From NCBI GenBank assembly GCA_943736015.1, contig OX031072.1:7653501-7717500 (forward strand): a stretch of DNA of 64,000 nt. Direction: 5' to 3'. The stretch comes from Tridacna crocea (lineage: Eukaryota > Mollusca > Bivalvia > Cardiida > Cardiidae). Below are positions 1 to 64,000 of this stretch, one piece after another. Position numbers and translations under genes: made by a program. Numbering within the stretch: the first letter of the stretch is position 1; each line of letters opens with the position of its first letter. Below the pieces are notes generated by a model. The model saw only the letters and a program-made list of their open reading frames with translations. It ran no database searches and had not been told where the DNA came from.

Positions 1-128
1 CTTTTGCTGCATTTTTTCTTCTGTTCAAAGGACAAATTTCAGTTTTTGAGTTATACTTTGTTGTCTGCAGATCTTTTTTAATTTGGACTGCTAAAAAATC
101 TTGTCGTCTTCAAATCTGTCCCAAATGA

Positions 129-337
129 CAAAATTTGGATTTGACCAAATTGAAAGCATTTGCAGACAACAAATTAAAAGTAGCAGAAATGATGATTCTG
201 TCTTTAGATAGGGTAAAAAACATTGTGGGAAAAGGAGAAAATGCTGGTTTCCAGCATTTTCTCCTCTTCCCACAATGTTTTCAAAAGCTTTTTCCTTCCC
301 GATCATTAAAACTTGAGATTGTGTGGTTAAGGATTAA
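129..337 (-). mobile_element. Subfamily A hairpin element
   Basis: Right end GACCAAATTGAAAGC, hairpin GGAGAAAATGCTGGTTTCCAGC, end ATTGTGTGGTTAAGG. A half copy of the same family occupies 1-110 at the window edge. Confidence 0.8.
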
Positions 338-625
338 AAGGTTAGCATGGGATGGTGTTTGACTATGCAATCTTGCTTTTCATTCAAATGAATTCATTGA
401 CAAAGATCCCAGTGAAAAGTCCTTTCATTTTAAGTCAATTCATAAAGATTTGTTTGTTCAGTGTTTGCAGTTTAGTGTTGACATTTTTACCAGCTTCTTT
501 AGATTTCTATTATCCCCCATAAAATGATACAATTGTGATAGGGTACTGGCAACTGAGGTGGATTTTTTGCCTGAATATCTACATGTATTGCTTTTGCTGT
601 ATATATGAATATGTGAATCTGCTAT

Positions 626-844
626 CACCCCTTTACCAAACCAGAAAGTTTTAGCCTTTACCAAATTGAAAACATTTGCAGACAGAAATATACTCTGATG
701 CAAAACATGAATTTTGTCTTTCATAGGGTAGAAAACATTGTGAGAATTGGAGAAAATGCTGGTTACCATTATTTTCTCCTTTTCTCATAATGTTTTCAGA
801 AGGCTTCTTTATTAGGGTCATCAACAGTCTGGGTAAAGGGTTAA
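626..844 (-). mobile_element. Subfamily A hairpin element
   Basis: CCCTTTACCAAAC start; hairpin arms partly mismatched; ends GGGTAAAGGGTTAA. Its terminal TTAA is shared with the next copy. Confidence 0.78.
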
Positions 845-1077
845 CCCGTTACCACTCAATCCATCCATTTGACAACCCTGAGAAAGAAGTCTTAAGAAAA
901 CATTGTGGAAAAAGGAGAAAATGCTGAAAACCAGCATTTTCTCCTTTTCCCACCATGTTTTCTACTCTTCAAAAAATTTTTTTTAAATTTTCAGTCAATT
1001 TTTTTTTTTTTGACGTTTGCAAGTATTTTCTATTTCGACAAGCCTAAAATATTGTGGTTGAGTAAGGAGTTAGTAAA
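841..1077 (+). mobile_element. Subfamily A hairpin element
   Basis: TTAACCCGTTACCACTCAATC, CCCTGAGAAAGAAG, then hairpin with GCTGAAAACCAGC; poly-T expansion in the right half. Confidence 0.78.
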
Positions 1078-1164
1078 TTCTTAACAAAAATTTTAGATGC
1101 ATCCATTTTCGAAGCAATAATGCAAAAAATAAATTAAATGTAAATATAATGATGGTAGTTGTCC

Positions 1165-1294
1165 AAGAAAGTACGCAAAACATCTTAGAAAAAGGAGAAA
1201 GTGCTGGTTACCTGTATATCCCCTATACCCACCATGCTATTCAAAGCTTTCTCTGTTGGAGGTGTTAGAACTCAGAATTGTGTGGTAAAGGGTT
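1165..1294 (-). mobile_element. Partial subfamily A copy
   Basis: One hairpin arm and the ATTGTGTGGTAAAGGG end only. Confidence 0.6.
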
Positions 1295-1568
1295 TTCTAA
1301 AGGCTTCTTTTTCTTGGTTGTTAACATTATGAAATATGTGGTAAATAGTTTTACCTGTGCACATCTATGTATGACTTTTGAGAACAATAGTGACAATAAT
1401 AAAATTGTCAGATAATTGAAAAAAGTGAAATTAGCCATTGAGTGAAATGTAAACAGAAAAGTGACATTTATTGTCCATACCAATGTCCACATCTCTTTCC
1501 ATGACAATGGACACTGTCTGATGTATCATCAGCAGACTGTTTCTGAACATATTCAGGACAACTTCAAC

Positions 1569-1775
1569 CATTTACCAGATGATAAAATTTTTGACTTGCC
1601 CAAGTTGAAAGCATTTACAGACGACAAACTAGATGTAACTGAAATTATGATTTATGTCTTTGATAGGGTAGAAAACATTATGGGAAAAGGCGATTTTTCT
1701 CCTTTTTCCGCAATGTTTTCAAAAGCCATCTCTTTCAGGGTTGTTGAAAGTCTGCATTTTGTGGTAAAGAGCTAA
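1569..1775 (-). mobile_element. Subfamily A copy with collapsed hairpin
   Basis: Ends are normal, but the central palindrome has lost the GAAAATGCTGGTTACCAGC part. Confidence 0.72.
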
Positions 1776-1977
1776 AACTTTACCAAATTTTAAAATCTTT
1801 GATTTGTCCAAATTTGCAGGTGACAAATTATATGTAGCTCAAAAGGGCAAAGTTGTATAAACAGAAAAAAACATTGTGGAAAAAGGAGAAAATGCAATTT
1901 CTCCTTTTCCCACAATGTTTTCTAAAGGCTTTTTTCCCAGGGTCGTTAAAAGTTGTCATATTGTGGTGAAGAGTTAA
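1772..1977 (-). mobile_element. Subfamily A copy with shortened hairpin
   Basis: Follows the previous copy directly. The core reads GGAGAAAATGCAATTTCTCC, missing the innermost dozen bases. Confidence 0.75.
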
Positions 1978-2384
1978 GTGCTACTCTGCTATGAGCAACT
2001 TTGCACTTTTGCTTACTGTATAGATAAAGATTAGATTACAAGAAATAGTCTGGCACTTAAAAAGGCTGCTACCGCCTCCAAAATGTACCCAACTACTTTG
2101 ACATAACTTTGCATCTGTCTGCCAAGTTCCCTGCTATAGAAAACAATGGACAAATTAGTTGAGCATTAGAACATCCGGTCATTGGTTATACTGTTTTATT
2201 CTATGCGCATTCGATAGTCACCAATGCGATGCAAAGAATAGTGCCGTCACCCTTAGTGAACCTTTCATGACTATAATTGTGTGTGCGGCCAGTGTAAATC
2301 AAGATCAGATTGCACAAAATGCAACCTTGATTGACATTGTTAATCGGTTAAAATGACCTAAAAGTTTCGATTTATTTCATTACT
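1978..2384. other. Unique-looking stretch with a small GATC-type hairpin
   Basis: No gene or major repeat. AATCAAGATCAGATTGCAC followed by GCAACCTTGATTGAC (about 2297-2340) is a decayed copy of the small palindromic family also seen at 15055, 21195 and 62540. Confidence 0.4.
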
Positions 2385-2734
2385 ACACAATTCTATCTTT
2401 TAATGACCCTGACAAAGAAGGCCTTTGAAAACATTATGAGAAAAGGAGACAATGCTAGTGACCAACATCTTCTCCTTTTCCCACAATATTTTCTACCATT
2501 ACCAAAAGGAAATTTCAATTTCAAAAAGTCTTTTCTTTATCAAAGAACCAAATTTTGGACTCAGGGCTTCAAAATGAGAGCATTTGCAGTCAACAAGTTA
2601 CAATTATGTGGTTCATTAATTGGATTTTTTTTTTTATGAAGAAGTAGAAACACTGTAGGAAATTGAGGAAATGCTGGTTACAAACATTGTCCCCTTTCTC
2701 AAAAATTCATTTTTAGATCTTCTTCCCAAGGGTC

Positions 2735-2963
2735 TTAACTCATTACCAATTTGACGATATGCGAGGCTTGTCCAAAAAGAAAGTATTTGCAGACAATAAA
2801 ATAAAACTGATTGAAAATTTGAAATTTGTTTTGTGAAGGTTAGAAAACATTGTGGGAAAAGGAGAAAATGTTGGTTACCAGCATTTTCTCCTATTCCACA
2901 ATGTTTTCTAAAGGCTTCTTTCTCAGGGTTGTCAAAAGTAGGGACTGTGTGGTAAGGGGTTAA
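2735..2963 (-). mobile_element. Subfamily A hairpin element
   Basis: 229 bp, TTAACTCATTACC to GGTAAGGGGTTAA, hairpin well preserved. Preceded by remnants of two further copies (2385-2734). Confidence 0.87.
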
Positions 2964-3481
2964 AGATAAAAGATTGTTTGGTAAAGAATTGCCAAGTTAA
3001 ATCAAGATCCTGTGATTCAGACATGTTGTTGGTTGGACTTGTATTATTAAAAAAAAGAAAAGGAAGTGGGCAGGGATAAAACGTCTGATTATTAAAAAGT
3101 CATTTTGAAGCTTTTTCTTTTTCCCATTTCAAAACTGAAGTATTAAACCTGGCACACTTTCATTCCCATTACTGTCAATCAATGCCATATTTCATTAAAT
3201 ATGTTTTAAGTTTTATGTCAGAATTCTTTATCAAAACACAACATTTTAGCCATGTATTCTTCATTACAAATATACAAAATTCCTTGGAATCATGCAGTTG
3301 TCAAATTTCCATTACGTAAACATCAAAAGTGTAACAGAAATAACATCAAAGGTTAGCTGACAGCAGGAAGCATTATTCTGCAATAATCAAGCACTGATTG
3401 TTCAATACATAACCTAAACATAATCTACTTTTGTTTTCCTTGAATTTATACAATGTAATCAGTGCTCTTATGATACTTATA
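2964..3481. other. AT-rich stretch, nothing recognised
   Basis: No open frame of note, no repeat family that recurs elsewhere in the window. Confidence 0.4.
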
Positions 3482-3713
3482 ATAACCCTTTACTACAGGA
3501 CAAAAATTAAAGACTTGTCTATTTTTTTTTTTTCATTTGTCGACAAAATATTTAATGTTATTCAAATATGGAAATTGTCTTTGGCAGGATAGAAAACATT
3601 GTGAGAAAGGAGTAAATGCTGGTTACCAGCACTTACTTCTTTTCCCACAATAATTTCCGAGGCCCTCTCCTAAGGGGGTCCTTAAAATTTTGGATTGTGT
3701 GGAAAAGGGTTAA
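3482..3713 (-). mobile_element. Decayed subfamily A copy
   Basis: CCCTTTACTAC start, hairpin GTAAATGCTGGTTACCAGC, GGAAAAGGGTTAA end. Confidence 0.75.
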
Positions 3714-4002
3714 AGGGATAATCTGTTTGTTAAAACTACCTGAGATGCGGTAATCCTGTTAATCCATTGATTAGAATAGGTATTGCTCCCATGCTGTTGT
3801 GTTATACAATTTGTAAGAAGATTTGCTATTGTAAAATGACACAGATTATTTTAAATGCAGGTTCTTTACCTTTAATCCTACATGTGTTTGCAATTCTTGT
3901 GATTTTTTACATCTTTTTGATGTCATACACTTCTGCCTGGTAATCCAAAGCACCCTGCTGCTGCCCTGTGGTATCAATAATCAAATTAGATTTGTTATCA
4001 AA

Positions 4003-4200
4003 TTAACCTTTTTCCAAACGATCACTATTTTAACAACCCTAAGAGAGAGGGCTTTTGAAATTTTTTGGGAGAAGGATAAATGCAGGTAACCATCTTTCCC
4101 TTTACCCACAATATTCTCTACTCTAAACAGGAGAGAAGTCATCATTTTGAGCTACCGGTTACATTCAAGATGTGGTCTTAAATACTATGAATTTTGTCAT
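4003..4200 (+). mobile_element. Decayed subfamily A copy
   Basis: TTAACCTTTTTCCAAACGATC, GAGAGAGGGCTTTTG and a shortened hairpin around CAGGTAACC; the right end is unclear. Confidence 0.6.
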
Positions 4201-5075
4201 GTCTAAAATTTTGTGATCTGTTCAAAAAAAAGAGTTTACTGTTTACCTGGTGATAAAACTCTCAGAGTCATCCATATTAAAAGGATTTGCAAAGAACAAT
4301 TAAATTGGTCTAAAAAATGGATGCCATCTTTACAGGGGTGGAAAATAGTGAAGGAAAAAGAGAAAATGCGGTTTCTTGTAAAATGGCCTTTGCACTTTGG
4401 TAGCGCGAAATCTAAAAGTTGTGATGCTACCTATTTTTTAATGAAATGCCATGAAATTTTATTTTTTGGCTTAAATGTTCCTTCTCTGAATAATCAAAAT
4501 GTTACCTTAGTACATGTTCTTATTTATCTATGAACAAATATTTTGACATTTCAAAGCTGTTCTTGTTGAAAGATAGAAATTTAATAGACTAGCTGTCTAA
4601 AGGTCTGGTGATGTAGGGCAAAGATCAGATAATAGTCATTATGGTCTACTTTGTAAACTTGAGATTATGAAAATAAAGGGAAATGTTCCAGCTTCTTCAT
4701 GTCTCTTTCTTTGCTTGAAATTTGCTGGATGTAACAAATGAGCTCAAGTTATATACTTACATGTACATGTGTAAAATATCAACTAAAATTGACTTTCATA
4801 GACTACCGTTTGCCAAACAAATTATCTTGAGTTATAAAATTCAATACAAATTATTTACTCAAATTATGAAAAGCAATAAATTGAGTTATGAATGGCTGTA
4901 GACTACATGTATTATGATGTGTTCAATATAAAGGTACAAATTTTGCAGTGTACATCTAATGATTAATGCATAAATGAAAGCATCATAAATTTCTATGTTC
5001 TATGGAAAAAATATCTTATGACAAACACTAAATCTTAATGAAAGAAACATGGTTGTTTTTCAGTCTTATGACATA
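4201..5075. other. AT-rich stretch, no gene recognised
   Basis: Contains at most a very decayed hairpin-element trace near 4240-4400. The longest open frame (4213-4533) overlaps that trace and resembles no protein. Confidence 0.4.
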
Positions 5076-5305
5076 TTAACCTGTTACCAAACAACATTAT
5101 TTTAGACTTGCCCAAAATAAAAAGCATTTGCAGACAACAAAATAAAAGTGACTGAAATTTTAAAATTTCTTTTGTAAAAGGTAGAAAACATCGAGGGAAA
5201 AGGAGAAAATGCTTGTAACCAGCATTCTCTCCTTTTTTCGCAATGTTTTCTAAAGGCTTCTTTCTCAGGGGCGTCAAAAGTAGGGATTGTGTGGTAATTG
5301 GTTAA
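5076..5305 (-). mobile_element. Subfamily A hairpin element
   Basis: TTAACCTGTTACCAAACAAC to GTGTGGTAATTGGTTAA; a few mismatches between hairpin arms. Confidence 0.85.
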
Positions 5306-5880
5306 AGAGGTAAAAAATAATATATTCTTTTCATTTTATAGAGTGTTCGTCTAGATCTAGATCTATCAGGTATCTTGTGATTTTTTTGTTTGTTTCATTC
5401 TAAATAAAATGTGGTTGGATTTTTCACTTTTTTTTGAAAGTATAGAGCTCCATTAAAAAAAAACTTGTCTGATGTTTCTCCAGAAAATACTCACAATCAC
5501 ATCATTGATTTATTTTTAAGTCAATCTGATCATATCAATTTAGTGAATTTACTGTCAGTTCAATCTAATCATAGTTTAGTGAGTTTATTGTCAAGTTGAT
5601 CATCCATGTATAATACCTTATATAGCATACATCTACATGTACACATATATTTTCAAGCAATAAAATATATTGCACACATAATCAAATACATACATGATAA
5701 AATATACTAGATCTACATACATACATATATTTATGTATGTAATTCACACAAATTTTTATAAGATCTAGACGAATATAAATCTCACTTAAATTTTTCATTT
5801 GTTTATTTTTTTACCAGTTATTTTTTTATAATATCTAGACGAATATAAATCTCACTTACATTTTTCATTTTTTTTTTATC
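5306..5880. other. AT-rich stretch with tandem duplications
   Basis: A 70-bp unit around ATCTAGACGAATATAAATC occurs at 5763 and again at 5833. A reversed TTCGTCTAGATCT lies at 5346, so the ends form a weak inverted repeat. About 5520-5595 holds two copies of a 40-bp unit (AATCTGATCAT / AATCTAATCAT). Confidence 0.55.
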
Positions 5881-6159
5881 TGTTAATGAATTAATTTTAG
5901 GGCGAACCCTGTCTAGGTTAAAAGAACGCATTCCAGTGCGCATTTTTCAGCCATCCGTTACCGCGATCGATATCTTTTTGATCAGTTAATCATTTTACAA
6001 ACAACTTTGAATATTTACGGTCGGCGTTCTTTAGCTAACCGTTACTTATTCTTACCTTGTTAAAACACCTTGATAAAGTTTAGCGGTATTCACCTACAAA
6101 CTGTCAAATTCATGACGCATTCTGATTGGCTAGCGAGATAATCCCTTTCACTGATCGAC

Positions 6160-6167
6160 TATATAAA
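6160..6167 (+). promoter_or_regulatory. TATA box candidate
   Basis: TATATAAA with an inverted CCAAT motif 31 bp upstream. A start site near 6190-6195 would be expected. The sequence after it carries an ATG at 6213 followed by a GTATGT donor-like site near 6275, so a short first exon is possible. Confidence 0.4.
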
Positions 6168-6329
6168 CTTGTTGAAGATAGTGCGAAGCTAAAAACTGAA
6201 AATATTGTGAAAATGATTCTTAAAGCAGAAGCAGATACTTGTGAAATTCCAAGTGGACCTTGGATTGGTCAAGGGTATGTACTTTGATCATTTTTTTCAG
6301 TCGTTGGTAGAAGCGGATGTTGATGAAAC

Positions 6330-6339
6330 TTTGGCGCGC
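6330..6339 (+). promoter_or_regulatory. E2F-like site
   Basis: TTTGGCGCGC matches the E2F consensus TTTSSCGC. Such a site would suit a cell-cycle-linked gene, but a single 10-bp match is weak evidence. Confidence 0.3.
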
Positions 6340-6570
6340 TTTGTATATCTACGCTATTTTTCTCCAAACCACGTGTGTAATGTTGTGTATACGGTTCTGA
6401 TCGGTACCCGTTCTGAGAAGGTTAAGACGCCGTCTTTAAGTGTTGCCTTTCAAGGAAATCACTATTACCTCCTGGATATGGGTAGGCTGAATTTACCTTT
6501 GTCTGACCAGCTAAATATATGTCTAAATTTACGAGAATTTGTATTTTCTTTCCATAGATTAGCAACAAAC

Positions 6571-6577
6571 ATGGCGG
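6571..6577 (+). promoter_or_regulatory. YY1-like element
   Basis: ATGGCGG preceded by AACAAAC resembles the YY1 motif found at the transcription start of many TATA-less animal genes. It could mark a second start site of the same promoter region. Confidence 0.3.
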
Positions 6578-6760
6578 ATGTTTGTTGTGATTGTGTATCG
6601 ACAAGTGTCATCGTAATGCACAGTGTAAGAAAGTGATATCGTTTGTGTTTTTATTTGACATAGACTTTGAAAGTCGATACGATCTTGACAGGGAAGAGCA
6701 GCTCTTTGTTTTACGGTTGTCTGTTGACGAATTTTACGACTATGCAATAATGCATCAATC

Positions 6761-6982
6761 TTAATAGCTCATTTCCTTCCTGAATTTCCACATTGAAAGC
6801 ATTAGCAGACAACAAAATGAAAAAGCGACTGAAAATTTGAAATTTCTTTTGTGAAGGGTAGAAAACATTGTGGGAAAAGGAGAAAATGCTGATTACCAGC
6901 ATTTTCTTCTTTTCCCACAAGGTTTTCTAAAAGCATATTTCTCAGGGACGTCAAAAGTAAGGATTGTGTGGTAATGGGTTAA
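6761..6982 (-). mobile_element. Subfamily A hairpin element
   Basis: First repeat after the promoter-like block; ends GTGTGGTAATGGGTTAA. The left end is truncated beyond the ATTGAAAGC module. Confidence 0.82.
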
Positions 6983-7095
6983 AACATTCTTTGAAGGTTA
7001 GGTGCTATGTTTGTTAGTGGTACATTACTAATGTAAAATGCTACTCCAAAGCTTCATTTCCTCCATATCTGAAACTAATGTTAATGAAAGGAGCA

Positions 7096-7300
7096 CTTCA
7101 AACTCCTTACCACATCACTAATCTAGAATTTTACCTTGCTGAAATTTAACAATGTGATGATTTAGGGAAATTTTTCTCCCTGAAAAGGTGAGAACATTTT
7201 TGGAAAAGGGGAAAGTAACTGCATTAGCATTCCTTTCCTTCTGTTTTGAAACCCTTTTTCCCTAGGGTTGTTAAAGCAATTTTTTGTGTGGTCAAAGGTT
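7096..7300 (-). mobile_element. Very decayed hairpin-element copy
   Basis: Only the hairpin flanks (GGAAAAGGGGAAAGTAACTG) and a TTGTGTGGTCAAAGG end are left. Confidence 0.45.
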
Positions 7301-7479
7301 GTGCGATGAAACATGACAGTTGAATAAGAATGGCACAACATTATGTCATCTGATCTTGAATACATACATGTAATTCCTTGATATCTATGGATATGTCTTT
7401 ATCAAGATATGAAATGAAATACAACACTGAGTCTTTCTACTAAATGAAAATCTTGTTCATATATTTTGTAATGTAAGGG

Positions 7480-7694
7480 TTAATTAAACTGCTTTAATTC
7501 CTTTTCACATGATCTATAGATTTAATGGCCTTGACATAGGAGGCTTGAAAACACTGGCAACAAAGGAGAAAATCCTGGTACTACCATTCTTACTGTTTCA
7601 CCAAAGTTGTCAATCCTTTTCAAGACGAATTCCATTATTTGGGCTATATATAACTTTTCATCTGCAATTCCTTTGAATTTTGATAAAGGGTTAA
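7480..7694 (+). mobile_element. Decayed subfamily A copy
   Basis: AATGGCCTTGACATAGGAGGC, hairpin with AAATCCTGGTACTACC, end ATAAAGGGTTAA shared with the next copy. Confidence 0.6.
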
Positions 7695-7919
7695 CCCTTT
7701 ACCAAACAATCCCTGGGTTTTATGATCAAGAGGAAGTAGCCTTCTGAAAACATTGTGGGAAAAGGAGAAAATGCAGGTAATCAGCATTTTCTCCCTTTCC
7801 CACAATGTTTTCTACCCTTCCCAAATCAAATATCAATTTTTCAGTCACTCTTACTTTGTCATCTGAAATTGCTTTCAGTTTAGATCAGCCTATGAATATG
7901 TTGTTTGGTAAAGAGTTAA
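7691..7919 (+). mobile_element. Subfamily A hairpin element, full length
   Basis: 229 bp, TTAACCCTTTACCAAACAATC to GGTAAAGAGTTAA; hairpin nearly perfect. Confidence 0.9.
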
Positions 7920-8141
7920 CCCTTTACTGCACAATGCTGACTTTGAATGGCCCTGGAAATAAGGTCACATAAAATCAATGTGGGAAAAGGAGAATCTGCT
8001 GGTAACCAGCATATTCTTCTTTTCCCACAATATTTTTCTACCCAATAAATGAAAAATTGCACTATTCAAGTCACACTGAAATTGTAGTCTGCAAATGGTG
8101 TTTATTTGGACAAGGCTAAAATTTTATTGGTTTGAATTTGT
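7916..8141 (+). mobile_element. Subfamily A copy chained to the previous one
   Basis: Uses the same TTAA as the end of the 7691 copy, so three copies (7480, 7691, 7916) form a head-to-tail chain. Confidence 0.78.
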
Positions 8142-8297
8142 GTTGTAATTTTCATGAGCCTCTTACTGGAGCTTTTGCCTCAGGAATTGAAGAAAATGAG
8201 ATTTTAATTTAATCTTATTGATGCACAACATTTTGACAAAATTATTATCATTTTGTAGTAAGTTGACAATGGTAATGGGACCACTGTTTTTTGAATG

Positions 8298-8390
8298 TTA
8301 ACCCTTTACTCCATTTCTACCCTTTGCTTGTAGGAGCCTTTGGAAAACATTGTGACAAAAGGTGAAATTGCTCCATGTTTTCAGATTTCT
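8298..8390 (-). mobile_element. Subfamily C fragment
   Basis: TTAACCCTTTACTCCATTTC, CTTGTAGGAGCCTTTGG and one hairpin arm; the second arm and the other end are gone. Confidence 0.7.
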
Positions 8391-8810
8391 TCCTTCGTTG
8401 TAAACTAAAACTTGCATGCAGACCACATGTCCAAACAGTTTAAAAGTCTTTTGAAATTTTTGGAGGAAAGAAAGGAACCGCCAGGGATGAAAACGAAGAT
8501 TAAAGGCTATTTAGGCAATCATCCTCTAACTCTAGACAAGTACGTCAGTTGTGAACAAAGATCGCAAATGATAACAAGTTAGGTTGGAAAAATACAGCTG
8601 GCTTCAGTTTTAGAAAGATCGCATGATTGGCAAAAGTTTCTTTACCTAAGTTTTTTTGAATTTCCAATCATTATTGAATTAATACTGCCAAAAGCACTGG
8701 TCAGGCCTTATAATATGGGACCCTTAAAATTTGGGCGGGGACCCCTGATTTTTTTGAGGTTGCATCCAGTGGACCCCCCGTTTTTCAAAAGCTCTGTAAA
8801 ACCCTGTCAA
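8391..8810. other. Stretch without gene or known repeat
   Basis: Contains two G/C-rich patches, GGGCGGGGACCCC (about 8733) and GGACCCCCCG (about 8771), that look like the edge of an unrecognised repeat. Confidence 0.35.
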
Positions 8811-9039
8811 TTAACCCATTACCACACAATCCCTACTTTTGACGCTCCCGAGAAAGAAGCCTTTTGAAAACACTGTCGGAAAAGGAGAAAATGCTGGTAA
8901 CCAGCATTTTTTCCTTTTCCCACAGTGTTTTCTACCCTTCCCAAAACAAATTTCAATATTTCAGTCACCTTTATTTTGTCGTCTGCAAATGCTTTCAATT
9001 TGGACCAGTCCAAATTTTTCGCGTGTGGTAATGGGTTAA
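8811..9039 (+). mobile_element. Subfamily A hairpin element, full length
   Basis: 229 bp. TTAACCCATTACCACACAATC to GGTAATGGGTTAA. The core reads AACACTGTCGG, a step toward subfamily B outer arms. Confidence 0.9.
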
Positions 9040-9746
9040 AACAATTGGTTACAGTCCATTCATGCAATATTGTATTATATGTAATGATATGATCTTTCCC
9101 CTGCTAGGGTGAACTATTACAATAAAGAATACAGAAAAAACAATGGAACAAGAATGGTTTGCTGTTTGAGGTTCAGAATGTATTCATTTATATCTAAACC
9201 AAAATCATTATTAGAGGTATTTGGTAGAAATGCCATTTGACAATTTAAGTACTAATTCCTGCTCATAACTTTGGTTTCTGATGAAGTTTGATGATTTTAG
9301 GATTAGATTACACTCTCTAACCTCACACCTTAAGTTTTAGCACAGAAAAATTGATTTTGATCCTTTACTGAACAATTCCATGTTTGGTGTAACTACTATT
9401 TGCTCCTTTTCCAAATATGTTTTCTGTCTTTGTAAAGATAAATGCCACCATTTTAGCTATAGTTCTCTTGTTTTGCAAAAACTTTCATATAGGGCTAGTC
9501 TAAAATTGTACCTAGCAGTGACAGAAAACAATGCTGCATTTCATGTATCCACAATCCCAAGTTTGAGGATACCTAAAAGAGAGAAGCCATTTGAAAACTG
9601 TGTGAAATAGGCCAACTTTTCTCCTTTTGCCACAGTGTATTCCATCCTTTCTAAACCAGATTTTATTGTTTAAGTGGTGTCAGTTTTGTCAAAAGCAAAT
9701 CTTTTGAATTTAAACAGGTATGAATTTACATTGAGTGCTGAAGGGT

Positions 9747-9955
9747 AAACTCTTTACCAAACAATACCTGGTTTTTACAATCCTGAAATAGAAACCTTGT
9801 GGAAAAAGGAGAAAAGGTCGGTTACCAGCATTTTCTCCTTTTACCTACAATGTTTTTCTCTACCCTGCTGGGAACATATTTCAATAGTTACATTATTTTG
9901 TTGTCTGCAAGTGCTTTCATTACGGACTAAAATTTTGTTGTTTGGTAAAGGGTTA
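9747..9955 (+). mobile_element. Subfamily A hairpin element
   Basis: CTCTTTACCAAACAATACC to GGTAAAGGGTTAA; part of the left hairpin arm is deleted. Decayed half copies lie at 9360-9530 and 9545-9745. Confidence 0.8.
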
Positions 9956-10088
9956 ATCTTATCAATGGGCAGTGTGGCCACATTGATCAGTGCAAGGACA
10001 CATTCATAAGCCCATTGATTTTTTTCTGCCTGAGCCAATAACCCTTAGACTTTTTTTTTTTTTCTTTTTTTTTTTCAATATTGATCAG

Positions 10089-10305
10089 CCAACCCTTTAC
10101 CTGACAACCCTGAGTTTTTAATGACCTCAAAGAAAAGGCTTTTTGTGGGATAAGGTAAAATTGCTGGTAACCAGCATTTCCTCCTTTTTCCACAAAGTTT
10201 TCTATCTTTGAAAAGGTAGATTTCCATTTTCGAGTCTCAGTCATATTGTTTTCTACAAAAAGCTTTCAGTTTTGAAGAATCAAAACTCTTGTGGTAAAAG
10301 GTTAA
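10089..10305 (+). mobile_element. Subfamily A hairpin element
   Basis: CCCTTTACCTGACAACCC to GTGGTAAAAGGTTAA; hairpin AAATTGCTGGTAACCAGC. Confidence 0.8.
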
Positions 10306-10364
10306 CGTTTTGGAGTTTTTGACATTTACGGTCAAGTGAGTTGGGAAAAGAAATCATGATGTCT

Positions 10365-10704
10365 TTAACTCTTTACCACACAATCCCGACTTTTCACGAC
10401 CCCCAAGAAAGAAAGTGTTTGAAAACATTGTTGGAAAAGGAGAAAATGCTGGTAACCAGCATTTTCTCCTTTACCAACAATATTTTCTACCCTTCCAAAA
10501 TCAAATTTCAATTTTTTAGTCACTCTTGGGAAAAGGAGAAATTGCTCGTTACAAGCAGTTTCTCCTTTTTCCACAGTGTTTTCAAAAGACTTGTACTGCA
10601 GACACGTAAAAACAAGGGCTTGTTTGGGAAATGGTTAATTTTATTGTCTGTAAATGCTTTCAATTTGGTCCAGCCTAAAATTTTGTCATGTGGTCAAGAG
10701 TTAA
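10365..10704 (+). mobile_element. Subfamily A copy interrupted by part of a subfamily B copy
   Basis: A-type left half and hairpin run to about 10527; 10528-10637 is the hairpin and one end of a B element (GAAATTGCTCGTTACAAGC, then ACTGCAGACACG, ending TTAA); the A-type right end resumes to TTAA at 10701. Confidence 0.82.
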
Positions 10705-10930
10705 CCCTTTACCCCATAAGGCATTTCTATGGTATCTCTAATTCACCCTAAATAACAGCAAGGATGAAGCTGTTACTTATGTGAATATGATACCTTTTGA
10801 TAGCATAGAAAACATTGTGACAAAAGGTGAAATTGCTCGTTGCGAGCAATTTCACCTTTTGCAACAATGTTTTCCAAAGGCTCCTACAAGCAATGCGTAC
10901 AAACGAGTATCTATGGAGTATAGGGTTTAT
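10701..10930 (+). mobile_element. Reference copy, subfamily C hairpin element
   Basis: Starts TTAACCCTTTACCCCATAAG. Core: GTGACAAAAGGTGAAATTGC then TCGTTGCGAGCAATTTCACC, with the same 67-nt size as A and B but different arms. Flanks CAGCAAGGATGAAGC and CTCCTACAAGCAATG are unique to C. Confidence 0.87.
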
Positions 10931-11200
10931 CCTATACCTCTCATTACTGAGTTTGAATGTCCGTAATGGAAATAGCTTTTGAAAACAATGTGGGAAAAGA
11001 AGAACCAGCATTTTCTTTTTTCCCCCACTATCTTTCCTACCATATCGGATGAATTCCTTTCTTTGAGCCTCTTGTGACATGTTGCCTGCAATTAGGTTTT
11101 AAAATAGCCATGTCTGCTATTTTGTTGTGCACTGCAATAAAGGTCTATCTCAGATTCTAATTTCATATCATATGGCACATTTTTCTTTTTCTTCTTGCAG

Positions 11201-11311
11201 TTTTGGTAGTGTAGGTCTTCCCAGCAAAATGGCCTCCCAGTCCACACCGCCAATGTCACAAGACACATTCGAGTATATTTGGAATCAGCTGGGAACGGTG
11301 ACAGAGGGAGA
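11201..11311 (+). CDS. TP63/TP73-like: p53-family coding exon 1 (with 28-nt 5'UTR piece)
   Basis: Pyrimidine-rich tract and AG acceptor at 11199-11200, then 28 untranslated bases and ATG at 11229. The exon encodes residues 1-27 including FEYIWNQL and leaves two bases (GA) before donor GTAAGT at 11312. The start was chosen because it is the first ATG after the acceptor and gives a family-like N-terminus; a second in-frame ATG is codon 9. Confidence 0.93.
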
Positions 11312-14300
11312 GTAAGTACCTTATAATCACCTTTATGTCTCCTAAGGTTTATTCGGCCTTAACCTTTTACCTCACTATTCCAAGTTTTGATGGACCTTCG
11401 AAAGAAGGGTCTCTAATTACAAAATTATTACAAACAAATAACCTTTTCACTACATAGCACGTAATGACGACTTTGATGACCCTGAGGAAGAAGCCTTTTG
11501 AAAATGTGGGAAAAGGAGAAAATGCTGTTTACCAGCATTTTCTCTTTTACCAAAAATGTTTTCTAGTGGCTCCTTTCTCAGGGTCATGATTGTGTAGTAA
11601 AGATGTAATATTATTTTCACAGCTTATTTTATATTATGCCAGTCTCAAAGGGGTACTGATACAACTATTTTTCCCAAGACACTTCTTTCTCATTTGCATC
11701 AGATGTGAGATGCAAAACATCACTGGAAAGAAAGTTTGCCTTGATAGGTTCTTAAACCTGCAACCATGAAGTGATGAGTTGGATACACTGATCACTGAGC
11801 TACCTACCTGTGATAATTTTTTTAACTCTTTACCCTTTACCCCATAAGGCATTTCTATGGCAGCTCTAATTAACACCAAATGACAGCAAGGATGAAGGCA
11901 TTTCTTATGTGTAAATAAAACCTTTTGATAGCATAGAAAACATTGTGACAAAAGGTGAAATTGCTTGTCACAAGCAATTTCACCTTTTGCCACAATGTTT
12001 TCCAAAGGCACCTATGAGTAAAGGGTTAAAAACAAAATTTTAGGCTTGTCCAAATTGAAAGCATTTGTAGGTCACAAACATGGCTCAAAATTCGAAGCTT
12101 GACTTTAGAAGATTAGAAAACCTTGAGTGAAAAGGAGAAACTGCTGGATACCAAAATTTTCTCATTTTCCTCAATGTTATTAGAAGGGTTCTTCATCTGG
12201 GCAGTAAAAATCAGGTATTATTTGGTCAAGGGTTAAGTAAGTGTTAAGTTACATTATGTAAAACTCGGCTGCTATGGCTAAACAAGGAATATATCATGTT
12301 TTCAGTAACTACACCAACATTGTCTCACGAGATATTGATTATTCATATGAGAGCAATGAAGAAGGAACATCGTTGCAGATTGACAAATTTAGAATTCAAC
12401 ATCAGGATGCAATATCCGATTTGGTAAGTCTTTATTCAACCATAAAACTGCTTTACCAAACAACAAAAATTTAGACTTGTCTGTAGTATTTGCTGATGAC
12501 AATGCGAAAGTGATTGAAAAATTAAAATTTTCTTGATGGTTAAAGACATTTGAGAAAAAAGAAGATGCTGTTTGCCAGCATTTTCTTCAATTTCATCATT
12601 GTTTTCCAAAGGTCTCTATCTCTTGTTTGTAAAAAATCTGCATTGTGTAGTAACGGGTTAACTCTTTACCAAACAACGAAATTTTGGACTTGTCCAAATT
12701 GAAAGCATTTGCAGACGACAAAATATATGTGGATCAAAAATTGGAAATTGATTTGGAAAGGCTAGAAATCATTGTGGGAAAAGGAGAAAATGCTTGTTAC
12801 CAGCATTTTCTCCTTTTCCCACAATGTTTTCCAAGGCTTTCTTTCTTGGGGTCATGAAAAGATTGTTTGGTAAAGAGTTAAACAATTTTTGATGTTCACT
12901 CTTCCCATGAGCTTAACTCCTTCAAAGGCAAATATTTAGACATTTACTAATTGGAAGCATTTTCAGACAAGTTTTATGTGACTCAAAAATTGAAGTGTGT
13001 TTTTGGAAGGGAAGAAAACACGGAAAAAGAAAACTTGCTGGTTACAAGCATTTTCACCTTTTCCTACAATATTTTCATAAGGCTTCTATCTCTTGGTTTT
13101 AAGAACCTGGAATTGTTTGGTAGAGTTGAACACTAGACGAAAGTAACCATGAAAATACAATTATTGTGTCTGGGTGTTATGTCTTGATTGATTTACCCTT
13201 TCCCAAACAATCCATGGTTTTCATGATCCTGAAAGAGAAGCCCTTTGAAAACATTGTGGGAAAAGGAGAAAATGCTGGTAACCAGCATTTTCTCTTTACC
13301 CACAATGTTTTCTACCCTCCCATAACAAATTTCAATTTTTGAGTTAACCCTTTACCAAACAATCCCTGATTTTTACGACCCTGAGGATGCAAGCCTATTG
13401 AAAACATTGTGGGAAAAGGAGAAAATGCTGGTAACCAGCATTTTCTCCTTTTCCCACTATGTTTTCTACCCTGCTGGAAACAAATTTAAGTATTTGGGTT
13501 ACGTTTATTTTGTTGTCTGCAAGTGCTTTCAATTTGAGCCAGTCTCAAAATTTGTCGTTTGGTAAAGAGTTAAATTAGTTATGTTGTCTGCAAATGCTTT
13601 CAGTTTGAACCATTCTAAAACTTTGTTGTTTTGTAAAGAGTTAAAAAGATATAGATCTTAATGAATTACAAAAAATCTGTATAATGTATATTTTTACTGG
13701 GTTTATTTTATCCAGAGAATAGGTTAGTATATGTTGTAAAATAAAGAACAAGGGAGATAAATCTTAAAAGGATAAATTGTATTTCTCTGTGCAGTATGAA
13801 TGCTTATGATAAGTGTTTCTGACCTTATCTGTTGATGTAATGTGCTAGGTTTTTCAAATCTGCCAATTTATCTATAGTTCTTGCTGCAGATAGTGAAGAT
13901 GGGTTCAGACTGCAAAATCTGATCTTGATCTACACTTTCAGTTATTTTGTTTGGATTATGACAACTGACATAGTGAGACTTTGAACTAGCTTTTTTCCCT
14001 TTTCTGACAATATTTTCAGCCTTCATTCTTTTGTAGGCCCACCTAAGGCATATCTTGTAGATTCTTCAAACAAATGAAGTCCATTTAACCAATGTTTAAC
14101 CCTTTCCCAAACGACAAATTTTAGACTCTTCCAAACTGAAAGAGTTTGCAGACGACAATTTTACCGTTCATAGTCATAGTAATGGCAGAAAATTATCCTA
14201 ACAGGCAAAAAACAATGTGGGAAAAGGAGAAATTGCTCGTTATGAGCAATTTCTCCTTTTCCCTCGGTGCTTTTAAAAGACTTGTACTGCAGACAAAAAG

Positions 14301-17300
14301 AAGGGCTTGTTTGGGAAAGGATTAAATTAAAGCTGCTCCAGTCTGAATGAAACTCTTATACTATATTATATAAAATTCTGGGTCCCTGCAATACTGATTG
14401 ATAAAAAAAAACTGGCTGGGGAAAAAAACTGCAGATGGATTGGCAGAAAATAGGATTGTTCCTTCAGATGTCAATTTATGGGTTTATAGCAACTTTTTAC
14501 CAAGTGCAATTTGGTCTGACTGACAAGACAAGTGGACATGATAACAGATTTGTCAATAATTTCTCAGTTAGGATAAGGATTTACCTGTCTGTCCTCAGTT
14601 TGTAGCCTGACCTTTCAACTCATTACCAAACAACAATATTTTAGGCTTGTCCAAATTGAAACCATTTGCAAAGACAAAATAAAGTGACTTTAAATTTGAA
14701 ATTTGTTTTGTAACGGGTACAAAACATGGGAAAAGGAGAAAATGATGGTTACCAGCATTTTCTCCTTTTCCCACAATATTTTCTACACCAGCAGTTTTGG
14801 TTACCAGCATTTTCTCCTGTTCTCACAATGTTTTCTACAGGCTTCTTTCTCACACAGTGCCAACTTCTTTTGGTAAAAGGGAAGAAGCCTTATGAAAACA
14901 TTGTAGAAAAAGGAGAAAATGCTGAAAAAGGAGAAAATGCCGAGAAACCCTAACATATATTTTTATGAAGCCTTGCAGACATTTCAATCTTAGAAAAACA
15001 ACTCATATAATTGCAATTTCATTGTTGCTTGTGTTTACAGTGTTTCAGGAAAGTGGACAATGTAGATCAAAGATCAGGCTGCATGTTTTGTGCAGCCTGA
15101 TCTTAATCCACATTGGCCAAAATGGCTACTGTAGTAGTTAAACAATCTTAACTCATTACCAAACGACAAAATTTTAGGTCTATCCCAATCGAAAGCATTT
15201 GCAGATGATAAATAAAAGTGACCCAAAATTTGAAATTTGTTTTGTGAAAGGTAGAAAACATTGTGGGAAAAGGAGGAAATGCTGGTTACCAGCATTTTCT
15301 CCTTTTCCCACACTGTTTTCGAAAGGCTTCTTTCTCAGGGGCGTCAAAATTAGGGATTGTGTGGTAATGGGTTAAAGGGATAAGAACATCTATTCAGCCA
15401 TTAGAAATTGCAAAAATATCAGTAAATATGTGTAAGGTATGCAATGTTGCTAGACAAGAGTGAATCTTATGCCAAACAAGCTTTTCTTTTGTTTTATCTC
15501 TACCATACAATCTCAACTTTTAACCCTTTACTCCATACTCATTTCTACACATTACTTGTAGGAGCCTTTGGAAAACATTGTGGCAAAAGGTGAAATTACT
15601 CGTCACGAGTAATTTCACCTTTTGTCACAATGTTTTCTATTCTATCAAAAGGTGTCATATTCACATAAGAAACAGCTTCATCCTTGCTGTTATTTAGGGT
15701 CAATTAGAGATACCATAGAAATGCTTCATGGGGTAAAGGGTTAACAACCTTTTGAAAAAATTGTGGAAAAAGGAAAAACATGCTGGATAATAGCTGTGTA
15801 ACATTCTGTTGTTCTGTAAAGAGTCATTTTTTTACTTGGAAAAAAAAGATGACAATAAAACACTGAAACCTGATACATATTAATTAATAATTACTAAGCT
15901 TTTTGAAATGAATTGGTTCAGTTGCTTTTAACAATGAGTATTGTATGCTACATGATAAGTTACTGTTTGACCCGCTGTATTGCATTAAGTTTTAACCACA
16001 CAATCCTGAGTTTTAACAACCCTTATAAAATAGCCTTTTAAAAATTTTGTGGTAAAAGGAGAATACTGGTAACCAGCATTTACTCCTTTTTCTACAAGGT
16101 TTTCTGTCCTTCCAAAAGTGAATTTCTGGGTTCCAGTTGCTTTGTCGTCTGCCAAACCTTATACTGGTAATAATTGCAAGTGTAAAGTTTTGTAATTTGG
16201 TAAAGAATTAACCCTTTACCACGTAATGCCAACCTTTGATGCTCCTGGAAAAGTTTTTTGAAAACAAAGTGGGAAAAGAAGAATATACTGGTAACCAGCA
16301 TTTTCTCCTTTTGCCACAATGTTTTCTACTCTTTCAAAAAAAAGTACACCATTTGAGCCAAACTGAAATTGTCGTCTGCAAATGCTTTCAATTTGAAGAA
16401 GGATGAAATTTTGTTGTCTGTCGTCATACTTGTCAAAATCAAAAGAAAAAGCAAGATGAAATAAAATAACCACTCCAACTATGAAATAGAATTGGTTGAA
16501 AAATGGGAAAAGGAGTATTTTCACCTTTCACCATTATGTTTATACCCCCCACAACGAAGCGGATGGGGGTATTCTGGAATTGCTATGGCTGTCTGTCCAG
16601 AACAATAATCACATTTAGTGATAGCTCTGGTTGCAACAGCTGTCTTCTCAACACTGTTTGATTTAAAGTAGAGTGTTTGGAAAAGGGCTTAAGAATCAAT
16701 TTAGATATTGCTATTTGTCACTAGTTTCAGTATGTCATGACACTTCTAATGCATCGATGGTTACTTCTGTATGTAAAAATGAAAGGATCCCTCCATGTTC
16801 AGGCAGAAAATCAAACATGGCTAAATTAAGATGGAACCTTCAATTAAAAGGGTAGTAATTTTTGTGAGAAAACAGATTTGCAGGTTTCCAACATTTGCTT
16901 CTCCTTATGATGCTTTAAAAGGTGATGGGTCATGTATATATGGAATTTATTATTTAGTGGATTATTTTAGTTCAGTAATTTAGCTGTGAATCCTTTACAA
17001 CACTTCTAAAGACCCTCAAAAGGAATCCTTTGAAAATATTGTTACGGGAGACCACTCCTTCCTGCATGGCATACTCCCGATTTAAATACAATACCTGGCT
17101 ATTGCGTCAGGGAGATATCTCTTTGGCTCAGTGGTTAGGGTATTGGCTTTGCGTCCGGGAGTTCGGAGTTCGAATCCCGCTCCGATCCTTATTTCTGCCA
17201 TGCATTTATTCATTTGTTTCTTTTTTACGGACTTCGTTCGTAAGATGGGGGCTCGTCCGGGATTGGCCATTGAGCTATTAGTCCCATTTGTTGTCCAAAA

Positions 17301-20300
17301 TCGGACTTCCTGCCTAATAAGGCTTTGAGTCATCAATAAATGATGACTTTAAGAGGGGGTGTGTTACGGGAGACCACTCCTTCCTGCATGGCATACTCCC
17401 GATTTAAATACAATACCTGGCTACTGCGTCAGGGAGATATCTCTTTGGCTCAGTGGTTAGGGTATTGGCTTTGCGTCCAGGAGTTCGGAGTTCGAATCCC
17501 GCTCCGATCCTTATTTCTGCCATGCATTTATTCATTTGTTTCTTTGTTACGGACTTCGTTCGTAAGAATATTGTGGAAAAAAGAAGAAAATGCAGGTAAC
17601 CAGCATTTTCCCTTTTTCCCCTAATGTTTTCTATCCTTCTCATAATAAGTTTCAATTTTTGAATCATACTGTTTTTGTCATCTGCAAATGCTTTCAATTT
17701 GGCCCAGTGTAACGGTGTAAAATTTTGTCATTTGGTAAGGAGTTAAATCAATCTAAAATGATCAAGCCTTTATGTGTAAGTTTAAGAAAAAAAACAACAC
17801 ATTTTATTGTAAATTATTAATTTATACGGTAAAAAATTTATGGTGAAAGAATTTTTCTGTTCCTTCTTCCTGGATCAGAAAACGAAAAAAAAATAGGGAA
17901 GCTAAAACAGTTTGAACTTTCAATATAAGTAAATGTTTGCTGGCAATAAACAAGTGTTCAAACTATTTTTAACTTGGTCTTGGTGTAACTATAGTAACCA
18001 GGGACGCTCTGGTGTATTTCACAAGTAAATATTAAGATTAATCGGTATTGATTGAACTCTTTAGAAAAAAAAAATCCAATACACATTCAAAAAGTATGCG
18101 AAGAGGAAATTTGATGCATTCATATCAAGTTCCCTGTAGTTTTAACCCAAATACATACAATAAATAGATCTACCTATAGAAAGGACATACTACATAGGTA
18201 TTATAATCTTGAGTATTTATGATAAGTCCTACGTGGATCTGATTGGGCAGGTATTGATCTGTGGTCGTGTTCGATCATGCCCATATCAACTGGAACCGTT
18301 AAAACAGGCTTGACAACGAGTCAGGCACAGACTTGTCAAAAACCGTTGACAGTCAACTTTATACAAACTATTATTGTATTTTTCTTGAATTTTCTGAACT
18401 TGGATCTGTAGAAATTGACTCTTGTGATATTCTTCATGTAGTTGTAAAACTTTTATTTTTTTTTTCTAAATTCCGTCCAATTTATTTATTAAAAAAATGA
18501 TAAAATTTGAGAGGACTGGGTTCACAACCTACAGGGTAAGTTCATTTTTTATCTAGTATCCAATATGGCTGCTCATTTAACTGCTGCATGTCAAACTGTA
18601 AACATGAATTGTACAGAATGATGTATCTTAAGAATTAAGGAAAATATTTTTTAAAAAAAAGTAACTAATCTTTAAAAAAAAAAATTTTTCCTATCGATTA
18701 AGTTTTTGATGGGGGGGGGGCTTTTGCAGAGATTATGATTGCTTTCTGAAATTAAAAAAAAAAAGAGAAAACTGCCAGGTATGTAAAAGAAAGTACTATT
18801 GCATTAATTAAACTAATTTGAAACATGAAAAGTAAAATAAGGAAGACCTTTCATTTACTTAATTTTTATAACCAATTTAAAATTTGGAAACAAATTTTAT
18901 GTAAGTGGATGCTTGATCAGATAAAATTAATGATAATGTCCAGTGGTCTGTTACCAAACAGAAACACTTGTTCTGTATTTAATACAGATGCAAACTTGAA
19001 TTGGATGAAAATATTGATTGAAAAGGAGAAAATCTGGTTACCAGCATTTTCTCTGTTTCCAACAATTTTTTAATTTTTTTTTTTACATCTGGACAGTTAT
19101 TAACACATGTCATTACTTAGTAATGGGGTTCAGTTGAAATGTTTAGCTGCTAAAATAAATGTGATTTCTGGTTAGTTTTTTCATTTAATTAACCATTCCA
19201 AAATCCCAAGTTTAACAAACCTGAGAAAGGATTTTGAAACCATTGTTGGAAACATAAAAAAAGCTGGCAAACAGCAATATCTTCTTTCCCTTAGTATTTT
19301 CTATCATCTTATACTTCTATTTCAATTTTTGAGTCACCTTGTGGTCTACAAATCTTTAAGCATGTGCAAGTCTCAAACATTTTGCTATGGTAAAAGAGCT
19401 GAGGCACATTTGCATTTGATACAAATCCTTACGGTGTTGTCCAAAGTTAAAGTTTGTTGCTAAGGAAAGAGGTAAATTTGGTTTACAAAGTAATAAGGTT
19501 AGAAAAGGGTTTTAATCAAGGTCTATCACCAACAGAAGATAACAATTTGATTGTCTCCAAGCTCATTTTGCAAGTACTGGATGGGAGATTTTTCATTTTA
19601 TGAAAGAAAACAATTGAATTTCAGGGGGAACCATTCACAACTACATCTTTATCGATTTAAACCTTCCATTTTGCTCTTCAAATGTTGTTTATGCCCTGCA
19701 AATAATTAAAAAAGGTGGTTTTCTAATGGTTTTGTTATCTCAAATGGGTAACCAAATGATTGATAGATGTTATGAAGGGTTATTATTCATTACAAATGAT
19801 TTTTCTGTTGAAGACTGCTTTGAAACATTTTGGTAGAACGATTTTGCAAGTTGCAAGCAGTGTCTTCTTTTCCCACAATAATAAACAGACTATGCCTTAA
19901 AAAGACTTGCCTTGCATTCAGTTATCCTTTTCCCAAACGACAAACTTTTGGACTAGACTAAATTGAAAGCATTTGCAGACGATAATTCAACTCTGGCTAA
20001 ATAGGTGATTTCTGTCTATGATAGTGTAGAAAACGTGGGAAAAGGAGAAAATGCTGGTAACCAGCATTTTCTCCTTTTCCCACAATGTTTTCAAAAGGCT
20101 ACTATTCCAGACTCGTAAAAACCAGGGATTGTTCGGGAAAGGGTTAAGTGTGTGCGATCTAGGGAATTGTTTGTCTTTGGTAAAGGGTTAAATGTTATCA
20201 CCAGAACTGGTGATAGGGACTGATTCTGACTGTATATTCTATGCATAAACAATGAGTATCAGAGGCAATGTGAAACAAAAGGATTTAATAGAAATTGGAC

Positions 20301-23300
20301 AGACTTTTGGATGGACAAATGGAAACAGGTATCGGAAAGGGTGGGGGGAATTTTACACTTGACCATTTTGAGATTATTTACAGTATGATCTAAAACTATG
20401 GCTTTTGTAGCTCACATAATAATATCAGTCATAGTGGTGATTAACTCTTTACCATAAAGCAAAGTATTAGGCCTATCCAAATTCAAAGCATTTGCAGACG
20501 ACAATTTCAAATTGGCTTAAATGGTGCAATTTTACTTATTTATGGTAGAAAACTTTGTGGGAAAAGGAGAAAATGCTGGATACTAGTATTTTCTCTTTTT
20601 CCCACAATGTTTTCTAAAGGCTTCTTTCTCTGGGCTATCAAAAGTAGGGATTGTGTGGTAATGAGTTACATTGTTGGAAAAGGAGAAAATGGTGGTAGTC
20701 AGGTTTTTCTCCCATTCCCACATTATTTTCTACTCTTTCAAAGACGGATCTTTTCATTGTGGCTCCATTTGATTTGTCGGCTAGAAAGGTCTAAGCTTTG
20801 CACATGATAAAATTGATGTGACACAGATTAAAATTTGGTTTGGGAAGGGTAGAAAACTTAGTAGCAAAAGGAGAAAATGTTGGTAACCAGCATTTTCTCC
20901 TTTTCCCACAAAGTTTTTAGAAGGTCTCCATCTCGGGTTATGAAAAGCCGGAATTCTTTGGGAAGGGGTTAAATCCTTTGCTGATAGGGATTTTATCATT
21001 GGTAATGAAACTCTACCTTAGTAATCCTGGATAAATCTGGTTTAAGCTGATAAGTTTCTATGGTATTCTGAATTTTTCTACTTGGTTTGAGATCTGGCTA
21101 ATTTGTAAACCTAATGGAGCCAAATGAACAAAACCCTGCATTATTATTTGTATTAAATTATGTTGTAATGGAAAAAAATACAAAACTGAGATGATGGTGT
21201 AGATCAAAGAGTTGACTGCTAGATCAATGCAGTCTGATCTTGATCTACTGTGACTCCTGGAGCAAAGATTATATAAGGCATTGTAAGGTTGCAAGTAGTC
21301 CCTTTGAAGGTATCTCTGCCAAGAAAATATTTTTCTATGTAAGACTTACCAAAGACTGAAATCAAGATGAATGGTAAATTGAAGGTGACTATGCTAATAA
21401 ACTATTTTCTTGTGTTAAGACTTACTAATGAATGTTTGCGAGATCAGATGAACGTGAAAACTGATTGTCTTGGTGAAGATAATGTCACAAGCAACTACAG
21501 GCTAGTTGTACAGCTAAGCCTTTATTAAAGAATCCTTGTGAAAGATTGCAGCTTTGTGAGCCTTTGGTGAAGAGGTTAAGCTATGAACAAGAAAAAAAAA
21601 ATGTCTGACAGTTTGTTTCAAGGAAAATTTGTAAGATACTATTCCTCACAGAAGAAACAGTCATGGCTTAGCTTCACCAGATTGACAAGGTAATTAGCAG
21701 GAACTGAGATAAGTGCTAATGAAACATTGGAAGTTCCATTATCACATGTACCATCTGTAGATGACTTATTGTTTTGTGGCAGACAGTCTTTGAAAGCATT
21801 ATGGCCAAAAGAGTACACAAAATGATTTTGTCAAGTCTTTGAGCCTGCAGGTTTTGAGTCAGTTTGGCTTGGACATGGACTTTGTCCTTTGATAACGAGT
21901 TAATCAATACTGTACCAAGTAACTCTGTGAAGGAAAAAGGCTATTGATACACTAGGAAAAGGAGACTATCTTGGTAGCCAGCATCTTGTCTTTCTCACTG
22001 TTTTCTCGACTGTCTTCAGTACAAATCCCACCACTCGGCTACATCAAATTTTGTGTCTGCGATGTTTTAATTTTGGACTGGTCTAAAACTTTGTCATTTG
22101 GTGAAGTGCTAAAATTATCATCTGACCATATTGATCTGTGAGGACTTCGTAGTGCTTACTGCCAGTCAGGCTTAATCTTCAAAATGGTAGAATTTTCGAC
22201 CTGTCCCAATTCATAAGCATTTACAGAACAACAAATTTATGTACTATAGGCTCTGTTGATAAAATTTGTCTTTGGGAAGTAAAACATTACGGAAAATGGA
22301 GAAAATGCTTGTTACCAGCATTTCCTTCATGTCAATCACTGGTTTCAAAAGCTATCTTCATTGTAGTTAAGAAAGCACCAGATTATGTTGTGAAGGGTGA
22401 ACAAGTAGTATGCAAAGAAAGAAAAATTAGCAGATGGTTTGCAGATTATTTTTGGTCTAGGTCAGGTGATATCGAGCATACAGTATTATCATGAAGCTAC
22501 TTTTTTGTCAAATTTATACGGACAGCTCTGTTACAACAGCCTTTGGAAAGGGGCAAATTATGTAAGAAAAAGCTGTATGCAACAGTTCACTTCACCAGAT
22601 GACGGCAATTTGTATCCCTAAATCAAAGTATTTTGCCACTGAAAATTGTTGTGTTACTGCTGCATAAAAATGTTTACTTTTCTACCTTGAAATCATCTGC
22701 AGACGACAAAATTAATATGACTTGAAAATGAATATTGGTTTTGGAAGGTTAGATACATTGTGGAAAGGAGAAAATGCCAAGATGAAATTATGCGGCAGAG
22801 AGTTAAAAGCCATCTCTGACAAGGTCATGTAGACATGGTATCGTTTGGGAAAGGGTTAGAAATGTCAGTGCACTGGATTTATTGAAAATCAATTTGAAAA
22901 TCAATTGGCATTGTCAAAGGTTTTGACTGTTACAGTTATATAGTTGATAGCCTTTATTAATTGCAATTTGATGATAGTACAAGGACTGCGCAAAGTACCT
23001 GTTAATGGGAGACCATGACAAACAGTGTTTACAGAATTGGCATGGGGTGGGGCTTAGTGGGGCCAGTCCCTTTTTACCCATTTCTAGGTATTGATCATCA
23101 ATTTGACCAATCAAAGGATAGACCTGTAAAAGTGTTTGACGGTCATTGTCATTGGAAAACGGCAAGGTATTGTTGTGTATTGAATTATTGAAAAAACTGT
23201 TGGAATTCATTGGCAAAACCATTAAAATTTTATTGTTAGGTTCCTAACACCTTAGGCAGTTATAATTTTATTGGCATTGGGGCAGATTATTCAATTTAAA

Positions 23301-26300
23301 AGTGGTTAACTAGCAGTATACAATCAAGGACCAGTCATTGCTTGTTTGACCTTTGTCTCCGCACTATGTGGTATCAGATTGAGACAGCCTTTTTACAGGC
23401 AGATGATTTTGGTGTGGTAAGACACTTGCTATCATTTTTTTTTTTTAATTTGTCTGTATATTTGAATTTGTTAGTTTTAATTATTGGCAAATAAATAGAA
23501 GTTAAAAGAAAATAATGGAACCACTTCACTAAACAACAATTTTCGCCTGTTACTGCATGATACTGATTTATAATGACACTGACTGGAGATGACATCTGGA
23601 AACATTTTGGGGAAAAAGAGAAAATGCTGGTAATCGAAGTTGTGTCATTTTATCCACAATGAAATTGTCTGCAGCTGCTTTCAATTTAAGTAGGTCTAAA
23701 GTTTTGCTGTGTGGTTAAGGGTTAAGACTTCTTAATCAAAGGCATTTGAAGATGACATTTAATGCGGCTCTAACCACAAAATTTGGCTGTAATTAGTATA
23801 GAAAACATCGTGAAAATGCTGGTCACCAGCATTTTCTCCTGTTTCCAACAATGTTTTCAAAAGTCCATTTTGATGGGTAAACCGTTAAGGAGGCTGAACT
23901 ATAATATCAAAAAGAGATGTTGGAATGTTTCCAGAATCTTTATGATTGAAAAATCTCATAAAAGAATGATCAGTTTGCCTTTAAAAAAGCGTTTGTCAGA
24001 AATATTGGTGGGAGCATTGTGGTGAAAAGATAATTTGCTGGTTATTAACAATTTCCCCCTTTGTTACCATGTTTTCTAGAGTTGTCAGCTTGAGGGAAGG
24101 ACTTGTCATAGAAGTTTGCTCCTTTACAGGCAGTTCAGTATGCTTGACACTTTGCATGTTTGACTTTTGCATGCTGACATGCAATAAAGTCTATGAAATA
24201 AAAAATGTAATTGATATCTTGTCTGTTAGTAATTTGGAGCCATACCACTTTGCTTGATTGGTCAAAAGAACAGATCTTGTGAAATGGGATAAGATAATGA
24301 ATGCTACTTTCATTGATTCAACTAATTGAGTTTTCCCCTCTCAGATCCCTGATTTTGGAGAAATTTGATCAAGCATCCTTTTAACCCATTACCACACAAT
24401 CCCTACTTCTGACGCCCCTCAGAATGAAGCCTTTAGAAAACATTGTGGGAAAAGGAGAAAATGCTGGTAACCAGCATTTTCTCCTTTTCCCACAATGTTT
24501 TCTACCCTTCACAAAACAAATTTCAAATTTTCAGTCACTTTTATTTTGTCGTCAGCAAATGCTTTCAATTCGGACCAGTCTAAAATTTTGTTGTTTGGTA
24601 ATGGGTTAAAGAAATTCATGGAAAAATTCACCTGTTTGCCTGCAAAGGACCTGCAAAAAAATTGTTATGTTTATACATTAACCCATGACAGGGCAATCAC
24701 TATTTTCAACGACCCTGTTGTAAAGATCTTCCGAAAACATTGTAGATATAGGAGAAAATGCTGGTAACCGGCATTGCCTCATATTTCCATGTTTTCTAGC
24801 CCTTGCAAATAGAGATTTGGACTTTTGTGCAAATGCTTTGAATTTGGACTAGTCTAAAATTTTGTCTCTTGGAGTTGATAAACTTCTTATTTCCTTTTCT
24901 TTTGGGTCAGTGAAACTTGAGATTATGTGGTTATGGTTAACCCATTACCACACAATCCCTACATTTGACGCCCCTGAGAAAGAAGCCTTTAGAAAACATT
25001 GTGGGAAAAGGAGAAAATGCTGGTAACCAGCATTTTCTCCTTTTCCCACAATGTTTTCTACCCTTTACAAATCAAATTTCAAATTTTCAGTCACTTTTAT
25101 TTTGTCGTCTGCAAATGCTTTCAATTTGGACCAGTGTAATATATTGTCGTTTGGTAATGGGTTAACTCTACCAAACCTCAAAGCGCTAGACTTGTCCAAA
25201 TTGAAAGTACTAATTTGTGGACGACAAACTAAATGAGACTCAAAATTGAAATTTGTTCTGGGAAGGGTAGAAAACATTTGTGGAAAAATGAGAAAATGTT
25301 GGTAACCAACATTTTCTATTTTTCCCATAATGTTTCTTACGCAATCAAAACAAAAATCATAATTTGAGTGAAGTTTAACTCTTTCCCAAACAAGCCCTAG
25401 TTTTTACGTGTCTGCAGTACAAGTCTTTAGAAAACACTGTGGGAAAAGGAGAAATTGATCATAACGAAAAATTTCTCCTTTTTCCACAGTGTTTTCTAGC
25501 CTATCGGAAAACTTTCTACCATTCTCATCAAATTCATTTAATCCAATCAAAATGTGAATTGCATTTTTCTCTGTTATTTCAGCTGAATCCTATAATAAGT
25601 CAAACATCAGCAGCGTCCATGTCGCCAGATAGCCAGACCAACATTATCGGTAGCACAGCTTCCAGTCCATACAATGACAGTGTAAGTTCTTATTTTGTTT
25701 TCTGTAGAGATTAACTCTTTACCAACCACTCCAGACTTTTAATGATCTCCTGTAAGAACTGCGTTTATTGGTTACGACAAGATTATTTCATTACTTTCCT
25801 GTAATAAAAACTGTCTGGCCATTATGGGAAATTGGTCTTGTAAATGATTATTAGGGTTGTTAGTACTTCACCACTTTTAACAGAAACAACCTCCCTTGAA
25901 AACTTTTTTTATACCCCTGAAAAACGAATGTTTTCGGGGGTATACTGGAATCAGCCTGTCTGTCCGTCCTTGTGTCTGTTTCCGTCTGTGTACAAAATAC
26001 TAGTAATTTTGTGTTGTGAACTCCTCCTATAGTTTTCCCTCAATTGTATTGAAACTGGACATATATTGATCATATATTGAAGATTTGCAAGATGCAGTTT
26101 TTGAGTGTCAACTCTTCCTGGTTGAGGAATTGTCTCCCCTTGACACTTTTTTTATGTCAACGCTCTGGTTGAGGTATTAAGTGACATTCAGTGACAGTTC
26201 TGGTTTTTTTTTTTAACCTGTTTGTCAAGCATCTTTATAGTAAAGAATTTTTGATAAAAAGGACAAGTATTAAGAAATTGCACCATTTCTAGCCATTTTC

Positions 26301-29300
26301 TTTTATCTAATTGTGTTAGAAGATCTAGAAGTAACCTATATAGTAAGTGAAAGGTTAACTTTAAGTCTTGGGATATTCACTATTGAAACTGCTTTCAGAT
26401 GATGATGGAATTGTTTCTGAAAGAACAGAAAACATTGTGGGAAAAGGAGAAAATGCTGGTGACCAGCATTTTCTCCTTTTCCCACAATGTTTTCAAAGTC
26501 CATCTCTGTTGTGGTAATCAAAAAATTGCAATTACTTTATCTTCTAAAACTGGGCGAATGAGGTAAAGGGTTCAGAGAAAAAGGTCAATGCATCTTATAA
26601 AATGCCGAGTCCGACATATCGGAATCGTTTGTTTTGATCCTAATTGCAGATGATACAGCTTTTCCAGAAAACGAGAAGTATCAATTGTTTTGATCTAAAA
26701 CGATTTGTGTTTTCATGAGTTATTCATTGATGAATCTAAAGGGTCTCATACTTTATTAATTGTCTCGTCACATCAAAGTATTCTCTGACATGCAAACTGC
26801 AAACCCTTTCCTTGCATCCCAGTAGCTTGATCCTAATTGTACTTGACTGCTGTAGAAATTACCGTAACCCTTCGCTACATGGCAAAATTTTAGACTCGTT
26901 AAAAATTGAAAGTATTAAAGGCGAAAAAATAAATGTAATTCAAAATTCACCATTTGTTTCGGGAGCAGTGGAGAACATAGTGGGAAAAGAGAAAATACTG
27001 GTTAGTAGCATTTTCTCCTTTTCCCAAAATGCTTTCAAAACCTGTCTTTCTCCGGGTTGTTAAAAGAGGGGTTTATGTGGCAAAAGGGAATCATGTCGGC
27101 ACAAATTTGGCACAAACTTGTATAGGCAATCCAAAGAGATCAGGCTTTTTTGATAATGGTAATATTTTTTCCTTTTCCTGCAATATTCTTGTATTCATAC
27201 GCCAAGGTTTATGCTAGAGCATGGCTCAAATGAATGTGCAGTCGTCTGTAATTTGATTCGATTTTTGTTATGTTTGCAGACACTCACCAGCCCACCGCCA
27301 TACTCCCCTCATACCAACATGACATCACCCATTCCAACAGTACCATCCAAGTAAGTAGTCCTAAAATGTTGGTCCCTGCTTTAGCAGATAAATTCTTAAC
27401 AGACAATAAACTTTTTACTGATGGATAGAATTTTAGACTTGTCCAAATTTAAAGCATTTGCAGAGAACAAGTCAAATGTCACTTATATGATGGTTAATGT
27501 CTAAGAAACTGGAGTTAACCTTTTGAGAAAAGTAGAAAATGCTGGTTACATACTTTTTTTCACCTTTCCCACAAGGTTTTCTAAAGGCTAAATCCTCAAG
27601 TTCATTCAAATGCTTGATTGTGATGACTTTTAAACTGAATGCATTTGAGGTGTACAGATTAAGTATTTGTGTAAAAAACAATTGGGCTTAGACAGGTTTG
27701 AAGACATGGAAAAAGTAAAAATTCTTGATAACCAGCATTTTCCACAATGTGCTTCAAAGCTTTATACCTCTGGTAACACTAAGCGTGATTGTTTGGTAAA
27801 GGGATAACAATTATAATTAACACTGCACAAATGATAGAATTTGTCTTTGAAGGGCTATACAGGTTACCAGCAATTTCTCCAGTTCTCTTGGTATTTTTCT
27901 ACCCTACCAAAGGCAAATGGTATCATTTTAGCCACATGTTATGTTGTTTTCTGCACATGCTTTCAACTTTGTAGTATGGTAAAGAGTTGCATTAAGGCAA
28001 GTTGAAAAGCAAAACTTTTTACACAGGCAACATTTTATAACTGGACAAAGAATTTATAGACTTTTTTACTGTTTAACTCGTAAACATAAATTCTCCAGAG
28101 CTGGATTTATGCCAAGGTATTGATTTTCTTGATCAATAAATCCAGCCATTGGAAAGTTGAACCTTTATCCTAATCATCAATTAGATTTTAACTTTTACTT
28201 ATGCCACGAGAAGGGTGTTTTTAGTCATTTATTTACTGAGTTCTTTAATCCACTATCAACCAGTCCTGAGTTTTTACCATTCTAGTGAAACACTTTTGAA
28301 AACATAAGAAAAGGAGAAGTTGCTGGTGACCAGCACTATCCTCTTTTCCCACAATGTTTTCTGCCCTTTCTACCCAAAAGTTAAAATTTGTTTTGGAAAC
28401 AGTAGAAAACATGTAGGAAAAGGAGAAAAAGCTGGTTACCAGCATTTCATCTTTTCCCCCCTGAATGTTTTCATAAGGCTTCTTTCACAGAGTTGTGATA
28501 ACCAGGGATTGTTTGGTAAAGAGTTATTTCTTTACTAAATTACAATTTTGGGTATGTTTTAAAATATTTTCAGAGGATATTATTTGTGGCATAGGTAGGA
28601 AAATTATCTATGGTAGGGTGGAAAACAATGTTGACTAGGAGGGAAATGCACATGAGTAGCATTTGCTCCATTTTGGGCAGTTTTCAAAAAGTCTCTATGA
28701 CAAAGTAATGAAAACTTTCATTAATTCATTACCATGCAGATATTTTCACATTGGTCTTTGAACTCTTTTATAAATGACAGAATCTAAATTAAAAGTATTA
28801 ACTTTGCAGACAACGAAATATTTCAAAAATTGAAGTTTGTTTTTGGAATGGTAGAAAACAGTGGAAAAAGGAGAAAATGTGCTTACTCTATCAAGATCGT
28901 TAAAAATAAAGAATATCTTGAAAAGGGTTCAAAACCTTTTTATCGGGGGCTGTAGAAATATAGTAAGATTTTGTAAAGGGTTATAGATGTTATATACTCT
29001 TAAAATCTTGTCATATTTCAAACAATGAGTTTGTTGAGATAAGATAAATATTGGATGAGTAAACAAACATGGTGGTGTATAGTGGCTTTCTGACCTCTCT
29101 ATATGTACATACACAGATAAAGTGATGTAAGGGCAGAATGCATTCAAACATTCTACTCTCTAACAAAACAGCTTTGCTGTTTTTAAGAGCATTTTGTGGA
29201 TTCAGGGCCTAAATCCACCAACCAGTCTGAAGAACATTCTTTTTGATTTTGTAAATTTAAAAGTAACAGACCTTATGGTTTAGCCAATCTGAAGTCATCT

Positions 29301-32300
29301 TACTTTCAAATTCTGAAAAAAGTCGGGTTATCAACATGAAGTGAGATTTAATCCGACACTGAGCAATCCCTTGTATAAAACGTGAAGGATGGAAGTGTTT
29401 AAAAAGATTGATGGAAAAAGAGAAAATTTCAATATTTTCTCCTTTTCTCACACAGTTATCCACCTTTCTATATTACACTGTTGCAAAAAAAAAAGTTTGT
29501 CATCTGCAAATTGTTCCAAATTGGAAAAATTAAGAATAAGTGGACTGATAAATAGTTTATACATAAAATTTAGTGAAAAAATGTTGCAAAAGAATTTTTT
29601 CTGTGAGTCTGAATGTGGAATATAAGTATGGTCTTTTGCCAAGGTGAAAAGTTTTAAGCATTATGATCATATTTCCATAAAGTTTGATGAATCCATTTTC
29701 AATCACAATTTGTCACTATATATAGACAAATGGAGATAAGCAGAGCATGGGGATGAATACAAATTTGATAATACCTTATGATAACTCTTGCTACGACACA
29801 AATTTTTAAATTTTTTGAAAAGATGACAAGGTTTCCAGGTGAGGTTTCAAGTATGTGTCATATGATGGAATTCAACTTGAAAAGGGTCGAAAACATTGTC
29901 GGGGTTAAAGGAGAAAATGTTGTTTGCCAGCATTTTCTCCATTTCCCACATTGTATTCAAAAGCCGTCTTTCTTGATTAGTAATAATCATGGGATTGTTT
30001 TGTAAAGGGTAAACTGCTTGAAGTCTACTAAGATCTACACTTCAGTAGAACTAGCTGTACATGCAACAATTACAGTGCATTCTCTACAGCCTTTTAACTT
30101 CTATAAATGTATTTGTGTACTTACAGCACAAACTATGCTGGAGAGTATGGGTTTGAGATATCATTTGCCACACCATCAAAAGAAACAAAATCAACGACAT
30201 GGACAGTAAGTTTGTTCTTATGATAAACATAGTGCTCTGCGTGAATTTCTTAGTGCAGCTATGTAGAGAGTGGGATAAGCAAGGGATTAAAATTCGTAGA
30301 TCATAACCTCTGTGATACATATTGTGGTGATTTTTCATCAGAAAAGCTTTTAGGTATCCCATTGAGATAAATTCCTCTGAGTATATATATTTTTTGTTCA
30401 AAGAAATGTTGAAATGCGGAGTATATGGAGTGCAACACGCGAAAAGGTGCATTCGGACATTTGCGTAAAGTGTCGTCCCGGATTAGCCTGCGCAGTCCGC
30501 GCAGGCTAATCCGAGACGGCACTTTACGACTACATTAGATTTTGTGCTACAGTAGACTTGTGTAAAACAGAAAATCACATACAATCGGAAAGTGTTGTTT
30601 CGGATTAGCCTGTGCGGACTGCACATGCTGATCAGAGACGACACTTTACGCAAATGTCCGAATGACCCTTTTCGCGTGTTGCACTCCATATAATACAATG
30701 CAGAGATGCATTAAGCCTCCTTTTGCCACAGCATGGCTTATTGACAAATCATATTGTGTAAAAATTTCCTGTTGTTTTTTTTTTTAAATTCTATACCAAA
30801 CCTCATAAGTCTAGACTTGTCAAAATTGAAAGCATTTGCAGAAGACAAAATAAATGTGACTGAAAAATCGAAATTTGATTTTCTTAGGGTAGAAAACATC
30901 GGGGGGGAAAAGGAGAAAATGCTGTTCACCTTCATTTTCTTCTTTTCCCACAATGTTTTCAAAAGGCTTCTATCACAGAGTCGTCAAAAGTTGTTATGTG
31001 TGGTAAAGGGTAAATATTTCCTTGTCTTTAATTGTTGAGAATATTTAATTACACAAAACACTTCTAATGACACTTTCGTTCATGTATTTTTCAGTACTCA
31101 GATGCGCTGAAAAAGCTTTATGTTAGAATGGCCACCACTTGTCCTGTGAGATTCAAGACCCAGAGAACTCCACCAACAGGCTGCATCATTCGTACCATGC
31201 CTATCTTCATGAAACCTGAACATGTACAGGAAACCGTCAAACGGTGCCCAAACCATGCCACATCGAAAGAAAACGAAAGTAAGCATTGTTACATTGGTCA
31301 TCACTAATTCTGTTTCCCTGAAGGGAACTAAACATACGGATTCATGCCAGAGAACACATTAATAGACTCTTCACAAGCATGCGAAATATAATTTATTAAA
31401 TTGTTGGTCTTTTGGAACATGATAAAAATGTCTGGAGAGGAAATTGTACACTTTGCGTACCAATCAGTTTGTTAAATAAAAACCACACAATCTCAACTTT
31501 TCATTGGGGAGAAAGCTGTCGAAAACATTGCAGGAAAAGGATAAAATGCTGGTAACCATTTTTCTTCTCAATCAAGGAGCGAAATATTCATTTTAGTTAC
31601 ATTTGTTGCCTGCATATGCTGTCAATTTGGTTCCGTCATAAATCTTGTCGTTTGGTAAAAGGTCTCATCCTGAATTTTATTATTTCAGATCATCCAGCAC
31701 CCAATCATCTTGTTCGTTGCGAACATAAAGTCGCGAAATATGTTGAAGACCCTTACACTAGCCGCCAGTCAGTGATCATCCCTCATGAACAACCTCAGGC
31801 AGGATCTGAATGGGTCACCAACTTGTTTCAGTTCATGTGCTTGGGCTCGTGTGTAGGAGGCCCAAACAGACGTCCACTCCAAATTGTGTTCACTTTAGAA
31901 AAGGAGTAAGTTGGTGTTGTCGAATAATTTTTTGACCGATTGTAATACTACGAAATATAACACTAATGTTCAGTATTTCAGTTATTGCCTTTTTAAGAGA
32001 TAACTCTTGAAAAAGGCAATAACCAAAATATTGAACATTAGAGTATTATTTTTCATAGTGTTTTAGTTATTCTCTAAGGAATATCAAAGTATTATCAAGT
32101 TGTAATGGTTTTGTTTCAGTTATATTTTGACAACAAGTGCACCTATCTATTTCATGGAGCTTCTTTAGCCAGTGCTTAGCAAAATACTTCTGAAGCCACT
32201 GGCTGCTTTCCAACATATTCCTTGTGAAAATAGTATCTCATCTTGGAAATTTGTGAACAGCTTAATTTTAATGTTACCTTTGTACTAAAGGGCAAAATTT

Positions 32301-35300
32301 TGGATTGGATCAAGTTTTAAGCATTTGCAGACGACAATTTGATAAAGTTCTAATGATGAGTTTTGCCTTTAACTCTTTACCACGCAATCCAGACTTTTAA
32401 CGACTCTGAGAAAAAAAGTCAAACAGCATTTTCTCCTTTTCCCACAATGTTCTCAGCCCTTCCAACAACAAATTTTAATTTTTGAGCCACACTTATTTTG
32501 TCGTCTGCAACTGCTTTTAATTTGGACAAGTCTATAAATTTGTCATTTGGTAAAGAGCTAATAGGATAGAAAATATGGTTACCAACTTGGTTCCCACAAT
32601 GTATTTCAGAAGATCGCTCCCTCAAGGAGCTCAGTATTGTGTGGTTATTGATTACGTAATTCTGAAATTTAGCAATGGTAGTAGGTGCTAAACATTAACA
32701 CTCTACAAGACGTTAGAATCTTAGACTTGCTCAAATGAAAAGCAATGCCGCAAATTTGTTAAAGATAAGGGCAGAAAATGTTTATTTTTCTAGAGGATAG
32801 ATCATCCCATGCCAGTGTTATAGCAAAAGTATGAAAATGTGTGAAGATTGTACTATGATATGACTAGAACATTATCTAGGTAGACTTGTTATCATAATCT
32901 CATTATGTTTCACAGTAATCAAGTCCTTGGTCGTAGATGTGTAGAGGTGAGGATATGTGCCTGTCCTGGCAGAGATAGGAAAGGAGACGAGAAAGTTATG
33001 TTAGTTGTCAGCCCACAGCAGAAGAAAAGTAAGAAACTATATACTCATAATGTATTAACTCTTCACCAAATGACATGATTTTGGACTAGTCCAAATTGGA
33101 GGTATTTGCAGACAACAAAATCAATGTGACCCAAAAATTCAAATTTGTTTTGGGAAGGGCAGAAAATGTTGTGGAAAAAGGAGAAAATGCTGGTTACCAG
33201 CATTTTCTCCTTTTCCCGCAATGTTTTCAGAAGGCTTCTTTCTCAGAGTCGTGAAAATCAGGGATTGTTTGGAAAAGGGCTAAAGCAGAGCTTCAGATAG
33301 AGGGAGTGATTTTGATTCCTGTATTGAATAAAGTAGTTATTCTGCACTAGACCCTATGTTGTAGGCACTCAGAATCATCTCGAGATAGCTCTAATGAGAA
33401 CCCACATAAACTAGGATGAACTTTCTCAATCATGGAAAATGACCTCAAGATTGCAATGTTAAGGATGAATTCTATAGTGCCTGAAAAGATCCTGATGCTA
33501 TGTACTAGAAAGCAAAACTGTAGACTTGTCTGAATGTTAACAATGTGCAGATTACAAAATTCATTGGTCTCAGATGATAGAATTAATCTTAAAAGGTAGA
33601 AAAGATTATGGGAAAAGGAGAAAATGCTGGCTACCAGGATTTTCTCCTTTTCCTACAATGTTTTCAAGACCATTTTTCTGTAAGCTTGGTTGGAAATGGA
33701 CTTATTTGATAAAGGGTTTTAACTTTGTTCTTCATTTATTTGTAGATGGTTTCCAGAGAGTTACACTGGGCACTGAAATCACGACAGTTTCCTCAAGTAA
33801 GAAAAGGAAGCTGGATGATGATACATACACACTAACTGTAAGTGGTTTTTGTACTCAATCAAGCTTGTTTAATTTCATTAGCTGGGCTGTCTTTAACCTG
33901 TAAGGTGCTGGAACCAACCTAAGTATTTTTTGTGGACACAGTATAGATTATGGGTCTTGTTAACATTCAATACAACATTTTGGAAATAAATGATGATAAG
34001 AGGACCAATTGGGGATAAATCTTTTCTTAGACTTTACCAATAATCAGTGCCAAACAACTGCATTCTGGAGAATTCTTAGTGGTAAAGTGTTTGTCCTTTA
34101 TACCCCAAGAAATAAGGATTTCTGCCGCACAGGCTTGAATCCCGCCAGGTACAGTTTGTATTTCAGTGATGCATGTTACTAAGTTTCATGTGGGTAAGGC
34201 CTGTGTCTGGGTTGTGGCAAAAAAACTCTGATACTTGTTCATATTTTCTGGATTACAAAAGATACTAACTTCAACTCTTTACCTATAAAATTTTGGCATG
34301 CCCAAATTGAAAGAATTTGCAAATAACATAATAGACATGACCCAAATATTGACTTTCTGTGTGCGGAAGTTTTGAAAACATTGTACAAAATTTTGTGAAC
34401 ATGATCCTAAAAAGTTCATTTCTACTGGTACGTAATTCCTCACATCACTAATATCAAAATAAATATTATCCCACTACCGCACAATCCCTAATTTTGACGA
34501 CCACGAGAAAGAAGCCTTTAGAAAACATTGTGGGAAAAGGAGAAAATGCTGGTTACCAGCATTTTCTCCTTTTCTCACAATGTTTTCTACCCTTCACAAA
34601 ATAAATTTCAAATTTTCATCCGCTTTTATTTTGTCGTCTGCAAATGCTTTCGATTTGGACAAATCTAAAATACTGTTGTTTGGTAATGAGTTAAAGTATT
34701 GGAATATATTCTGTGGAGTCAGTCATGTGCTTAAGTCTGATTTTCATGGATTTTCAGGTCAGAGGAAAAGAAAACTATGAAATGCTGTGCAAAATCCGAG
34801 ACAGTTTAGAAATTGCTGCCTTACTTCCTCAGAGCCAGATTGACCTTTTCAAACAGAAACAAGTCGATGTTCAAAGACAGTGAGTACTCTTCCCTGATTG
34901 GACTAGAAATTCTCTCTCTATATATCTTTCATGCTTTAGAGTTATCTCCCCTGCTTCTTTTCATCCTTTCGGCAAGTGTGTTGTCAACCCGTTTTGTGGA
35001 CCTTTGCTTTCTTCTTCCAAACTAACGATTGGATTATAAGGCAGTTCCAAAGAAATGAAACAGTGAAATAACAGTTTATGTGTAAACTATTTTGTTTAGC
35101 ACCATGTGGGCAAATTGAGCATGAAAACAGTAAAAATGATTGAAGAAGAAGGACGAGTGCTCCAGGCTCCGAAGAAGTGAACCATGTTTATGTGTCCATA
35201 TGGGAATGACAAGACACTGGCAAACAGGATGGAAAGAAAGCAGCTTTAGAGAATACCAGCTTGGAGAGATATTTTTACTTCTTTACTCATTGCCTCCAAT

Positions 35301-36570
35301 AAAACACTTGTGGCAGAAATATTCTTATAAAACAAGGCTGTTTGACATCCTACAGGCTTCTGAATGTGAGCAGATGTGAAAATATTGTTCACAAAAGGCA
35401 AAATTTCTTCTCACAAGCAATTTTACCTTTTGCCACAATGTTTTATACTTGGTGAACTAAATGACTAAATAATTTGTTTGGAGGGGGTAATGTGTATATG
35501 AAGGAAAAATAAAGAGACTGTGTCATATAGGTGCAATGAAATGCTATATTGTGTTCAGTGTGTATGTACTCCTTATGTGTGAAATGGCTTGGACGTTACC
35601 TTCCAGCCTGCAAATTTTATCACATTCCGTCCAGAATTGTACAGATCTGTGTTTTTGTTACTCTGTATGTGTTTCTTTCCTTTGTCTCTTGAGTTATTTA
35701 TTCCGTTTTCTAATTCTGTTGTTTTAATTTTATTCAGTTCAGTTAATGGCATCAGTTATTAAAAGTTTAAATTATTCATTTAAATTATCAGTTATTTATT
35801 TATTTATTTCATTTTGCAAATTTCTGTGATTTTAATATATAAATAAATTATACTGTTTCCATTTTAATGAACAGTAAATATTATGTGTCCGGAAAATCGA
35901 GTTTTTTCTAAGATTTCTGTTAAAATTTCTTGTGTTAATTTTTCTTTTCTCTGTTTAAAAGTGGTTGCTTCCCTTTGTGATGAATTGAGGGGACTAGAGT
36001 TACCTCTCATATTTGTAAAATTGTGTGGCTTTGAAAGTTTTCAAGTATGACTACTGATCTATTTTCTATTTATATACCTTGTGTGTTCTCAGCATGTTTA
36101 CTGCACTATTTTATCCTTTGCTTCCCTGCTTCAAAGTTCTATTATCAAAAACTTTGCATCTGATTAAATACTTATTTGCTGGTCAAATGTGAAAATTCTT
36201 GTTTCGGCTCATTGACTTGCTGACTTTTGCCATCTTCAAATGGAAACTGGAAGGCCTTTTATGTCTCATTGGTGAGAAATTCATTATATATTCTCGGCAG
36301 ATACAGCTGTTAAAAAGGTACAAAAAAATTCTCCCCTCAGTCATTGCTTTGTGAGCAGCCAAAATACATATTTGTTTCTCTACATTAGTAAGCTAGTTGT
36401 AGAAATTTAGAATGAACATATTATTGTCAAAATTTCCTTTTAAAACCAAGGTAGATAACTCTAATACACCTGTATTTTACAGGTGGTTATCCACCATACT
36501 GGCAAAAGAGGGCAAGTCAAAGCTGACGAAACGCAAAAATCGACCAGGGAAAATAATACGGCATCGCTGA
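11229..36570 (+). CDS. TP53-like: p53-like short isoform using alternative last exon (inferred, spliced)
   Basis: The first ten coding exons end in phase 2 with CA. Splicing to an acceptor at 36481-36482 completes a Gln codon and adds 28 residues before TGA at 36568-36570, giving 421 residues without a SAM domain. The tail holds 11 Lys/Arg (for example [11 protein letters not shown]), reminiscent of the basic C-terminal regulatory domain of vertebrate p53. Established background: bivalves such as Mya and Mytilus express p53-like and p63/73-like proteins with the same core and different C-termini. That this exon is the one used is my inference from phase, splice site and composition. No polyadenylation signal is obvious just downstream. 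Confidence 0.72.
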
Positions 36571-39500
36571 AACACACTTTTCAATACTTAAGTTATTTGC
36601 AAGCTGTCTCTTACGTGATACTGAAGTTTTATCTGGATTATTTAATTCTGACACATTCCTGTGTGGTCTTGGATGATTAATGTGTTTTGGAGAGTTTAGA
36701 GATACAAATGCAGCTATTGTAGACAACCAATGTGTTCAAAAGGGAGTCATCACCTTTCATGGATTCATTCATTCATTTGAAGCGCGAGTTATTTGACATT
36801 TTCACGCAGACCAAATAATATTTACATGTTACAAAATGAAAAATGAAAATCAAAGAGTTTACAGATGAGAAGTAAATGGTGACTCAAATTACAACATTTG
36901 TCTTTGAAAGGGCTGAAAACATTGTGGGAAGAAAAAGAGAAGGTTCTGTTTACCAGCATTTTCTCCTTTTCCCATAATTTTTTCAAAAGCCTTTTTCAGG
37001 TTTCTTGAAACATTGGATAATGGAGTAAAGAGTCAAATATTTGTAACCAACCCAAAAGAGAACAAATCCGTCAAATTACCAACTACTGAAACTAGTTTGG
37101 AGACGCCAAATGATTTTTGTTTGATACATAAAGTCAGGATGCATCTTGGTTCAATACAAATACATGATGATAGACATTTTGGTAAAAGGAGAAACTGCTT
37201 GTGATAATATCTCCCATTGCCAAAGTGTTGTCAACATCGAAGAAAGTTAGAGACTAGTAAAGCAATAATCTGTATACATGTACCTTGTTCATGATTCATT
37301 AAAAAATCTGCCCTTTCAGTGCAAATTCATTTTCAATTTACAAAAAAGAATTCAACACATGATTGAAAGAAAAAATTTGAGAGCAACTATCAGCACATCT
37401 ACTTGCATTACTATTAACCCTTTACAGAACAACCAAATTTTAGCCTGGTCCAAATTTAAAGCACTTCTAGATGACAAAATAGGTGGAACTGAAAACGTGA
37501 AATTTGTTTCTAGGGGGGTAGAAAACATTGTGAGAGAAGGAGAAAATGCTGGTTACCAGCATTTTCTCCTTTTCCCACAATGTTTTCAAAAGGCTTCCAT
37601 CTCAGGGTCATAAAAATCAGGGGCTGTTTGGTAAAGGATTAAAGTGTGGTTCTCTATATTGCTTACAACGAAAGCTTGCTTCATATCAATTCAGTTTTTT
37701 GTTTGTGTTTGATGACATTGCAAAGTGTCTTTGAGATAACTTGCACTGTTTTGATTTTTTGGAGAGATCTGAATTGTACTTTTTTAATTCCAAGAAGAAA
37801 AGGTTTATTGTCTAAGTCATTTCTTACCGTCCATGGTTTATTTATTTTCTTTTTTATTTTTCATTACTTTTTAGCCAGTAATACGTGTAGTTAACTTGGA
37901 CTACTTTCAAGGTCATATTATTTCAACCTTTAACCAGACAACAAAATTGTAGAATCATCCAAATTAAAAGCAGATGTGTTACGTTATTTGTTAATCAAAT
38001 GAATGTTTGCTTGAATGTGAAAGGGTAGAAAAAATTGTGGACAAAGGAGAAAATGCTGTTTACAGAATTTTCCTTCTTTTCCGACATCGTTTTCAAAAGC
38101 CTTTCTACAGGTTTGTTAGAGATCAGAAAAGTATGGTTAGAGAGTCATTTACCACACAACAGTATTGAAGCCATGTCCATAGTAAATAATTTGCAATTGA
38201 ACAGTTCAATTTTACTAAATTTATGAGATTCATGTTTGAAAGTGAATAGGGAGAAAAAAGGATTGGTAGCCAGTGTTTGTTCCCTTTTTCAACAATGTTT
38301 TCAAAAATTTTCTCCCAAGGGTCTCAACCCTGTACCAGTTGACAAAATTTAAGCCTTATCCAAATTTAAAGCATTTGCAGATGATAGTTTCACTGTAATT
38401 CAAAGAGAGCACTTATTATTTTTCAATGGAGTAGAAAACATTTTCGGAAAAGGAGAAAAAGCAGGTTACCCACATTTTCTCTTTTTCCCAAAATGTTGTC
38501 AAAAGGCTTCTTTCCCAGGTGTCATTAAAGGTCATCATTGTGTGGTAAAGGGTTAAAAGACAGGATATACTTGTAAACACTTTATGAATAAAATGAATTG
38601 ATGTTGAAAGTAGTTCTTGGAAGATTAACAGTATATTTAAATATGTATATATCACTTTTTTTCTTCAACATGTGGATTTATATGCCTTATAATTTATCTT
38701 GTACCACACAATCCCGAGTTTTAATAATCCTAGGGAAGAAACCTTTTGAAAAACATTGTTGGAAAAGGAGCGAATACTGATGACAAGCATTTTTCTCCTT
38801 TTCCATTAATGTTCTTTGGCCTTCTTAACCTAAGACATACCCTGTCATATGAGCTCTATTGAATTTTGTTGTATGCAAATGCTTTCAATTTGGACAAGTG
38901 TAAAATATTGTTGTGTTGTAACTCTTTACTAAACTACAACACTTTGGAGTCACCAAATTCAAAGGCTTTGGCATTCAACAAAATAGATGTACTTCAAATG
39001 ATGAATTCCGTCTTTTATCCGGTAAAAAATCCTGTGGAAAAAGGAGAAAATGCTGATCACTAGTATTTTCTTCTTTCCCACAATGTTTTCAAAAGCCTTA
39101 TGTTTCATGGTGGTTATTACTTGGTATTGTGTGGCAAAGAGTTAAATACTCTAGTGCTATGTAGGGGAAGGATTTAACCTTAACTCTTTACCTAACAACA
39201 ACATGTTAGTCTTATCCAAATTTAAAGCATTTGCAGACGACAAAATAAATGTGAATCAAAAATTGAGACTTGACTTTAGAAGTGTAGAAAACATTGTGGG
39301 AAAAGGAGAAAATGCTGGTTACCAGCATTTTCTTGTTTTCCACAATGTTTTCAAAAGGCTTCTTCCTGTAGGTCATAAAAACCAGGGGTTCTCTGGTAAA
39401 GGGTTAAATGGTTGATTATGTTCCCAGTTTTGTAGATACCCGAGAGCATTACAAACCATTACACTTCCCACTTGCCTCTTCACCAAATGAGTAAAATTTT

Positions 39501-42500
39501 AGACTTGTCCATATTTGAAAGCATCTGTAGAAGACAATATTTATGGGGATGCTTACTTCATGACTAAATATTTGAAAACATTGTTGGTAAAGGTGAAATT
39601 CTGGTGACCCACACAAGTGTGATATCATTGTGCACAGAAGTAATAAACTGACAGGTTACAGTGTATACCCATGAAATCCAAGTCGGTATTAACCTGGCCT
39701 TTATGGAAGAAGCCTTTCGAAAAGATTATGGGGAAAGAAATGCTGGTAACCAGGTTTAACCCTTTATTACCCAGTCTTGACCCTAGAAAAAAGCTTAATG
39801 AAAACATGTGGAAAAAGAGAAAATGCTGGTAACCAGTAACCTTCTCCCACTATGTTTCTACCAGTCCTTACACCATCTTTGAAATTTGAGTCACACTTTT
39901 TTGTTGTCTGCAAATGCTTTCAATTTGGACTAGTCTTAAATTTTGTCATTTTAGAAAGAGTTAATGTGTAATATTTTAGCTCTGTATTGTCATTCATTGG
40001 GGCATTGTTTGGGCTATTGTTGGGAACATGTTTTACTCTGGGGCATAGAGCCTTAATTGTTTACAGCTTCTTTACTGTATAGATAAATGTATTTATACAA
40101 GTTTGTATAGTTCAATTTGTATAGTGGAGAATTTTAATACAAAATTTCACTTGACTGAGGAGTGTTGTTTTTGATTTTAGAGTGAATGATGTGAATATAC
40201 CCACTCTTTCCATGAATGATTTGATAGTTGTTGTTTAAACCTTTAAAAAACATTCTGATCAGCAGATAATATAAGCCTGCAAGCCCTAACCCTACGTTGT
40301 AAATATTGAAGAAAGCTTTTGAAGACAATGTGGAATGAGGAAAAATGCAGATAAAAGGCATTTTTTTTTTTTCTTTTTTGAATATGTGTTTTAAATTTTT
40401 CAAAGACAGAAACCATTTTGTAAGCTACAATGAACTAGTTGTCTGCCATGGCCCTCAACTGGATGGAGTCTAAAATTATGTCTGAGGTGTAAATTGAAAG
40501 CTGAACCAAACTTTCGACTAGTCCATGTTGGAAGTAATGCAAGACAACAACTGAGATGTGGTTCACCTGTAAGGATGAAAGCCATGCTCTGGCTAAGGGG
40601 GCTTAATACATCTCCCTGATTAATTGAGCCAAGGAAGCCATCACATAATTATGGATCCTTAACCCTTTACCAAACAAGCCCTGGTTTTTACGTGTCTCCA
40701 GTACAAGTCTTTTGAAAACACTATGGGAAAAGGAGAAATTGCTCGTTACGAGCAATTTTTCCTTTTCCCACAGTGTTTTCTACCCTTTTGGAGAACTTTC
40801 TGCCATTTTCTCCAAATCTTAAATTGTCGTCTGCAAACTCTTTCTGTTTTGAAGGGTCCAAAATTTATCATTTGGTAAAGGGTTACGATTCATTTTGTCT
40901 GGCAACCAATGAAAGCATAAAATAGACTGGTTCTTGATGAAGATTCTGTTCAGGTTAACCAAATTGGTTACCAAACAATTCAGTATTTTAATCCTGGTTT
41001 GAAAAAAACTTCCCAAAAAACTGTTGAAAATGGAGAAAATGCTAATAACTAGAATTTTCTCCTTTACTCTCAATGCTTTCTACCCTATCAGAGTACTTCA
41101 GTTCATTTGAATAGACTTACCTCTTTACCAAACGACAAAATTCAAGACTGGTCCAAATTGAAAGCACTTGCAGATGACAATAAATGCAAGTCAGAAATTG
41201 AAATTTATTTCCAGTTGGCTAGAAAACATAACAGCATCTCCTTTTCCCACAGTATTTTGCACCCTATCAGTCGGAAATCGTCATATAATCAAGATTTAAT
41301 TTGTTGTCCGCAGATGCTTTGTATTTGATCCAGTCCAAAACAAAAATTTGGCGTTTAGTAAAGAGTTATGTCTTGAAAGGGGGGCTTGGCTTTGTTTTCT
41401 GCAAGATTGACAAGATTTGTCTGGTAAAGATGTACAGTTATTCATCAGACCACATCACAGAGGAATAATTGAAAATAAATTATTTCATTGAAATGATACC
41501 CATGACCTCTTGATAGAATCATACAAAAGATATTGTGTTTTGCATTTACACATGGCCATTTTGTTATTGATCCATAATGAAATCATACATTAAGCCCCCT
41601 TACGTCACTCACTGCCATGATATGGCCACAATTGTTGAAAAGGCCTTGAACTCCATTACAGTCAGATCCAGAAAATTTTGTTCAGTAGTTAAAGATCCTG
41701 GTCCACAATGGAAATACACATCATTATACAGTACATCAAATATACATCAAGCCCCCTTTTCTATGACGGGGCTTAACCCATTACCACACAATCCCTACTT
41801 TTGATGCCTCTGAGAAAGAGGCCTTTAGAAAACATTTTGGGAAAAGGAGAAAATGCTGGTAACCAGCATTTTCTCCTTTTCCCACAATGTTTTCTATCCT
41901 TCACTTAAAAAATTTAAAATTTTCAGTCACTTTTATTTTGTCGTCTGCAAATGCTTTTGATTTGGACAAGCCTAAAATATTGTCGTTCGGTAATGAGTTA
42001 ATTGATAAAAAAGATATGTGTGAAGACTATCATTAGAAACAAATGATGATTTTTCATCATTTTTTTGTCAAGGATTTTAGATAATGTCTGTCCAAATGGA
42101 TGGACAGACAGATGGATGAACAAATTGATGGAATAGATGGACTAATAACAAAAAGGCTATCTTCACGCACAAAACACAATATCTTGTATAATTATATTTC
42201 AATCAAAAAAGGTCTTTTTCGGCAGGAGATATTCAACAAACTAACTTGCTCATCAAAGTTTTCTAAAAAGCTGGAGTCATTAACCCTTTATCAAACAATT
42301 CCTGGTTTTTGCGAACCTGAGATAAAAGGCCTTTGAAAATAAAAATGTTGTGGGAAAAGGAGAAAATGTTGGTAACCAGTATTTTCTTCTAGTCCCACAA
42401 TGTTTTCTACCCTGCTAGAAACAAATGTCATTATTTGAGTTTGGTTATTTTGTCATCTGCAGGTACTTTCAATGTGGACCAGCCTAATATTTTGTTGTTT

Positions 42501-45235
42501 TGTAAAGAGTTAAAACTTGGGATTGTTTGGTAAAGGATGAACCAAACTAATGAAGAACATTTTCTTATTTTTCTTCAGACAATCCTCCAATGCACATGTT
42601 GTTGCCATACCAAGCACCTCAGCTTCAACACCGCCTGCTTCAACCTTCATACAGCAGCAGAGCCCAGCAGACATTCTGCGGCCAATGTCATCACTGCCTT
42701 TCACTACAGAGGCCATGCAGGTGTCCAGTTCAGATAGTGCTGAAGCCTTGAGTAGCAATAGTATCCCCCATGTTGTCAAGGAAGAGACCATAACTGACAA
42801 TGGCGATGTTTCCATAGATAACTCCATAGCAACGTAAGTCAAGAAGAAATGCCTGTGTAGAATGTGTGTTTGTAATGCAAGTTTTTGAAAGAAATTGATT
42901 TGATTTGTGTGTGTGGGGTCAAGCACTGCTTTCAACATTATTTTAAGTTATTTGTTGCACCCATTTCACCCTTCCATGCTAGTTAGGAGTTAACCCATTA
43001 TCACACAATGCATACTTTTGACGACCCTGAAAAAGAAGCCTGTAGAAAACATTTTGGGAAAAGGAGAAAATGCTTACCAGCATTTTTCTCCTTTTCCCAC
43101 AATGTTTTCTACCCTTCACAAAACAAATTTCAAATTTCCAGTCTTTTTATTTTGTTTTCTGCAAACGCTTTCAATTTGGAGAAGCCTAAAATATTGTTGT
43201 TTGGTAATGAGTTAATATTTCAGTTGCTTGCTCAATATTTTTCCTAAGCCCTTGGCTGTTTTCCACAAAACAATTGGTCAAATGTCAATTAGCGGTGTAA
43301 GATGAATGAATATTGTTTCCTTGACTTTCATCAATCCTCGCACAGATACTGGCCAAACTTGGGGTTCGAACCTAGGACACCTTAATCTCAACTGCTGCAT
43401 GCTAAAGATTTCTAGCATTATATCAGAGCTTTGCAAACTAATTTGAAAATTATAGACTGCTATCACAGATTATTATAACTTCATATTGCATGACATTTTT
43501 ATTTTTGGCTCATTTAATTTGAAAGAACTTGCAGGTGCCTGCTTCAGTGTGACTCGAAGGATGGAAATTGTCTTTGATAGGGACGAAATTATCATGGAAA
43601 AGGTAGAAAATGCAGGTTACCTGTATTTATATCCCCGCAAAACGAATGTTTTTGGAGGTATACTGGAATCAGCCTGTTTGTCCATCTGTCTGTCCATTTG
43701 TCTGTTTGTCCATCTGTGTACAAATAATTCCTGTCAGAGCGCTGGTTGGGACATTAAGTCACATTCAGTGACAGCTCTAGTTTATCCTTTTTCCACATTA
43801 TTTAAAATTGTAACTCATTAACAGAAAAATTTTAGACATTTTCCATTCAAAGATGACCGACCAACTCTGGCTCAAATGACTTGGTATTTCTTTAAAAAGT
43901 TACAAACATTATGGAAAGGAGAAAATGATAGTTACCAGGGTTTTCTCTTTTCCATAATAGTTTCCAAATCCCTGTCCTTTAGGAGTGTTAAAACACAGGA
44001 TTGTTTGGTAATGGGTACTCAATTATGGGTTTAGGGATAGAATAAAAGAAATTTTTATTTCTTTGTATTCTTCATGATCTTTTTATCTGTATTTGATTTT
44101 CATTTGCCTTTTCCCGCAGTGTTTTCAATGGCTTTTTCAGGGTCATTAGAACTTTGCATTGTCTGGTTTAGTGTTAAAGAAAAAAACATGGTTTTTTTTT
44201 CAGATGGTTGTCAATGTTAGGGTTTGATGCTTACATAGATTTGTTCCACGAGTTGAATCTGTTCAGTATGAACCAGCTGGAGGATTTTACCTTGAAGGTG
44301 AGTAGTGCTTAGTTCTTGTATACTGAGGATTTTACCTTGAAGGTGAGTAGTACTTCGTTCTTGTATACTGAGGATTTTGCATTGAAGGTGAGTAGTACTT
44401 TGTTCTTGTATGCTGAGGATTTTACCTTGAAGGTGTCTAGTAGTTGATACTTGTATGCTGGGGATTTTGCCTTGAAGGTGTCTAGTAGTTGATACTTGTA
44501 TGCTGGGGATTGTGCCTTGAAGGTGTCTAGTAGTTGATACTTGTATGCTGGGGATTGTGCCTTAAAGGTGTCTAGTAGTTGATACTTGTATGCTGGGGAT
44601 TGTGCCTTGAAGGTGTCTATTACTTTATCTTGTATGCTGGGGATTGTGCCTTGAATTTGAGTGGTATTTAATACTTGTATGCTGAGGATTTTACCCTGAA
44701 GTTGAGTAGCAAATAATACTTGTTTAGCAGTTAATACAACTGATTTTTTTTATAATATATCTCTTTCAATGATGAATCACTAGTAGAAATTCAGAGTATG
44801 GAAATCAGGTTTTTGAAGTCGGCACTTGGAAAATATTGCAAGTGGAAGACAATGATAAAATGGACCGGTTCTAAATTTTGTCAAGAGTAAAAAAAAAAAA
44901 GCATGTAACTGTTTAAACGGTAACTGAAAGCTATCAACAAAATGTTTTTATTGCTATTTTGCAAGGATCTGGAGAAGATGAAAATCGGTCTTGCTCACAG
45001 AAATAAAATCTGGAAATCCCTAATCGAATACAGGACTGAAGGCTTTCTGACCGTGAGTCTCGGATCCCAGACAGAATCACAGAAAAGCACATCAAGCACA
45101 TCAACGATCAGTATTGCCTCACAGAACAGCTCATTTAATCCAGGGTTTTACGAGGTGACACGTTACACCTTCAAACATACCATTTCAGTGAGTGAGGAAA
45201 AGGCTAAAGTTCCGAAAGTTGAGGAGACTTCTTAA
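11229..45235 (+). CDS. TP63/TP73-like: p63/p73-like transcription factor, long SAM-containing isoform (13 coding exons, spliced)
   Basis: Joining 13 exons, each with AG acceptor and GT donor and agreeing phases, gives 598 residues with one start and one stop. Domains: transactivation motif FEYIWNQL at residues 14-21 (the F-x-x-I-W-x-x-L type that binds MDM2 in vertebrates); proline/serine-rich linker 68-123; DNA-binding domain about 124-310 with zinc ligands C201, H204, C262 and C266, and contact arginines R272 and R296 (human p53 R248 and R273); nuclear-localisation run KKRK at 340-343; tetramerisation domain about 348-392; SAM domain about 479-545. Family knowledge: a tetrameric sequence-specific activator controlling cell-cycle arrest, apoptosis and germline integrity. 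The SAM domain and the sequence place it with p63/p73. The gene spans 34 kb and its introns are full of mobile elements. Exon 1 has a 5' acceptor, so an untranslated exon must lie upstream. Confidence 0.96.
11440..11609. mobile_element. Left-left foldback copy of subfamily A
   Basis: Both sides of the hairpin carry the left-end module: GATGACCCTGAGGAAGAAGCC before it, and its inverse (GGCTCCTTTCTCAGGGTCAT) after it. The element is therefore a palindrome over most of its length. Confidence 0.72.
11822..12029 (+). mobile_element. Subfamily C hairpin element nested in subfamily A end
   Basis: CCCCATAAGGCATTTCTATGG start and GAGTAAAGGGTTAA end. It is preceded by an extra TTAACTCTTTACC and followed by ACAAAATTTTAGGCTTG, the two sides of a disrupted A element that continues to 12235. 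Confidence 0.85.
12306..12423 (+). CDS. TP63/TP73-like: p53-family coding exon 2
   Basis: Acceptor TTTTCAG ends at 12305; donor GTAAGTC at 12424. GA from exon 1 plus T gives Asp28. The exon encodes an acidic N-terminal stretch (residues 28-67) containing [10 protein letters not shown] and ends in phase 0. A hairpin element begins about 20 bp beyond its donor. Confidence 0.93.
12443..12661 (-). mobile_element. Subfamily A copy just inside intron 2
   Basis: Starts about 20 bp after the exon 2 donor. GCTTTACCAAACAACAAAAATT to GTAACGGGTTAA; hairpin decayed. Confidence 0.78.
12658..12881 (-). mobile_element. Subfamily A hairpin element
   Basis: Shares TTAA with its neighbour; 67-nt core with GCTTGTTACCAGC centre, otherwise perfect arms. 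Confidence 0.87.
12913..13133 (-). mobile_element. Decayed subfamily A copy
   Basis: TTAACTCCTTCAAAGGC; hairpin has lost part of the left arm. Confidence 0.7.
13192..13644 (+). mobile_element. Subfamily A copy containing a second full copy
   Basis: Outer element: left half and hairpin 13192-13343, right end 13574-13644. A complete inner copy lies between. Both are in the same orientation. Confidence 0.88.
13344..13573 (+). mobile_element. Inner nested subfamily A copy with TTAA duplication
   Basis: Begins TTAACCCTTTACCAAACAATC and ends AAAGAGTTAA, with TTAA on each side and the outer element resuming directly after. Direct evidence for TTAA target duplication. Confidence 0.9.
13645..14095. 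other. Intron 2 stretch without clear repeat
   Basis: Contains half of a GATC-type palindrome (CAGACTGCAAAATCTGATC, about 13905-13930) and no coding signal. Confidence 0.4.
14096..14325 (-). mobile_element. Subfamily B hairpin element
   Basis: TTAA to TTAA, ends CCCTTTCCCAAACGAC and TTTGGGAAAGGA; hairpin GAAATTGCTCGTTATGAGC with a few mismatches on the outer right arm. Confidence 0.85.
14615..14880 (-). mobile_element. Subfamily A copy with a duplicated hairpin arm
   Basis: After the normal hairpin the segment GTTACCAGCATTTTCTCC appears again (about 14800), followed by the end module. A half copy with two tandem GGAGAAAATGC arms follows at 14878-14955. Confidence 0.72.
15055..15117. repeat. 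Small GATC-type palindrome
   Basis: TAGATCAAAGATCAGGCTGC pairs with GCAGCCTGATCTTAATCCA around a short loop: an imperfect inverted repeat of about 20-bp arms. Confidence 0.7.
15148..15375 (-). mobile_element. Subfamily A hairpin element
   Basis: 228 bp, TTAACTCATTACCAAACGAC to GTGTGGTAATGGGTTAA; core nearly perfect. Confidence 0.9.
15520..15744 (-). mobile_element. Subfamily C hairpin element nested in subfamily A copy
   Basis: Flanked by TTAA on both sides, inside an A copy (left part from about 15492, right part to about 15830). Hairpin GAAATTACTCGTCACGAGTAATTTC: the change from GCTCG to ACTCG is matched on the other arm. Confidence 0.87.
15992..16211 (+). mobile_element. Subfamily A hairpin element
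   Basis: TTAACCACACAATCC; hairpin shortened (GAATACTGGTAACC); chained by its TTAA to the next copy. Confidence 0.77.
16208..16420 (+). mobile_element. Subfamily A copy
   Basis: TTAACCCTTTACCACGTAATGCC; right end decayed beyond the GTCGTCTGCAAATGC module. Confidence 0.77.
16541..16645 (+). repeat. ATACCCC-type mollusc repeat, short copy
   Basis: TATACCCCCCACAACGAAGC, GGGGGTATTCTGGAATTGC, CTGTCTGTCC and a TGATAGCTCTGG tail match the copies at 25904 and 43628. Confidence 0.65.
17040..17244 (+). repeat. TRIM 5' LTR with pol III-like boxes
   Basis: A-box TGGCTCAGTGG (17124-17134) fits TRGYNNARNGG exactly; B-box GTTCGAATC (17168-17176) lies 33 bp on, the spacing of a tRNA gene. Stems are too degraded for a functional tRNA. 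Confidence 0.85.
17362..17566 (+). repeat. TRIM 3' LTR
   Basis: Same length as the 5' copy, with the A-box at 17446-17456 and B-box at 17490-17498. Immediately preceded by the purine-rich tract. Confidence 0.88.
17747..18990. other. Intron 2 AT-rich stretch
   Basis: 1.2 kb with long A and T runs and a G10 run at about 18711-18720. No gene and no family recurring in the window. Confidence 0.45.
19187..19395 (+). mobile_element. Decayed subfamily A copy
   Basis: TTAACCATTCCAAAATCCC, AACCTGAGAAAGG; hairpin badly mismatched. Confidence 0.65.
19922..20146 (-). mobile_element. Hairpin element with mixed A and B features
   Basis: CCTTTTCCCAAACGAC and GACTCGTAAAAACCAGGGA are B-like ends, while the hairpin is A-type (GCTGGTAACCAGC). 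Confidence 0.82.
20441..20668 (-). mobile_element. Subfamily A hairpin element
   Basis: TTAACTCTTTACCATAAAGC to GTGTGGTAATGAGTTA; hairpin GCTGGATACTAGT. Confidence 0.82.
20788..20972 (-). mobile_element. Subfamily A copy, left-truncated
   Basis: Good hairpin and GGGAAGGGGTTAA end; the start is replaced by another partial copy (20669-20790). Confidence 0.72.
20973..22180. other. Intron 2 stretch with one small palindrome
   Basis: A GATC-type palindrome lies at about 21197-21243 (GTAGATCAAAGAG and TCTGATCTTGATCTAC). The rest shows only faint hairpin-element traces (21930-22112). Confidence 0.45.
22181..22860 (-). mobile_element. Two heavily decayed hairpin-element copies
   Basis: Modules ATAAGCATTTACAG and GCTTGTTACCAGC (22181-22405), then GAAATCATCTGCAGACGAC without a hairpin and a TTTGGGAAAGGGTTAG end (22677-22860). 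Confidence 0.5.
22861..23520. other. Intron 2 stretch, nothing recognised
   Basis: No coding signal and no recurring repeat found. Confidence 0.4.
23551..23725 (+). mobile_element. Decayed subfamily A copy
   Basis: CTGTTACTGCATGATACTG, hairpin half lost, ends GTGTGGTTAAGGGTTAA. Confidence 0.6.
23722..23888 (-). mobile_element. Shortened subfamily A copy
   Basis: Left hairpin arm deleted (GTGAAAATGCTGGTCACCAGC); ends GGTAAACCGTTAA. Confidence 0.65.
24381..24609 (+). mobile_element. Subfamily A hairpin element, near identical to 24937 copy
   Basis: 229 bp with TTAA at both ends and a perfect 67-nt core. Few differences from the copy 330 bp downstream, so both are young. Confidence 0.92.
24678..24880 (+). 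mobile_element. Older subfamily A copy between two young ones
   Basis: Begins TTAACCCATGACAGGGCAATC; hairpin arms are mismatched and part of the right half is lost. Confidence 0.75.
24937..25165 (+). mobile_element. Reference copy, subfamily A TTAA-hairpin element
   Basis: 229 bp from TTAA to TTAA. End sequences CCCATTACCACACAATCCC and its looser counterpart TTTGGTAATGGG form the terminal inverted repeat. The centre is a 67-nt palindrome from GAAAACATTGTGGG through GCTGGTAACCAGC to CCCACAATGTTTTC: 33-bp arms around one unpaired A. Left flank of the core: CCCTGAGAAAGAAGCC. Right flank: TTTTGTCGTCTGCAAATGC and ATTTGGACCAG. No coding capacity. TTAA target and CCC-starting ends are typical of piggyBac-type elements; the mobilising enzyme is inferred, not seen. 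Confidence 0.92.
25162..25378. mobile_element. Right-right foldback copy of subfamily A
   Basis: Shares its TTAA with the preceding copy. Left side has the GTCCAAATTGAAAG right-end module reversed; the other side also carries right-type sequence (CAAAACAAAAATC, TTTGAG). It therefore looks like two right halves around one hairpin. Confidence 0.6.
25376..25555 (+). mobile_element. Subfamily B hairpin element, 3' truncated, next to exon 3
   Basis: TTAACTCTTTCCCAAACAAGCCC start, then the ACGTGTCTGCAGTACAAGTC module peculiar to B and a slightly damaged hairpin (GAAATTGATCATAACG). It fades out about 28 bp before the exon 3 acceptor. Confidence 0.75.
25583..25681 (+). CDS. TP63/TP73-like: p53-family coding exon 3
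   Basis: 99 nt, phase 0 to phase 0, encoding residues 68-100, a Ser/Thr/Gln-rich linker. Acceptor TATTTCAG before 25583, donor GTAAGT at 25682. Intron 2 before it is over 13 kb and could hold an internal promoter for a shorter N-terminal form. Confidence 0.92.
25904..26205 (+). repeat. ATACCCC-type mollusc repeat
   Basis: TATACCCCTGAAAAACGAATG, GGGGGTATACTGGAATC, repeated CTGTCTGTCC, and a GACATTCAGTGACAGTTCTGG tail shared with the 43628 copy. Confidence 0.75.
26353..26576 (-). mobile_element. Subfamily A copy with perfect hairpin and decayed ends
   Basis: The 67-nt core (about 26426-26494) is intact with GCTGGTGACCAGC, whereas the flanks have drifted strongly. Confidence 0.75.
26868..27085 (-). 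mobile_element. Decayed subfamily A copy before exon 4
   Basis: CCCTTCGCTACATGGC start, GGAGAACATAGTGGG hairpin remnants. Confidence 0.6.
27280..27350 (+). CDS. TP63/TP73-like: p53-family coding exon 4
   Basis: 71 nt encoding residues 101-123 plus two bases of Asn124. A proline-rich stretch ([10 protein letters not shown]) just before the DNA-binding domain, as in p63/p73. Acceptor TTTGCAG, donor GTAAGTAG. Confidence 0.92.
27351..30126. other. Intron 4: decayed hairpin elements
   Basis: Traces of at least eight old copies (for example near 27395-27600, 27690-27800, 28250-28525, 28530-28720, 28770-28930, 29365-29460 and 29870-30010). None keeps both ends and a clean core. Confidence 0.55.
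30127..30205 (+). CDS. TP63/TP73-like: p53-family coding exon 5 (start of DNA-binding domain)
   Basis: 79 nt encoding residues 124-150, including [11 protein letters not shown] and STTWT, the first strands of the p53 DNA-binding fold. Acceptor TTACAG; donor GTAAGT at 30206, so the exon ends in phase 0 after ACA. Confidence 0.95.
30424..30690. mobile_element. Long-TIR palindromic DNA element in intron 5
   Basis: TATGGAGTGCAACACGCG and its inverse bound a 267-bp element; inverted repeats extend about 60 bp (GCATTCGGACATTTGCG, AAAGTGTCGTC). The inner part contains two smaller palindromes built on GGATTAGCCTGCGCAG. I associate this family with heterodont bivalve genomes from memory. Flanking TA suggests a TA-type target. 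Confidence 0.82.
30700..30740 (-). repeat. Fragment of a bivalve repeat
   Basis: The reverse strand reads GCCATGCTGTGGCAAAAGG, matching 48806-48825 and, less well, 40585-40610. Confidence 0.5.
30787..31012 (-). mobile_element. Subfamily A copy in intron 5
   Basis: CTATACCAAACCTC, hairpin with a G-run and GCTGTTCACC centre, end GTGTGGTAAAGGGTAA. Confidence 0.75.
31095..31278 (+). CDS. TP63/TP73-like: p53-family coding exon 6 (DNA-binding domain)
   Basis: 184 nt encoding residues 151-211: [12 protein letters not shown], the conserved CPVRFK block and the zinc-binding RCPNH (C201, H204). Acceptor TTTTTCAG, donor GTAAGC. Ends in phase 1. Confidence 0.97.
31485..31665 (+). mobile_element. Decayed subfamily A copy next to exon 7
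   Basis: ACCACACAATCTCAAC to GTTTGGTAAAAGG; ends 24 bp before the exon 7 acceptor and may supply part of its pyrimidine tract region. Confidence 0.7.
31689..31905 (+). CDS. TP63/TP73-like: p53-family coding exon 7 (DNA-binding domain)
   Basis: 217 nt encoding residues 212-283. Contains HLVRCEH, the zinc ligands C262 and C266 in FMCLGSC and the signature GGPNRRP, whose R272 equals human p53 R248. Acceptor TATTTCAG; donor GTAAGT leaves GA of Asp284. A decayed hairpin element ends about 25 bp before the acceptor. Confidence 0.98.
31947..32059. repeat. Inverted repeat in intron 7
   Basis: Arms of about 52 bp (CACTAATGTTCAGTATTTC, GTTATTGCCTTTTT and their inverse) with a very short loop near 32001, just 42 bp after exon 7. 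Unrelated to the TTAA family. Confidence 0.75.
32125..32220 (-). repeat. SINE central-domain fragment
   Basis: The reverse strand contains GGAAAGCAGCCAGTGGC, as in the 60148-60310 fragment, and matches the body of the 48874 SINE. Confidence 0.6.
32270..32650 (-). mobile_element. Subfamily A copy interrupted by another (32369-32563)
   Basis: Outer copy: GTACTAAAGGGCAAAATTTTG left of the insert, hairpin remnant and TGTGTGGTTATTG right. Inner copy begins TTAACTCTTTACCACGC and ends GGTAAAGAGCTAA, with half its hairpin deleted. Confidence 0.68.
32916..33028 (+). CDS. TP63/TP73-like: p53-family coding exon 8 (DNA-binding domain end)
   Basis: 113 nt encoding residues 285-321. [17 protein letters not shown] is the loop-sheet-helix; R296 equals human R273. 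Acceptor TTTCACAG, donor GTAAGA. A 229-bp hairpin element starts 26 bp downstream. Confidence 0.98.
33055..33283 (-). mobile_element. Subfamily A hairpin element, full length, intron 8
   Basis: 229 bp from TTAACTCTTCACC to GGAAAAGGGCTAA; starts 26 bp after the exon 8 donor. Confidence 0.88.
33503..33722 (-). mobile_element. Decayed subfamily A copy before exon 9
   Basis: Hairpin GGAGAAAATGCTGGCTACC; ends GATAAAGGGTTTT 24 bp before the acceptor. Confidence 0.72.
33746..33837 (+). CDS. TP63/TP73-like: p53-family coding exon 9 (nuclear localisation signal)
   Basis: 92 nt encoding residues 322-352, with the basic signal SKKRKLDDD and TYTLT at the start of the tetramerisation strand. Acceptor ATTTGTAG, donor GTAAGT, ends in phase 0. 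A hairpin element ends about 24 bp before the acceptor. Confidence 0.95.
34070..34225 (+). repeat. Old tRNA-derived SINE in intron 9
   Basis: TTAGTGGTAAAGTG resembles an A-box and GGCTTGAATCCCGCC a B-box, 55-60 bp apart; the body continues with TTACTAAGTTTCATGTGGG. Confidence 0.55.
34466..34694 (+). mobile_element. Subfamily A hairpin element, intron 9
   Basis: CCCACTACCGCACAATCCC to GGTAATGAGTTAA; near-perfect core; ends 63 bp before exon 10. Confidence 0.87.
34758..34879 (+). CDS. TP63/TP73-like: p53-family coding exon 10 (tetramerisation domain)
   Basis: 122 nt encoding residues 353-392: [23 protein letters not shown], the strand-turn-helix tetramerisation motif, then a Gln/Lys-rich tail. 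The donor GTGAGT at 34880 follows CA. Read-through would give CAG then TGA at once, so intron retention would stop right after the tetramerisation domain. Confidence 0.95.
34880..36482. other. First part of intron 10, upstream of the alternative exon
   Basis: Mostly T-rich unique DNA with one subfamily C remnant. An 80-codon frame at 35140-35379 has no family resemblance. Confidence 0.45.
35390..35445. mobile_element. Subfamily C hairpin remnant in intron 10
   Basis: Only the stem survives: TTCACAAAAGGCAAAATTTC paired with GCAATTTTACCTTTTGCC. Confidence 0.55.
36483..36570 (+). CDS. TP53-like: Alternative terminal exon encoding basic p53-type tail
   Basis: Acceptor TGTATTTTACAG ends at 36482. 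In the phase left by exon 10 the exon reads 28 codons from TGG to CGC and stops at TGA (36568-36570). The peptide begins [10 protein letters not shown] and continues with lysine- and arginine-rich sequence ending IIRHR. It is not part of a hairpin element. It is mutually exclusive with the SAM-coding exons 11-13. Transcript evidence is not available here. Confidence 0.7.
36822..37035 (-). mobile_element. Subfamily A copy after the alternative exon
   Basis: GGAAGAAAAAGAGAAGGTTC hairpin arm and GGAGTAAAGAGTCAA end; old. Confidence 0.65.
37414..37642 (-). mobile_element. Subfamily A hairpin element, full length
   Basis: 229 bp, TTAACCCTTTACAGAACAACC to GGTAAAGGATTAA. Confidence 0.88.
38323..38555 (-). 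mobile_element. Subfamily A copy
   Basis: CAACCCTGTACCAGTTGAC to GTGTGGTAAAGGGTTAA; several hairpin mismatches. Older remnants lie at 37921-38290. Confidence 0.75.
38698..38920 (+). mobile_element. Subfamily A copy
   Basis: GTACCACACAATCCCGAG, hairpin with GAATACTGATGAC, right end TTGTGTTGTAAC chained to the next copy. Confidence 0.72.
38918..39145 (-). mobile_element. Subfamily A copy
   Basis: TAACTCTTTACTAAAC to GTGTGGCAAAGAGTTAA. Confidence 0.75.
39180..39406 (-). mobile_element. Subfamily A hairpin element
   Basis: TTAACTCTTTACCTAACAAC to GGTAAAGGGTTAA; core nearly perfect. Confidence 0.86.
39756..39964 (+). mobile_element. Subfamily A copy inserted in the hairpin of an older copy
   Basis: TTAACCCTTTATTACCC directly follows GCTGGTAACCAGG of an older half copy (about 39690-39755). 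Confidence 0.72.
40659..40885 (+). mobile_element. Subfamily B hairpin element
   Basis: TTAACCCTTTACCAAACAAGCCC, module ACGTGTCTCCAGTACAAGTC, hairpin with GCTCGTTACGAGC; the far end lost one A of TTAA. Confidence 0.87.
40886..41106 (+). mobile_element. Old subfamily A remnant
   Basis: GGTTACCAAACAATTC and a hairpin with AATGCTAATAACTAG (40965-41100). Confidence 0.5.
41107..41372. mobile_element. Right-right foldback copy
   Basis: GACTGGTCCAAATTGAAAGC on the left and its inverse equivalent (GCTTTGTATTTGATCCAGTC) on the right; the hairpin itself is mostly deleted. Confidence 0.65.
41590..41650 (+). repeat. Possible SINE tail fragment
   Basis: CTGCCATGATATGGCC and GGCCTTGAACTCC align loosely with the tail of the 48874 SINE (GCCATGATATGACC, GGCGTTAAACCCC). 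Confidence 0.4.
41773..42001 (+). mobile_element. Subfamily A hairpin element, full length
   Basis: 229 bp, TTAACCCATTACCACACAATC to GGTAATGAGTTAA; perfect inner stem. Confidence 0.9.
42280..42513 (+). mobile_element. Subfamily A copy before exon 11
   Basis: TTAACCCTTTATCAAACAATTC to GTAAAGAGTTAA, followed by a stray end piece (GGGATTGTTTGGTAAAGG) from another copy. Confidence 0.82.
42579..42833 (+). CDS. TP63/TP73-like: p53-family coding exon 11 (linker before SAM)
   Basis: 255 nt encoding residues 394-477. A low-complexity Ser/Thr/Pro/Gln-rich linker containing VVKEETITD, a possible sumoylation-type psi-K-x-E site. Acceptor TTCTTCAG, donor GTAAGTC; a hairpin element ends 65 bp upstream. 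Confidence 0.92.
42990..43215 (+). mobile_element. Subfamily A hairpin element, intron 11
   Basis: TTAACCCATTATCACACAATG to GGTAATGAGTTAA; three bases are lost at the hairpin tip (TGCTTACCAGCA). Confidence 0.86.
43320..43445 (-). repeat. Old tRNA-derived SINE head
   Basis: The reverse strand shows GGTTCGAACCCC (B-box) followed by AAGTTTGGCC; the A-box side is eroded. Confidence 0.55.
43628..43790 (+). repeat. ATACCCC-type repeat inside a hairpin-element remnant
   Basis: ATATCCCCGCAAAACGAATG, GGTATACTGGAATCAGCC, CTGTCTGTCC and GACATTAAGTCACATTCAGTG tail. Flanked by GAAAATGCAGGTTACCTG and CTTTTTCCACATT, the two hairpin arms of an older element. Confidence 0.72.
43805..44025 (-). mobile_element. 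Decayed subfamily A copy in intron 11
   Basis: AACTCATTAACAGAAAAATTTTAG to TTGTTTGGTAATGGGT; hairpin shortened. Confidence 0.62.
44204..44297 (+). CDS. TP63/TP73-like: p53-family coding exon 12 (SAM domain, first half)
   Basis: 94 nt encoding residues 479-509 ([19 protein letters not shown]), helices 1-2 of the SAM domain. Donor GTGAGTAG at 44298. The last 19 nt of this exon and its donor are repeated in tandem through the next 400 bp of intron. Confidence 0.94.
44279..44722 (+). repeat. 45-bp minisatellite derived from exon 12 end plus splice donor
   Basis: About ten units of about 45 bp. The first unit is the 3' end of exon 12 with its donor (GAGGATTTTACCTTGAAG|GTGAGTAG). Units 2 and 3 keep the GTGAGTAG donor almost intact, later ones drift to GTGTCTAG, and the last two change further. 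The unit length is a multiple of three, but the first intronic unit brings an in-frame TAG. Confidence 0.93.
44966..45235 (+). CDS. TP63/TP73-like: p53-family coding exon 13 (SAM end and C-terminus)
   Basis: 270 nt ending at TAA (45233-45235), encoding residues 510-598. [19 protein letters not shown] completes the SAM helices, followed by a Ser/Thr-rich stretch and a charged C-terminus. Acceptor TTTTGCAAG. No canonical AATAAA lies close behind the stop; an ATTAAA variant is at 45406-45411. Confidence 0.93.
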   Translation, partial: DLEKMKIGLAHRNKIWKSLIEYRTEGFLTVSLGSQTESQKSTSSTSTISIASQNSSFNPGFYEVTRYTFKHTISVSEEKAKVPKVEETS

Positions 45236-45812
45236 AAGTAGCTTTTTATATGAATTACTCTGTTCAATAATGTGACTGGCTGCATTTCATTTAGAAATGA
45301 ACTCAAGATAGGTTTTGAGAAAATTGCGGCAACGAGGTGATTGCTCAGATAGCAGCATTTGCACTATCTGCTGCAGTTTTTCTTCTTTGAACATTGAACA
45401 TCCAGATTAAACCAGTCTAGGTCTTCATCTTTTGTCCAGTTTGTTTTTATGTAGAAAATGTCTACATAAATTTCTAATTTAAAAGCATTTGAAGATGACA
45501 CTATTGGCTGGGCTGTTGATTGTAACTCTTCATCAAACGATAAAGTTTTAGGCTTGTCCAAACTTTAAGCATTTACAGTCAACAAAACAAATGTAGCTGA
45601 AAAGAATATATCCCACTTTTGTTAGCTATGGAAGGACCAGCTGGTGCAGTATACTTGAAGATGATGTCTGCTTTTGGCAAAATATGATTGTATTGTGCAA
45701 TTTTTTATTGAATGATTGTTTTTGTTTAGTTGATAGACTTTTTGGTTGACAAAAATAAGTTCCTGTTGTGGATGATTTCAAAGCCATACAAAGTTTGCCC
45801 ATTGAGGTCTAA

Positions 45813-46027
45813 CCTTTTTCCACACAGACCTTACTTAAAAAACCCTGAAAAAGAATGGTTTTAAAACATTGTGGGAGAAATAAAAGGAGAAAATGATGGT
45901 TACCAGCATTTTCTCCTTTTCCGACAATATTCCTACCATGTTAAACACACGTTCTTTCATTTTAGTCTTCCTGAAGTTGATGTCTGAATTTGGACAAGTC
46001 TACATATTTTTGTTTGCTCTAGAGTTA
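45813..46027 (+). mobile_element. Subfamily A copy downstream of the p53-family gene
   Basis: ACCTTTTTCCACACAGACC to CTCTAGAGTTAA; hairpin with an inserted AAATA. Confidence 0.7.
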
Positions 46028-47710
46028 AAGAAGGGGGATTTTTTGGGTCTTGAAGAAAAAAACATATTTATTGCTAAGTCAATGCCATTTTGACCAGAAA
46101 ACTGGGGCCTGAATCTGTATTTTCAACAACATTTTTTATTTTACTCTGCTCTTAGTAGTTTTTTCTGAACATGGAAGTAATGTAACTTTTAAATGGCTAA
46201 ACCAAATGGTTCAGCCAATTTTAAGTTGTGTTAATTTCTAAGGCTAGAAATGGACTTGGTATGAAATTAAGAATGGTTGGGTGCATATGGACCTTGACCT
46301 TCAGAAAGGCTGCTGAATTCCATCAAATAATGGAACTGTCTCGTGTTCAAACAATGGGATGATGAACCCACATTGAGAGTATGGACAGAAAGAAGATTAT
46401 TGAAGTATTTTTCAAATGTAAAACTAAATTTTTTTTAATGTTTTTAGCAGACTGTGCTATGTAAATAGTTTCTCTGAAAAGTGATCACAATGTGTGTTGA
46501 AAGAATATTGTTGTTGAAAGGGTATTGCTTCCCCAAATCCTTTGTTAGTGTTAACTGTTTACGAGGCAACAAAATTTTGGATTGTTCCAAAGCTTGAAGT
46601 GCTTGCCTTTTTTCAAAAAACATTTTAAGAAATTTTCTACCACAGGTCATAAAAACTAAAGATTGTGTGATAAATAGTGAGCTCCCAGTACACATGCAGC
46701 AGACACATTTGAAAGCACAATGGTACTTTCAAATATTTCTGCTACAGGTGGATTGTGAGTTAACAATTTATCACACAATCCTGAGGTTTTAATGATCCTG
46801 TGAAAGAAAAGTGACATGATAGAAAAAGCCCTTTAAAAACATTATGAGAGAAGGAGAAAATGCTGTTACCTAGCAGTTACCCCTTTTCACACCAAGTTTT
46901 GTAGCTTCTCATAGACAACTTCTTCCATTTGTGGAATGCTGCAAATGGGTCAGAATTGAAATAGTCTAAAAATTTGTTGTTTGGAAAAAAGATTTTGTAC
47001 TATAATACATAAGAAAACATACAGGCGAAGAAGAAATTTGCTTGTGTTTGAACGACTCTCTTCAGTAGACATCCTTTTAGAAGTGCTTTGCTACATTATA
47101 AAAAAGTGGTATGCTGGCTGCACAGTAAATATGAGGAGAGGAATGCTGGTAGGAATGATTTCAGTATGAGATATCTTTGAGTAGGCTGTTATTGCCCATT
47201 TCATTTAATTTGATCCTGACCTTGGCTTGATTGGCATAAATGGCATGAAATATTTCTGAGATCATTCGGGACATATGCTGAGTGATGCCAAGGGTGAAAA
47301 TAGATTATTTGTTTATGTAAATGATTTTGATCAGCGTCGGGTTAAATGAAGTAGATAATACATGGAGATAATGCTCTGTATAATTTATTGTATCATTTGT
47401 ATTGCCATTTTGTTAAACCTTTTCCCTGATCTCTTCAATGTGAATCACTCTATCATGGCATCTGTTGAATCTTGATTAACTGTTTTCCACACAACAATAT
47501 TTTAGACTGGTCAGAATGCAAAGGATTCGCAGATGGCAAATTAAACTTGCCGGAAATTTTTGGATATGTTTCTGGAAGGCTTTCCTACAATTTTCCTGTA
47601 AGCCTTCTTCCTAGGTGTCTTTTAACCACGAGAGTTTCTGGTAAAATTTTTGACTTCAAATTACAGAATACAAAAAATAGACAGAAAGTTTCATTTTAGG
47701 TAGATAACGA
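46028..47710. other. Intergenic stretch with old fragments
   Basis: Old hairpin-element pieces near 46750-46990 and 47478-47650. No gene recognised. Confidence 0.45.
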
Positions 47711-47934
47711 TTAACCTTTACCACAAAATTTCAAGTTATAATAGATCATCAAGGTAAAGGACTTGAAAATGATGTGGGTAAAGGAGAAAATACTGGTAAC
47801 CAGCATTTTTTCCTTTTCCCATAATATGTTCTACCCTTACAAAGACAAACTTCATAATCGGTGTAATATTTGCAATATGCAAATGTATTCGATTTTGACC
47901 AATCTAAAATTACTCTTGTTAGGCAAAGAGTTAA
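47711..47934 (+). mobile_element. Subfamily A copy
   Basis: TTAACCTTTACCACAAAATTTC to GGCAAAGAGTTAA. Confidence 0.78.
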
Positions 47935-48520
47935 GACCTAAATGATCTATGAGATGAGTTTTAGACAATTTTAGTAAATGTTCATGTGAAGTAGGGCACT
48001 AGAAGTCCTTTTTTGATGAAAGTATTGGGGAAATGGTTTAATGAAGTTTACCATGCCTTAAACAACAATGTGTTCAGTATATTAGCCCTTCACTGTTTGT
48101 AAGTTAACTTCTTCAAAGAGGAGGATATGCAACTTTTTGCTTCAAGTTGATTGTTGCAGAAATGTAAGTAGACTAACAGACTGTGAAAGGCAGATGTTCT
48201 TATATCTGACAAAATGAAAAATGTGTTCAAGTAGAGTTAAGTTATATATGCAAACCATAGTTCGCTGCTTATGTATAGGAATCAAGTTATGTGTTCTGTT
48301 TTGCTCACTTTATATAATCTATATTAATGATGCCTTCATTCAACTTCTCGTAAACTTGAAAAAATGTTGCAAATGGAGAAAATGCTTGTGACAATGACAC
48401 AGTGGAGGCAAATTCAATGGCAAGGAAAATACCCATCTCTAATTGCTATGGAAATATATTGTGATGAAAAAATATTTAATCATAACCAGCAACTTCTCTA
48501 TTTCTCAATATTTTCAGAAG
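47935..48520. other. Intergenic stretch, little recognised
   Basis: One hairpin arm (GCAAATGGAGAAAATGCTTG) at about 48368 is the only family trace. Confidence 0.4.
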
Positions 48521-48742
48521 TTAACTCTTTCCCAAACAATCCCTGGTTTTTACGGGTCAGGAATAGAAGCCTTTTGAAAACATTGTGGGAAAAGGAGAAA
48601 ATGCTGGTAACCAGCATTTTCTCCTTTTTCCACAATGTTTTCTACCCTATCACATAGAAAAATAATCTTTTTAGCAACTGTTAATTTGTCATCTGCAAAA
48701 TGCTTTGAATTTGGTCTGGTCCAAAATTTGGGAAAGGGTTAA
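48521..48742 (+). mobile_element. Subfamily A hairpin element with B-like end
   Basis: TTAACTCTTTCCCAAACAATC to TTGGGAAAGGGTTAA; core near perfect. Confidence 0.87.
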
Positions 48743-48873
48743 ATACTTTATTGGAAGAGATATAATGTCTGTATGCAAGTCTCTGCACAAATGCTACACA
48801 AATGAGCCATGCTGTGGCAAAAGGGTGCTTTATGCATCTCTGTGGATGCATCATACCATGCCAGACATCATGT

Positions 48874-49128
48874 GCACACCCGGGTAGCTCAGTGGTGAGT
48901 GTATCAGACTCCTGACTTGGTGGTTGCGAGTTCGATACCCAGTTGAGGCAAACTTCATTTCTGGCGTATTTTCGCCTCTCACCTCTGCTGAACCATGTGG
49001 TGGCTTTGGAAAGAAAGTTGTGTTAGTACTGGTGTAAGAAAGCCAGGAAACACATGTGCATCACCGACAGCCATGATATGACCTTAGCTGTTAAAGTGGC
49101 GTTAAACCCCAATACAACCAACCAACCA
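48874..49128 (+). mobile_element. tRNA-derived SINE with target-site duplication
   Basis: Head GGGTAGCTCAGTGGTGAG (A-box) and GCGAGTTCGATACCC (B-box); a body with GTGGTGGCTTTGGAAAG; tail GGCGTTAAACCCCAATAC then repeated AACC. A 14-bp duplication GCCAGACATCATGT flanks it at 48860-48873 and 49129-49142. It resembles the bivalve RUDI/MetaSINE type from memory. Young insertion, no coding capacity. Confidence 0.88.
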
Positions 49129-49154
49129 GCCAGACATCATGTTATTATGAATAC

Positions 49155-49382
49155 TTAACTCTTTACCACACAATCCCAACTTTTAATGACCCTGAGGAAG
49201 AAGCCTTTGAAAACATTGAGGGAAAAGGAGAAAATGCTGGTAACCTGCATTTTCTCCTTTTCCCAGAATGTTTTCTACCCTTTACAAAACAAATTTCAAA
49301 TTTTCAGTCACTTTCATTTTGTCATCTGCAAATGCTTTCAATTTGGACAAGCCTAAAGTTTTGTTGTTTGGTAATGAGTTAA
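49155..49382 (+). mobile_element. Subfamily A hairpin element
   Basis: TTAACTCTTTACCACACAATC to GGTAATGAGTTAA; core GCTGGTAACCTGC. Confidence 0.88.
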
Positions 49383-49903
49383 AGACCCCTTTTCATAGAG
49401 CATGACTCAGTTATTCAATGAGTGTAGAAAAGTTTCAATTCCATACAAACTTGACATCACTTTCATTTCATAGACATTGATCATCATTTCATCTTCTCTT
49501 TTTACACGTTATGACTCCATCCATACTTCTATCTCGTTGCCCCTCTCCCACACGGTTGATGAAAAGGCCTTTTAAGAACATTGCAGGAAATGGAGAAATG
49601 CTGGTAATAAGTATTTTCACCACAATTTTTTGTAAAATTATAGTAACAAATTACATTATTTGAATCGTACCAAGTTTGTCATCTGCAAAAGCCTTCATTT
49701 ATGACTAGTTTAGTTTCTTTGTCCAATATGAAAGATAAATCATTTCATTATCATTGGCAACAGTAAACTGTAGTAGCAACCAGTATCTAGATTACAGTAT
49801 ACAGCGTGTGATGTCTAATTGGATCTACACTGTCCATTATTCGATTCTAAAGATGATGGAAAGAGAAATTGACATCTTGAGAATTCTGATAGACTTGCCT
49901 GAA

Positions 49904-50119
49904 TTAACAGTCCTGACTTTTAACGACCCTGAAAGAGAAGGCTTTTGAAAACCACGTTAGAAAAGGAGAAAATGCTGGTAACCAGCATTTTCTCCTTTTC
50001 CCACAATATTTTCTACCCTTTCCAAACAAATTTCAACTTTCCAGTCACATTTATTTTGTTATCTGCAAATGGTTTCAATTTTGACCAGTCTATAATTTTG
50101 TCTTTTGTTAAGGAGTTAA
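49904..50119 (+). mobile_element. Subfamily A hairpin element, left end clipped
   Basis: Lacks about 12 bp of the left terminus (TTAACAGTCCTGACTTTTAACG), right end TTAAGGAGTTAA. Confidence 0.8.
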
Positions 50120-50235
50120 AAGCGTTTGCAGACAAAAAATCAATACGATGGAAATTATAGGGTTGTTTCCAAAGGGTTGAAAGCATTGTGGCAAAAACTC
50201 CTTCTTTCCCTGGTTTTTGTAAGACTGAACACTTT

Positions 50236-50863
50236 TGAAACAAGTTGAAGCAAATATACTTGTTACATTGAAGATGAATTATATTTTTGTCACAGAAGTT
50301 ATTACAAAATTTGTACAGTTATCACAGTCTAAGAGATGCTGTTCCTTTTATTTTGTAGTTTAGAGTCTATTAAGTTAATAGATTGGTTATTATGTGAACT
50401 TTTTATTTATGGAAATTGAATATTTTATGTTGGTGTTGTTTTTGAGATAGAATTTTTTTTCAAATTAAAAATGAAAATTAATGAGTAATGAAGGATTTCT
50501 GTTGTTAACGATTCCAGATGTTTAGACAGTATTGGAAATGTTGAAAAAAGAACACTTTTGAAGGAAATTTACAATACATTTCTCAGTCATATATACGTTT
50601 TTCTTTATGAATTTACTTGGGAGAATGAATCACATTTAGAGAAAAAAGTATTTGAAATTGCGTCAGATTTTGGACAGAATAAATTCTATACGTTTGTCCC
50701 TAGGCATTGTTGTAAATACTGTAAAAAACGGGGTGATTTTATATAAAACTGTTGAAATGGGTGTATTTTTCTACTCTGCAATTGGTTTTTTTTTTTTCAT
50801 ATTTTATATTTCCTTTTCTATTTCCTTGGTGAAGTCGGACTCAAACCTCTGTATGGCACTTCA
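50236..50863. other. AT-rich intergenic stretch
   Basis: Nothing recognised beyond homopolymer runs. Confidence 0.4.
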
Positions 50864-51092
50864 TTCACTCTTTACCAAACATAAAAATTTAGACTGTTCC
50901 AAATTGCAAGCATTTGCAGACAGCAAAAATAATGTGACTCAAAAATTGAAATTTGTTTTGGGATGGGAAGAAAACATTGTTGGAAAAGGAGAAAATGCTG
51001 GTTACCAGCATTTTCTCCTTTTCCCACAATGTTTTCAAAATGCTTCCTATTCAGGCTCATGAAAACCAGAAATTGTTTGGTAAAAGGGTTAA
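50864..51092 (-). mobile_element. Subfamily A hairpin element, full length
   Basis: CACTCTTTACCAAAC to GGTAAAAGGGTTAA; core perfect except near the outer edge. Confidence 0.87.
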
Positions 51093-51327
51093 AAGGGAAA
51101 CTATACATTCTCATTTTGTTGCCCTTTAACCTCATACTGATCAATAAAGGTTTATTCTTGTAATTGCATGGTAAGCAAGGAATGTTAAAATACTCTTGAC
51201 TTTGTAAAATTGGAAAATCACTGCCACACCTGACAGAGCGGTTCCTTTTTGTCACCTGGAGGGACGGTACCGGTTCTCTCGTCATAATTGCAAAGTTGAA
51301 CGGCTGATGTAATTTTTTAATTATGTT

Positions 51328-51583
51328 TTAACTCTGTACCACACAATTCTGACTTTGAATGACCCTGAGAAGGAAAGCTTTTGAAAAAAATTCTGGGAAA
51401 AGGAGAAAATGCTGGTACCAAGCATTTTCTCCTTTTTCCACAATGTTTTCTACCCAAAACCTAATTTCATTTTTTCAGTCACATTATTTTGTCTTCTGCC
51501 ATTGCTTTCAATTTGGACAAGTCCAAAATTTTGATGTCTTCCTCAAGGTTATTGAATTTAAGGTTTTTTGGTGAAGGAATTAA
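51328..51583 (+). mobile_element. Subfamily A hairpin element
   Basis: TTAACTCTGTACCACACAATTC; right part extended by a short unrelated piece before GAATTAA. Confidence 0.8.
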
Positions 51584-51805
51584 CTCTTTACCGAACAACA
51601 AAATTTTTAACTGATCCAATATGAAAGCATTTGTAGACGACAAATAAAATGTGGCTAAAAAATAATATTTCTTGAAAAGTTAAAAAAACATTGTTGGAAA
51701 AGGTGAAAGTGCTGTTTACCAGCATTTTCTCCTTTTCCATAAATATTTCCAAAATTCCTGTTTCCAAGGGTCGTCAAAATGTGGGGTTGTGTGGTAAACA
51801 GTTAA
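51580..51805 (-). mobile_element. Subfamily A copy chained to the previous one
   Basis: Shared TTAA at 51580; opposite orientation to its neighbour; ends GTGTGGTAAACAGTTAA. Confidence 0.82.
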
Positions 51806-52420
51806 CTGTTTATCTTTGTGGCATTAAAAATGCTTTAATCATATATCAGCAAAAGAATCAACAACTGGGTCTTTTTTTCTTTTAACCAGAATGATTTTCA
51901 TTAATTACTATAGACAGTAAGAGATCTGCCTGCTATCATTATCACATAATCCATAGTTTTCATGATCCTGAAAAGGGAGCCGTATGATAACATTTTGGGA
52001 AAAGGAGAAAATTGATGGTAGTCCGCATTTAATCCTGTTTCCTTGCAATGTTTTTCTGTCCCTTTCGAACACGATTTGTCATTTGGACAGCATTTAGTTT
52101 GTGGTCTGCAAAGGCCATCAGGTTTTGCACATAAAAATGGTAATCTTCCGTCAAAGGTTTCATTCAACAAGTGCTGATAAGATAAAACTGTTCCATTATG
52201 GGCTTTAGTTTGTCATCAAAAATCAAAAAGTTATTTTCACTGGAATCAAAGTGGTGCTTTAAACATTTGTCACATTTTCTTTTGTTACTGGAATGAATCT
52301 GCATGATTATTAACACTCCCCACCCCTCCGCACAGAGAGCGATTAATTTCAGAATCGGCCTTTCCCTCTGTGTGTATGTCTGTCGAACTCAAACATTCTT
52401 GTGTAGAGCACTTGCTGTGT

Positions 52421-52638
52421 TTAACTCATTACCAAACAACAATATTTTAGGCTTGTCCAAATTGAAAGCACAAAAAAAAAGTGACTTAAAATTTGAAATT
52501 TGTTTTGTGAAGAGTAGAAAACATGGTGAGAAATGGGGAAATTGTTGGTTACCAGCATTTTCTCCTTTTCCCACAATGTTTTCTAAAGGCTTATTTTTCA
52601 AGGTCGTCAAAATTAGAGATTGTATGGTAATGGGATAA
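52421..52638 (-). mobile_element. Subfamily A copy
   Basis: TTAACTCATTACCAAACAAC; lost the TTTGCAGACGAC module; ends GGTAATGGGATAA. Confidence 0.82.
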
Positions 52639-52769
52639 AATCCATCTGCCCTATAAAGGCACAGTGAGAGGGCGAAATTGTTAAATCATCTCTTTAGTTA
52701 GATTTGCTGTAAAGGAGGTTCAGTCATTGCTTTGAAAGGGTAACTGCCCAGAAATTTGTATCCATGTTC

Positions 52770-53206
52770 CACACTGCCTTAAGCACCTTGAAGAAGACAG
52801 TCTGTGACAGCAATTTGGAAAGAGAGAATGTTGGTATCCAGCATTTTCTCATTTTTCCCCATAAACATTTTCTACCCTTTCAAGGGCATGTACCAGTTGA
52901 GCCATATTGAAATAGTTTTAAATATATTCATTTTACATTGATTGTGAAAAAAGTTCTAACAACCTATACTATCTCTCATGCTTCTGCTTCATGGGATGTC
53001 ACCAGTACTCCTGCTAATTGTTTGGGCTAAGGAGCTAAGGAGCAATGGCATAATTAAACAACCACTCTCAGGTCTTAAACTCATGACCTTATGATTATAA
53101 GGCTGGCACTCTATGACTCGATCAGGGACAACGCATATTTAGTCATCTGCAAATGCTTTTGATTTGGACTAGTCTAAAATTTTATGATAAAGACTTAAAT
53201 CTTCAT
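52770..53206 (+). mobile_element. Hairpin-element copy split by a SINE
   Basis: Hairpin part 52770-52925 and right end 53138-53206 (GTCATCTGCAAATGC, ACTAGTCTAAAATTTT) lie either side of a reverse-strand SINE. Confidence 0.65.
52930..53137 (-). repeat. tRNA-derived SINE, reverse strand
   Basis: The reverse strand reads TGATCGAGTCATAGAGTGCC (A-box side) and GGTCATGAGTTTAAGACC (B-box side), then GGAGTACTGGTGACATCCC in the body. Confidence 0.65.
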
Positions 53207-53295
53207 CCATGCTACAAAAAAAGTGAATCAAATTAATGGAATCGAAGGTCTAATCACACTCATGCTGTTTCATCATTGTAACACATGCATCTGTG

Positions 53296-53524
53296 TTAAC
53301 TCTTTACCATGTGACAAAATTTTAGATTTATCCAAATTCATTGCATTTGCAGATGCCAAATCTTACTTTCTCAAATGCTAAAAGTTGCGTTAAAGTGAAT
53401 AGAAAATATTGTTGGAAAAGGAGAAATGCTGGTTTACAGCATTTTTTCCTTCTCCCTTAATGTTTTCAAAAGTTTTTTTTTTCCCTCAAGGTTGTTAAAA
53501 TTGGGATTGTGAGGCAAAGGGTTT
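53296..53524 (-). mobile_element. Subfamily A copy
   Basis: TTAACTCTTTACCATGTGAC to GAGGCAAAGGGTT; remnants of another copy at 53530-53730. Confidence 0.75.
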
Positions 53525-54152
53525 TCTCTGTGCTAAACAAATCCATTAAAGACCCGGACGACAAGAGTTTTAAACATGTTTGGAAAAAAAGAAAATGCTA
53601 CTAACCAGCATTTTCTTCTTTTCCCAGGTTTTTTACCTATTCAAAGATGGGCACCATTAAATTTTTCATCTGCAAATGCTTTTAATTTCTATAAATTTGT
53701 AAGTCTGTTGTTTGGATATAAGAGTTTTAACTTTATGTTGTGTTGAAAATAATATCTCAATAATAGTTTGTGTTCAGTTATCATTGTTGGAATGAAAACA
53801 AACCTTAGCTATGTTTCTCATTCCAATCACTGTTTTCCATTCCTATTTTCATTTATTTTGTGATGAATTTCAACATGTTTTCATATAACTCATTTAACAT
53901 TTTGTCATTTTACATTATCAGACTTTACCCAAATCAAACAAATCTTGTGTTACTGTTCCTTCAGTGGCAGACATTTTATCCCTCTAGAACTTAACAAATT
54001 TTTAGACTTGTCAAATTGAAAGTGTTTGAAGATGATAAATTCATTATGGCTCAAAGATGATTTTTGTCCTTGAAATTAAAGAGAACTTGGTGGGAAAAGA
54101 AGAAAATGTTGGTAGCCAGCATTTATTCCTCATCTCACAGTGTTTTCCAACA

Positions 54153-54383
54153 GTTAACCCTTTACCCGATAAGGCATTTCTATGGCATCCCTAATTGACT
54201 CTAAATAACAGCAAGGATGAAGCGGTTTCTTATGTGTAAATATCACCTATTGATACCATAGAAAACATTGTGACAAAAATAGAAATTGCTCGTCACGAGC
54301 AATTTCACGTTTTTGCCACAATGTTTTCCAAAAGCTCCTACAAGCAATGTGTAGAAATGAGTATCTATGGAGTAAAGGGTTAA
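54153..54383 (+). mobile_element. Subfamily C hairpin element
   Basis: TTAACCCTTTACCCGATAAGG to GGAGTAAAGGGTTAA; hairpin with GCTCGTCACGAGC, inserted next to a decayed A copy. Confidence 0.87.
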
Positions 54384-54745
54384 TAGATACATACAATAAT
54401 TTCAGCATGGTTTTGTTTTTCATCTGCAAATACTTTCAATATGGATGTTGTCATCTGGAAAAAGAGAGTAATACCTCAAAATTTTCAGTTACATTGTAGC
54501 AGGTAACCTAATGATAGAAGCAGACTTGTCCATAAAATGAAAGCATTGGCAGACAAAAAAGGCTGATATGATGTGATAAGCTATGAAAGTGAGAAAATAT
54601 GTGAAAGCGGATTGTGCTGCTTGCCAGCATTGTATTTTCTTCATTTTATTTTGAAGAGCCTTTTGTGGGAGAGAGAGTTAAAATGTGTTGTTTGGTAGAG
54701 TTACGTGGTACACTATGCTGCTGTCTTCTATTCACTCTGTAGCCT

Positions 54746-54970
54746 TTAACCCATTACCAAACAACCATATTTTAGACTGGTCCAAATTCAAAGCATTAGC
54801 AGACAACAAAATTAAAGTGACTGAAAATTTGAAATTTGTTTTCTGAAGGGTAACATTGTGGGAAAAGGAGAAAATGCTGATTACCAGCATTTTCTCCTTT
54901 TCCCACAATGTTTTCTAAACGCTTCTTTCCCAGGGTCGTCAAAAGTACGGATTGTGTGGTAATGGGTTAA
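54746..54970 (-). mobile_element. Subfamily A hairpin element
   Basis: TTAACCCATTACCAAACAACC to GTGTGGTAATGGGTTAA; core intact with GCTGATTACCAGC but lost a few bases at its outer edge. Confidence 0.88.
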
Positions 54971-55446
54971 CAGGCAGTGCAGAGTTTATAAAACCTTGAA
55001 AAAGAAAGCTTTTGATAACAATGTGGGAAAAGGAGAAAATTTTGATAAGCATCCTTTTCCCCAAAAAATGTTATCTGTTCAATAAAAGGAAAGTTTCAGC
55101 CTAGATTTGTTGTCTGAGTATGCTTTTTGATTTTGGACAACTCTACAGTTTTGTGTGATATACAGTTAATGATAAGAATTTTTAGTGACTGAACATGTAT
55201 TTGTGAACTGTTTAGGGAAAGTTTTATCCATCTCCAATCACCATCTTTTATTCATATCTTCTTTGTTAAGACTGTCATGATAATGAATAAAAATATGATT
55301 TTGTATTTTGAACAAAAAAGAATTGTGTCTGTTTTTATGGAAACACTGCCCTCTCCCCAATCAGTCAGGCAGCCAGGTCCTACTTGTATAGCAGTAAAAC
55401 CCTTAACCCAACAACAAAATTTTAGACTACTTCAAATTCAAAGCAT

Positions 55447-55570
55447 CTGTGGTGACCATGGTTGTGAGGTAGAGTGTTGGCCTTCTAACAAAAAGTTGCA
55501 GAGTTCAAGACAAAGGAGTGGATGTCAACTGGGGCATTTTTCATTGGCCAACATTGGTGCAAGTACTGAC
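55447..55570 (+). repeat. tRNA-like SINE fragment
   Basis: TGGTTGTGAGGTAGAGTG and GCAGAGTTCAAGAC correspond to A- and B-box regions; it lies between two hairpin-element pieces. Confidence 0.5.
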
Positions 55571-55785
55571 AACATAATTTTAGACTGGTCCAAAATTTAA
55601 AGCATTTGCAGCCGACAAAACAAAGGTGTCTGAAAAATTGAAATTTGTTGTGGAAAGCGTTGAAAAACATTGTGGGGAAAGGAGAAAATGCTGGTTGCCA
55701 CCATTTTCTCCTTTTCCCACAATTTTTTCAAAAGGTAGCTTTCACAGGGTTGTTAAAAGTCGGGATTGGTTGGTAAAGAGTTACA
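55566..55785 (-). mobile_element. Subfamily A copy
   Basis: GACTGGTCCAAAATTTAAAGC; hairpin with GCTGGTTGCCACC; end GGTAAAGAGTTAC. Confidence 0.75.
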
Positions 55786-55811
55786 TAGTGAAATGGAGCC
55801 AAATGTTTGTC

Positions 55812-55990
55812 TTAATCTTTTACCACACAATCTGGAATTTTAATGACCCAGAAGAAGAAAGCTTTTGAAAACATTGCAAGAAAAAAGAAATGCTGGAAAC
55901 TATCATTTTCTTCTTTTCCCACACTGTTTTCTAATATTCCCAAAACAAATTTTGATTCTAGAATTAACGCGGTAGACCCTGAATAGAAAA
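55812..55990 (+). mobile_element. Subfamily A copy, right-truncated
   Basis: CTTTTACCACACAATCTGG, CCAGAAGAAGAAAGC; hairpin arms shortened. Confidence 0.65.
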
Positions 55991-56439
55991 CAGCTATTTC
56001 CACAATAATATTATCCTACAAAATTTGCTATGATTATAAAGAGTGTTATTGCACTGCTTTAACCAAGCCACTTTTTCCCTTTTTAGCTCACCTGAGCACG
56101 AAGTGCTCATGGTGAGCTTTTGTGATCGCCCAATATCCGCCGTCCGTCGTCCACAATTTCTTTAAACATCTTCTACTCCTAAACCACTGGGCTGATCTTG
56201 ATGAAACTTGGCAGGGATGTTCTTTAGGTGAAGCTCTACCAAAGTTGTTCAAGAAATTGAATTCCAGCCATAACTCTGGTTGCCATGGCAACTAAAAGGA
56301 AAACAAGAGGGCCAAGATGGCCCTGGAACGCTCACCTGAGTTTTGAGATGACCATACCCTATTTTTTTTTTTTTTTTGAGGTATTGAAACATTGGAACCA
56401 AATTTATAATTTTGCTAAGCAATTTTCAAAAGGTCACAT

Positions 56440-57440
56440 GTAAAATTCATTTCCAAATCTGACCATCAGTTTCAAAAAGAAGAATTTTTAAGAATTCTTC
56501 ATTTCTGTATAAGAGCAAGTATCCCCCATCCACAAGAGCCATGTTTCTTGATGGATCAAAATTTACGAACAAGTTTTGAAAAGGGTCACCCAAGGAACAT
56601 TTCGGAAAATTTCTTTTAAAATCTGACCAGGGTTTCAGAGAAAGAGAATTTTCAGGAATATCATCATGTCCATATAGTGCAAGTAGCTCCCATTCACAAG
56701 AGCAAGGATCACCCAAGGAACATCTCTGTCAAATTATTTTAAAATCTGACTAGGGGTTTCAGAGAAAAAGAATTTTCAAGAATTTCTTCATTTCCATATA
56801 GTGCAAGTAGCCCCCATTCACCAGAGCCATGTTTCTTCATGGATCAAAATTTTGTGAACAGTTTTTGAAAAGGGTCACCCAAGGATCATCACTGTGAAAT
56901 CATTTTAAAATCTGTCCAGCCATTTCAGAGAAGAAGAATTTTTAAAAATTTCTTCATTTCCCTAGAGTGCAAGTAGCCCCCATTCACCAGAGCCATGTTT
57001 CTTGACGGATTAAAATTTTGTGAACACTTTTTGAAAAGGGTCACCCAAGGAATATCCCAGAGAAATTATTTCAAAATCTGACCAGTGGTTTCAGAGAAGA
57101 AAAATTTTTAAGAATTTCCTCATTTCCCAATAGTGCAAGAAGCCCCCATTCACCAGAGCCATGTTTCTTGACGGATCAAAATTTCGCGAACAATTTTTGA
57201 AAAGGGTCACCCAAGGAACATCTCTGTGAAATTATTTCAAAATCTGACCAGCGGTTTCGGAGAAGAAGATTTTTTAAGAATTCCTTCATTTCTGTATAGT
57301 GCAAGTAGCCCCCGTTCACCAGAGCCACATTTTTTGACGGATCAAAATTTCACGAACAGTTTTTGAAAAGGGTCACCCAAGGAACATATCTGTGAAATTA
57401 TTTCAAAATCCGATCAGGGGTTTCTTCAGAGAAGATTTTT
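56440..57440 (+). repeat. Tandem array, about 165-bp units
   Basis: About six units, each with AAAGGGTCACCCAAGGAAC, a TCAGAGAAGAAGAATTTTT segment and AAGTAGCCCCCATTCACC. Units differ by 10-20% by eye. Confidence 0.8.
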
Positions 57441-57689
57441 AAAGAATTTGCTAAAAAATTCCATTTCGTTGCCATGGCAACCAGAGTTTTTGACGGAATC
57501 AAATTCTGTGAACAATTTTTAAAGAGGACCTCCCAAGGAACATTCTTGCCAAGTTTGGTCCAAATTGGCCCAGCGGTTTAGGAGGAGTTGATGTTTAATG
57601 AATTGTTGACGACGCACGACGGACGACGGACAGCCAGTGACCCTAAAAGCTCCCCTTGAGCACGTTGTGCTCATGTGAGCTAAAAACAG

Positions 57690-58390
57690 CAAAATCTTTG
57701 AAAATCTTCTTCTCTGAAACTGGAAGGCGTAGAGCTTTGATATTTGGTATGTAGCATCTCCTTGTGGACCTCTACCAAGATTCTTCATATGATGCCCCTG
57801 GGGTCAAAACTGGCCCCGTCTCGGGGGTCACAAGCTTGAAACAAAGAAGGAAAACTTTAAAATTCTTCTTCTCTAAAACTAGAAGGTGCAGAGCTTTCAT
57901 ATTTAGTAGGTAGCATCTCCTAGTGGACCTCTACCAAGATTGTTCATATGATGCCCCTGGGGTCAAAACTGGCCCCGTCCCGGGGGTCACAAGTTTGAAA
58001 CAGCAACAAAGAAGGAAAACTTTAAAAATCTTCTTCTCTGAAACTAGAAGGTGCAGGGCTTTGATATATGGTATGTAGCATCTCCTAGTGGACCTCTACC
58101 AAGATTTTCATATGATGCTCCTGGGGTCCGAACTGGCCCGGCCCTGGGGTTACAAGTTTGAAACATTGGAACAAAGAAGGAAAACTTTAAAAATCTTCTC
58201 TGAAACAAGAAGGTGCAGAGCTTTGATATTTGGTATGTAGCATCTCCTAGTGGACCTCTACCAAGATTGTACATATGATGCCCCTAGGGTCAAAACTGGC
58301 CCGGCCCCGGGGTTCACAAGATTGAAACATAGGAACAAAGAAGGAAACTTTAAAAATCTTCTTCTCTGAAACTAGAAGATGCATTTTGTA
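57690..58390 (+). repeat. Tandem array, about 150-bp units
   Basis: Five units with GAAACTAGAAGGTGCAGAGC, GTAGCATCTCCTAGTGGACC and ATGATGCCCCTGGGGTC. Confidence 0.82.
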
Positions 58391-58605
58391 CAGTTACATA
58401 CCCTGTCAGAATTATTTGACCTTGAACTTTAAAGTTTGGTATTCATCTTCTTTGTAGACCTTTACTGCTTAGTACTCAGGTGAGCGATATAGGACCATCA
58501 TGGTCCTCTTGTTTTCTTTTCTAGAATTATCATTTATAAATCTAAAACCACTATAAATGCAAAGAAAGATAGTAACTAGAATAACTACCACTAAGGGTGA
58601 TAAAT

Positions 58606-59150
58606 ACTCCCGCCCCTATATTTCATGTCACAGGAGCAATAACTCATTATTTCTTCATAGAATTTTCACGAAATTTGCGTCTTGCACATCTACATCTCCT
58701 AATGAACACTTCTGCCAAGTTTAAAGTGAATCAGACAGAAACTGTAGGAGGAGTTGTCCGGACAAGCATTTTTAAGTCAAATCAGGGGCAATAACGCAGT
58801 AATTCTTGATAGAATTTTCACAAAATTTGCGTCTTGCACATTTACAACTCCAAATGGAGACTTCTGCCAAGTATAAAGCAAATCAGACTGAAATTGTCGG
58901 AGGAGTTGTCAGGACAAGCATTTTAAGTCAAATCAGGGGCAATAACTCAGTAATTCTTGATGGAATTTTTACAAAATGTGTGTCTTGCACATTTACATTT
59001 CCTAATGAACACTTCTGCAAAGTATCAAGCGAATTGGATTGAAACTGTAGTTGTCCTGAGAAGATTTTGCGGACAGACTGACGGCCCGCCCACCCGACCG
59101 ACAGGCTGATTCCAGTATACCCCCCACAAACTTCGTTTGCGGGTGTATAA
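58606..59150 (-). repeat. ATACCCC-type repeat with three tandem units
   Basis: Ends CCCACAAACTTCGTTTGCGG then GTGTATAA, the inverse of the 25904 end. The body has three units of about 160 bp carrying GGGGCAATAACTCAGTAATTC and TTGCGTCTTGCACATTTAC. Confidence 0.75.
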
Positions 59151-59697
59151 CTACCTCCCTTTTTGGGAAAAAAAACAAAATTATCTAAAAATAATTTGAA
59201 GACAGGCATCAAGAAATTTCTGGTCTGTTAAAAATGTGCAAAAGTATTACCGGTATATCTGTATAAATCTGTATTTATCAACTATCAAGAAAACTTTATG
59301 CAATGCAGCACTACAGGTATAAGGGGTCTACTACCTTAAATTTATTTTGTCTGCAAATGCTTTCGAATTGGACTGGTCTTAAATTTAGTTGTTTGGGAAA
59401 AGAGTCAATATCTCGGATGACTTTGAAAATGGGTCATTTTGAGTCACTGCAACAAATTCCAGAAAAACATGTGCACTCAAGATTCCACATTTCTATTCCA
59501 GTACTGGTGCAAGTTGGTTTCTGAGCTCCTGTAGTACCATCAGAGTACAGGATGGTTGCCAGTTCTAATGCTCACCTCGGCATATTTCTTTTCGATGACT
59601 GATGATAGTCATTGTTACAAGATTTTCTCCTCTGGCACCGTTGATCATTATTCCAATGATAGCAAGTTTGGGACACCTGACTATTTAGAATGCTTTT
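59151..59697. other. Stretch with one half hairpin element
   Basis: 59335-59410 is an isolated right half (GTCTGCAAATGCTTTCGAATT to TGGGAAAAGAGTCAA). The remainder is unassigned. Confidence 0.45.
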
Positions 59698-59920
59698 GTC
59701 CTTTACCACACAATTCTGACTTTTAACGACCTTGAGGATAGAGGTTTTTGAAAACATTTTGGGAAAAGGAGAAAATGCTGGTAACCAGCATTTTCTCCTT
59801 TTCCCACAATGTTTTCTACATTCCCCCCAATTTTTTTTTATTTTTAAGTCACATTTATAATGTCTGCAAGTGCTTTCAATTTTGACAAGTCTAAATTTTT
59901 GCCGTTTGGTAAAGAGTTAA
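59698..59920 (+). mobile_element. Subfamily A hairpin element
   Basis: CCTTTACCACACAATTCTG to GGTAAAGAGTTAA; perfect inner stem; C-run in the right half. Confidence 0.87.
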
Positions 59921-60147
59921 AGTAAGGTGTCCCTTCCAAAATGTTAGTTCTAACAATCCTGGGGCATTGCTCGTTTCAGTCCTTATTCTGTAGGGGTGCA
60001 AAAATTATCTGTAACCCAAATGCCATTTTTGTTGGCATCACAAAGTTGCTACAAAGCATGGGGAAACTGGCGACGCATCTGATGGGTGACTTGCAATGAC
60101 TCAGATGATTGATTGTATGGTTTTAATGCCGTTTTCAACATTTCAAT

Positions 60148-60310
60148 TAAATCACTGTGGCAAGTGCACCTACCAATGCTTTCTTGGTGTCTCTTTTACC
60201 AGTACTCCACACAATTTTCTTTCCAAGCCACTGGCTGCTTTCCAACATAACCATCGCCGGACTCCCGAGTGAGACCAAAGGATCTGACAACTTACACTTA
60301 GATAGGATGG
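60148..60310 (-). repeat. SINE fragment, reverse strand
   Basis: The reverse strand has GTTGGAAAGCAGCCAGTGGC, AAAATTGTGTGGAGTACTGG, matching the body of the 48874 SINE. The tRNA head is eroded. Confidence 0.65.
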
Positions 60311-60473
60311 TTGGGTTTTTTACCTTCAGTATAAAGCTGATCTCTATCTAAAACACCAACATATTTCTGTTTCGATTTTTTTTAATATCTGTTTATATAA
60401 TACATGTATATAGGTACTTTTTTTTTCTATATTTACCATTTATTATTTTAACCCTTCAACTACTATGTACTTC

Positions 60474-60575
60474 TTAACTCTTCATTCTACCAGCATTTTC
60501 TCCTTTTCCAACATTGTTTTCTAAAGGCTTCTTTCTCAGGGTCATCAAAAGTAGGGATTATGTGGTATGGGTTAA
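60474..60575 (-). mobile_element. Half subfamily A copy
   Basis: TTAACTCTTCATTC joins straight into the second hairpin arm and the TATGTGGTATGGGTTAA end. Another old copy follows (60576-60735). Confidence 0.7.
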
Positions 60576-60792
60576 ACATAGCTCAAATGGCTATTTCTGC
60601 CTGATAGGATAGAAAGTACTGTCAGAAAAGGAGGGAAAGATGGTTACCAGCATTTTCTCCTTTTCCCACATTTTCAAAAGGCGTCTTGGTTAGGATTGTT
60701 AAATGCAGGATTGTGTGTCATAAGATTAAAAGGACACTTTCAAATCATCCGGAAAGTTGAACCCCAAAATAGGTCTACAGTACACTCCAGAA

Positions 60793-61019
60793 TTAACTCT
60801 TTACCAAACGACAAAATATCAGACTGGTCCAACTTGAAAGCATCTGCAGATGAGCAAATAAACGTGAATTAAAATTTGAAACTTGAATTTGGAAGAGTAG
60901 AAAACATTGCGGGAAAAGAAGAAAATGCTGATTACTAGCCTTTTCTCCTTTTCCCTGATATTTTCAGAAGGCTTCTTCCTAAGGGTCGTTAAAACCAGGG
61001 ATTGCTTGGTGAAGATTAA
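60793..61019 (-). mobile_element. Subfamily A hairpin element
   Basis: TTAACTCTTTACCAAACGAC to GCTTGGTGAAGATTAA. Confidence 0.83.
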
Positions 61020-61149
61020 AAAAAAAAACAAAAGATGAAGTAGCTGTGAATTAATGTAAAAAAACAACATTTATTTCATGCAGCATAGGCTGTTAATAAT
61101 AAATGCTGTCAGATCTGAGAAAGTTTTCACCTCCTCTTACCAACTAGTC

Positions 61150-61430
61150 TGTTTCAGGTCTGTATCAGACAAAATTTTACACTTGTCCAAATTGAAAGCA
61201 CAGAATATCGATAGGTGAGTGTAATACTATTCTAAGTGCCTGTATGTTGTACAGGCACTTAGAATAGTACTGTACTCACCTATTGAGATCTGCAGACGAC
61301 AAATGCCAGTAAAATGACGAATTTTTCCCGTGAAAATAGCGAAAAGTGTGGAAATTAGAGAAAATTATTATCATCAAACACTACTTTCTTGGGGTTGATA
61401 AAACTTGGGAATGGGTGGTAAGGGATTAAG
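61150..61430 (-). mobile_element. Old subfamily A copy carrying a foldback insertion
   Basis: CACTTGTCCAAATTGAAAGC is separated from GCAGACGACAAATGCC by an unrelated 90-bp palindrome; hairpin reduced. Confidence 0.65.
61201..61290. repeat. 90-bp foldback with 5-nt loop
   Basis: Left arm 61209-61244 (ATAGGTGAGTGTAATACTAT, TCTAAGTGCCTGTA) pairs with 61250-61285 with very few mismatches around TGTTG. It differs in sequence from the TTAA hairpins. Confidence 0.85.
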
Positions 61431-61713
61431 CCCAACTTTCTTGTGTTTTAACGACCCTGAGGAAGAAGGCTTTCATATGGAGAAAATGGAGTTAAACAGC
61501 ATTTTCTTTTTTTTTCACCAAAATTTCCACCTTGCAAAAATTTCCCCTTCCACAGTATTAGGTCCTTTATAAATATGTGCTTGATTGTAAGGGAAAAATG
61601 GTCTTTTGAGAGAACAAATATGTAGGTAAGTGAACTCAAGAAAGTCTAGTACAGACCTATTTATTTCACTTTGTTGTGATGTATAGAAAATAAATTCATG
61701 CTGGTAATATAGT

Positions 61714-62145
61714 CTATTCGACATTTGCAAATTTGATCAATTCTTCTCCCTTAAGTCGGAATAAATTCCAGTCTTCTTCACTGGTTAAATTTCTTGATCC
61801 CTTGGATTTATAAAAATCAATAGCTCGTTGGTTCCAACTTAGACACACCCAGTCTAGTCTGCAACAATTCCTGTCGACAGCTATCTTAGCAACAGCCCTC
61901 CACATTTTGGTTCCTATGCCATTGTGACGGAATGATGGGGTTATGTAAAGATCTTCCAAAAAGACAGATACACCCTCCCATGTGGAATATATGAAGTAAA
62001 ACAATGCATATCCAACAATCTCTTTGGTGCTGTTAACTTCTGCAACTAAACAGCGGAACATTGCCTCGTCACCAAAACCATCTCGTCTAAGTGTATCTGC
62101 ATCTATTTTAACTCCATCTGGCATCTTTTCAAATTCGGCTAGCTC
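61714..62145 (-). CDS. SAT2: SAT2-like exon 2 (GNAT domain)
   Basis: Acceptor TTCTGTTTTAG precedes GAG at 62145; the frame runs 143 codons to TAG at 61714-61716. It carries the whole acetyl-CoA binding and catalytic part. The intron between the exons (62146-63526) contains a subfamily B hairpin element. Confidence 0.94.
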   Translation of the reverse strand, partial: ELAEFEKMPDGVKIDADTLRRDGFGDEAMFRCLVAEVNSTKEIVGYALFYFIYSTWEGVSVFLEDLYITPSFRHNGIGTKMWRAVAKIAVDRNCCRLDWVCLSWNQRAIDFYKSKGSRNLTSEEDWNLFRLKGEELIKFANVE

Positions 62146-63601
62146 CTAAAACAGAAATTGCGCAGCATAATCATTGTACCAAATCCCATCACTGGAGCCA
62201 TGTTAAGGTTGTGTTATCCCATATCCACACAACCTGGACTTTTAAGAACCCTAAGAAAGATTTTAAAAATGTTGTTGGAAAAAGAGAAACTGCTAGTGAC
62301 CAGGATTTTCTCCATTCTCTCCGTTTTTTACCCTGTGTAGAATTATTTTATCATTTGGGCCATCTTTCGTCTGTTGTCTGCAAAATGCTTTTGATTTGGA
62401 CATGTCCAAAATTTTTTCACTTGGAAAAAGTTAAGCAAATGCTTTCCATATCAACAAGTCTGGAAAGGTCTTAAATTTTTGTCAACTGGTAAACAGTTAA
62501 CTCTGGCTGCTTAGTGCGATTCATTGATCTTTTGCAGACAGGGTAGATCAAGATCAGAATGTGCAGTCTGATCTTTGTTCTACAGTCCGATAAGGATATA
62601 TAATTCTTCTGAGTATACCTTCAGGGTTTTTACTACGGAATTGAAAATTACATTTTAGATTTAATAATTAAGCAGGATAAGTGTTAAACATTGGAGAGCA
62701 TAGATCTAATCTCTACATCTCATACAACTTTTAAAAAGAAGTATGCCCAGACAGACTTGTGTACATCTACGTCTATCTCTATATCCAATCATGCGAGTTT
62801 TTTTCCTCTAAATAAGATCTTAACCCTTTCCCAAACGACAAATTTTGGACTGTTTCAAACCAAGAGTTTGCAGACGACAATTTTAGATTTGGAGAAAATG
62901 GCAAAAAGTTCTCAAAAAGGGTAAAAACACTGTGGGAAAAGGAGAAATTGCTCGTTACGAGCAATTTCTCCTTTTCCCACAGTGTTTTCAAACGACTTTT
63001 ACTGCAGACACGTAAAAACCAGGGCTTGTTTGAGAAAGGGTTAATCTATCTACCCAACGAGCCCTGATAAGTAATTTACTGGTCACACAATTTTGTACTT
63101 TGCTCACCCTGGTGAAACGGGCTTTTGACATATCGTGAGAAGAATCTACTGATAACCGTCATTTCCTCCTTCTCCCGCAGTATTTTCTATCGTTTCAGAG
63201 GCGAACTCTACGAGTTGAGGAATATCTAATTTGTCGTCTGCAAATTCTTTGAATATGTCAGTAATTTTGTAGATCTAGATCTAATTTGTTGTCTGCAAAT
63301 GCTTTCAATTAAGACAAGTTTAAAATTCAGTCCTCTGTTAAACAGTTATCGTTTGAAATGGACACTTCACTTCGCTGACAAGAGTCCCTTAGCACAGCAC
63401 CCAAAACAAGGGGCGCGAAAAAAAAATCAGGAGGGGCGAACAAGATTTAGGGCGAATACCAATAATCACGTGGCGATGACCTTTGTCAGACATGACCTAC
63501 TATACATATTACATTTGATACATTACCTTGATCAGACGAATAACTGCCTCACAATCATCCGCCCTGGCCTTGCGAATTGTAACGTCAGCCTTACTTGTCA
63601 T
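61714..63601 (-). CDS. SAT2: Diamine / thialysine N-acetyltransferase (SAT2-like), two exons, spliced
   Basis: Exon 1 (63601-63527) and exon 2 (62145-61714) join in phase 0 to give 168 residues, the usual size of SSAT-family enzymes. Visible family features: N-terminal VTIRKARADDCEAVIRLI, ELAEFEKMPD, DGFG, YFIYSTWEG, the substrate-site LEDLYI, the acetyl-CoA loop RHNGIG (residues 98-103), WNQRA (129-133) and the Tyr of FYKSKG (Y137, equivalent to the catalytic Tyr of SAT1). Family knowledge: GNAT enzymes that acetylate polyamines or thialysine with acetyl-CoA in the cytoplasm. SAT1 against SAT2 specificity cannot be settled from sequence. Transcribed toward the p53-family gene. Confidence 0.95.
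62540..62590. repeat. Small GATC-type palindrome in SAT2-like intron
   Basis: GGTAGATCAAGATCAGAATG and GTCTGATCTTTGTTCTACAG form an imperfect inverted repeat like those at 15055 and 21195. Confidence 0.6.
62820..63044 (-). mobile_element. Reference copy, subfamily B hairpin element
   Basis: 225 bp between TTAA sites in the SAT2-like intron. Core palindrome runs AACACTGTGGGAAAAGGAG, GAAATTGCTCGTTACGAGC and back, with uninterrupted arms of at least 30 bp. Ends CCCTTTCCCAAACGAC and GTTTGAGAAAGGG. Confidence 0.9.
63527..63601 (-). CDS. SAT2: SAT2-like exon 1
   Basis: ATG at 63601-63599 opens 25 codons ending Arg-Leu-Ile-Lys, directly followed by donor GTAATG (63526-63521). The start gives an N-terminus aligned with SSAT proteins. 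The 5' flank is somewhat richer in CpG than the rest of the window. Confidence 0.92.
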
Positions 63602-64000
63602 CACGATTTTGTTCTCTTGTTGTTTAACAAAATGGGTTTATCAGCAGTCAGTTTAGAGGCTGTTAGGCAGGGCCCAGTCCGTTCTCCGCCTATCTGGACC
63701 ACAAAGCGATAAGCTTGAACACTCTTTACCCATAGCGGCATAGATCTATATTCTCTGTTGTCGGGTCTCGTGTATGATAAACCACAGGAATTCCTTTGGA
63801 TAACCATTCAAATCACCGTTGGTAGGAGGAAATTTCTCCTCTTGTCAAATTCGTTTATAAAGTTTTGTATTCACGAAATAAGCATACTTCTATCAGAGAC
63901 ATGTATACAATACAATCTTATAGATCTATGTCTCTGCTTCTAGATGAAGATTTACATGTAAAAAAGCTTTTCGTTATTATTTATACTGCATGTAGCCTCA
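63602..64000 (-). promoter_or_regulatory. 5' flank of the SAT2-like gene
   Basis: No repeat of the dominant family is recognisable here. The sequence up to about 63760 has more CpG than the window average, and the ATG context is AATCGTGATGA. No clear TATA box is seen at a convincing distance, so the start site is undetermined. Confidence 0.35.

Follow-up and report, generated by a model that had tools for sequence, protein, structure and literature searches.

The hairpins repeated along 64,000 nucleotides of Tridacna crocea DNA (the whole stretch analysed, hereafter the window) are the centres of short non-coding mobile elements, which are highly abundant in this genome. Their symmetry belongs mainly to the amplifying lineages, and individual copies mutate one arm at a time. 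The findings suggest that jumping depends on the palindrome, not that one arm is routinely copied onto the other. The reading favoured here, with a little more confidence than doubt, is a piggyBac-type MITE whose symmetric palindrome is a putative cis-acting site selected in transposition, the mirrored differences being inherited from amplifying lineages.

Architecture and abundance of the elements

The element is 228 or 229 bp long and runs from TTAA and CCC(T/A)TT through about 100 nt, a 67-nt palindrome and about 50 nt to AA(A/T)GGG and TTAA. The consensuses of families B and C have TTAA at start and end, as does that of A except for an unaligned first letter. The terminal inverted repeats are of the CCC(A/T)TT(A/C)CC type; compared over 18 nt with undetermined letters excluded, the two ends show 1 to 3 mismatches in each of seven subfamily consensuses. 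The terminal motif is CCCT or CCCA, and the left end is CTC in A1 and A8CC. Relative to the other A subfamilies, the repeats of B and A3 have one A-to-C change that recurs at each end of the element, a mirrored difference like those of the palindrome. By eye, with no alignment behind the impression, the outer sequences of A and C are unlike and their palindromes alike. Reading frames inside a 228-bp element cannot exceed about 75 codons, on length alone.

The piggyBac superfamily has a TTAA target and CCC ends. Judged by their sequence, the elements are a very abundant piggyBac-type MITE superfamily. The genome holds 118 matches to the piggyBac-family domain PF13843, fragments included. In the 20 of these transposase loci that were read, TTAA-CCC...GGG-TTAA ends surround the gene in 11, seven of them with CCCTTTA; the 20 contain neither MITE ends beyond the first bases nor an autonomous element that encloses this palindrome. 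Membership of the Helitrons was rejected, since the TTAA ends are inverted and the palindrome is central. Helitrons are without terminal inverted repeats and have a 3' hairpin followed by CTRR. The palindrome arm has no exact match among viral and prokaryote contigs; in the literature, three longer strings from it are absent and only a 12-letter string occurs, in three papers.

In a sample of 180 kb taken from 18 places, these elements account for about 20% of the sequence. Every one of the 78 elements picked out by terminal sequence alone carries the palindrome; the set comes from the window and 16 of the 18 sampled regions (L006 and L009 left out). At least 26 of 33 arm positions match in 75 of the 78, the other three being badly decayed palindromes, and 61 are 220 to 239 bp long. 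At least 24 of 30 pairs form in 67 of the 78, compared with 14 to 19 of 30 in 60 shuffled 228-base windows. DNA folding of three copies gave z scores of -15.2, -14.3 and -16.8, far beyond chance.

Scanned without gaps against one A-type and one C-type reference, the window yielded 96 copies scoring at least 42 of 67; Table 1 lists selected elements. The initial annotation described hairpin copies of three families sharing a 67-nt palindrome, and both the copies and the palindrome common to A, B and C were found as described. Its outer limits, 10701 and 63044, coincide with the TTAA termini of complete elements.

Table 1. Selected copies in the window. Arm positions are numbered from 1 (outer G) to 33 (inner T).
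Element	Coordinates	Strand	Palindrome	Remarks
Family A, inherited 8C/C subfamily	8812..9038	-	8866-8932	paired change at position 8
Family C, first copy of the initial annotation	10702..10927	+	10808-10874	nhmmer full-length, 207 bits; match coordinates start at second T of TTAA
Family C, 3' end unaligned	11831..12031	+	11936-12002	both arm changes paired, at CpG (position 31)
Family B	14097..14324	+	14208-14274	
Family C with ACTCG/CGAGT pair	15521..15743	-	15571-15637	
Family A	24382..24608	-	24434-24504	perfect 35-bp arms
Family A	24938..25164	-	24990-25060	perfect 35-bp arms
Family B, partial	25376..25533	-	25430-25496	
Perfect A palindrome	26428..26494	+		outer sequence strongly diverged
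Family B	40660..40885	-	40714-40780	
Family C	54155..54382	+		172 bits
Family B, last copy of the initial annotation	62821..63043	+	62923-62989	

Mirrored differences and conservation between lineages

The A and B consensuses differ at positions 8, 26 and 31, and every difference is mirrored on the opposite arm. The A and C consensuses differ at 14, 21, 26 and 31, all mirrored, and at 13, where the left arm alone is changed in the main C form. The claim that nearly all subfamily differences are mirrored is thus sound for five of the six inherited differences (8, 14, 21, 26 and 31) and fails at position 13 in C. A, B and C agree at the remaining 27 of the 33 arm positions. The consensus is fully paired in B and in each A cluster of at least four copies; that of the main C form has one mismatch.

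Five A subfamilies, A1 to A5, differ by 9 to 25% in their flanks and at 0 of 66 sites in the palindrome. Across the ten comparisons of their consensuses (those of A3, A4 and A5 built from 6, 6 and 4 copies), flank differences range from 10/113 to 31/123, terminal repeats show 0 to 4 differences and the palindrome shows 0/66 every time. In seven of the ten the terminal repeats have 1 to 4 differences and the palindrome none; in the other three both have none. The palindrome is not always the best conserved part: A3 and B differ at 0 of 26 terminal repeat sites and at 6 of 66 palindrome sites. These comparisons support selection acting in the amplifying lineages, since the five A lineages keep the sequence itself and not just its symmetry, which copying alone would not do.

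The favoured mechanism would be as follows. The palindrome would be a putative two-fold-symmetric cis-acting site used in transposition, and copies with a near-symmetric, near-wild-type palindrome would be mobilised best. Most simply, paired DNA-binding domains of the transposase or of a partner protein would bind it. Mirrored subfamily differences would arise in an amplifying lineage and be inherited by its descendants, at least one of them, at position 13 of C, through an unpaired intermediate.

If selection in the active element acted on the structure of an RNA or DNA hairpin, instead of on protein recognition, it would also account for the strong fold and for the pairing of inherited changes, and the G-T pair that the position-13 intermediate forms on one strand is a wobble. 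However, no wobble route is open to four of the five inherited mirrored changes, in which A:T is exchanged for T:A or G:C for C:G, and the 27 identical arm positions go beyond what pairing needs. The window also has no Rfam match at gathering score. Selection on the fold is considered rather unlikely. Another possibility is that each family gained a new palindrome by inverted duplication of one diverged arm. The unlike outer sequences of A and C around similar palindromes would fit such an origin, but the ends, the single central base position and the arm length are the same in all three families, the family differences are single bases and thousands of copies carry an unpaired intermediate. 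No one-armed relatives were found among 269 aligned copies, all of which were required to cover the palindrome. This origin is very improbable.

One-armed and paired changes in individual copies

The alignment has 269 copies, down from 278 once all but one copy of L006 and L009 had been removed; rows L022, L032, L033 and L036 to L038 were left out as near-duplicates. As a statement on copies, the proposal that the palindromes stay palindromic does not hold: at aligned sites, the two arms agree fully in 15 of the 269 and disagree once in 36. The copies carry 1263 one-arm changes and 94 complementary pairs. Swapping arms between similarly diverged copies gave an expectation of 70.7 +- 7.2 pairs, with every one of 300 shuffles below 94. 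About half of the paired excess is inherited, chiefly through the 8C/C subfamily. With inherited sites removed, 1203 one-arm and 74 paired changes remain (63.2 +- 6.4 pairs expected; 9 of 300 shuffles as high), and the 158 least changed copies have 16 pairs compared with 9.7 expected (10 of 300 as high). The inherited differences (5 paired, 1 unpaired) contrast with the changes in those 158 copies (17 paired, 388 single; Fisher p = 1.6e-6), counts from which position 8 T>C was taken out by hand; the fuller exclusion gives 16 and 373. The excess at position 8 was considered as a sign of copying and rejected, as 8C/C is an inherited subfamily with a mean flank distance of 0.152, compared with 0.351 for random sets of 13. 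One-arm changes at this position are scattered.

Private changes, counted as single-copy variants within subfamilies, accumulate in the palindrome at about 0.8 of the flank rate (0.80 with six sets pooled). By single subfamily the ratio is 0.52 to 0.91, none significant alone except B with two outliers. In independent columns of 133 of 246 A copies it is 0.51 to 0.62 in every quartile, an estimate from which flank subfamily structure is less well removed than from the 0.80. Decay equal to the flank rate in the least diverged copies was rejected as a bias of binning on the measured columns. These rates may reflect weak protection of the palindrome in place. The initial annotation had named, as evidence against itself, one-arm changes at the flank rate with symmetry only in the youngest copies, and had proposed the count of paired against unpaired changes given above. 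One-arm changes are indeed the rule, near 0.8 of the flank rate, but the consensuses are symmetric in diverged subfamilies too.

If template switching at replication or repair of the hairpin copied one arm onto the other in resident copies, this would explain pairs in excess of expectation in all three counts and palindrome changes below the flank rate, and the process is documented elsewhere (in the portion available of PMC8794818). Position 28 of C adds to this: among exact tips genome-wide, 225 show a change in a single arm and 4 show it in both, with 0.87 expected (Poisson p 0.012, equal ages assumed). The ACTCG/CGAGT pair reported in copy 15520 is present there, in a copy with an unpaired position 13. 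It is the two-arm change of those four exact 35-place tips, which lie on three position-13 backgrounds; this led to its rejection as a subfamily marker, and it probably has three or more origins. Against copying, one-arm changes are more than 10 times commoner than paired ones. Without bias, copying passes changes on as often as it removes them; a 20 to 50% deficit produced in this way needs hundreds of extra pairs, where the excess is 11 to 23. Copying that explained the re-paired A/A form at position 13 (699 of 4451) would predict about 18 paired copies at position 28, not 4, and the constancy of sequence across lineages is unaccounted for. Resident copies leave room for no more than a minor contribution from copying, which is quite improbable as the source of the symmetry. 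Of the two causes initially offered, arm copying or selection on the folded form, the idea of selection survives, placed in the amplifying lineages.

Position 13 of C bears on copying tied to transposition itself. Family C numbers 17,329 copies within three mismatches of a 78-mer. Exact copies number 4246 for G/G, 3752 for A/G and 699 for A/A. The unpaired A/G state opposes strict selection, and symmetry is not strictly required because this form reached thousands of copies. If the palindrome were extruded or repaired at excision, arms would be equalised only in new insertions and changes after insertion would remain one-armed, which matches the data. Exact copies of A/A outnumber those of the neighbouring unpaired C>T (55) by a factor of 12.7, and A/A copies do not group together on a 60-copy tree built from the flanks (16 changes against a shuffled mean of 16.8, with 194 of 500 shuffles at or below that number of changes). 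However, that tree is without a well-supported branch, and haplotype frequencies lean towards A/A as an inherited lineage. Column 199 is C in 6 of 20 A/A and 1 of 20 A/G copies, and column 86 is A in 1 of 20 and 6 of 20, with overall separation at p = 0.061 and the A/G set picked by a stricter exact match. The unchanged sequence is also left unexplained by such symmetrisation, which is unlikely, if the least so of the alternatives. A mixed account, in which the lineage would proof-read its palindrome by repairing the symmetric core at each move (hence the excess of A/A in C) and selection would hold the sequence, is likewise given little credence.

Comparison with known systems

The closest precedent is the CMITE families of Acropora corals, with interiors compared by description. 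In the available portion of their report, CMITEs are small TTAA elements of about 100 bp with CCCTTT-type ends, a 75-base internal region and a piggyBac link, with about 1600 copies in A. millepora. The families are told apart by their ends, the interior is better conserved between families than the ends, and tandem arrays occur (PMC2872659). The terms "palindrom", "hairpin", "secondary structure" and "symmetr" are absent from the text of that paper. The Tridacna elements share the small size, TTAA, CCCTTT-type ends, piggyBac link and division into several families. They differ in their length of 228/229 bp, their 67-nt palindrome, their mirrored family differences and their share of about 20% of sampled sequence. 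The unexplained coral observation, a MITE interior better conserved than its ends, becomes testable, since the Tridacna interior is a long mirrored palindrome.

In piggyBac and piggyBat, two C-terminal domains bind palindromic internal sites, according to the accessible part of PMC11707139. Those sites are short and near the ends; Tridacna has one long palindrome near the middle of a non-coding element. At 67 nt it far exceeds the 19-bp (piggyBac) and 12-14-bp (piggyBat) palindromes, which counts against the favoured reading.

In RNA stems maintained by template switching, compensated substitutions are found and one event can change both arms, as excerpts of PMC8794818 describe. Compensated stem changes are common to those stems and to Tridacna, whereas changes within Tridacna copies are mostly one-armed. 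The very many resident copies provide a background for measuring selection in the amplifying lineage, and genome-wide counts at single sites separate selection from copying as causes of compensated change.

Structure and abundance of the TTAA element

Once oriented by their flanking sequence, the palindromes are located inside a 228/229-bp element that starts with TTAACCC(A/T)TT(A/C)CC and carries the inverse at its other end. An ungapped scan at ≥42/67 finds 96 palindrome copies in the window, and three copies folded as DNA give z = -14.3 to -16.8. The palindrome is a constant part of these elements rather than a search artefact, because a search for the ends only also recovers it. With one substitution permitted per end and the nearest partner 120-450 bp away, this search of the window and 16/18 regions yielded 78 elements; the core arm match is at least 26/33 in 75, and the other three, inspected in full, are decayed versions of the palindrome. 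By eye, each arm appears to have two similar stretches, GAAAACATTGTGG and GAAAATGCTGG, and the palindrome may possess four half-sites. The element is also read as part of several open frames, which could yield spurious conserved peptides in gene prediction.

Features of the window and their coordinates
Feature	Window position	Strand	Description
Arm with two apparently similar stretches (example)	24436-24468		GAAAACATTGTGG and GAAAATGCTGG
Separate palindromic repeat family	30422-30692		core GGATTAGCCTGCGCAG, 125-nt arms, 86% complementary
ORF containing the element (example)	37278-37613		element read as part of the frame
ORF containing the element (example)	50652-51062		element read as part of the frame
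136-aa ORF	61714-62124	-	by eye resembles part of a GNAT-type acetyltransferase

Palindromic repeats like the separate family in the table are common in bivalve genomes, and similar palindromes occur in four other stretches compared (L003, L010, L011 and L014).

The genome examined comprises 1.05 Gb in 31 contigs, 18 of them >40 Mb. There are 362 element matches in 301 kb of de-duplicated sequence, and the palindrome is covered in 278. In 18 10-kb regions chosen by position, two of which are tandem satellites containing the element, 19.8% of the sequence is element (198 matches, 153 with palindrome). Scaled up from these 18 places, the rough figure is about a million copies. Exact genome-wide matches number 12,957 for a single arm of family B and 9,261 for one of family C, where one element can hold two arms; a C 78-mer has 17,329 matches at ≤3 mismatches. 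The backward control pattern had 0 matches in every genome pattern search. Two stretches, L006 and L009, are tandem arrays with units of ~2.1 and 1.65 kb, respectively, and one palindrome per unit. Four others on four contigs (L035-L038) are near-identical over ≥4 kb, and their shared stretch holds a piggyBac-family transposase match flanked on both sides by palindrome elements.

Inherited and private changes in the palindrome

The initial annotation gave correct sequences for families A, B and C and described nearly every difference among them as matched on the other arm. Such matching holds for A/B at positions 8, 26 and 31 and for A/C at 14, 21, 26 and 31 (counted from the outer G, 1, to the inner T, 33), but not at position 13 of C, which differs on the left arm only. 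Five A subfamilies (A1-A5) were clustered by flanks alone before their consensuses were compared. These differ at 10/113 to 31/123 flank positions and 0-4 terminal-repeat positions, and at 0/66 palindrome positions in 10/10 comparisons. Conservation is short of absolute, since A3 and B differ at 6/66 palindrome positions, every one in mirrored pairs, with 0/26 differences in the terminal repeats. A paired change at position 8 (8C/C) marks a genuine subfamily, A8CC: mean flank distance among its copies is 0.152 (n=13) vs 0.351 in random sets, and by eye 12/13 fall in one subfamily. By contrast, copies with only one arm changed at this position are spread over unrelated flanks.

Inherited changes were separated from private ones. 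The annotation's claim that copies stay palindromic is largely true of subfamily consensuses, which are fully paired in B and in each A cluster of ≥4 copies; C has a single mismatch at position 13, and the three listed clusters of two or three copies pair incompletely. It fails for private changes, which are mainly one-armed: in 269 aligned copies, one arm alone is changed 1263 times, and changes on both arms make up 94 complementary pairs and 79 non-complementary doubles. When arms are exchanged among similarly diverged copies, 70.7 ± 7.2 complementary pairs are expected, and 0/300 shuffles reached 94. With inherited sites removed, the counts are 1203, 74 and 76, with 63.2 ± 6.4 pairs expected (9/300 shuffles as high), and the 158 least changed copies have 16 pairs vs 9.7 expected (10/300 as high). 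Because counts exceed the arm-swap expectation even without inherited sites, there may be a small genuine surplus of paired private changes, about 1 per 100 changes.

Flank divergence had been proposed as the yardstick of rate. A first finding of equal palindrome and flank rates in the least diverged copies was rejected, because the test had binned copies by the measured columns. A repeat of the test (133/246 A copies) picked relatives, binned copies and measured divergence each on its own independent set of flank columns, three in all; palindrome divergence is 0.51-0.62 of flank divergence in each quartile, a deficit due in part to inherited flank difference. A second count took variants found in only one copy of a subfamily, CpG excluded. 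The palindrome/flank ratio is 0.66 in A8CC, 0.90 in A2, 0.52 in A3, 0.91 in A4, 0.79 in C, and in B 0.65 without two outliers or 0.52 (p = 0.004) with them; by our own arithmetic the pooled ratio is 0.80 (139/3773 vs 364/7933). From these ratios, resident copies lose the palindrome at close to the flank rate, probably slightly below it. The remaining shortfall could be composition, leftover subfamily structure or weak in-place correction.

Paired changes at positions 28 and 13 of C

The ACTCG/CGAGT pair of copy 15520 lies at position 28 of C. Exact 35-place tips genome-wide are unchanged in 14,579 cases, changed on one arm in 225 and on both in 4, vs 0.87 predicted by independence (Poisson p = 0.012, equal ages assumed). 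The four both-arm tips sit on three position-13 backgrounds (left/right arm A/G in two, G/G and A/A), which suggests that this pair arose three or more times.

Copies that match exactly at the other 48 places and have centre C number 4246 with G/G, 3752 with A/G and 699 with A/A at position 13. With its 3752 exact copies, between G/G and A/A, A/G is an unpaired intermediate which amplified well. The adjacent unpaired C>T occurs in 55 exact copies; A/A is 12.7 times commoner. The A/A state may be inherited or may have formed repeatedly: A/A and A/G haplotypes differ somewhat (p = 0.061; 20 vs 20 copies, the A/G set picked by longer exact match). In a flank tree of 60 copies without a well-supported branch, A/A is unclustered (16 changes vs a shuffled mean of 16.8), and G/G requires 13 changes, with 8/500 shuffles as low. 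Were A/A made in resident copies at that rate, ~18 paired copies would be predicted at position 28 by our arithmetic; 4 were observed.

Mechanism and known elements

Sequence unchanged between lineages, paired inherited changes and mostly one-armed private changes together argue that selection in the amplifying lineage would hold both the sequence and the symmetry of the palindrome. Of the alternatives first offered, selection is thus retained, in amplifying lineages. Unbiased arm-to-arm copying is a poor candidate for the palindrome's shortfall in rate, since it would create new pairs as often as it erases changes. As for what selection acts on, we favour a putative symmetric binding site over the fold, because sequence is kept besides pairing and 4/5 paired inherited changes are strand swaps, without a possible wobble intermediate.

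The piggyBac and piggyBat transposases are described as binding short palindromes through paired C-terminal domains (PMC11707139). The genome has 118 piggyBac-family matches, fragments counted. TTAA-CCC...GGG-TTAA ends occur at 11/20 transposase loci examined, 7 of the 11 with CCCTTTA, and the longer ends of the MITE at 0/20. In the proposed enzyme step, a candidate piggyBac-type transposase would act on the palindrome.

The literature compared covered piggyBac/TTAA MITEs in molluscs and bivalves, the arm sequence, conserved hairpin interiors and mirrored or compensatory repeats, and included a bivalve transposon paper (PMC10294476). Among the matches listed, titles and abstract openings of open-access papers gave no second account of a mirrored-palindrome MITE. 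The terms 'palindrom', 'hairpin', 'secondary structure' and 'symmetr' are absent from the text on the coral CMITEs (PMC2872659). These CMITEs are the closest precedent: they share TTAA, CCCTTT-type ends and a piggyBac link, and their internal region is more conserved than their ends (PMC2872659).
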